Shown piece by piece: positions 1 through 33,824 of a DNA stretch of 33,824 nucleotides. The stretch is from Halobacteriales archaeon QS_5_68_33 (GTDB lineage Archaea > Halobacteriota > Halobacteria > Halobacteriales > Haloarculaceae). The notes under the pieces were generated by a model that did no database searches, was not told where the DNA came from, and was given only the letters and a program-made list of their open reading frames with translations. The stretch lies in contig PXRS01000055.1 of the NCBI GenBank assembly GCA_003023785.1, forward strand, positions 1-33,824, given 5' to 3'. How positions within the stretch are numbered: the first letter of the stretch is position 1; every line of letters begins with the position of its first letter. The position numbers were made by a program, and so were the translations under genes.

Positions 1-36
1 TCGGCCTACGTCGACAGCCTGCTCGCCGACGGCTGA
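1..36 (+). CDS. C-terminal end of a gene cut by the window edge
   Basis: The first base opens a reading frame giving SAYVDSLLADG followed by TGA at 34-36. Eleven residues are too few to identify the protein. The following gene-free 128 bp with a promoter-like AT-rich patch suggests a gene ends here. Function unknown. Confidence 0.4.
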   Translation, partial: SAYVDSLLADG

Positions 37-75
37 ACGGACCAACCGACGCGCTCAGGTCTCGACCTTCGGAGA

Positions 76-107
76 ATAAGTAAGCACTCACTCAGTAAAC
101 TTAAGTA
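76..107. promoter_or_regulatory. AT-rich promoter patch with TetR-like operator motif
   Basis: Positions 80-94 read GTAAGCACTCACTCA, whose reverse complement TGAGTGAGTGCTTAC resembles operator sequences I associate with TetR/AcrR-family repressors in haloarchaea. It is followed by a TATA-like CTTAAGTA at 100-107. It lies about 60 bp before the membrane-protein gene at 165. No TetR gene is visible in the window; the truncated gene ending at 36 could be related. The operator assignment is inference from memory. Confidence 0.35.
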
Positions 108-164
108 TCGGCTCGTCGAACGGTCGAGCATGACCGGGCGTCCGAGCGCGGGGAGGGGTCAGCC

Positions 165-818
165 GTGACGACCGTCGAGGAGGTCATGCTGTGGGTCCAC
201 GTCGCGACGGGGTTTCTGGCGCTCGCCGCGGGAGCGGGTGCGCTCGCGACGGAGAAAGGCGGGCGGCGCCACCGGCGATTCGGCCGGACGTACGTCCACT
301 CGATGGCGGTCGTCTCGGGGACGGCGCTGGTCCTCTATCCGCTCCGGCCGGGGTTCTGGCGGCTCTTTCTCGGACTGGTGGCGATATTCAGCTTCTACTT
401 CGCGTTCTCGGGCTACCGGGTGCTCTCACGCAAGCGCCCGGCCGACGAGCCCACGGGCGTCGACTGGGGGGCCGTCGGCCTCTTCGGGGTCGCCAGCGCC
501 GGACTGGTCGCGATGGGCGGGATACTGCTTCGCTCGGGCAACGGGTTCGCGCCCGTCCTGCTCGTGTTCGGGGGGATCGGCGTCGTCTTCGCGGGGTCGG
601 ACCTGCGGTCATTCCGCGGGGAGACCGACCCGGGGGCGTGGGTCGGCCAGCACGTCGTCCGGACGGGCGCGGGCTACATCGCGACGGTCAGCGCCTTCTC
701 CGCGGTGAACTTCCTGTTCCTGCCGCCGGTGCTCCGGTGGCTGTGGCCCACGCTGCTCGGGACGCCGCTGCTGGTCTACTTCCGCCGGAAGTACGAATCG
801 CGGTTCGTGCCAGGCTGA
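165..818 (+). CDS. Multi-pass membrane protein of unknown function (DUF2306-like)
   Basis: The product has 217 residues and is mostly hydrophobic, with about six predicted membrane helices. The first is at residues 8-28, and further ones lie near 45-85, 103-122, 128-145, 170-190 and 192-207. Basic loops such as KGGRRHRR and RRKYESR alternate with the helices. The short N-terminal segment with a His in the first helix (WVHVATG) followed by Gly/Ala-rich helices resembles small haloarchaeal membrane proteins annotated as DUF2306, but I see no catalytic motif. The start is the GTG at 165; a later ATG at 186 is an alternative. It converges with the minus-strand gene ending at 954. Confidence 0.7.
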   Translation: MTTVEEVMLWVHVATGFLALAAGAGALATEKGGRRHRRFGRTYVHSMAVVSGTALVLYPLRPGFWRLFLGLVAIFSFYFAFSGYRVLSRKRPADEPTGVDWGAVGLFGVASAGLVAMGGILLRSGNGFAPVLLVFGGIGVVFAGSDLRSFRGETDPGAWVGQHVVRTGAGYIATVSAFSAVNFLFLPPVLRWLWPTLLGTPLLVYFRRKYESRFVPG

Positions 819-953
819 CACGGAGTACTGTCGGCCCCTTCCGGATCGATCGCACGCGGTCGTGTGTTGTACCGGTAAATCGTTACAACATGAGTTGGCT
901 CGACCGCGAGGGGGCGCCGTTCGCGGCGCTTGCCGGCACCATCGTGACCGTTG

Positions 954-1672
954 TCACAGGAAGGGACCCAGCCCGCGGGCCGGGTAGGCGACGACGCTGT
1001 CGACGCCGGCCTCGTGGAGGGCGTCGACGCGGTCGCGCACGGTTTCGCCGTCCCCGACGATGTCGTACTTCCGCCCTCGGGGAGGCGCTCGGCGACGGGG
1101 CCGCGACGGGCGGCGTAGGCGCCGAGCGCGTCGAGGATCGTGTCTTCGTCGTCGGCGAGCACTATCGGCGCGTACACGGCGACACCGCCGTCGAAGCCGG
1201 CGGCCCGGAGCGCGCGGACCCGGCGCTCGACGCCCGGCGCGAGCAACTCGTACTGGGTGCCGCCGACGGCCAGCGCCAGGCGCTCGACGCCCTCGGTGCC
1301 GACCCAGGGGTCGCGGCAGGCCGCAACGCCCTCGCGCAATCGCGGCGCGACAGCCCGCCGCCGCTCCCGGTCGTCGAGATACGCGGAGTGGCCGGCGACC
1401 AGTACCCGCCCGACCGCCGGCGGGAGTCCGGCGACGAGTCCGTCGTCGCCGAGCGGGTCGAACCCGTCGGCTCGCACGGGAGTCGTGACGCGCACGTCGA
1501 CCGTTTCGGCGAGCGACGCCAGCGTCTCCCGGGACGGGAACGCCGCTCGACCCTCGTAGTCGATGGTCACGCAGTCGACGTCCAGGTCGGCGGCCCGTTC
1601 GACGTCGGCCTCCGTCGGCTTGACCGCGACGGCGTCGACACCCGTCTCGGCCAGCGACACGCCCTGTAACAT
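954..1672 (-). pseudogene. Frameshifted TIM-barrel-like haloarchaeal gene
   Basis: From ATG at 1672 the minus strand codes well for about 200 residues, through AERLPEGG. The frame then turns into an unnatural Ser/Thr/Pro-rich string. A one-base change of frame near 1070-1072 restores a natural acidic C-terminus (YDIVGDGETVRDRVDALHEA, then GVDSVVAYPARGLGPFL) ending with TGA at 954-956. Restoring one G would give an uninterrupted protein of 239 residues. The C-terminal half (AVYAPIVLADDE, then GDGETVRDRVDALHEAGVD) resembles the end of luciferase-like or F420-dependent barrels. I am not certain of the family. It could be a natural frameshift mutation or a sequencing/assembly error in a short G run. 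Confidence 0.65.
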
Positions 1673-1735
1673 CTGTCCGTGTCCTGGGTAGCGGCCCGCA
1701 AAAGGGTTGCCGTTCGGGCCCGTCGTGCCGGCTTC

Positions 1736-1815
1736 TACTGGTCGACAGAGGCCCTGATAGATGTTCGCCGAGACGTGGCGGGGGCGAATTCTATCAACCG
1801 TTCTGTCGACCAGTA
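1736..1815. repeat. 80-bp imperfect palindrome, MITE-like (family E)
   Basis: The ends are perfect inverted repeats: TACTGGTCGACAGA at the left and its complement TCTGTCGACCAGTA at the right. Sub-terminal TGATAGA and TTCGCC blocks also pair. It lies between the stop of the glycosyltransferase gene (1827) and the start of the frameshifted gene (1672), both on the minus strand. The flanks (TTC and TCG) are not a clean duplication, so recent transposition is not shown. It starts with TACTG and ends with CAGTA like the other elements in this window. Confidence 0.6.
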
Positions 1816-1826
1816 TCGCCCGACGG

Positions 1827-2924
1827 TCACCCGGTGGCGTCGTCGAGGGCGTCGCGGGCGGTCGCCCGGACCGCCTGTGCGGAGAGGTCCGCGTCGACCC
1901 ACCCGGGCAGGCGCTCGTCGGGGCCGGGCGGGCCGACCGCTTCGGCGTAGGCGTCGACCTGGTCGCGCTCGCCCGCCCGGTCGAACGCCAGGCCGTTGAA
2001 CGCCGCGTCCAGCGCGTACTGGTCGACGTACCGTCGGGCCGTCTCGCGGTAGCGCTCGCGGAGCGCGTCGTACTCGACGGTCACGCCCGCGTCTGCGAGG
2101 ACGCGAAAGAGCGCGTCGGCTACCTCGTCGGCCATGTCCGACAGCCCCGCGGGGCCGCTGACGGCGCGGTGGTCGTGTTCGTGGACGCCGAGGTCGACCT
2201 GCGCGGTCCCGTCGAACCCGGCGGCGGCGAACGCTCCGCCGAGCGTCCCGACTTCGAGTCCCCACCCGCGCTGGGCGCGCACCCGCCGGGCGACGTCGGC
2301 GGTCATCGCGAACTCCCCCGCCAGCCCGTAGCGGAACGCGCCCAGGTAGTCGACGACCGGTGCGTCCGTGACCTCCGTCAGGGCGGCGACGACCGGTTCG
2401 TAGCACAGTCTGCAGAGCCGGCCGTAGAGCCGGTCGTTCTCGACGCGGGCGTAGTAGCCCTTGACGAACGAGTACTCGTGCGCGAGGGGGAAACAGAGCC
2501 GCGAAACGTGTTCGGGGCCGTAGGTCGTCGCGTCGGCGTCGTGGACGACGACGAACTCGCCGAGCGTCGCGGCGACGCCCAGCGCCAGCCAGACGTCCCG
2601 GCCCTTGCCCGCGGAGCCGTCGAGGTCGTGCTCGGCGAGGAGCGACTCGACCGGCGGCGCGTTACACCACAGCAGTTCGGCGTCGAGGCCGAGCGACGCG
2701 ACCCACTCGCTGACCTCGGCGACGCGGTCGGGGTCGGCCCGCAGCGCGACGACGACCGACCCCGGCGCGACGTCGGACAGCGTCGTCAGGACGTGCTCGG
2801 CGGCGAGACTCGCGTGGTCGCGGGCGGTCAGCGGCACGACCACCGCCGTCCGGGAGAGCGGCGCCGCCGGCGCCGCCCCGCCGAAGTCGTGCAGCGTCGC
2901 CACCCGCTCCTGGACGTACTCCAT
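1827..2924 (-). CDS. Family 2-type glycosyltransferase, GpgS-like (GT81)
   Basis: The product has 365 residues. A nucleotide-sugar-binding Rossmann-like N-terminus (TAVVVPLTARDH) is followed by GKGRDVWLALG near 107-117 and the metal-binding DAD motif at 129-131. VKGYYAR, LAGEFAMT, GWGLEVGTL and QVDLGVHEH follow. This order matches glucosyl-3-phosphoglycerate and mannosyl-3-phosphoglycerate synthases, which transfer a hexose from a nucleotide sugar to 3-phosphoglycerate on the way to compatible solutes or glycolipid precursors. No matching phosphatase is visible nearby. There is no signal peptide or membrane anchor, so it is probably cytosolic. The start is the ATG at 2924. The acceptor is inferred, and a related hexosyl acceptor is possible. 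Confidence 0.75.
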   Translation of the reverse strand: MEYVQERVATLHDFGGAAPAAPLSRTAVVVPLTARDHASLAAEHVLTTLSDVAPGSVVVALRADPDRVAEVSEWVASLGLDAELLWCNAPPVESLLAEHDLDGSAGKGRDVWLALGVAATLGEFVVVHDADATTYGPEHVSRLCFPLAHEYSFVKGYYARVENDRLYGRLCRLCYEPVVAALTEVTDAPVVDYLGAFRYGLAGEFAMTADVARRVRAQRGWGLEVGTLGGAFAAAGFDGTAQVDLGVHEHDHRAVSGPAGLSDMADEVADALFRVLADAGVTVEYDALRERYRETARRYVDQYALDAAFNGLAFDRAGERDQVDAYAEAVGPPGPDERLPGWVDADLSAQAVRATARDALDDATG

Positions 2925-3025
2925 TCATCCCGGCTTACGACTACACTCACATAGACCCCCCGCTCGGGAGTTCGAAGCCGATGACACTTCTCAACCAAGA
3001 GGTGAACTGCACCAGTTTGAACAGC

Positions 3026-3273
3026 ATGAAAGCCCCGAGCAGTTCGACGACGGCCGACGACGCAAGCACCGCAACACAGTGAGGAGCGCAGCGAGTCGCC
3101 CGAGTCGAACTGCTCGCCCCTTTCAGTCCCGCCCGGATCGGCGCTTCGACCTACCGGCTCGGGTGGGAATGAAAGGGGCTGAGTACTGCGGGAACCCGGC
3201 TGACACAAGCACCGCAGGCCGAAGGCCGAGGAGCGCAGCAAGGCCTGGGACCGCAGCGCTCAGGGGCTTTCAT
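3026..3273. repeat. Intergenic repeat block with direct and inverted repeats
   Basis: The gap 2925-3336 has no convincing gene. It holds two related units about 144 bp apart. Each starts with an ATGAAAG motif (3027 and 3169) and contains AAGCACCGCA followed by GAGGAGCGCAGC (about 3063-3092 and 3207-3238). Inside unit one, GAGCAGTTCGAC (3037-3048) pairs with GTCGAACTGCTC (3104-3115). In unit two, ATGAAAGGGGCTGAG (3169-3183) nearly pairs with CTCAGGGGCTTTCAT (3259-3273). CACCGCA...GAGGAGCGCAGC strings are, to my knowledge, common in haloarchaeal intergenic DNA. It could be transcribed as a structured RNA, but nothing shows that. Confidence 0.65.
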
Positions 3274-3336
3274 GCTGTCTGCGGTTCCGGTCGGTGCGAA
3301 TCAAGCGCTACCCGACAACGGGGAGTCCGACCGCAC

Positions 3337-4512
3337 TCACTCCCGCGCGCTCGTCGGGAACAACCCGGCGACGTAGCCCGCGACCAGGACGAGGAGGACG
3401 ACCCCCAGCGCCGCGGCGGCCCCGCCGAAGAGGGTGTCGAAGGGGACGCCAGCGTCGCGGAGGCCGCCGACGGCCCAGGAGCCGCCGGCCTGGACGAACA
3501 TGATCGTTCCCGAGAAGGCGGCGTAGGCGCTCGCGCGGTGGCGGTCCGGGAGCGACCCCAGCAGGTAGGTGTCAATCGCCGGGAAGAGGCTGTGGATGAC
3601 GTACCCCAGGAGGAGGCTCACAGCGACGACAGCCAGAACGCCGCTCGCGGCGGTCAGGGCGAACAGGGCGGCCACGAACCCGCCCAGGAGGACGAGGATG
3701 TACGGGACGACCGGCAGCCGGTCGGCGAGTCGCCCGGAGATCCCGAAGGCGGGCAGGCCGGCGGCGAAGGTGACCGAGAGGACGCGATTGGCCGCCGGTT
3801 CGGCGAGGTCCTTCGCGGCGGTGAGATAGCCGACGTAGAAGTTGAACACGCCCTGCCAGACGAAGCCGGTCAGCCCCAGGAGGACGACCCCGGCCGCGAT
3901 TATCCGCCACTGGTGGTGGACGGCCGTGAGCATTTCGCGGTCCTCGGTGCCGGCCTCGGGGAGGTCGGTCCGCCAGGCGAGGACGGTGAACGCGACCGTC
4001 GCGGCGAGGACCCCGGCGGCCATCACCTGGAAGACGGTCTCCCAGGTGCCGACGCCGAGCGCCCAGGTGACGAACAGCGGGGCGCCGACGGCGGCGGTCT
4101 GGGCGGCCATCCCGTGGACGCCCAGCGCCAGCCCCACCTTCGCGGGGAACAGTTCGCTGACGAGGGGGTTGGCGGCGATGAAGTAGGCGCCGCCGGTCAC
4201 GCCCATCAGGAGGGCGGCGACCTGGAGCGCGCGGATGCCGGGCGCGACCGACGCGAGGCCGGTCGCGGCCGCAAGCGTCAGGCCCGTCCCGAGGACGACG
4301 TAGTGGCGGGGCACCTTCGTCAGCAGGTAACCCGTCGGGATCCGCGGGACTGCGCTGCCGACCCAGACCAGCGACGCCAGCAGGCCGACCGCGGCCGCGT
4401 CGACGGACAGCGCCCGCCGGAGCGGTTCCAGGAGGGGCGCGTAGACGACGCGACCGAGGTTGACGACCAGCACCATCGCACAGAGCGAGCCGAACAGCCG
4501 TCGCCGGGACAC
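3337..4512 (-). CDS. MFS transporter
   Basis: The product has 391 residues and is almost entirely hydrophobic, with about twelve predicted helices in two halves separated by a polar loop (WRTDLPEAGTEDREML). Features typical of the major facilitator superfamily are small-residue-rich helices (LLASLVWVGSAVPRIPTGYL), a motif-A-like loop in the second half (ISGRLADRLP) and ARE at the C-terminus. It should move a small solute across the cell membrane; the substrate cannot be told. I chose the GTG at 4512 (MSRRRLFGSLCAMV). Reading further upstream gives Pro/Arg-rich sequence that would overlap the divergent zinc-ribbon gene. The 192-bp gap to that gene holds both promoters. Confidence 0.8.
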   Translation of the reverse strand: MSRRRLFGSLCAMVLVVNLGRVVYAPLLEPLRRALSVDAAAVGLLASLVWVGSAVPRIPTGYLLTKVPRHYVVLGTGLTLAAATGLASVAPGIRALQVAALLMGVTGGAYFIAANPLVSELFPAKVGLALGVHGMAAQTAAVGAPLFVTWALGVGTWETVFQVMAAGVLAATVAFTVLAWRTDLPEAGTEDREMLTAVHHQWRIIAAGVVLLGLTGFVWQGVFNFYVGYLTAAKDLAEPAANRVLSVTFAAGLPAFGISGRLADRLPVVPYILVLLGGFVAALFALTAASGVLAVVAVSLLLGYVIHSLFPAIDTYLLGSLPDRHRASAYAAFSGTIMFVQAGGSWAVGGLRDAGVPFDTLFGGAAAALGVVLLVLVAGYVAGLFPTSARE

Positions 4513-4704
4513 GTCGACCGCTCCACGGGCGCCGAGGACAAGCGTTCCGGAAGCGGTCGGTGCCGCCGGGTCTCCCGTCGACGCACCGGTCGAACTGTCG
4601 CCGGGAGATGCCGGACGGGCATCGGGGCGGTCGCCGGGGATCGTCGCGGGTGCAAACCGCCGGTATGCACGGGGTTTTTGACACTCGGTCGCATAGCGCC
4701 GTCT

Positions 4705-4875
4705 ATGAAATCGGTTCGCAAGGGGCTCCGCGCGGGCGAACTGGAGAAAGACGTCTACGAGCGCCTCACCTGCGCCCGGTGTGAGGAGGAATTGACGACC
4801 GAGAACGACCCCGACGAGATCGGGACGATCAGGGCCTGTCCCGAGTGTGGAACCGAGTGGGAGCAGATCGGTTAG
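4705..4875 (+). CDS. CxxC zinc-ribbon mini-protein (HVO_0758-like)
   Basis: This 56-residue protein starts MKSVRKGLRAGELEKD and has two CxxC knuckles, C23-x2-C26 and C45-x2-C48, which should bind one zinc ion. The N-terminus and size match, from memory, the haloarchaeal HVO_0758 family of zinc-finger mini-proteins, whose molecular role is not settled. The ATG at 4705 is preceded about 27-34 bp upstream by a T-rich TATA-like run (GGTTTTTGAC, 4671-4680), consistent with leaderless transcription. It diverges from the MFS gene and is followed 32 bp later by a family A palindromic element. Confidence 0.85.
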   Translation: MKSVRKGLRAGELEKDVYERLTCARCEEELTTENDPDEIGTIRACPECGTEWEQIG

Positions 4876-4907
4876 AACGACCGAGGGGAGCGGAGTCGGA
4901 AGGGTCA

Positions 4908-4985
4908 TACTGCCGGCTGTAAGTCTGTCAAGAATGTCGCCGCCCCGGGGCGGCGGATATCTTTACGAAGTTACAGCCGGCAGTA
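4908..4985. mobile_element. 78-bp palindromic MITE, family A, copy 1 (TSD TCA)
   Basis: The element begins TACTGCCGGCTGTAA and ends with the exact complement TTACAGCCGGCAGTA. The centre is a GC-rich palindrome around CCCCGGGG. It is flanked on both sides by TCA (4905-4907 and 4986-4988). Compared with the copies at 16216 and 26989 it differs at only three or four of 78 positions. It encodes nothing. It sits after the zinc-ribbon gene and could also act as a terminator hairpin. Confidence 0.85.
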
Positions 4986-5116
4986 TCAACGACAAAGAGA
5001 GGCACCGACGACCGCGGGGACGGATGGCGGATCCGAGGGTCTGGTGGACGCCGCGGGCGCCGGTGGGAGACTGGCGGAGCGTGCGACGACGGACGGGTGG
5101 TGCTCAGGTGGTCTGA

Positions 5117-5190
5117 TACGGTCGGTTGTCACTGTGTCCCGGTGATTCGCCGGGCGGGCGAATCCCGGAACTGACTGACAACCGACCGTA
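5117..5190. mobile_element. 74-bp palindromic MITE, family C copy 1
   Basis: It begins TACGGTCGGTTGTCA and ends with the complementary TGACAACCGACCGTA. The inner arms CCGGTGATTCGCC and GGCGGGCGAATCCCGG can also pair. The left flank is TGA (5114-5116) but the right flank is CGG, so the target duplication is lost or the end is altered. It is four bases shorter than the 78-bp copies and is most similar to the truncated copy before 7809. The surrounding 5191-5350 holds no convincing gene. Confidence 0.7.
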
Positions 5191-5350
5191 CGGCGGACCA
5201 TCGCTCGCACGCGACCGTGACTGCGCTCGACTTCCACAAAAACCTCGCTATGAACCGTCCGTGGGTGCCACCAGCGGTACATAGCCGAACGTAGCCGGCG
5301 GTGTCGGGGCAGTGGCCGACCGGGAGAACCGAGAGGGTCGACCGGCGTCA

Positions 5351-5428
5351 TGCGGTCGGTCGTCGATCAGTTCCGGATTTCGTCGAACCGGTCGGCGAAA
5401 TACCGGTACATCGGCACAACCGACCGTA
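5351..5428. mobile_element. 78-bp palindromic MITE, family C copy 2 (TSD TCA)
   Basis: It runs from TGCGGTCGGTCGTCG to CACAACCGACCGTA with TCA at 5348-5350 and 5429-5431. It matches the copy at 31926-32003 at 72 of 78 positions by hand alignment. Its right-hand TCA is also the left-hand TCA of the next element, so the two are joined through one shared target triplet. Confidence 0.8.
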
Positions 5429-5431
5429 TCA

Positions 5432-5539
5432 TAGTGTCTATCACGAGAGATTCGACGATACCCCGCCAGTCCGGTCCGGAGAAACGCTCTCACCCGGTGA
5501 CCCGACCGACTCACCGGTAAATGTTCGTGATAAACACTA
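5432..5539. mobile_element. 108-bp palindromic MITE, family B copy 1 (TSD TCA)
   Basis: The left end TAGTGTCTATCACGAG pairs with the right end TTCGTGATAAACACTA. Inner CCGGTCCGGAGAAAC and related blocks give further partial pairing. The flanks are TCA at 5429-5431 and TCA at 5540-5542. The right TCA is, on the minus strand, the TGA stop codon of rps8e. It matches the copy at 27089-27196 at 104 of 108 positions. Confidence 0.85.
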
Positions 5540-5911
5540 TCAGTCGACGAGGACGCCGTTGACCTGGCCGTCCTGGCCGGGTCGGGAGGTCACGCGGACC
5601 CGGCCCTCGCTAGTGTCGAGGATGGCGCCCTTCGTGATGATGTTCCGTCGGGCGTAGTTGGGGTTCGAGGGGTTCTCGGCGACGTTCTCGATCTCGGCGG
5701 CGACGGCGCCGTCGTCGGTCGCGACGGTGGCTGTCTCGACGTCGATGGCCCGCACTTTCCGCGTGTTGCCGCGCGTGTCGACGGTCTTGCGCTTGTCCTC
5801 GCCGACCTGCGTCTCGGTCGACTCCCGACCGAGCTCGTGCTTTCGCTTGTTCCGGAAGTTCCGGCGGCGGCCGCCGGTCCGCTTGCGCGGGGAGCGTCCC
5901 TGGTACTTCAT
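5540..5911 (-). CDS. rps8e: 30S ribosomal protein S8e
   Basis: This 123-residue protein has the family hallmarks: the basic N-terminus MKYQGRSPRKRTGGRRRNFR, the RGNTRKVRAI segment and the C-terminal NPNYARRNIITKGAILDT motif followed by GRVRVTSRPGQDGQVNGVLV. S8e is part of the archaeal and eukaryotic small ribosomal subunit. Length and both ends are as expected for the family. The ATG at 5911 was chosen because it gives the conserved MKYQGRS start and has a TATA-like box 26 bp upstream. Its TGA stop is the target triplet of the adjoining 108-bp element. Confidence 0.95.
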   Translation of the reverse strand: MKYQGRSPRKRTGGRRRNFRNKRKHELGRESTETQVGEDKRKTVDTRGNTRKVRAIDVETATVATDDGAVAAEIENVAENPSNPNYARRNIITKGAILDTSEGRVRVTSRPGQDGQVNGVLVD

Positions 5912-5933
5912 ACCCGTGTCGTGTCCGAGCGCG

Positions 5934-5941
5934 TACTTGAA
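5934..5941 (-). promoter_or_regulatory. TATA-like box for rps8e
   Basis: On the minus strand this reads TTCAAGTA, centred about 26 bp before the rps8e ATG at 5911. This is the spacing expected for a leaderless haloarchaeal transcript. Confidence 0.5.
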
Positions 5942-6042
5942 CCTCTCGAAACGACCACGCCCGACAGGCCCCACGAGCCGGCTGACGGTCCCCGGGACTC
6001 GACCCGACATCTTTACGGGGCGAGTCGACGCACACACGGTGG

Positions 6043-6483
6043 ATGAGTCTCCGTCGAGCAGTCGCGGAACCGTTCCGCGCGAAGGGCCGCGAGACGCTGA
6101 CCGACAGCGAGTTCGTCGTCGTGCTCTCGCTGGACCGGGAGTGGTTCACGGCCGAACAGGCAAAGCGACTGGTCGACGTCGCGACCACCGAGGGACTGCT
6201 CGAACGGGTCGACGGAAACCTTGCCATGACCTTCGACCGCCGCGAGGTGGCCATCCCCGACGGGTTCACCCCCGACGAGGACCTCCTCCGCCAGCGCTCG
6301 ACGTTCGAGCGGGCATTGCAGACGCTCGTCGAGGCCGGCATCGAGAAACAGGACGCCGTCGCGAGCATCAACCGCCTGCAGGCGGAACTGGGCGTGACAG
6401 TCGAGGCCGCCGCGGTCGTCTACGCCCGCCGCCAGGGCGTCGCCATCGGCGACCTCGCCGAACGGGCACGCGGGAAACTCTGA
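6043..6483 (+). CDS. DUF2240 family protein
   Basis: The product has 146 residues and matches archaeal DUF2240 proteins in length and in motifs such as MSLRRAVAEPFRAKGRE, LSLDREWFTAEQAKRLVDVA and the C-terminal ERALQTLVEAGIEKQDAVASI. The N-terminal half looks like a winged-helix fold. The function of the family is not known; a nucleic-acid role would be a guess. It diverges from rps8e by about 130 bp, and its stop overlaps the start of the next gene by one base (TGATG), so the two are probably cotranscribed. Confidence 0.85.
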   Translation: MSLRRAVAEPFRAKGRETLTDSEFVVVLSLDREWFTAEQAKRLVDVATTEGLLERVDGNLAMTFDRREVAIPDGFTPDEDLLRQRSTFERALQTLVEAGIEKQDAVASINRLQAELGVTVEAAAVVYARRQGVAIGDLAERARGKL

Positions 6484-6875
6484 TGGTCGAGGACCGCGTC
6501 ACCGACGGCGAGCGCGTCGCGCAGTTGCTCGCCTCCGAACTCTCGGGTCGCTCCGATGGCGAACTCGACCGCTTCTCCGTGGTCGACGCCGACCCCGATG
6601 CCGAACCCACGCCGGAGGGGACCGTCGCCTACCGCATCGCGGTCGACGGCGACCGGACCGGCGAGGTCCACATCTACCCGGACGGTGCCGAGGTCCGCGT
6701 CGGGGATGGGGGTGACGAGTCCGGGCACCACTCGTTCGACGCCGGTCGCGTCGTCGAGGGCGTCCGGGGAGACGGCCTCTCGACCGAATCGACCGGCGAG
6801 ACCATCGTGCGAATCGAGTACAGCGCAGCCGTCAAGCGGGCGGTCGACGCGCTGGTCGCGGGCGTCGACACGTAG
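6483..6875 (+). CDS. Conserved haloarchaeal hypothetical protein
   Basis: This acidic 130-residue soluble protein starts at ATG 6483, overlapping the DUF2240 stop by one base. The middle (GTVAYRIAVDGDRTGEVHIY) looks like a beta-rich domain, and the end (EYSAAVKRAVDALVAGVDT) like an amphipathic helix. I see no cysteines, catalytic motif, signal peptide or membrane segment. Translational coupling suggests it works with, or is at least coexpressed with, the DUF2240 protein. It is followed 70 bp later by pyrF on the same strand. Confidence 0.75.
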   Translation: MVEDRVTDGERVAQLLASELSGRSDGELDRFSVVDADPDAEPTPEGTVAYRIAVDGDRTGEVHIYPDGAEVRVGDGGDESGHHSFDAGRVVEGVRGDGLSTESTGETIVRIEYSAAVKRAVDALVAGVDT

Positions 6876-6945
6876 GTAAGTCGAAAGCTCCAGGGCGCCC
6901 GGTCGAGATGGGAAACCCCAATAGGTGTCTCGCGGAGGGTGGGGT

Positions 6946-7749
6946 ATGGGCTTTTTCGAGCGACTTTCGGCGCGCATCGACGTCGTCGACAGCGTCGTCT
7001 CCGTGGGGCTGGACCCCGATCCCGACCGCATCCCCGACCACCTTGCGGACGCCGACCTCCCGCGATGGGCGTTCAACCGCCGGATCATCGACGCGACCCA
7101 CGAACACGCCGCCGCGTTCAAACCCAACGCCGCCTTCTACGAGGACGCCGACGGCTGGCGCGCGCTCCGCGAGACGGTCGCCTACGCCCGCGGGAAGGAC
7201 GTCCCCGTCCTGCTGGACGCCAAGCGCGCCGACATCGGCAACACCGCCCGCCAGTACGCGACCCTCCTGGACGAGACCGGTGCCGACGCCATCACCGTCA
7301 ACCCGTACCTGGGCCGGGACTCGCTGGAACCGTTCCTCTCCCGGACCGGGACGGGCGTGTTCGTCCTCGCCCGGACCTCGAACGCCGGCGGGAGCGACAT
7401 CCAGGACCTCGAACTCGCCTCGGGCGAACCCGTTTACGAGCGCGTCGCGGCGCTGGCCGCCGACTGGAACGAACGCGGCAACGTCGGCCTCGTCGTCGGC
7501 GCCACGGCCCCCGAGGAACTCGAAGCGATCCGCGAAACGGTCCCGGATCTCCCCTTCCTCGTGCCCGGCGTCGGCACACAGGGCGGTGATGCCGAGGCGG
7601 CCGTCGAGTACGGTCTCGCCGACGGCGTCGGACTCGTCAACTCCTCGCGGGGGATCATTTTCGCAGGTGAAGACCGGGGCGAGGACTTCGCGGCCGCTGC
7701 GGGGCAGGCCGCCGGGCGACTCAAGCGGCGACTCAACGAGTACCGGTAA
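6946..7749 (+). CDS. pyrF: Orotidine 5'-phosphate decarboxylase
   Basis: The product has 267 residues. It converts OMP to UMP, the last step of de novo pyrimidine synthesis. The catalytic cluster DAKRADIGNT (D91, K93, D96) is intact, with FKPNAAFYE (K59) before it and the phosphate-binding VPGVGTQGGD and NSSRGIIFA segments near the C-terminus. The length and the DAKRGDI-like motif with the following NT.RQYA fit the longer group of PyrF enzymes. I chose the ATG at 6946 (MGFFERLSARID); an in-frame ATG lies 21 bp upstream. The stop TAA lies in DNA that resembles the left part of a family C palindromic element, so the last residues (EYR) may be element-derived. Confidence 0.92.
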   Translation: MGFFERLSARIDVVDSVVSVGLDPDPDRIPDHLADADLPRWAFNRRIIDATHEHAAAFKPNAAFYEDADGWRALRETVAYARGKDVPVLLDAKRADIGNTARQYATLLDETGADAITVNPYLGRDSLEPFLSRTGTGVFVLARTSNAGGSDIQDLELASGEPVYERVAALAADWNERGNVGLVVGATAPEELEAIRETVPDLPFLVPGVGTQGGDAEAAVEYGLADGVGLVNSSRGIIFAGEDRGEDFAAAAGQAAGRLKRRLNEYR

Positions 7750-7808
7750 CTGTGTTCCGGTGATTCGCCGGGCGGGTGAATCCCGGAACTGACTGACAGC
7801 CGACCGTA
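7748..7808. mobile_element. Truncated palindromic MITE, family C copy 3
   Basis: From ACTGTGTTCCGG to the terminal CAGCCGACCGTA this closely follows the copy at 5117-5190, but the outer left arm is missing or reduced to TACCGGTA at 7741-7748. The right flank TCA (7809-7811) is the stop codon of the minus-strand zinc-finger gene. It fills the whole gap between two convergent genes and may serve as their shared terminator. Confidence 0.7.
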
Positions 7809-8015
7809 TCAGAGTTCGTACGTGTCCACGCCGTCGGGGAGGTCCTCGTCCGACCCCTCGCCCGCGCCGCCGGACCGGCCGAGTTCGGCCGTGCACTCGA
7901 CGCAGACGCCCGCTTCCTCGTCGTAGTGGCGGTCACAGACCAGCTGGCCACAGCGGTCACAGGTGTAATCGACGTCCGGTTGCTGGCAGACCTCACAGAG
8001 GCCGGAGACGCTCAT
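7809..8015 (-). CDS. Small cross-brace zinc-finger protein
   Basis: This 68-residue protein has eight ordered ligands: C7, C10, C19, C22, C27, H30, C38 and C41. The spacing resembles HIT-type or B-box cross-brace fingers that bind two zinc ions. The remaining C-terminus is acidic and probably flexible. Such mini-proteins are common in haloarchaea and often act through protein contacts, but no partner is evident. The start is the ATG at 8015. Its TGA stop is the TCA triplet that flanks the family C element. Confidence 0.85.
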   Translation of the reverse strand: MSVSGLCEVCQQPDVDYTCDRCGQLVCDRHYDEEAGVCVECTAELGRSGGAGEGSDEDLPDGVDTYEL

Positions 8016-8109
8016 GCCCCACCTACGCCGCTGGGACGTTTTAACGTTGGGTCAAACGCACCTTTGAGGGGGCAGAAGGCACTTACCCGGCTCGGGTGAC
8101 AACCCGGGC

Positions 8110-9432
8110 ATGGACGACGCCTCCCGTCGACAGCACCTCCGCCGGTCGCTGCTCGTCGGGGCCGCGATGCTGGGCGGATGTCTCGCCGAGGAGACGCCGA
8201 CCGAGACGGACGCCGGCGGGACCCGGGAACCGACACCCACGACCTCGGGACCGGTGACGACGACGGGCCACGACACGCCGACGCCGACAGACCCTCCGAC
8301 GCCATCGGATGTCGAGGGGCTGGAGTGGTGGGTCGACCGCGGGGCGCCGGTGACGGCCACGCCGGCCGTCGCGGACGGGACGGTCTATGCCGGCACCGAG
8401 GACGGGACCGTCTCGGCACACGCCAGCGACACCGGGGAGACGACCTGGGAGTACGAGACCGGCGCCCCGGTCCAGGAACTGACGGTCGGGGAGGGGCACG
8501 TCCTGGCCGTGAGCGGGACGACGGAACTGTCCGCCGGCCAGGAACTGTACGCGCTCGACGCCGCGACCGGCGACGAGCGGTGGACGTTCAGCCCGACAGG
8601 CTGGTGGCTCGACCCGCTCGCGGTGCACGAGGGGCGGGTCTACGTCGGGACCGAGGACGACGTCGTCGGGGAGCGCAACGAGACGCTGTACGCCGTCGGA
8701 CTCGAAGCGGGCGAACCGGCGTGGGAGGCCACGACCGGCGACCCGCGCGAGGCCGTGTTCGACGACGAGACGCTCTACCTGTCGACGACGGACCGGGTCG
8801 ACGCCTTCGCGACCGACGACGGGACCGAGCGGTGGCACGCCGCGACGCCGGACCCGACGTTCACGACGCTGGCCGTCGCCGGCGGGACCGTCGTCCAGGG
8901 GTTCGACCCGGAGGACGCCGACGTGTTCGGCCTGCTCGCGGGGTTCGACGCCGACACCGGCGAGGAACTGTGGCGGCTCGACGACTGGTTCGTCACATCG
9001 ACCGCCGCTCGCGACGGCGACCTCTACGTCGGCGGCGAGCGGGTCGTCGCGGTCGATCCCGTCGACGGAACGACCGAGTGGACGTTCGAGGAGGGCGGGT
9101 TCCTCACCGACGCCAGCGTCGACGACGACCGCGTCTACGCCGGCGGCGACGGCGTCGCCGCGCTCGACCGGGCGAGTGGCGAGGGCGCGTGGACGTTCGC
9201 ACCCGACCCCGCGCAGGGCGGCGTCCAGGTGGCGGGTCGAACCGGTGGGACCCTCTACCTCGACGCCTACCACGACGCCGACCCCCGCAACCAGTACAAG
9301 TTCGCCGTCGACGCCGCGACCGGCGAGCAGCGGTGGGCCTTCGAGGACGGTACTGAACTGACCGACCTCGCCGTCGGGGACGGCCTCGCCGTCGCGGGCG
9401 GGGAGAACGGCCGCGTCTACGGGCTGTCGTGA
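8110..9432 (+). CDS. PQQ-like beta-propeller lipoprotein, Tat exported
   Basis: The product has 440 residues. The N-terminus has a twin arginine (RRSLLVGAAM) and a lipobox ending at the Cys in LGGC, followed by a Thr/Pro-rich spacer. This is typical of haloarchaeal Tat lipoproteins anchored outside the membrane. The rest contains repeated beta-propeller blades of the PQQ/quinoprotein type, seen as AVADGTVYAGTEDGTVSAHA, LYALDAATGDERW, AGFDADTGEELWRL and AVDAATGEQRW. Such domains are often binding or scaffold domains; no bound quinone is implied. The start is the ATG at 8110, giving the best signal peptide. The next gene follows after 46 bp. Confidence 0.85.
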   Translation: MDDASRRQHLRRSLLVGAAMLGGCLAEETPTETDAGGTREPTPTTSGPVTTTGHDTPTPTDPPTPSDVEGLEWWVDRGAPVTATPAVADGTVYAGTEDGTVSAHASDTGETTWEYETGAPVQELTVGEGHVLAVSGTTELSAGQELYALDAATGDERWTFSPTGWWLDPLAVHEGRVYVGTEDDVVGERNETLYAVGLEAGEPAWEATTGDPREAVFDDETLYLSTTDRVDAFATDDGTERWHAATPDPTFTTLAVAGGTVVQGFDPEDADVFGLLAGFDADTGEELWRLDDWFVTSTAARDGDLYVGGERVVAVDPVDGTTEWTFEEGGFLTDASVDDDRVYAGGDGVAALDRASGEGAWTFAPDPAQGGVQVAGRTGGTLYLDAYHDADPRNQYKFAVDAATGEQRWAFEDGTELTDLAVGDGLAVAGGENGRVYGLS

Positions 9433-9478
9433 CCGGCGGAGCGAGACGTTTAGGGGCCGGCGGGCCGAAGGCCGGGTC

Positions 9479-10030
9479 GTGTACGGGTCGCGCATCGTCT
9501 CCGGACTGGCGGTCGTGTTCGGGGGAATGGCCGCGGTGTTCGTCGCCCTCGCGGTCGCGTACAACCCGGTGTTTCTCGGCGTTGCCGCGGTGTTCGGCGC
9601 GGCGGCGTACTTCGTCTGGTACCACGCCTCCGGGCGCTTCGCCCGCCGCCTCTACCGGGGCGTCGAGAGCCAGGCCCAGGCCGAGGGGGCAGGCGCCGGC
9701 CCGCGCGAGGAGTGGGTGCCACCCCGCGACGGGCAGACCGCCCGCGAGGCTGCCGGAAGACAGCGGCGAGCGAGCGCCCGGAACAGGCGACGCGGGCCGG
9801 GTCGAGGGAACGCTCGCGCCGACGGCGCCCGGGCGGGCGTCCCGCCGAACGACGGGATCACGACCCGGGAGGCTTACGACCGCCTCGGACTCGACCCCGG
9901 TGCCGACGCCGACGCCGTCAGGAGCGCCTACCGCGAGCGGGTCAAGGAGGTCCACCCCGACACCGACGGCGGCGACGAGGACGAGTTCAAGCGCGTCAAG
10001 GACGCCTACGAGCGCCTGAGCGAGGACTGA
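9479..10030 (+). CDS. Membrane-anchored J-domain protein
   Basis: The product has 183 residues. Two hydrophobic helices at about 6-26 and 28-47 anchor it in the membrane. A basic Arg/Gly-rich linker (about 70-120) leads to a C-terminal J domain from about 129. It contains the required HPD triplet at 159-161 (KEVHPDTDGG) followed by FKRVKDAYERL. J domains stimulate the ATPase of Hsp70 (DnaK), so this protein probably recruits DnaK to the membrane. The start is the GTG at 9479; an alternative start is not evident. Confidence 0.85.
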   Translation: MYGSRIVSGLAVVFGGMAAVFVALAVAYNPVFLGVAAVFGAAAYFVWYHASGRFARRLYRGVESQAQAEGAGAGPREEWVPPRDGQTAREAAGRQRRASARNRRRGPGRGNARADGARAGVPPNDGITTREAYDRLGLDPGADADAVRSAYRERVKEVHPDTDGGDEDEFKRVKDAYERLSED

Positions 10031-10084
10031 TCCGGGCCGCTCCGATACCGTCCCCCTGGCTGTCCGGCGGCGATCCGAATACTG

Positions 10085-11047
10085 ATGACCGTCACCCCGC
10101 CAGTGGGGGACGTGACACCGCCGCTGGCCGTCGACATCGACGGAACGCTGACCGACGAACAGAGCGCCGTCGCGCCGCGGGTCTTCGACGTCCTCCGGGA
10201 GTGGGACGCCGAGGTGGTCGTCGCGACGGGGAAGGCCCTGCCCTATCCGGTCGCGCTCTGCCAGTTCGTCGGGATCCCGGCGAGCGTCATCGCGGAGAAC
10301 GGCGGGGTGGCGTACGTCGACCGGACCGACGACCTGCTCTTTCTCGGCGACCGCGCGGCCTCGCAGGCGGTCGTCGAGGAGTACCGGGCCGCGGGTCACG
10401 GCCTCGGGTGGGGGACCCACGACATGGTCAACCGCTGGCGCGAGACCGAGGTAGCGGTCAGCCGCGACTCCCCCCTCGAACCGCTGGAGCGGATCGCCGC
10501 TCAGCACGGCCTGGAGGTCGTCGACACCGGCTTTGCGTACCACGTCAAGTCCGCCGAGGTGAGCAAGGGGCAGGCGCTGTCGAACGTCGCCGAGCGACTC
10601 GGGCGCGAGACCGAGGAGTTCGTGGCGGTGGGGGACTCGGTCAACGACGCCTCCACCTTCGAGGTGGCCGGGCGGTCGTTCGCGGTCGGGAACGCCGACG
10701 ACGTCGCCCGCGCGGCCGCCGACGTGGTGGTCGAGGAGCGCTACGCCGAGGGGTTCCTCGCGGTCGTCGAGCGGGAGCGGTTCCGTCGCACACTCGTTCG
10801 AAACGGGTGTTCCGTAGACGTGCGTAATTACCGTTACACAAAGAATTTACCCCGAACCTTGCTATCCCTGTTATGTCCTCCCATACACGTCGCTCAATTC
10901 TCGGTTCATTGGTCGGGCTTTCAGTTGTGGGTGGCGTCTCCACAACCCAAGCACGGCCACAGCCAACTTTCGAGTCGGTATGGAACAAGACGATCATCGA
11001 ATCACGGGAATTCGGAGACTCGTCCAGACTTCCCAATGGGGCACTAG
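10085..11047 (+). CDS. pgp: Phosphoglycolate phosphatase with an abnormal C-terminal extension
   Basis: Residues 1 to about 232 are a complete TA0175-type HAD phosphatase. They contain DIDGTLTD (nucleophile D17 and acid D19), a T in VVVATGKAL, K161 in VSKGQAL, and VGDSVNDAS (D184, D188). It should hydrolyse 2-phosphoglycolate. The family normally ends near residue 225-235. Here no stop follows, and the frame runs a further 88 residues of Arg/Ser/Cys-rich unnatural sequence. The last 175 bases overlap the next gene in a different frame. The loss of the natural stop coincides with the drop in GC at about 10785, so the end was probably altered when that island was acquired. The start is ATG 10085; GTG 10112 is possible. 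Confidence 0.8.
   Translation: MTVTPPVGDVTPPLAVDIDGTLTDEQSAVAPRVFDVLREWDAEVVVATGKALPYPVALCQFVGIPASVIAENGGVAYVDRTDDLLFLGDRAASQAVVEEYRAAGHGLGWGTHDMVNRWRETEVAVSRDSPLEPLERIAAQHGLEVVDTGFAYHVKSAEVSKGQALSNVAERLGRETEEFVAVGDSVNDASTFEVAGRSFAVGNADDVARAAADVVVEERYAEGFLAVVERERFRRTLVRNGCSVDVRNYRYTKNLPRTLLSLLCPPIHVAQFSVHWSGFQLWVASPQPKHGHSQLSSRYGTRRSSNHGNSETRPDFPMGH
10843..10849 (+). promoter_or_regulatory. TATA-like box for the PGF-CTERM gene
   Basis: The AT run GAATTTA is centred about 27 bp before the ATG at 10873, the spacing expected for a leaderless haloarchaeal transcript. It lies inside the run-on frame of the upstream phosphatase. Confidence 0.5.
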
Positions 11048-12261
11048 TGGTGGCTGGTGTGAAGTCACACCCGACAGTGCAATCTTCCGCTCCAGATGTT
11101 GTCGCAATTGACGATAGCGGGAACAGAGAATGGGTGTGGAACTGGCCGGAAGATAGATCAGACTCGCTTGATTATGTTCAGGCTCTTGCACCGGCAGACG
11201 ATGGAGGACTGTTTTTTGCGGGGCCAACAGATGAAGACCGCTCGGAAGCCCTCCTGATCGGGAAACTGGACGCCGAACGGAACGTTGAGTGGCACATTAC
11301 CCCCAAAGAATACCACTACTATTATGGACTGGTTCTCGTCCGTACATCGTCGTCTCGCCTGACCATTATTGGATATGAGGTAAGTCCAGAAATTAATCGA
11401 ACCCACGTATTCGGACTTGACACGGACACGCGGTCAGTCAGTTGGGAGAGAGATGCATTTCCCGACACCAGTATGTTATCCGCTACGGTACACCAACAGG
11501 GCTGTGTCGTCACAGGTGAGACTTCCAAGGGTGGATGGACAGCACGATTTACGCCTGACGGAGACACTGATTGGGAACGAACATTCTCGAAGCCCGAACT
11601 CGTACTTACTGACGTTACGACCTCCGCGGATGGTGATGTTGTTGCGATCGGCCATCGTATAAACGACTATGAGACAATTGAGATACCGATACTCGATTCA
11701 GATGGCACGCTGAATGCAAGACAGGTACTCGAGTTTCAGCCGCTATCCGTCCCGCATGACCCCCAGATCGTATCGGTTCCAAGCGGTGGATACGTGTGTT
11801 CGTGGTCGTATGGCGACCGGTCGGAACTGTTCATAGGGAAACTCACCACTGAAGGGACTCTTACATACGGGAATCACATTGAACCGTGGAATTCGACGTC
11901 CAGACCTGTTCTTCTGGACATTGAGTTGGTGAATGAAGCGATTGTTCTTCTCGGTAATACAAAAGACGGAGAATCCGAACCCACTCTCACGTGGGGCGTT
12001 GAAGCGGACAAGACGGTCAAAACGCGCACCCTGACAGAAACACCATCGCAGACGGCAACTGATACCCTGTCACCGACACAGACGCCAACACCGACAGGGA
12101 CGCCCTCGCCGACGGACGTGCCGAAGCCAACAGAAACCGAGACCCCGACCACCAGCACCTCATCTGCTAATGGCCCCGGATTCGGGGTAGTCGGGTCGCT
12201 TCTCGGTGTGGCTGGAGTCGGTTATTTTGTGTCGTCCCGATCTCAAGAAGAGTCAGATTGA
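10873..12261 (+). CDS. Tat-exported propeller protein with PGF-CTERM anchor
   Basis: The product has 462 residues. The N-terminus has a Tat signal (RRSILGSLVGLSVVGG) with a cleavage-like TTQA. Residues about 30-380 show repeated beta-propeller-like strands (VVAIDDSGNREWVW, LIGKLDAERNVEWH, ARFTPDGDTDWERTF) like those in haloarchaeal secreted proteins. A Thr/Pro-rich stalk (about 385-430) follows. The C-terminus from 434 is a PGF-CTERM signal: GPGFGVVGSLLG, a hydrophobic helix, then SSRSQEESD. Archaeosortase A is known to process such tails and attach the protein to a membrane lipid. The ligand is unknown. It is the first gene of the AT-richer island. Confidence 0.85.
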   Translation: MSSHTRRSILGSLVGLSVVGGVSTTQARPQPTFESVWNKTIIESREFGDSSRLPNGALVVAGVKSHPTVQSSAPDVVAIDDSGNREWVWNWPEDRSDSLDYVQALAPADDGGLFFAGPTDEDRSEALLIGKLDAERNVEWHITPKEYHYYYGLVLVRTSSSRLTIIGYEVSPEINRTHVFGLDTDTRSVSWERDAFPDTSMLSATVHQQGCVVTGETSKGGWTARFTPDGDTDWERTFSKPELVLTDVTTSADGDVVAIGHRINDYETIEIPILDSDGTLNARQVLEFQPLSVPHDPQIVSVPSGGYVCSWSYGDRSELFIGKLTTEGTLTYGNHIEPWNSTSRPVLLDIELVNEAIVLLGNTKDGESEPTLTWGVEADKTVKTRTLTETPSQTATDTLSPTQTPTPTGTPSPTDVPKPTETETPTTSTSSANGPGFGVVGSLLGVAGVGYFVSSRSQEESD

Positions 12262-12422
12262 CAGAGGCAGGGTTCTCAACGCGATCGGCTCGACGGGAAC
12301 CGTCCTCCGGTCAAGGCGGGCTAACAAATCTATCTTCTGTAGCCAGCGTATCATAGAAACATTCACAGAGGATTGATTTCATCGACATTATAATCGAAAC
12401 AACCGCTCAGTAGACCTGCTAA

Positions 12423-12938
12423 CTAATCGTTCTCGATTATGTATTTTCCAAATGTCGCGGCGTCTTCTTCATTTCGGCCAATCACTCGGACAATATCACC
12501 TTGCTCTAATGACGTATTGAGTTGAATATCCCCGCTCGCTTCGGTTTCTGGTTCAACCAACGTCACGCTGTCATCTTTATTCAAGGGAAGCCTACCAGCA
12601 CCCGAACCATTCCGAGCAATCCAGAGATACTGCTGACTGCTTTGATTTGAAGCGTTATGGGCGACAACGATACTGACTTCGTTCGGCTCAAATTCCTCCG
12701 GACAACCCTTATTCGTCCGATTATTCGTATCAAGGAGGGCGTCACCGCCAGTATGCTTGACGGTTAGCGTTCCTGTTGACGCGTCGCGCTGGAAGGACAA
12801 CTCCGCGTTCGGCGTGCCAATAGCCAAATCATCGTCACACCGAAGTTGCGTGTACCAGATACCCGCTCCAGTAGTGATAAAGGCCAGAACTACGATAAGT
12901 ATTACCGTTGACTGACGAGAGCGAAGTCCTCGAAGCAT
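12423..12938 (-). CDS. Pilin-like secreted or anchored protein
   Basis: The product has 171 residues. It begins MLRGLRSRQSTVILIVVLAF, a short basic stretch followed by a single hydrophobic helix to about residue 28. This resembles type IV pilin-like N-terminal domains, though no standard cleavage site before the helix is clear. The segment LSFQRDASTGTLTVKHTGGDAL matches the beta-strand pattern of the archaeal pilin domain (DUF1628-like). Two cysteines (34 and 79) could form a disulfide. It points toward the PGF-CTERM gene (convergent), with a 161-bp gap in which I see no gene. The role is unknown; surface location is inferred. Confidence 0.7.
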   Translation of the reverse strand: MLRGLRSRQSTVILIVVLAFITTGAGIWYTQLRCDDDLAIGTPNAELSFQRDASTGTLTVKHTGGDALLDTNNRTNKGCPEEFEPNEVSIVVAHNASNQSSQQYLWIARNGSGAGRLPLNKDDSVTLVEPETEASGDIQLNTSLEQGDIVRVIGRNEEDAATFGKYIIEND

Positions 12939-12960
12939 ACTTTAGATGACGACGCTTAAC

Positions 12961-12966
12961 TTATAA
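12961..12966 (-). promoter_or_regulatory. TATA box for the pilin-like gene
   Basis: TTATAA is centred about 25 bp before the ATG at 12938 on the minus strand, in an AT-rich context. This fits a leaderless transcript. Confidence 0.55.
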
Positions 12967-13109
12967 TCTCTGTGTCACATTATCATAACCCTTGAATCAA
13001 TACAGTCTCGCCTTCCGATGAAATAACTGTCTTTACCTATCGACTCAGGAGATCCGGGGGCGTTCGCCTGGATACCGCTCCGGCCCCTACGGACCGATAG
13101 GGAGACGCT

Positions 13110-14729
13110 ACGGGTCGAAACGTCCTCCGTCGCGCCATCGAGCGAGGGGAGCAGGAGGGCGGCAGCGTCGAGTTCAAAGAGCGGCTCACGAAGGACCTCC
13201 ATCTCTCGGAGGGACGCCGGGAGAGCCTCGCCGCCCAGTTGCGCCACCGCGTGCTCTCGGGCGAGGGCGAGGCGACCTACGTCGTCGGCGTCACCGACGA
13301 CGGCGGCATCGCCGGCGTCCACCCCGACGCGTTCTCCGAGTCGATGGACGTCCTCTCGCTGCTGGCGGAGGAGGCCGGCGCTCACATCGAGAACGTCGAG
13401 ACGTGGGGCGTCGACGGCCCCGCCGCCGACGCGGAGGGGGAGGGCGGCATCGTCGGCGTCGCTACCGTCCGCGAGGGCACGGTCCTGGAGGACGACGACC
13501 ACATCGTCGTCGGCACGGCGGGCCACGTCGACCACGGCAAATCCACGCTCGTCGGGTCGCTCGTTACCGGACAGGCCGACGACGGCGAGGGCGGGACCCG
13601 TTCGTACCTGGATGTCCAGCCCCACGAGGTCGAGCGGGGTCTCTCGGCGGACCTCTCCTACGGCGTGTACGGCTTCGACGAGGACGGACCCGTGCGGATG
13701 GACAACCCCCACCGGAAGGGCGACCGCGCCCGCGTCGTCGAGGAGGCCGACAGGCTGGTGTCGTTCGTCGACACCGTGGGCCACGAGCCCTGGCTCCGGA
13801 CGACCATCCGGGGACTGGTCGGCCAGAAACTCGACTACGGTCTGCTCACCGTTGCGGCCGACGACGGGCCGACGAAGACCACGCGAGAACACCTGGGTAT
13901 CCTGCTGGCGACCGACCTGCCGACCGTCGTCGCGGTCACGAAGGTCGACCTCGTCGACGAGGAACGCGCCCGAGAAGTCGAGCGCGAGGTCGAGCGCCTC
14001 CTCCGGGAGGTCGAAAAGACGCCGCTGTCGGTCGACCGCCACGGCGTCGACGCGGCCGTCGAGGAGATAGACGACACCGTCGTCCCGATCCTCGCGACCA
14101 GCGCGGTCACCGGCGAGGGACTGGACGACCTGGACGCGCTGTTGGAGCGCCTGCCCGGGACGGCCGACCCGCCCGACGGCGAGTTCGCCATGTACGTCGA
14201 CCGGAGTTACAACGTGACCGGCGTCGGCGCGGTCGCCTCCGGCACCGTGAAGTCGGGCCGCGTCGAGGCCGACGACGAACTCCGCCTCGGACCGATGCAG
14301 GACGGGAGTTTCCGGGAGGTGGAGGTCCGCTCGATCGAGATGCACTACCACCGCGTCGACGAGGCCAGGGCCGGGCGCATCGTCGGCATCGCCCTCAAGG
14401 GCGTCGAGGAGCGCGACGTCGAACGCGGCATGGTCCTGCTCCCGCGGGACGCCGACCCCACGCCGGTCCGGGAGTTCGAGGCCGAGGTGATGGTGTTGAA
14501 CCACCCGACGCGCATCGGCGACGGGTACGAACCCGTCGTCCACCTCGAAACGGTCAGCGAGGCGGCGGCGTTCTACCCGGCCGAGGGGCGCCTCCTGCCG
14601 GGCGACACCGGAAAGGCACGGGTCCGGTTCAAGTTCCGGCCCTACCTCGTCGAGGAGGGCCAGCGGTTCGTCTTCCGCGAGGGACGCTCGAAGGGCGTAG
14701 GCACGGTTACGGACATCGACCCGGCGTAG
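13110..14729 (+). CDS. GTPBP1-like translational GTPase, start codon unclear
   Basis: The frame codes for about 539 residues. It has an N-terminal domain (GGSVEFKERLTKDLHLSEG, AQLRHRVLSGEGEATYVVGV), then a GTPase domain with P-loop GHVDHGKST, switch DTVGHEPW and TKVDL, then two beta-barrel domains (YNVTGVGAVASGTV, GKARVRFKFRPYL). This is the archaeal GTPBP1/2-like group related to elongation factor 1A. Homology begins well upstream of the first standard start, TTG 13239. Between the in-frame stop at 13098 and 13239 there is no ATG, GTG or TTG. ACG at 13110 (reading MGRNVLRRAIERG if initiated) is where a start would be expected. I give 13110 as the likely ancestral start; TTG 13239 would lose 43 conserved residues. 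Confidence 0.8.
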   Translation, partial: TGRNVLRRAIERGEQEGGSVEFKERLTKDLHLSEGRRESLAAQLRHRVLSGEGEATYVVGVTDDGGIAGVHPDAFSESMDVLSLLAEEAGAHIENVETWGVDGPAADAEGEGGIVGVATVREGTVLEDDDHIVVGTAGHVDHGKSTLVGSLVTGQADDGEGGTRSYLDVQPHEVERGLSADLSYGVYGFDEDGPVRMDNPHRKGDRARVVEEADRLVSFVDTVGHEPWLRTTIRGLVGQKLDYGLLTVAADDGPTKTTREHLGILLATDLPTVVAVTKVDLVDEERAREVEREVERLLREVEKTPLSVDRHGVDAAVEEIDDTVVPILATSAVTGEGLDDLDALLERLPGTADPPDGEFAMYVDRSYNVTGVGAVASGTVKSGRVEADDELRLGPMQDGSFREVEVRSIEMHYHRVDEARAGRIVGIALKGVEERDVERGMVLLPRDADPTPVREFEAEVMVLNHPTRIGDGYEPVVHLETVSEAAAFYPAEGRLLPGDTGKARVRFKFRPYLVEEGQRFVFREGRSKGVGTVTDIDPA

Positions 14730-14760
14730 GGGCCGGACTTCGAGGGGCCGCGGCCCGTCA

Positions 14761-14838
14761 TACTGTCGGTTGTACCGATGTACCGGCAGTTCGCCGGCCG
14801 ATTCGACGACATCCGGAAATGACCCGTCTCGGCGGTCT
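14761..14838. mobile_element. Degenerate palindromic MITE, family C copy 4
   Basis: The left two thirds, from TACTGTCGGTTGTACCG to ATCCGGAAATGA, follow the intact copy at 32790. The right arm no longer matches or pairs. The left flank is TCA (14758-14760). It lies 31 bp after the GTPase stop and directly before the 108-bp family D element, whose insertion or an associated deletion may have removed its right end. The right boundary is approximate. Confidence 0.6.
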
Positions 14839-14847
14839 CGCGGCTCA

Positions 14848-14955
14848 TACTGTCGGACACAAGTGATGCCACCGCTCCGGTGACTGTTTCGAGGTCTTCG
14901 AGATTCATGTCCCCGAACGTCGACGAGCACGTTCACGTACTTGTGTCCGACAGTA
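14848..14955. mobile_element. 108-bp palindromic MITE, family D (TSD TCA)
   Basis: The left end TACTGTCGGACACAAGT is an exact inverted match to the right end ACTTGTGTCCGACAGTA. It is flanked by TCA at 14845-14847 and 14956-14958. The right TCA is the TGA stop codon of mch on the minus strand. It has the same length as the two family B copies but a different sequence. It is non-coding and lies between convergent genes. Confidence 0.85.
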
Positions 14956-15888
14956 TCAGAGCCCGAAGCTCTCGACGAGGAGGTCCTCGTTCACCTCGCC
15001 GAGGACGTGTGTGTCGCCGCCGACGACGTCGACGGTGACCGTGGCGGGGGCGAAGACGCTCTCGGGCACCTCGTAGAAATCCCAGTCGGCGTCGGCGAAG
15101 ATGTCGGCGAAGGGCGTGCCGTACTCGTCCGTCGCGGTGGAGGGCACCTCGTCGAACCGGCCGAACGGTTCGTCGACGACGAGGTGGACCCGCCCGCCGT
15201 AAGCCAGCGCGTCGTTCGTCCGGGCGATGGCCGTCTCCTCGTCGCCGGCGACGGGCGCGACCGGAGCCGACCCCGTCGCCGAGAGGATGTCCAGCGGGTC
15301 GTACCCGAGTTCCGAAAGCCGGAAGACGGCGAGTTCGGCTGCCCTGGCGGCCATCGTGACGCTGCCCGTGACGCTCGCCGCGGCGAAGGCCGGCAGGAAG
15401 ACGCCGCTCCCGGCGACGCCCGCCGTCTCCGCGACGTGTTCGACCACGCGCTCGTCCGGGAGTTCCTCGCTCTCGACACAGAGGACCGCGAGGTCGAACT
15501 CGTCTCGATAGCCGACGCCCCGGAACTCCTCCTCCTCGGCGACGAGGGCCCGGGCCGGGCCGCTGCCCAGCCCCTCGAACCCGTCGACCGAGAGCTCCCA
15601 CCCGGCCTTCTGCGAGCACAGAAGCGACAGCGCCGGGTGGTCGGTCGAGAGTTCGACGCCCGTCAGCGGCGCGCCACCGACCTCGACCATACCGGTCTGG
15701 ACCGTCGCCAGCCCGGCGGTCTGGATCTCCGCGAGCATGAGACCCGCTTCGACACCGCCGGACACGTCGACACCGAAGTCCAGCACGAGCGACTCGTTGT
15801 CGAGCTGGTGGACGGCGACGTTCAGCTCGTCGGCGAAGTCCAGCGCCTCGTCGACGAGGTCCGTCGCCGTCCTGTTGAGACTCTCCAT
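14956..15888 (-). CDS. mch: Methenyl-tetrahydromethanopterin cyclohydrolase
   Basis: The product has 310 residues, the usual Mch length. It should interconvert N5,N10-methenyl- and N5-formyl-tetrahydromethanopterin-type C1 carriers in the cytosol. Recognisable parts are MESLNRTATDLVDEALDFAD at the start, FGVDVSGGVEAGLMLAEI, GAPLTGVELSTDHPALSLL, SQKAGW, LGSGPARAL and LGYDPLDILSATGSAPVAPV. In haloarchaea, which are not methanogens, it is thought to serve folate-like C1 metabolism. The ATG at 15888 was chosen because it gives the conserved N-terminus. The stop is part of the TCA duplication of the adjoining element. Confidence 0.92.
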   Translation of the reverse strand: MESLNRTATDLVDEALDFADELNVAVHQLDNESLVLDFGVDVSGGVEAGLMLAEIQTAGLATVQTGMVEVGGAPLTGVELSTDHPALSLLCSQKAGWELSVDGFEGLGSGPARALVAEEEEFRGVGYRDEFDLAVLCVESEELPDERVVEHVAETAGVAGSGVFLPAFAAASVTGSVTMAARAAELAVFRLSELGYDPLDILSATGSAPVAPVAGDEETAIARTNDALAYGGRVHLVVDEPFGRFDEVPSTATDEYGTPFADIFADADWDFYEVPESVFAPATVTVDVVGGDTHVLGEVNEDLLVESFGL

Positions 15889-15961
15889 GCTCGGACTTGC
15901 TCGCCGGTGGAACTTCCGTCTTCGGTTCGACGGCGGTGCGTCGGCGTCGACCGTGGTCCCG

Positions 15962-16186
15962 TCACAGCGAGAGTCCGGGCGCAAAGGCGACGCCGGGAAC
16001 CGCCAACAGTCCGCCGGCTATCCGGCCGACCAGCCGCTCCTGGTCGGTCTGTTCGTAGTCGTCGTCGGCCAGCCCGAAGCACAGCAGGCGCGTCTGGAGC
16101 CGCGACATCCGCGTCGGCGCCAGCACCCACGCCACCCCGAGCACGAGGGCGACCCCGCCGACGGCCGCTCGCCAGAGCGTTACCAT
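15962..16186 (-). CDS. Small membrane protein
   Basis: From ATG 16186 this gives 74 residues. A first hydrophobic helix (LWRAAVGGVALVLGVAWVLA) is followed by a polar middle (RMSRLQTR, DDDYEQTDQERLV) and a second helix near the end (GRIAGGLLAVPGVAFA). A GTG 9 bp upstream is an alternative start. I do not recognise the family. It lies upstream of mch on the same strand with a 73-bp gap. Function unknown. Confidence 0.65.
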   Translation of the reverse strand: MVTLWRAAVGGVALVLGVAWVLAPTRMSRLQTRLLCFGLADDDYEQTDQERLVGRIAGGLLAVPGVAFAPGLSL

Positions 16187-16215
16187 ACCACCCACCTGCG
16201 TCGGGCCGTACCTAA

Positions 16216-16293
16216 TACTGCCGGCTGTAAGTCTGTCAAGAATTTCGCCGCCCCGGGGCGGCGAATATCTTCACGAAGTTACAGCCGGCAGTA
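16216..16293. mobile_element. 78-bp palindromic MITE, family A, copy 2 (TSD TAA)
   Basis: It has the same ends as copy 1 (TACTGCCGGCTGTAA and its complement) and differs from it at three positions. The flanks are TAA at 16213-16215 and TAA at 16294-16296. A different but equally perfect duplication from copy 1 shows that these triplets belong to the target, not to the element. It lies between the small membrane-protein gene and the end of the epimerase gene. Confidence 0.88.
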
Positions 16294-16338
16294 TAAGTTC
16301 TCGCGTTCGCCGGTGAAGAGAAGCGGCCCGCTCGCGTC

Positions 16339-17268
16339 TCAGACGAAGCTCGGCCCGTCGACCTGCTCGTCTTCGGCCTCGCGCCAGGAGTGTTCGGGCT
16401 CCCAATCGAGGACCTCGCGGGCGTTCTCGTAGTCGATGGCCGACTGGTCGCCCGCCAGGTCGACTTCGTCGGGGAGGTCGCCGTAGGTGGCCTCGACGGC
16501 GTCGGCGGTGTCCACGCCGAGGAGGTTCCCCTTCGCGACGGCCATGAACGGCTCGTGGCCGTCGAAGTCGACCTCCATCGCGCGCTCGGTCAGCGAGACC
16601 ACGTCGCGGATGTCGACGTACGAAAAGAAGTTCCCGGCGGCGTTATGGAACGTGACGCCGAAGTCGTCGTCCAGGCTCGCCGACTCCATGTCGAAGTTCT
16701 CCCGGATCGTCGTCGCGTCGTAGCTGCCGGGGTAGTTGATCCACGAAGGGCGGACCGAGGCGACCGACACGTCGTAGCGTCGGGTCACCATCTTCGCGGT
16801 CTCCTCGCCGGCGACCTTGGAGGTTCCGTAGGGGTCTTCGGGTCGCTTCGGGTGGTCGACGTCGATCGGGAAGTAGTCCGGCAGGAAGGAGGGCTCGGCG
16901 AAGACCGTGCCGTACACCGTCTCGCTGGAGGCCCAGACGACGTCGGCGCCGGCGTCTCCGGCCCCGGAGAGGACGTTGTACGTGCTGATGGTGTTGTTCT
17001 CGTAGACGTGTGCGCCACCGCGACCCAGCGGGTTCGGGTACGCGGCGTAGTGGACGACGTAGTCGGGGTCGAACTCCGAGACCAGTTCCCAGGTCTGGCC
17101 CTGGTCCGTCAGGTCCGCCGCGCGGAAGTCCACGTTCGCCGGCCCTGCAGCCGGGTCGCCCGGTCGTCGGAAGTCGATGCTCCGCACGTCCCAACCCTGG
17201 TCTGCGAGCGAAGAAACGACCCAACTCGCCGCACCGCCTAAGCCGCCAGTAACGACTGCTCGTGACAT
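16339..17268 (-). CDS. NAD-dependent epimerase/dehydratase family protein
   Basis: The product has 309 residues. It is an extended short-chain dehydrogenase with a Rossmann loop GGLGGAA at 8-14 (a variant of GxxGxxG), D32 at the end of strand two (preference for NAD), SSETVYG near 114-120 and the catalytic YGTSK (Y147, K151). The middle, with YPNPLGRGGAHVYENNTIST and RPSWINYPGSYD, resembles sugar-nucleotide epimerases and uronate dehydrogenases. Its place at the end of a sugar-use region suggests oxidation or epimerisation of a sugar or sugar acid. The start is ATG 17268, just before the Rossmann fold. It diverges from the SDR gene at 17468. Confidence 0.8.
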   Translation of the reverse strand: MSRAVVTGGLGGAASWVVSSLADQGWDVRSIDFRRPGDPAAGPANVDFRAADLTDQGQTWELVSEFDPDYVVHYAAYPNPLGRGGAHVYENNTISTYNVLSGAGDAGADVVWASSETVYGTVFAEPSFLPDYFPIDVDHPKRPEDPYGTSKVAGEETAKMVTRRYDVSVASVRPSWINYPGSYDATTIRENFDMESASLDDDFGVTFHNAAGNFFSYVDIRDVVSLTERAMEVDFDGHEPFMAVAKGNLLGVDTADAVEATYGDLPDEVDLAGDQSAIDYENAREVLDWEPEHSWREAEDEQVDGPSFV

Positions 17269-17467
17269 CCGGTAACGGGTACGGTAGCATCGAGCATATA
17301 GGTTCTGTTGCTGAGGGATGACGGGATCCGACAACCGGAGAAACGCTCCGATACCGTCCGAGCGACCGCTCATCGCCGGCTGGCGTCTCGGGCGGAAACA
17401 GTAATCCGACGAACGTTCGTCGGCCGTCGGGGGAAACACGTACGGTCACGCAGTCCACAGCACAGGT

Positions 17468-18229
17468 GTGACAGACCGACCGAGTCAGCGGACGGACCCA
17501 CTGGACGGACAGGCGGCAGTCGTGACCGGCGCGAGTTCGGGCATCGGTGCCGAGATCGCGCGCGTCCTCGCCGAGGACGGTGCCGACGTTGCTATCGCGG
17601 CCCGGCGCACGGAGAAGTTGGAGTCGGTCGCCGAGGGCATCAGGTCGGAGACCGACGCGGCGGTCGAAGTCGTCGCGACGGACGTGACCGATTCCGACGC
17701 CGTCGCGGCGCTCGTCGAGACCACGGTCGAACGCTTCGGACGGCTCGACGTCGCGGTGTGCAACGCCGGGCTCGCCGTCGACGAGCCGGTTGCCGAACTG
17801 ACCGACGAGGAGTACGGCCTGATGCGCGGCGTCAACGTCGACGGGATGTTCTACACGGCGCGCGAGGCGATCCCGCACCTGAAAGAGACGGCCGGACACC
17901 TCGTGTTCATGGGGAGCATGTCGGGCAACCACCCCCGGCCGGCCAACCCCGTCTACGCCGCGACGAAGTGGTGGACCCGCGGGTTCGCCATCAGCCTCCA
18001 GGCCAGCCTCGGCGAGGACGACGTTGCGGTCTCCTCGATCAACCCGACCGAAGTCCGCACGGAGTTCGGTTCCGAGAGCGGGACGCCGTCGAAGGAGGCG
18101 TTCGACCCCGGCGAAGTCACCGAGGCCATCGAGGTGGCCGATGCAGTGGCCTACGTCGTCCGCCAGGAGTCGCCTAACTCCATCACGTCGCTGGACCTCT
18201 ACCGGCGCGACAAGCTCTCGCACTTCTGA
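17468..18229 (+). CDS. Short-chain dehydrogenase/reductase (SDR)
   Basis: The product has 253 residues, a classical SDR. It has the cofactor loop TGASSGIG at 20-27, NAG at 99-101, the catalytic Ser near 150-152 (GSMSG) and YAATK with Y163 and K167. The basic AARR after strand two suggests NADP preference. It should oxidise or reduce a secondary alcohol or ketone. The genes around it suggest a sugar or polyol substrate, but this is inference. The GTG at 17468 gives a short acidic leader before the fold. It converges with the Gfo/Idh/MocA gene, whose stop lies 37 bp away. Confidence 0.88.
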   Translation: MTDRPSQRTDPLDGQAAVVTGASSGIGAEIARVLAEDGADVAIAARRTEKLESVAEGIRSETDAAVEVVATDVTDSDAVAALVETTVERFGRLDVAVCNAGLAVDEPVAELTDEEYGLMRGVNVDGMFYTAREAIPHLKETAGHLVFMGSMSGNHPRPANPVYAATKWWTRGFAISLQASLGEDDVAVSSINPTEVRTEFGSESGTPSKEAFDPGEVTEAIEVADAVAYVVRQESPNSITSLDLYRRDKLSHF

Positions 18230-18265
18230 ATCGACTGCAAAGCGGATCCGCAGTTCGGGACGCTC

Positions 18266-19243
18266 TCAGTCGAGCGAGACGGGTTCGCCCGCCTCGGCGC
18301 TCTCGTAGACGGCGTCGATGACCCGAGCCTGGTTGACGCTCTCCTCGCGGTCGATCCGGGGCGTCTCGCCGCGCTCGACGCAGTCGGCGAAGTGTTCGAC
18401 TTCCAGCCGGTAGTGGTCGGCGGGCTCGAACGTCTCCGTGACCTCCCGGCCGTCGACGCTGTAGGTCAGCGAGGTCTCACCCTCGACGTCGACGTCGAAC
18501 GTCGGTTCGGCCCTGAGCCAGCCGCCGGTCGTCTCGACGCGGTAGTACTGGGTGAGCGGCGTCTCGAAGCCCGACTGGACGCGTGCACTCGCCCCGGAGT
18601 CGTACTCGAGCACGCCGGCCATCTCGGTGTCGACGCCGCAGTCGCGGCCGTCGTGGGTACGGGCGTAGACGTGGTCGGGGTCGCCGAGGAACACCCGCGC
18701 GGCGCTGATCGCGTAGGTGCCCACGTCGTAGACAGACCCGCCGTCGAGGTCGGGGTCGAAACGGATGTCCTCGGCGCCGTCGGGCATCCGGAAGGTGAAC
18801 GCCGAGGTGACTGCTCGCACGTCTCCCAGCTCCTCGTCGACGACTTCGGCGGCGCGCTCTGTCAGCGGGTGGAAGCGGTACATGAACGCCTCCATCAGCG
18901 TGACGCCCTGGTCTTCACAGTAATCGAACAGTTTCTCGGTCTCGGCGGCGCTGCCGGTCAGGGGCTTCTCACAGAGGACGTGCAGGCCGTGGTCGGCGGC
19001 CTGCTTCGACCACTCGGCGTGCAGCCCGTTCGGCAGCGGGTTGTACACCGCGTCGAGGCTCTCGTCCTCGAACATCGACTCGTAGCCCTCGTAGCCGGCG
19101 TCGACGTCGAACCGGTCGGCCAGCGCGGCCGCGGACGCGCCGTCGCGCGACGCGATGGCCCCCACCTCGTGGTCGCTCGCGACGATCGCCGGGATGACTG
19201 ATTCCACACCGATGTCTGCAGTGCTGATAATTCCGAAACGCAT
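18266..19243 (-). CDS. Gfo/Idh/MocA family oxidoreductase (sugar cluster)
   Basis: The product has 325 residues. An N-terminal Rossmann fold (MRFGIISTADIGVESVIPAI) and the EKP motif at 92-94 (VLCEKPL, with the Lys near the active site) are followed by the family's alpha/beta domain with EAFMYRFHP and GGSVYDVGTYAISAAR. The YRFHP and DVGTYA motifs resemble the dihydrodiol dehydrogenase and 1,5-anhydrofructose reductase branch. It probably oxidises or reduces a sugar using NAD(P). It follows the 2-hydroxyacid dehydrogenase gene on the same strand after 80 bp and is likely the last gene of that operon. The ATG at 19243 gives the normal N-terminus. Confidence 0.85.
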   Translation of the reverse strand: MRFGIISTADIGVESVIPAIVASDHEVGAIASRDGASAAALADRFDVDAGYEGYESMFEDESLDAVYNPLPNGLHAEWSKQAADHGLHVLCEKPLTGSAAETEKLFDYCEDQGVTLMEAFMYRFHPLTERAAEVVDEELGDVRAVTSAFTFRMPDGAEDIRFDPDLDGGSVYDVGTYAISAARVFLGDPDHVYARTHDGRDCGVDTEMAGVLEYDSGASARVQSGFETPLTQYYRVETTGGWLRAEPTFDVDVEGETSLTYSVDGREVTETFEPADHYRLEVEHFADCVERGETPRIDREESVNQARVIDAVYESAEAGEPVSLD

Positions 19244-19323
19244 AGTCGATCGGTCGGTCGGAACCATCGTAAAGACCGGGGGAGCGATGAGAAATTAGGC
19301 GAGGACGTGCCGACCGGAACGTG

Positions 19324-20361
19324 TCAGTTGACGGTATTGACGAGGTCGTCGCCGTCGAGCCAGCGGGTCAGGTCCTCGGAGACGATGCGCGGGCCGCCGA
19401 GGACGGCGTCGCGGGTCGACCCGGCCACGTGGGGGGTCAGGACGACGTCGTCGCGGCCGACTAGAGCGTGGTCCTCGGGGAGCGGTTCCTCGCGGAAGAC
19501 GTCCAGCGCGGCACCGGCGAGTTCGCCGGCGTCGAGCGCGTCGACCAGCGCGTCCTCGTCGACGAGTCCGCCGCGGGCGGTGTTGACGAGGAACGCCGAC
19601 GACCGCATCCGGTCGAACTCCTCGGCCCCGAGCAGGCCCTCGGTCGCGTCGGAGAGGCGGACGTGGAGCGTCACGGCGTCGGCGCGCCCGAGGAGTTCGT
19701 CCAGTTCGACGGGTTCGGCGCCCGTCTCGGCGATCTCGTCGTCGTCGACGTAGGGGTCGTGGGCGAGGATCGTCGGCTCGAACCCGGAGAGCCGGCGGGC
19801 GACACCGCGGCCGATGTTCCCGAAGCCGACGACGCCGACCTCGGTCGTCCGCACGTCCGGCGGGAGCCGCTCGGGGTCGAACACCTGGTCCCAGTCGCCG
19901 CCGGAGAGCGCGGCGTGGTTGAACGGGATCTCGCGGACGTACGAGAGCAGCATCGCGACGGCGTAGTCGGCCACCGCGTCGCGGTTGCGCCCCGGCGCGT
20001 GGAGCACCTCGATCCCGAGTTCCCGACAGGCCGCGACGTCGACGTTCTCGGTCCCGCCGCGGGCGGCCGCGACGAGGTCGAGCGAGTCGGCCGACTCGAC
20101 CAGTTCGCGCGAGACCGGTGCCTTGTGGACCACGAGGACGTCCGCGCCGTCGATCCGCGCGGCGATGTCGCTGTCGTCGAACGACCCCGGTCCCTCGGCC
20201 TCCATACTCATCGTCTCGTCGCGGAACTGCGTCGGGGAGGCGTCGCCGAGCCAGTCCAGCCGCTCGAACTCGACGCCGCGGTCCTCGAGGTGGCCAAGCG
20301 CCTCGTACATGTACTCGCTCGGTTGCTGAGGGTCGCCACACAGCAGTACCGTCGTGCTCAT
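19324..20361 (-). CDS. D-2-hydroxyacid dehydrogenase
   Basis: The product has 345 residues. The NAD-binding motif is VGVVGFGNIG (about 175-184). Catalytic candidates are R263 in NTARGGLVD, E292 in REEPLP and H311 in TPHVAGST, which is the normal arrangement for phosphoglycerate, glycerate and other D-2-hydroxyacid dehydrogenases. An insertion early in the protein (SMSMEAEGPGSFDDSD region) is less usual. Its ATG overlaps the kinase stop by four bases (ATGA), so the two are translationally coupled. In this context it may reduce or oxidise a C2-C4 hydroxy acid derived from the aldolase products. Confidence 0.87.
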   Translation of the reverse strand: MSTTVLLCGDPQQPSEYMYEALGHLEDRGVEFERLDWLGDASPTQFRDETMSMEAEGPGSFDDSDIAARIDGADVLVVHKAPVSRELVESADSLDLVAAARGGTENVDVAACRELGIEVLHAPGRNRDAVADYAVAMLLSYVREIPFNHAALSGGDWDQVFDPERLPPDVRTTEVGVVGFGNIGRGVARRLSGFEPTILAHDPYVDDDEIAETGAEPVELDELLGRADAVTLHVRLSDATEGLLGAEEFDRMRSSAFLVNTARGGLVDEDALVDALDAGELAGAALDVFREEPLPEDHALVGRDDVVLTPHVAGSTRDAVLGGPRIVSEDLTRWLDGDDLVNTVN

Positions 20362-21869
20362 TCTTCTACCCCCTCCCGAGAAACGCCCGTTAGTGTTCCC
20401 CACGCCGGGCCGAGCGCGTCACGCGCCTGCTCGAAGGCCTCGGCGACGGACCGGTATCGCTCGACCCGTTCCGGAGCCGGTTCGTGCGTCCGCTCGACCG
20501 CGACGGCCTCGGCGACTGCGTCCTCCGTCGAATCGTAGACACCTGCCGCGACGCCGCCACAGACCGCCGCACCGCGAGCGCCCATCTCGGCCCCGTCCGG
20601 GACGGATACGGTGTCGTCGAACAGGTCCGCGAGGGTCTGAGTCCAGAGCGAACTCCGCGCGCCGCCGCCGCTGACGCGCAGCTCGGAGACGGGAACGTCG
20701 AAGTCGCGAACGCCGAGCGCGAGCGCGGTCGCGACGCCCTCGTACACCGCCCTGAGCATCGTCTCGCTCCTCGCGTCCAGGTCCAGGCCGTAGAAGCCCC
20801 CGCGGGCCTCCGGGCGGTCGGTCGAGCCGTTGAGATACGGGTGGAAGAGCACGCCGTTCGACCCCGCGGGGACGCTCGCCGCCCGCTCCTCGTACACCTC
20901 GTAGGGGTCGACGCCGCGCTCGCTCGCCGCTTCGCGCCACTCCGAGCCGAACTCGTCGACGAACCAGTCGAGACAGGCCGCGCCCGCGCGGGTCCCGCGA
21001 TAGCGGAGCCACCCGTCGAGGTATCGTCGTGGCAGCCCGCCCGTCCCCTCGTCGGGCTCGGTTGTCACGACGACGCTCTGACCCCACGTCCCGAGGATGA
21101 CGGTCGCGTCGCCGGGACCGGTGACGCCCGCGCCGAGCGCGCACGCACCCACGTCGTGGAGTCCGGCGGCGACCGGCGTCCCCTCCGGAATCCCCGTCTC
21201 GGCGGCCGCTTCGGCCGTTGCTCGCCCACACTCGGCTGTGCTATCAACCAGCTCCGGGACGGCGTGCGCGTAGTCGTCGAGACCGAGCGCGTCGAGGACT
21301 GCGTCGGCATCGCCGGCGGGCGGGACGAGCGCGGACCCGTCCATCGCGTCCGTGGTCCGGACGCCGGTGAGTCGGTGTTTCAGCACGTCCTTGCAGAACA
21401 GCACGGTATCGATGCGGTCGGCGACCGCCGGCCGCTCCCGGTGGAACCAGCCGAGCAGACTGTACGGGTCCGCGCCGAACGGCCGCCAGCCCAGCAGGTC
21501 CGCGGCCGCGTCGAGCCGACCGTCCGACGCCCACTCGTCCAGCACGTCGGCCCCGCGGTCGTCCGTCGACTTGACGCTACAGACCGGGCCGCCCGCTTCG
21601 TCCAGCGCGTAGAGACCGTGGCCGTGCCCGGCCAGCCCGACGCCCCGGACGTCCCCGGGGTCCACCGCCTCCGCGTCCAGTACGTCGCCGACCACGTCGA
21701 CGGTCGCTGTCCAGAGGTCGTCGTGGTCCTGTTCGTCGCGGCCCGGTTCGGGTGAGTGGCCCGGCGTCTCGGTCGTCGCGCTCGCAACGGCCGTGCCCGA
21801 GCGGTCGAAAACCACCCCTTTGACGTTCGTCAGCCCGGCGTCGATCCCGAGCAGGAGTGTGTCACTCAT
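20358..21869 (-). CDS. FGGY-family carbohydrate kinase
   Basis: The product has 503 residues, as usual for FGGY kinases. The first phosphate motif is GIDAGLTNVKGVVFD (D10), the catalytic base region is GLHDVGACALGAG (D239), and the C-terminal ATP motif is VSGGGARSSLWTQTLADLF followed by GAEMGARGAAVCGG. FGGY members phosphorylate xylulose, fuculose, erythritol, glycerol and similar substrates. The residues GHGHGLYALD where substrate specificity lies do not let me choose. It overlaps both neighbours by four bases (aldolase stop and dehydrogenase start), so these three enzymes form a tightly coupled unit. Confidence 0.88.
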   Translation of the reverse strand: MSDTLLLGIDAGLTNVKGVVFDRSGTAVASATTETPGHSPEPGRDEQDHDDLWTATVDVVGDVLDAEAVDPGDVRGVGLAGHGHGLYALDEAGGPVCSVKSTDDRGADVLDEWASDGRLDAAADLLGWRPFGADPYSLLGWFHRERPAVADRIDTVLFCKDVLKHRLTGVRTTDAMDGSALVPPAGDADAVLDALGLDDYAHAVPELVDSTAECGRATAEAAAETGIPEGTPVAAGLHDVGACALGAGVTGPGDATVILGTWGQSVVVTTEPDEGTGGLPRRYLDGWLRYRGTRAGAACLDWFVDEFGSEWREAASERGVDPYEVYEERAASVPAGSNGVLFHPYLNGSTDRPEARGGFYGLDLDARSETMLRAVYEGVATALALGVRDFDVPVSELRVSGGGARSSLWTQTLADLFDDTVSVPDGAEMGARGAAVCGGVAAGVYDSTEDAVAEAVAVERTHEPAPERVERYRSVAEAFEQARDALGPAWGTLTGVSREGVEE

Positions 21870-22879
21870 CGGCCGGCGTACAGGCTCTGGTCCGCGCTCC
21901 CTGTGAGGTCAGACAGGTCGGCCATCACGTCCGCGAGGCGTTCGCGGACCTCCTCACCGACGACGTGCGGGTGGAAGTGCGTCCTGTCGGGCGACCAGCT
22001 CGCCCCCGCGAACATCGACCCGCGGTCGTCGTCGACGCCCGCCGGCGGTCGGACCGCGTCCGCGTGGTCGTGGTAGAAGTCGGCCGCCGTCCGGGCGTAC
22101 TCGTACTGGTAGCGGGTGTTCTTGTTGAACTTCGGGACGCCGGCGTCGAGGAAGGCCTCGACCTGCTCGTCCGAGAGCCCGGAGGCACCGTGGACCACGA
22201 GAGGGACGTCGTGACCCGCGTCGCGGAGGGCCTCGTCCACGTCGCGCGCCACGTCGGGGCGCACGTCCAGGTCCCGGCCCGAGGCCACGCCGTGTCGGGT
22301 TCCCACGGAGATGGCGAGCAAGTCGACGCCCGTCCGCTCGACGAACTCGACGGCCTGCTCGGGGTCGGTGTAGAACGCGTCTTCCTCGGCGGTCTCGACG
22401 CCGCTCTCGGTGCCGGCCACGCGGCCGAGTTCCGCCTCGACGAGCGTCTCCCGGTCGCCCTCGCGGACGTGCTCGACTGCCTCGCTCACTCGCTCGACGT
22501 TCTCCTCGAAGGGCCGGTCGGAGGCGTCGACCATCACCGACGACGCGAACCCGGTCTCGACCACCGTGTCGAGGAAGTCGCGCTGGTCCGGGAGGTGGAC
22601 GTGGTCGACGTTGCAGAACACGCCGACGTCGGTCCGTTCGGCGACGCGGTCGAGGTACGCCCCGAAGGCATCGAGGCCCACCGCCGGGTCGCCGTCGCCG
22701 TAGAAGGCGGCGGACTCGCGGCTCACCTGGACGACCGCGTCGGCGTCGACGCGGTCGGCACCCCGGAGCAAGCCGAGGAGGACGTCGAACTGTGTGACGT
22801 TGCTCGCGAAGAAGCCGTACCCCTCGTCGCGAGCGGCCGAGTAGACCGTCGAAAGCGCCGCCCCGTCGTGATATGGCAT
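21866..22879 (-). CDS. Class II (zinc) aldolase
   Basis: The product has 337 residues of the fructose-bisphosphate/tagatose-bisphosphate aldolase class II fold. All zinc ligands appear present: H93 in VDHVH (with catalytic D92), H196 in SVGTRHG and H230 in VVHGASG. VEAELG at 147-152 is also conserved. The N-terminus YGFFASNVTQ replaces the more usual GAFNV. It should cleave a ketose 1-phosphate or bisphosphate to glycerone phosphate plus an aldehyde. The four-base overlap with the kinase gene points to the kinase product as its substrate. It is not a typical central FBP aldolase; the C-terminal part with MFAGASWSPDRTHFHPHV is unusual. Confidence 0.86.
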   Translation of the reverse strand: MPYHDGAALSTVYSAARDEGYGFFASNVTQFDVLLGLLRGADRVDADAVVQVSRESAAFYGDGDPAVGLDAFGAYLDRVAERTDVGVFCNVDHVHLPDQRDFLDTVVETGFASSVMVDASDRPFEENVERVSEAVEHVREGDRETLVEAELGRVAGTESGVETAEEDAFYTDPEQAVEFVERTGVDLLAISVGTRHGVASGRDLDVRPDVARDVDEALRDAGHDVPLVVHGASGLSDEQVEAFLDAGVPKFNKNTRYQYEYARTAADFYHDHADAVRPPAGVDDDRGSMFAGASWSPDRTHFHPHVVGEEVRERLADVMADLSDLTGSADQSLYAGR

Positions 22880-22972
22880 AGCTACACGCTAGTCGTCCGG
22901 CTACCTATACGTGCCGTCCGGGGCGAATCCGTCGGGCTCTCGGCGAGCGGGCGGGTCGACGACGGACCACAC

Positions 22973-23461
22973 TCACCAGTTCGTGTCCGTCCGCTCGAGG
23001 AACTCGTCCCAGACCGCCTCTGCACCGCCGTAGAACGTCATCCACGCTGCGACGACGAACCCGGCGACGGCGGCCAGGAACTCGACGGCCCGCGCGACCA
23101 CACCGAAATCCCCCAGGAGGAGCACGACGAGCTGGACCAGGAGCACCGTCGCGGTCATCATGCTGACCGTGAACACGATAAATCGCAGATACGGGTGCTT
23201 CGACGTCCAGTACTCGTCTCGGCGGGTAATGAGCGCGTATATCGCCGGGCCGAAGATGAGGACGAACCCGAAGACGTGGCGCAGCTCCTCCGCGGGCGTC
23301 TGCGACGGAACGACCGTGCCCGCGATCGCACCCGCGAGGACGCCGAGTCCGAGCGCCCACGACGCCGGGTGGCCGAAGCCCATGCTCACGGTCGACCACT
23401 CCGGTACGCGAGCGCACTCGCCGGACGACCGTCGGTGAGAGAGGTCATCGTCCGTGGACAT
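22973..23461 (-). CDS. Membrane protein of unknown function in the transporter operon
   Basis: The product has 162 residues. A polar N-terminus (MSTDDDLSHRRSSGECARVP) is followed by about four hydrophobic helices near 33-50, 58-75, 88-110 and 115-140, ending in an acidic tail (WDEFLERTDTNW). I do not recognise the family. It lies between malG-like and aldolase genes, all on one strand with gaps of 59 and 93 bp, so it is probably cotranscribed with the transporter. A role in transport or sensing of the same substrate is inference only. The ATG at 23461 gives the shortest reasonable protein; longer reading gives unnatural sequence. Confidence 0.7.
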   Translation of the reverse strand: MSTDDDLSHRRSSGECARVPEWSTVSMGFGHPASWALGLGVLAGAIAGTVVPSQTPAEELRHVFGFVLIFGPAIYALITRRDEYWTSKHPYLRFIVFTVSMMTATVLLVQLVVLLLGDFGVVARAVEFLAAVAGFVVAAWMTFYGGAEAVWDEFLERTDTNW

Positions 23462-23520
23462 CGGCGGACGGACTGGTAATGGTTTCGAGGAGCGGTCGAG
23501 CGAGAAACGGGGAGTGGCAG

Positions 23521-24453
23521 TCAGTTCTCGGCGGCGAGGCCCTGTGCGAACTCCTCGGCGAAGAAGGCGTAGATGATGAGCGTCGGCAGCGCCGCGAACA
23601 GCGCGCCGGCCATCCGCAAGCCGAAGTCGATGCCCGAGAGGTCCGTCCCGAGTCCGGAGAGGACGAGCGTGACGGTGGCGGCCGGGCTGGAGGAGCTCCC
23701 GATCAGCGTGAGGCTGAACAGGAACTCGTTCCAGATGGCCGTGAACTGGTAGATGAAGACGACGCCGACCATCGGCTTCGACAGCGGCAGGACGACGCGA
23801 CGGTAGATCGTCGTGATCGACGCGCCGTCGATCTTCGCCGCCTCGACCAGTTCGTCCGAGAGCGTGAGGTAGTACCCCCGGAACAACAGCATGCACAGCG
23901 GGATCCCGTAGACGATGTGGGTGATCGTCAGCGAGAGCAGCCTCGCGTGGGCGTACTCCATGAACGAGAGCTCCCAGACCGGCGCGAGGACCTCCGCGAG
24001 CGGGACGATGTTGATCCAGAAGTCCGACAGCGGCACCAACACAGCCTGGTACGGGATGAAGATGCCGACGAGAAAGAGGATCAACACCGCGAACTGGGCG
24101 CGCTTGCCCCAGTCGACCAGCGTGAGGCCGTAGGCCGCCGTGCTGCCGAGGAACACCGTCGCGATGGTCGACGGGATAGTCATGATCAGACTGTTGACGA
24201 AACCCGTCGAGAGGTGGTCGATCGCCCGAGCCCACTTCTCCACCGTGAAGCCGTCGCCCAGCGGCGGCGTCAACGGCGTGGTTGCCGTCACCGCCCCGCT
24301 GGTCTTGAACGAGGTGACGATCCCCGTCCAGATCGGTGCGAGGAAGAAGGCGAAAAAGAACGTGATGACCAGCGAGAGGCCGATCTTCCAGTAGTCGAGC
24401 TCGGGCAGGACGTCGGCGAAACTCCCGTCGGCGGGTCGGGTTGCTTTGCTCAT
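23521..24453 (-). CDS. Sugar ABC transporter permease (MalG type)
   Basis: The product has 310 residues with about six membrane helices. The EAA loop that contacts the ATPase reads EAAKIDGASITTIYRRVVLP, as in CUT1-family MalG-like permeases. The start MSKATRPADGSFADV is polar and cytoplasmic. It pairs with the MalF-like permease, whose stop lies one base from this start codon, and with the binding protein upstream. Together with the ATPase at 27197-28357 they make a complete sugar importer. Confidence 0.9.
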   Translation of the reverse strand: MSKATRPADGSFADVLPELDYWKIGLSLVITFFFAFFLAPIWTGIVTSFKTSGAVTATTPLTPPLGDGFTVEKWARAIDHLSTGFVNSLIMTIPSTIATVFLGSTAAYGLTLVDWGKRAQFAVLILFLVGIFIPYQAVLVPLSDFWINIVPLAEVLAPVWELSFMEYAHARLLSLTITHIVYGIPLCMLLFRGYYLTLSDELVEAAKIDGASITTIYRRVVLPLSKPMVGVVFIYQFTAIWNEFLFSLTLIGSSSSPAATVTLVLSGLGTDLSGIDFGLRMAGALFAALPTLIIYAFFAEEFAQGLAAEN

Positions 24454-24454
24454 C

Positions 24455-25360
24455 TCAGAGACTCCCCTGTTTGTGCTGGTAGTGGAGGTACGGTGCGATG
24501 ACCGCCAGCGCCATCAGCAGCAGTATCGTCGCGATGGCGGCGGCGTAGGCCCAGTTCTGGAGTTTGAACGCCTCGCGGACCATCAGCGTCGCGAGGATGT
24601 CCGTTCCCTTGGGGACGCGGTACTGGCCGAACATCGAGAACAGGAACGTGAACGCCTTCAGCGCGAAGATCACCAGCACGACCGCGGCGCTCACGGACGA
24701 CGATTTGAGTTGCGGGATGATCACTCGCCAGTAGGTCCGCAGGACGCTCGCGCCGTCGACCTGTGCGGCCTCGAACTGGTCGTCGGGGATCGACTGCAGG
24801 CCCGCGAGGAACACGACCATCGCGTAGCCGCTGAACTGCCAGATCAGCGCGGCGCCCAACAGGAGATTGATCAGCCCGTTGTTGACGTTGTACATCCACA
24901 GCCAGAACTGCGCCGTCACCACGAACGACAGCGCCATCGGCAACAGGTAGATCGTCTGGATCTTCTCCTTGTACCGGATGCCGCGGTCGAGCATGACCGC
25001 CAGGAACAGCCCCAGTACCATGGTGACCGTCGTGAAGACGATCAACAGGACGAACGTGTTCTTGCTGGTCGTCCAGACCCACGGGTCGTTGACCGTCTGG
25101 ACGTACATCTCCAGGTCGAGATTGCCGGGGCTGAAGTCCGGCCCCTCGTTGAACCCCTCGTAGTCGGTGAGCGATATCAGGGTGTTGTAGCCGATCCCGC
25201 CGTAGACCCCCAGTCCCATGATGGAGAAGGGGACGAACCAGTACGGGAACGACCTGGCGAAGTCGCTCTTCGAGAACACCTCGAGTCTGGTCTGCCAGTC
25301 GCGTTCCGCTCCGGTCCCGACGTTCTGGGACTCGGACACGGTGTCTCGCGAGCCCGCCAT
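24455..25360 (-). CDS. Sugar ABC transporter permease (MalF type)
   Basis: The product has 301 residues with six predicted helices and a large outside loop after the first (ISLTDYEGFNEGPDFSPGNL). The EAA loop is EAAQVDGASVLRTYWRVIIP. It forms the membrane channel with the MalG-type protein. It lacks the extra N-terminal helices of E. coli MalF, as usual for CUT1 transporters outside enterobacteria. The gene sits 32 bp after the binding-protein gene and one base before the second permease. Confidence 0.9.
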   Translation of the reverse strand: MAGSRDTVSESQNVGTGAERDWQTRLEVFSKSDFARSFPYWFVPFSIMGLGVYGGIGYNTLISLTDYEGFNEGPDFSPGNLDLEMYVQTVNDPWVWTTSKNTFVLLIVFTTVTMVLGLFLAVMLDRGIRYKEKIQTIYLLPMALSFVVTAQFWLWMYNVNNGLINLLLGAALIWQFSGYAMVVFLAGLQSIPDDQFEAAQVDGASVLRTYWRVIIPQLKSSSVSAAVVLVIFALKAFTFLFSMFGQYRVPKGTDILATLMVREAFKLQNWAYAAAIATILLLMALAVIAPYLHYQHKQGSL

Positions 25361-25392
25361 TGGTTATGGAATGCTGTTGTGTGCCGACCTCG

Positions 25393-26769
25393 TCAGAAGA
25401 CGCTCATCAGTTCGTCGGCGGTCGCCTCGGCGTCGTAGGGCCCCATGAAGTTCGAGGCGATGGCGTCCTTGCACGCACTCAGCTCGTCGGCGGTTGCGGC
25501 CAGGCCGTGGGCGAGCGTGGGCGGGAACTTTTCGAGGTTGTTGAGGTCCTCGACGTTGAGGTTGAGGAACTCCGTGAGTCGGCTGCCGTCGACGTCCGTC
25601 CGCAGGGGGATCGACCCTTTGAGGTTGTTGAACTCCACTTGAACGTCCTTCGTACCGAGGAACTCGGCGAAGACGCGTGCCTTCTGGGGTGCGTTGCCGT
25701 CCCGCGGGAACAGGAAGTTGTCCAGGTGCCAGACGTACATGTCCTCCGTGCCCGGGAAGGCCGTCCACCCCCAATCCTCGTTGAACTCGAAATTGTCGGT
25801 GTTGCGGTACATCCCGTAGGCCCAGTTGCCCATCGTGAAGAACGCGGCGTCGCCGGCGATGAGTTTGTCGTTGGCCTCCGGGAAGCTGATCGAGGACTTG
25901 TCGTTGTTGGAGTAGTTCTCGATGACGTTTTTCGTCTTGTCCAGCGCGCGAACGAGGGCCTCTCCGTCCCCCTCGCCGTCGAGCCACGCCTCGTAGGGTT
26001 CCTGGCCCTCCGTGCCGAGCATGAACTCGACGAAGTACTGGAGGTTCGCCCAGGAGCCGCGGGTGGTCATCGTGATCGGGATCGCGTCGGTGTTCTGGTC
26101 GACGGCGTCCAGCGCGTCGATGAACGCGTCGTAAGAGGTGAGACTCTCGGGGTCGACGCCCGCCGCTTCGAGCACAGCCGTGTTGTAGAAGAGGTTGTTC
26201 AGGCGGTGAGAACCGAGCGGGATCGACCGATAAGCGTCGTTGAGTCTGCTCGCTTCGCGCGCCTTCGGGTGGATCGAATCCGTGTACCCGGCTTCCTCCC
26301 ACACGTCGTCGATGCTCATGAGGCGGCCACCGTACTGCTCCATCGTCTTGCCCGGCCAGGAGGCGAACGCGTCCGGCGGGTTCCGGTTCGCGAGACGCCG
26401 GGCGACCGTCGCGTTGAGGTTCTCGTTGGCGTCCCCACCGATCGGCTTGATGTCGTGCTCGACGTCCGAGTGCTGCTCCTCGAACATCTCGACGAGGCGG
26501 CCGACTGCGGCAGCACCGTCACCACCGGTCCAGCCGTGCAGCGCCTCCATGGCGTCGTCCGTCATCGTCGGCGTTTCACCGCCGTCACCGCCGTCCATCC
26601 CGCCGTCGCCGTCGGAGCCACCGTCACTGGTTCCATCGCCGTCGCCGTCGCCGCCGTCACCACCGCTACAGCCCGCGACGAGCGCACCGACACCCAGCGA
26701 TCCCATTTGGATCATTCGGCGTCGAGTCAAGTTTGCTCTGTCACTGCCAGAATCGCCATCTTGCGGCAT
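25393..26769 (-). CDS. Sugar ABC transporter substrate-binding lipoprotein
   Basis: The product has 458 residues. The N-terminus has a Tat motif (TRRRMIQMGSLG) and lipobox LVAGC with Cys34, then a long Gly/Asp repeat spacer (about 36-62), typical for haloarchaeal anchored binding proteins. The mature part is a family 1 solute-binding protein. Typical pieces are MEALHGWTGGDGAAAVGRLV, EMFEEQHSDVEHD, DAFASWPGKTMEQYGG and GDAAFFTMGNWAYGMYRN. It should catch a sugar or glycoside outside the cell and hand it to the two permeases. A long 427-bp gap with three palindromic elements separates it from the ATPase gene. Confidence 0.9.
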   Translation of the reverse strand: MPQDGDSGSDRANLTRRRMIQMGSLGVGALVAGCSGGDGGDGDGDGTSDGGSDGDGGMDGGDGGETPTMTDDAMEALHGWTGGDGAAAVGRLVEMFEEQHSDVEHDIKPIGGDANENLNATVARRLANRNPPDAFASWPGKTMEQYGGRLMSIDDVWEEAGYTDSIHPKAREASRLNDAYRSIPLGSHRLNNLFYNTAVLEAAGVDPESLTSYDAFIDALDAVDQNTDAIPITMTTRGSWANLQYFVEFMLGTEGQEPYEAWLDGEGDGEALVRALDKTKNVIENYSNNDKSSISFPEANDKLIAGDAAFFTMGNWAYGMYRNTDNFEFNEDWGWTAFPGTEDMYVWHLDNFLFPRDGNAPQKARVFAEFLGTKDVQVEFNNLKGSIPLRTDVDGSRLTEFLNLNVEDLNNLEKFPPTLAHGLAATADELSACKDAIASNFMGPYDAEATADELMSVF

Positions 26770-26822
26770 GCACCTACGTAACTACCCGACCCACATAATC
26801 ATTTGGAATAATTTTACAGTAA

Positions 26823-26886
26823 TACTGCGTTCTCAACGCGCAGTGCCGGAGATTTCACCGGTTTGAGACAATGATCGAACGCAGTA
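26823..26886. repeat. 64-bp palindrome upstream of the binding-protein gene (family F)
   Basis: TACTGCGTTC at 26823-26832 pairs with GAACGCAGTA at 26877-26886. TCTCAA and TTTGAGA give an inner pairing. The flanks are TAA and TCA, both TNA but not identical. It starts 54 bp before the ATG of the binding-protein gene, so it might be an old MITE, an operator, or both. The AT-rich DNA between it and the gene (26792-26816) contains the probable promoter. Confidence 0.5.
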
Positions 26887-26988
26887 TCACGCGTGTAATA
26901 ACCGATCAGAAAAACACATATGCATGATGTTTAGGGGCGTGCAGCGGTAATCAGAGAGCGGCCGGGGGTGGGGCCGAACCTGTCCTGA

Positions 26989-27066
26989 TACTGCCGGCTG
27001 TAAGTCTGTCAAGAATTTCGCCGCCCCGGGGCGACGAATATCTTCACGAAGTTACAGCCGGCAGTA
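26989..27066. mobile_element. 78-bp palindromic MITE, family A, copy 3 (TSD TGA)
   Basis: It differs at one position from copy 2 and at four from copy 1. The flanks are TGA at 26986-26988 and TGA at 27067-27069, a third different but perfect triplet of the TNA type. It lies in the gap between the ABC ATPase and the binding-protein gene. Confidence 0.88.
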
Positions 27067-27088
27067 TGAACGCCCCGGCAGGGGCTCA

Positions 27089-27196
27089 TAGTGTTTATCA
27101 CGAGAGATTCGACGATACCCCGCCAGTCCGGTCCGGAGAAACGCTTTCACCCGGTGACCCGACCGACTCACCGGGAAATGCTCGTGATAAACACTA
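27089..27196. mobile_element. 108-bp palindromic MITE, family B copy 2 (TSD TCA)
   Basis: The ends TAGTGTTTATCACGAG and CTCGTGATAAACACTA are exact inverted matches, better preserved than in copy 1. The flanks are TCA at 27086-27088 and 27197-27199. The second TCA is the TGA stop codon of the ABC ATPase gene. Only 22 bp separate it from the family A element before it. Confidence 0.88.
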
Positions 27197-28357
<1,161 letters not shown>

Positions 28358-28379
28358 GGTTTATAATACGAAGTTGTCG

Positions 28380-28387
28380 TAATATAA
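28380..28387 (-). promoter_or_regulatory. TATA box for the ABC ATPase gene
   Basis: The run TAATATAA (minus strand TTATATTA) is centred about 26 bp before the ATG at 28357, consistent with a leaderless start. A second AT run at 28360-28368 is too close to the start codon to be a TATA box. Confidence 0.55.
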
Positions 28388-28458
28388 GCTTCGTTCATCC
28401 AGAATACGTCGCTGGAACCGCGGGCTCCCGTCGAGGTCGACGGGCGCCGTCCCGCCCT

Positions 28459-29265
28459 CTACCGCCAGGGGGCGCCCTCGCGCTCGACGAACCGCTCCCG
28501 TCGGTCGACGCCGTCGATGCGCTCGACGTCTTCGGCGTCGAGTTCGAGGTCCGCGGCACCGAGGTTATCCCGGAGGTGGCCCTCGCCGGTCGCCTTCGGG
28601 ATGGCGACCACGTTCTCGGGGTGGGTCACCCACGCCAGACAGGCCTGGGCGGGCGAGACGCCGTGTTTCTCCGCAACCGCCTCGACGGCCGGCAGCGAGA
28701 GGGCGTCGCCCCTTCCCAGCGGCGAGTACGCGACGAGGTCGTAGTCGTGTCCCTGTGCGTGGGCCACCAGGTCCTCCTGTGGGAGCAGCGGGTGGCGCTC
28801 GACCTGGTTGGCGAACAGGGGGACATCGAGGACCTCCAGGGCCTCCTCGACGAGCGCCCGGTCGAAGTTCGAGACGCCGACGTGTCGGACCAGGCCGTCG
28901 TCGACGAGGTCGGCGAAGGCCGCGAGCGTCTCCTCGGCCTCGTAGTTACCGACCGGCCAGTGGATGTACAGGAGGTCCAGCGCGTCGACCTCCAGCAGCG
29001 AGAGGCTCTTCTCTATCCCCTCGTAGACCTCGTCGTAGGCGGCGCCCTCGGCCTCGGGATGGACCTTCGAGGCGAGGAAGGCGTCCTCGCGGGGGACATC
29101 GGCCGCCGCGATGCCCTCCCCGACGTGTTCCTCGTTGCCGTAGAAGCGGGCCGTGTCGACGTGTCGATACCCCATCTCCAGGGCGTTCGCGACGGTTCGC
29201 GCGCACTGGTCCGGGTCGGTGTTCTGCCACGTACCGAGTCCGACCGCCGGCAGGGAGTCCGTCAT
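28459..29265 (-). CDS. Aldo/keto reductase
   Basis: The product has 268 residues, a typical short prokaryotic AKR. The catalytic tetrad is seen as D37 and Y42 in VDTARFYGNEEHVG, K67 in ASKVHP and H102 in YIHWPV. GVSNF, NQVERHP, AYSPLGRG and the cofactor segment AIPKATGEGHLRDNLGA follow. It should reduce an aldehyde or ketone with NADPH. It lies on the same strand upstream of the ABC ATPase (101-bp gap containing that gene's promoter), so a role in the sugar pathway is possible but not shown. The start is ATG 29265. Confidence 0.9.
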   Translation of the reverse strand: MTDSLPAVGLGTWQNTDPDQCARTVANALEMGYRHVDTARFYGNEEHVGEGIAAADVPREDAFLASKVHPEAEGAAYDEVYEGIEKSLSLLEVDALDLLYIHWPVGNYEAEETLAAFADLVDDGLVRHVGVSNFDRALVEEALEVLDVPLFANQVERHPLLPQEDLVAHAQGHDYDLVAYSPLGRGDALSLPAVEAVAEKHGVSPAQACLAWVTHPENVVAIPKATGEGHLRDNLGAADLELDAEDVERIDGVDRRERFVEREGAPWR

Positions 29266-29359
29266 GCTACGGGGACAGTGGGTTTCCTCCCCTGTATCTC
29301 GTTCGGTAGGGGAAATCTCCGTACCCCTTCGGTGATGGTCCGTCCCCTTCCTGTTCGGA

Positions 29360-29680
29360 TCAGGCGTCGTCGCGGTCGCTCCGGGCCGCGCGGCCGAGGT
29401 GGTCCTCGACGGCGCTCACCTTCTCGTCGGCGGCCTGGCGGACCTCTCGTTTGTCGTCGACCTTGAGGAAGGTGCTGACGCGGTCGGCGTCGACCGCCAG
29501 GTGGGCGGCGTTGGCGGCCGCGAACAGTTCGCCCGTGTCCTCGGCCTCGATGACCGTCCCCATCGGCGTCATCTCGTACTCGATATCGAATTCCTCCATG
29601 GCTGCGACCGCCTTCGCGACTTCCGCGGCCATGCTCCCCTCCTGGACAGGCGCGACGCTCAGAAAACCAAAGACCGTCAT
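29360..29680 (-). CDS. MTH1187-family thiamine-binding protein (DUF77)
   Basis: The product has 106 residues. MTVFGFLSVAPVQEGSMAAE and MEEFDIEYEMTPMGTVIEAE are the family signature, with alternating beta strands and helices in a ferredoxin-like fold. Members bind thiamine or related pyrimidines; the physiological role is not settled. The ATG at 29680 gives the usual N-terminus. It is on the same strand as the aldo/keto reductase after a 94-bp gap, with nothing to suggest a shared pathway. Confidence 0.85.
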   Translation of the reverse strand: MTVFGFLSVAPVQEGSMAAEVAKAVAAMEEFDIEYEMTPMGTVIEAEDTGELFAAANAAHLAVDADRVSTFLKVDDKREVRQAADEKVSAVEDHLGRAARSDRDDA

Positions 29681-29701
29681 GCTCCGACGTAAGCGGGCAT
29701 C

Positions 29702-29938
29702 CGTCAAATATACCCTGCTTCCCCCGGGTGGCCGATCAGGTGGTGCTGCCCTCGCTACCCGGAGCATAACACGTACCGTGGCCTGCGCTATTGTTTGGAC
29801 GAACTCGGCGAGTATCTCGGCTACTCGCCACCGCCGCTGCTGGAGGGGCTGATCGAAGACGCTCAGAAGGTCTACGAGCAACGACCGGTCTTACAGGGGA
29901 CGCTCGCTGCTGCTACACAACCGAGGTGTGAGGCTTAG
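29702..29938 (+). pseudogene. Possible gene fragment, unidentified
   Basis: This stretch lies in the 281-bp gap between the MTH1187-family gene and iclR. It has an open frame without a start codon whose second part looks natural: GLRYCLDELGEYLGYSPPPL, then EGLIEDAQKVYEQRPVLQG, ending at TAG 29936-29938. The first part (about 29702-29760) does not look coding. It could be the tail of a gene whose front was lost. I do not recognise the family. It borders the lower-GC segment that contains the IclR regulator. Confidence 0.35.
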
Positions 29939-29961
29939 CTGAAGACGAATGGTAGAGCGGG

Positions 29962-30759
29962 TCACTCGAAGGAATCTTCGGCCCAGTAGTAGTTCGTAGT
30001 CACACCTACGACGCCGGCGTAGTTTTGTATCAGGTCAGGGATAGCGCCCCGGAACCGTTCATTGTCCATCCGCTCGACAGGTGCCGAGACGCTGATCGCG
30101 CCGTACGGACCGATGTCTTTACTCCCAACTGATGCTGCGACGCACCGGATACCCTCGTAACGTTCCTCGTCGTCGTATGCCACCCCCTGGTCATGGACGC
30201 TTCGAAGTTCGGACCGCAACTCGTCGGGGTCGGTGACCGTGTTCTCCGTGTGTTCCACGAACTCGATGCCCTCGATGATCCTATCGAGCTCCGGTTTGCT
30301 GAGTTCGGCGAGAAACGCCTTGCCGGCTGCTGTACAGTGGAGTTGTTTGATCGTGCCGAGGGGGTCGTAAGGTTCTGTAAGGTTCTCGCCGGTTGACTGA
30401 TAGAGCGTTATTTCGTACCCGCGATGTTCGCCGATCAATCGCGCCTGTTCGCCGGTTTGAGCCGCGAGTTCGTCAACGTCGTTCTTCGCGAGGTGGTAGA
30501 GCTGCTGGTTCGAACGAGCAGCCCCGCCGAGATTGAGAAGTCCGATCCCGAGACTGTACGTTCCGTCATCGTTATCGATGTACCCGAGCGATTCGAGCGT
30601 CCGCAGGTAGTGGTGGGCCGTGCTCTTGGGGACGTCTAGCTTGGAAGCGATGTCCGTGACACCGATGTTTTCGTCGTCCCCGATGATTTCCAGGATCCGA
30701 AACGAACGTTCGACGGACTGGATGGTATCCCTGGACGTGGCGGTATCTTTGAATCGCAT
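29962..30759 (-). CDS. IclR-family transcriptional regulator
   Basis: The product has 265 residues. The N-terminal winged helix (about 14-72) includes VERSFRILEIIGDDENIGVT, DIASKLDVPKSTAHHYLRTL and ESLGYIDNDDGTYSLG. The effector-binding domain (about 85-255) shows the family pattern LHCTAAGKAFLAEL, and later AVSVGSKD-like AASVGSKDIGPYGAISVSAP. IclR proteins usually bind a small catabolic metabolite and control nearby sugar or aromatic genes. It lies 30 bp after the Gfo/Idh/MocA gene and is probably cotranscribed with it. The AKR and ABC transporter genes nearby are possible targets. Confidence 0.9.
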   Translation of the reverse strand: MRFKDTATSRDTIQSVERSFRILEIIGDDENIGVTDIASKLDVPKSTAHHYLRTLESLGYIDNDDGTYSLGIGLLNLGGAARSNQQLYHLAKNDVDELAAQTGEQARLIGEHRGYEITLYQSTGENLTEPYDPLGTIKQLHCTAAGKAFLAELSKPELDRIIEGIEFVEHTENTVTDPDELRSELRSVHDQGVAYDDEERYEGIRCVAASVGSKDIGPYGAISVSAPVERMDNERFRGAIPDLIQNYAGVVGVTTNYYWAEDSFE

Positions 30760-30789
30760 GGCGCATACAAATCGGTGCAGGCGTTTCAG

Positions 30790-31869
30790 TCATTCGCCGG
30801 TCTTGTCGGCACGGTATATCCAGTCGATCAATTCTTGAGTTGCCAGTGCCTCGCGGACGTTGCACTTCTCGGGGCGGTCACCTGTCCGAACTGCGTCGAC
30901 GAACGCTTTCACAGTTCCCTCGTAGCATTCCTCGTAGCCTTGGTCACTTCCCGAGATGATTTCGCTGTCGGCGAAGTGGTCTGCCCCGCCACTGCGGACC
31001 TCGTAGAGATTTAGACTCGACGTGCTTTTGTCCGAGATCGGGTTGTTGTCGAGTCGCAGTTCGGCGCCGCCGTCCGTCCCCTGGATTCTGTAGCTGTGCT
31101 CGTACTGGACGTTGGCAGCCCAGGCGACCTCGATATCAGTGGTGGTTCCGGTATCGAATTTCAGGAACGTTCGTACCGAATCCTCAACGTCGTACATTTT
31201 GGCCTCGTCGTCTTCACCCCACATCTCGAGGTATCGGTAATCGGTTCTGTGGCCGAAATCCGAGCGGGAGTCGGCCACGATATCCTCCGCGTTCGGCCAC
31301 TCAAGAAGGTACAACACGAGGTCAACGACGTGACAGCCGACGTCAATAAGCGCGCCGCCGCCGGCGAGTTTCTTCGACGTATACCAGGTCCCGCGACCGG
31401 GGACACCGCGACGACGAATAAACTTGGCGTCGATGTGGACTATCTCACCCAGTTCACCCCGGTCGATGTAGGATTTCAGTATGTCACAGTACTCTCGAAA
31501 GCGATGAAAATACGCGACCATACAGATGTTCCCCGTCCGCTCTGCGGTCTCGACGATCCGTTCCGCGTCCTCCATGGTAGCCGCGAGTGGCTTTTCGAGC
31601 AAGACATCGTATCCGGTCTCCATGGCTTCGGTCGCGACGGTCCCGTGATACTTGTTAGGCGTCGATACGAAGACCACGTCTATGTCGGACCTGAACAGTT
31701 CGTCAGGATTTTCGAACGTCTTCGTCTCGAACTCGTCCTCGAACGATTCGCGCTGGTCGGGGTCGCTATCCGCGAGCATAACCCTGTGTCCCAGGTCCGT
31801 GAAAATATCCGCATAATACGTACCGGACGGTTCAAGTCCGACAATCCCAACGGTGAGACTGTTTTCCAT
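30790..31869 (-). CDS. Gfo/Idh/MocA family oxidoreductase (with IclR)
   Basis: The product has 359 residues. The Rossmann start VGIVGLEPSGTYYADIF lacks the usual second glycine pattern. EKP at 92-94 (VLLEKPLAAT), FHRFREY and GGGALIDVGCHVVDL (D176, H180) are typical for the family's active site. It probably oxidises or reduces a sugar, inositol or sugar-nucleotide with NAD(P). Only distant similarity to the other Gfo/Idh/MocA protein at 18266-19243 is visible, so it is not a recent duplicate. By eye its GC is lower than the flanking core genes. It is the first gene of a two-gene unit with iclR. Confidence 0.88.
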   Translation of the reverse strand: MENSLTVGIVGLEPSGTYYADIFTDLGHRVMLADSDPDQRESFEDEFETKTFENPDELFRSDIDVVFVSTPNKYHGTVATEAMETGYDVLLEKPLAATMEDAERIVETAERTGNICMVAYFHRFREYCDILKSYIDRGELGEIVHIDAKFIRRRGVPGRGTWYTSKKLAGGGALIDVGCHVVDLVLYLLEWPNAEDIVADSRSDFGHRTDYRYLEMWGEDDEAKMYDVEDSVRTFLKFDTGTTTDIEVAWAANVQYEHSYRIQGTDGGAELRLDNNPISDKSTSSLNLYEVRSGGADHFADSEIISGSDQGYEECYEGTVKAFVDAVRTGDRPEKCNVREALATQELIDWIYRADKTGE

Positions 31870-31895
31870 ACTGGCCGGAGGGAAGGTTTCGTATA

Positions 31896-31905
31896 CATTT
31901 ATATG
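31896..31905 (-). promoter_or_regulatory. TATA box for the Gfo/Idh/MocA-iclR unit
   Basis: The minus strand reads CATATAAATG here, centred about 31 bp before the ATG at 31869. This would leave a leader of only a few bases. Confidence 0.5.
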
Positions 31906-31925
31906 CTCGCTCTAGCGCCGCTTCA

Positions 31926-32003
31926 GGCGGTCGGTTGTCGGTCAGTTCCGGGTTTCGTCGAACCGGTCGACGAAATACCGGTACATCGGTACAACCGACC
32001 GTA
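31926..32003. mobile_element. 78-bp palindromic MITE, family C copy 5 (TSD TCA)
   Basis: It runs from GGCGGTCGGTTGTCGG to GTACAACCGACCGTA, flanked by TCA at 31923-31925 and 32004-32006. It lies about 20 bp upstream of the TATA box of the Gfo/Idh/MocA gene and so might affect its expression. It matches copy 2 at 72 of 78 positions. Confidence 0.82.
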
Positions 32004-32164
32004 TCAGTCCTGAACTGCTGGATCCGACCGAGGGACGCTGTAGATCGCGCATCTATCGGGATACATAGCCAATCGGGGAGACGGCCGGTCCCGACCAGCC
32101 GAGGTGATCGATTCCCGGGGGAGGGGATCTATGGATTCCTACGCTAATCCCCGTGATTTTGGCG

Positions 32165-32660
32165 CCCCAAAATGTACTTGAGAACAGGTAGGTGTATCGT
32201 TCTACCTCTTGAGGTATATATTCGAAGCAGGTCCGATTTCCATGAGAGCACAGCTGAGATCGGAGGTCAAAGCGGTCAAGTGCAGATCTGCATAGCGGGT
32301 ACTGTTGTCGAGAGACGTGGGCTGTTCAACGGCCACTCCGTCCTGTAGTTCGCGCAGAAACAGCAACCTCCATTCACTACTTCGCTCCGGAAACAGCTGT
32401 ACCTGAAGAATTCTTTCGGGTTGGATGACGGCGGCGTACAACCATTCGCGGTGCTATTCACCCGGATCACTGTCCGGTTGACCGCGATCTGATTCGGTGG
32501 CGTGTCTGAATCCGGCTATAGACTGGTCTCGTGCTTCCAGTGGTGAACCGCCGATCGACTGCGATTGACGCCAAATATGTAAGTATTTGTTTTATACTCA
32601 AAACCGGAAGCTTTGACGAATACAACTGGACAATCAGTTCAATAACCGGCTTGGGTATTC
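32165..32660 (-). pseudogene. Decayed IS6-family-like transposase
   Basis: Reading the minus strand across several frames gives fragments in the order of haloarchaeal IS6-type transposases. First comes PKPVIELIVQLYSS with LSIKQILTYL, then GVNRSRSAVHHWKHETSL and a stop. Then PPNQIAVNRTVIRVN, WLYAAVIQPE with VQLFPERSS, and FLREL follow. Last come NSPRLSTTVPA and HGNRTCFEYIPQEVER. In active members the DDE residues lie in AVDET-like and LVD-like motifs; here both Asp appear replaced by Asn (AVNRT, PLNSP). At least two frameshifts and one stop make it dead. No terminal inverted repeats of the IS were recognised. The rest of 32010-32790 shows no gene. Confidence 0.75.
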
Positions 32661-32789
32661 GTCTATAGACCGCGATTGCGCCGGCGAAAGAGTGCCTTTC
32701 ATTCGGTATTCGTCTCGTGCTCGCCCTATCTATCGAGTTTGATCATCTGAAAACACGTATCCGTACAGATCGCTCGAAAAAGTCCTTCA

Positions 32790-32867
32790 TACGGTCGGTT
32801 GTACCGATTTACCGGTAGTTCGCCGACCGGTTCGACGAAATCCGGAACTGATTTAGGACCGACCGTA
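32790..32867. mobile_element. 78-bp palindromic MITE, family C copy 6
   Basis: It begins TACGGTCGGTTGTACCG and ends GGACCGACCGTA, in the opposite orientation to copies 2 and 5. The left flank is TCA (32787-32789) and the right flank TCG (32868-32870), so the duplication has one mismatch. It lies 12 bp beyond the stop of the lipoprotein gene. Confidence 0.78.
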
Positions 32868-32879
32868 TCGGGCACTAGT

Positions 32880-33776
32880 TCATGCAGGAGCCGCTGATGG
32901 GGAGGCCGTCGCGTTCCGTATCGTATCCGAGTTCGTTACGCAGAACCCAGCCGGGCGGTGGAGGTCGGCGGTGCCGACCTGGTCGACAGTGAACGTTACG
33001 ACCGTCGTCCTGTTGGGAAAGTCGGTCTCACGCGCGGGCTCGACGCGCTCGGCGTGGCGCACGTAGCGGATGATACCGTGTTCGTCGACGTACACTGTCG
33101 AGTTGACGAACACCACCGCGGAGATGCCGGTGTTTGCCCCGACCCCGACCAGCCCCTCCGTGGTATCCTCGAGCACCCGGACTTCGGTGCCGTTGTACTC
33201 CCGAGTTTCGACCACGTTGTAATCGTACGGGCCGATCTGACTCGTGAGCCAGCGCTCGCCCGTCAGGATCGGCAGGAACCGCTCGCGGGCCGGCGAGTCG
33301 GGGCCGTAGTCCCGCTCGTCAAACACGAACTGACCCTCGTCGGTCCGGAGCGTATACAGTTGCCCGCCGACGGCGTAGGCCCACGGTGCGCCGACGCCCA
33401 GTTTCAGTCCCTCGTAGGTGAACGCAGCCGCGCCGGGCAGCGACCACACCTCGCCACTGCTGCCCGCCTGCAGGTGGAAACTGTAGTTCGAGAGGGTCCG
33501 TCCGTGGCGTGTGGCTAATGTCGTGCCGTTGATTTCCCCGTTGGCGTCCGCGAGTGTGACCGGTTCGGCTCGCGACGTGGGCGTCAACGTGGGCGCCGCT
33601 GCAGGTTTCGGCGATACGCACTCGATGGGCGTCTTTCGCGGGCTCACCGTCGTCTCGACCGTTGGCACCGGCGCCGCCGTAACCGTTTCCGCGGGCGCCG
33701 GCGTGCTCGTGTCGCCAAAGGCGTTGCACCCGCTCACCAGGACGAGTAGCGCCACTGCGATGGCGAGTCGATCCAC
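32880..33776 (-). CDS. Haloarchaeal lipoprotein of unknown function (DUF7537-like)
   Basis: The product has 298 residues. A short hydrophobic signal (AIAVALLVLVSGCNA) has a lipobox with Cys at residue 17, followed by a Thr/Pro/Ala-rich spacer to about 70. The body shows features of a haloarchaeal extracellular lipoprotein family: SNYSFHLQAGSSGEVW, YAVGGQLYTLRTDEGQF, YNGTEVRVLEDTTEGLVG and VYVDEHGIIRYVRH. The function is unknown. The start is GTG 33776, with a T-rich TATA-like run at about 33802-33808. An ATG two bases upstream is out of frame. The C-terminus (NATASPSAAPA) may be slightly altered compared with relatives. Confidence 0.78.
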   Translation of the reverse strand: MDRLAIAVALLVLVSGCNAFGDTSTPAPAETVTAAPVPTVETTVSPRKTPIECVSPKPAAAPTLTPTSRAEPVTLADANGEINGTTLATRHGRTLSNYSFHLQAGSSGEVWSLPGAAAFTYEGLKLGVGAPWAYAVGGQLYTLRTDEGQFVFDERDYGPDSPARERFLPILTGERWLTSQIGPYDYNVVETREYNGTEVRVLEDTTEGLVGVGANTGISAVVFVNSTVYVDEHGIIRYVRHAERVEPARETDFPNRTTVVTFTVDQVGTADLHRPAGFCVTNSDTIRNATASPSAAPA

Positions 33777-33824
33777 ATCCGCCTCTGGGGACGGGGCAAC
33801 AAAAATCTAGCCACGAGGCGAATC

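Follow-up and report, generated by a model that had tools for sequence, protein, structure and literature searches.

Short palindromic mobile elements abut the stop codons of haloarchaeal genes in excess of chance

In a 33,824-nucleotide stretch of DNA from Halobacteriales archaeon QS_5_68_33 (contig PXRS01000055.1; hereafter, the window), short palindromic elements end exactly where four genes stop. This raises the question of how mobile DNA comes to lie so precisely at the ends of genes, and whether it does so more often than expected. A preliminary description of the window, made from the sequence alone, had proposed that such elements insert into stop codons, duplicate them and leave the proteins unchanged. 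The window is contig 55 of a draft genome of 2.42 Mb on 84 contigs that is 71% complete. Here, we describe the element families, the occupancy of stop codons in this and other genomes, the target motif, and the explanations that have to be weighed against each other.

Element families and their junctions in the window

A profile search found 12 elements in the window, which belong to four families of short palindromes (Table 1). Family A is 78 bp long with ends TACTGCCGGCTGTAA, family B 108 bp with ends TAGTGTTTATCACGA, family C ~78 bp with ends TACGGTCGGTTGT and family D 108 bp with ends TACTGTCGGACAC. The window elements (78–108 bp) are non-coding and carry terminal inverted repeats, their ends are paired in predicted folds, and TNA flanks most intact element ends. 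Across the whole draft genome, the end patterns occur 546 times for C, 164 for A, 131 for D and 35 for B, against one match for A and none for B, C or D with the reversed control pattern on both strands together. Where TNA stands on both sides of an element, the two triplets are identical in 29 of 29 cases for A, 6 of 6 for B, 25 of 27 for D and 43 of 58 for C, although for family C this is weak evidence of duplication because only the middle base of the TNA is informative. Families A–D are thus MITEs by their short non-coding form with terminal inverted repeats, their target duplication and their high copy number.

Two observations on the families can be added. In the remaining 15 of the 58 family C elements flanked by TNA on both sides, the triplets differ, as TGA versus TCA in 12 cases; recombination between copies has perhaps given rise to these. 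By eye, a further short palindrome can be seen at window positions 26822–26886, with ends TACTGCGTTC and flanking TAA and TCA, possibly representing a fifth element family.

Table 1. Elements and adjoining genes in the window
Feature	Positions	Strand	Remarks
Family A element 4908–4985, TCA duplications	4905–4988		Away from stops
Family C element	5117–5190		Left triplet TGA, right CGG (not TNA)
Family C element 5351–5428, TCA duplications	5348–5431		Directly behind family B element at rpS8e
Family B element 5432–5539, 108 bp	5429–5542	-	TCA duplications 5429–5431 and 5540–5542; right TCA doubles as the stop (TGA) of rpS8e
rpS8e	5540–5911	-	Stop is element target triplet; Pfam PF01201 above cut-off
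Family C element 7746–7808, far end truncated	7746–7811	-	TCA 7809–7811 doubles as the stop (TGA) of the zinc-finger gene
Small zinc-finger gene	7809–8015	-	zf-HIT, slightly below Pfam cut-off
Family C element, one end truncated	14761–14823		Profile search
Family D element 14848–14955, 108 bp	14845–14958	-	TCA duplications 14845–14847 and 14956–14958; right TCA doubles as the stop (TGA) of mch
mch (cyclohydrolase)	14956–15888	-	Stop is element target triplet; Pfam MCH above cut-off
Family A element 16216–16293, TAA duplications	16213–16296		Away from stops
Family A element 26989–27066, TGA duplications	26986–27069		Away from stops
Family B element 27089–27196, TCA duplications	27086–27199	-	Right TCA 27197–27199 doubles as the stop (TGA) of the ATPase gene
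ABC transporter ATPase (MalK type)	27197–28357	-	Stop is element target triplet; Pfam ABC transporter above cut-off
Family C element 31926–32003, TCA triplets	31923–32006		Profile search
Family C element 32790–32867	32787–32870		Left TCA, right TCG

All four junctions reported in the preliminary description are exact: an element ending in GTA or CTA is followed directly by TCA, the minus-strand TGA stop, and the gene ends given by our gene caller coincide with every one of them. The long palindrome directly behind the gene, also part of that description, is full length in three of the four cases, with matching TCA duplications, while the copy at the zinc-finger gene is truncated at its far end. 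The estimate of four among about twelve copies likewise holds, as 4 of 12 elements. The window by itself proved little, since P = 0.05 against a stop share of 12.3% among non-coding TGA/TCA sites, a share that is lowered somewhat by the wrong control sites added when the caller omits plausible genes (e.g. the window open frames 10873–12261 and 30790–31869).

The truncated C element lies wedged, within positions 7740–7811, between the pyrF stop (TAA 7747–7749) and the stop of the zinc-finger gene. The missing far end of the element may therefore have been cut back as far as pyrF.

Occupancy of stop codons in this and other genomes

We extended the analysis to 60 stretches on 21 contigs, which together with the window comprise 1.136 Mb or about half of the genome; the sampled contigs are the larger ones already known to bear elements. 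A home-made caller with a codon-context model gave 1031 genes (81% coding) in this sample, and the profile search found 296 elements. Of 491 element ends, 123 fall exactly on the in-frame stop of a same-strand gene running into the element (A 16/105, B 7/28, C 82/278, D 18/80), and these represent 121 distinct stops. Among the listed distances from -30 to +60 nt, any position other than the stop has at most four ends. Elements with identical duplications, a set of 103 that leaves out pairs with unequal or non-TNA triplets, lie at a stop in 54 cases (A 11/29, B 5/6, C 27/43, D 11/25), when about 12% would be expected from non-coding TGA/TCA sites. With relaxed ends, 126 of the 296 elements abut a stop.

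Among stops not overlapped by the next gene, 114 of 578 TGA and 3 of 71 TAA codons are occupied; TAG is never occupied (0 of 119), as the TNA target excludes it. About one-fifth of the TGA-ended genes with free DNA behind them therefore carry an element in the sampled genome. As had been proposed, TNA is duplicated upon insertion into TGA (rarely TAA) stops, which regenerates the stop. When sites within the same 3' regions are compared (genes with a score of at least 15), 114 of 593 TGA stops are occupied versus 54 of 962 TGA/TCA sites 1–120 nt downstream (odds ratio 4.0, P = 2e-16), and in convergent spacers, which have no promoter between the genes, the counts are 57 of 256 stops versus 47 of 593 sites. 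The excess over chance, which the preliminary description had suspected without computing it, is confirmed by these counts, and it suggests that stop codons are a safe landing spot for mobile DNA. Extrapolated from 121 stops in about half of the genome, some two hundred gene 3' ends have been rewritten.

Two further counts bear on how the excess came about. A single element of the 296 lies inside a called gene, which is weak evidence for purging because the caller would split a disrupted gene in two. The stop share shows no trend with age, being 25 of 50 in higher-scoring and 29 of 53 in lower-scoring copies (families summed); this is compatible both with a preference exerted at insertion and with very rapid purging, and does not discriminate between them.

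Elements are also stacked at stops. The order at rpS8e is gene-TGA-B-TGA-C-TGA, most simply the outcome of two successive hits on the same stop codon, and of the 23 pairs of elements no more than 6 nt apart, 14 have a member adjoining a stop.

Of 58 genomes, five contain the D end pattern, the window genome among them. A second genome, from another genus of the same family, carries family D together with the families TAGTGATTATTGT (80 bp) and TACGGTCGTGCGT (107 bp). Within its sample of 0.69 Mb, for which contigs were chosen for D ends, 58 of 263 element ends lie on stops, as do 40 of the 87 elements with identical duplications; 56 of 394 TGA stops are occupied versus 37 of 762 downstream TGA/TCA sites (odds ratio 3.2, P = 8e-8). 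A smaller count in this genome, covering 0.39 Mb and families A–D only, was weaker (8/220 versus 7/511, P = 0.08). The C end is carried by at least 71 stretches, of which 29 are haloarchaeal, including Haloarcula sp. LUM.49 and Halobacteriales archaeon QS_6_64_34. On these 29 contigs of other haloarchaea, 11 of 83 stops and 11 of 279 sites are occupied (P = 0.006).

The claim that insertion leaves the protein unchanged could be checked in relatives without the element, since different stop positions there would speak against it. We compared 29 relative loci each for mch and rpS8e, out of 32 and 37 other genomes in which they were matched, respectively, all of other genera. The element ends directly behind the stop were found in none of these 58 loci (67 bases each), and the proteins end at the same place to within two residues for mch and three for rpS8e, which bears the claim out. 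More generally, homologues of at least 50% identity were present in the analysed DNA for 13 element-bearing genes, and 12 of these end within five residues of the homologue, the exception being a partial alignment; the figure for genes without an element is 106 of 128.

Target motif, insertion and known systems

The sequence preferred by the elements can be read from insertions away from stops. In 42 TGA/TCA insertions of this kind with matching duplications, C is preferred before and G after the triplet. Pooling the two genomes gives 85 insertions, with C at -1 (P = 5e-9), G at +1 (P = 6e-6) and weaker preferences for G at -3, A/T at -2, A at +2 and C at +3. The target away from stops is near-palindromic, roughly GWC-TSA-GWC. 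Genes in these genomes frequently end in GAC TGA or GAG TGA, and endings such as GAC TGA match the left half of the motif, so that part of the stop excess is explained. GAC is the last codon at 28 of 118 occupied versus 69 of 644 unoccupied TGA stops in the window genome, and at 16 of 56 versus 37 of 400 in the second. Comparing occupied with unoccupied stops, G at +1 is favoured (P = 7e-4), as are, weakly, G at -3, A at -2 and A at +2, while C at -1, which is the most strongly preferred base away from stops, shows little enrichment (63% versus 53%, P = 0.18).

In a logistic model of the pooled 3' regions, the odds ratio for a stop falls from 4.7 to 2.9 with six flanking bases and to 2.4 with twelve (95% interval 1.5–3.8), a control that may over-correct because the upstream bases themselves mark coding sequence. 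The model is restricted to TGA/TCA sites whose two flanks are known; occupied sites known from one end are excluded on both sides. The motif explains part, not all, of the stop excess, and a 2.4–2.9 fold excess remains. For this remainder, after flanks and region have been matched, we can only infer a cause.

The best explanation of the findings is probably MITE insertion at GWC-TSA-GWC, with the stop restored by duplication and genic copies purged. The elements would presumably be moved by a transposase that duplicates a 3 bp TNA and prefers the palindromic target. An in-frame TGA that follows GAC, the aspartate codon with which many genes here end, matches the left half of this target, and insertion would duplicate the TGA, leaving the gene with its stop and protein and allowing the copy to survive. 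Insertions inside genes would be purged. The regenerated TGA would stay beside the gene, where it could be hit again, giving rise to stacked elements.

An alternative is active targeting beyond the motif, in which the terminating ribosome, coupled transcription or DNA structure, for example, would attract the transposition machinery to where translated genes end, and stops would be a true safe harbour. The residual odds ratio against context-matched 3' sites in each genome (2.4 and 2.6, twelve bases), the absence of an age trend and the single-position peak at the stop all point this way. The residual may, however, come from position interactions missed by the additive model, from uncalled genes among the control sites or from weak selection in 3' UTRs, and we know of no factor that targets elements to gene ends. 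We regard active targeting as unlikely. Slightly less doubtful, though still speculative, is the broader idea that the system recognises the stop with its typical last codon, and perhaps translation termination, as a renewable safe harbour throughout the genome. If so, every insertion would restore the stop and leave it open for the next element.

The search for a mobilising element covered several sources. Among terminal inverted repeat pairs lying 500–2600 bp apart with equal duplications, in a search that took in about half of the window genome, there are seven candidates, none of which could be established as a parent. The long repeats of the same sample form three distinct pairs, none with these ends. 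No DDE transposase with these ends was found at 16 PF01609 loci of five genomes (PF01609 only), and plasmid records gave no match to the element ends. Two sets of viral contigs (17 and 6 stretches) gave one match each and no parent element. One of the seven repeat-pair candidates, 872 bp long with matching 16-base ends and located in the second genome, was rejected, as it resolves into two family D copies on either side of another open frame, whose stop one copy abuts.

Groups within the IS5 family comprise insertion sequences with a 3 bp TNA duplication, the same kind of target duplication as in the elements described here; a DDE transposase of this kind with these ends was not seen at the PF01609 loci. 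Tn7 inserts behind glmS, a safe 3'-end site, and leaves the gene intact, as our elements do. It is directed to a single site via a DNA-binding protein, whereas here more than 100 genes are involved and it is the stop codon itself that is duplicated as the target.

Closer relatives in form have been described in Haloquadratum walsbyi. According to the available portions of that report, the HqIRS MITEs resemble the present elements in being short and mostly non-coding, with terminal inverted repeats and often target duplications, and haloarchaeal MITEs are thought to be moved in trans (PMC3119063). They number 55 per strain, compared with 546 family C ends alone here, and landing in stop codons is not described in those portions (PMC3119063). 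The PATEs and SMRs of Haloquadratum are also small haloarchaeal mobile repeats with palindromes or inverted repeats, but, in the same portions, PATEs are without terminal inverted repeats and both are without target duplications (PMC3119063). Identity with the IS605-related PATEs was rejected, since our elements have both features. Among the matches listed in the open-access PMC literature, as far as their accessible text extends, there is no report of MITEs or insertion sequences preferring stop codons, and none is described in the accessible parts of PMC4853749, PMC2229807, PMC10969869 and PMC4495683. A MITE that creates a premature stop, a different phenomenon, appears in the corresponding part of PMC6382973.

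These findings show a way for a mobile element to multiply into the hundreds within a compact genome while genes stay intact: its target preference overlaps a gene ending that is common in these GC-rich genomes, and the duplicated target rebuilds the stop. Target choice versus purifying selection becomes a testable matter, and the system could guide the design of tools for insertion at safe sites.

Terminator function and gene calling

It had also been suggested that the palindrome behind the gene might serve as a ready-made terminator or 3' end protector, and stop copies could then have been kept because their hairpin stops transcription or shields the 3' end of the mRNA. The hairpins predicted for the RNA of the four window copies are stable, at about -39 to -53 kcal/mol in both orientations. 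In the available part of a study of Haloferax volcanii, one hairpin terminated 59% in the reported test and a T-tract, the efficient terminator in this species, 95% (PMC7237163). Family C is biased in orientation at stops (28:58, P = 0.0016; an earlier count of 18:46 partly reflected the required TA end), and its copies with identical duplications are 6 in the same and 21 in the opposite orientation at stops versus 7 and 9 elsewhere. The printed copy of the second-genome family TACGGTCGTGCGT has a run of five A, which is five T on one strand.

T-tracts, element scores and orientation in the other families nevertheless lend the suggestion no support. TTTT is not rarer behind element-bearing genes (15/60 versus 65/281, P = 0.74; second genome 5/32 versus 45/189, P = 0.37), element scores are alike at stops and elsewhere, families A, B and D lie in both orientations without significant skew (16, 9 and 19 copies), and the four folded window copies have no T run longer than three. 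Nor would such a function require position 0 rather than +1 to +60. Beyond the predicted hairpin itself and the family C bias there is no evidence for a terminator role, and we consider it highly improbable that selection for it accounts for the copies at stops.

It is barely credible that the junctions are a gene-calling artefact, with open frames ending by chance in the target triplet. The home-made caller does overlook some plausible genes, and the draft genome is 71% complete. Even so, the count stands when higher gene scores are required (76 of 615 genes scoring at least 60), 12 of the 13 element-bearing genes with homologues end within five residues of them, the ends of mch and rpS8e are conserved, and at 227 TGA ends an upstream open frame of at least 100 codons is present in the TGA frame at 137, compared with 57 and 99 in the other frames (second genome, 114 TGA ends: 64 versus 23 and 40).

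Two stretches of the window in which few or no genes were called, 11201–13300 and 30101–32900, have a G+C content of 0.51–0.58, compared with 0.66 for the window, and they are possibly foreign or decayed DNA.
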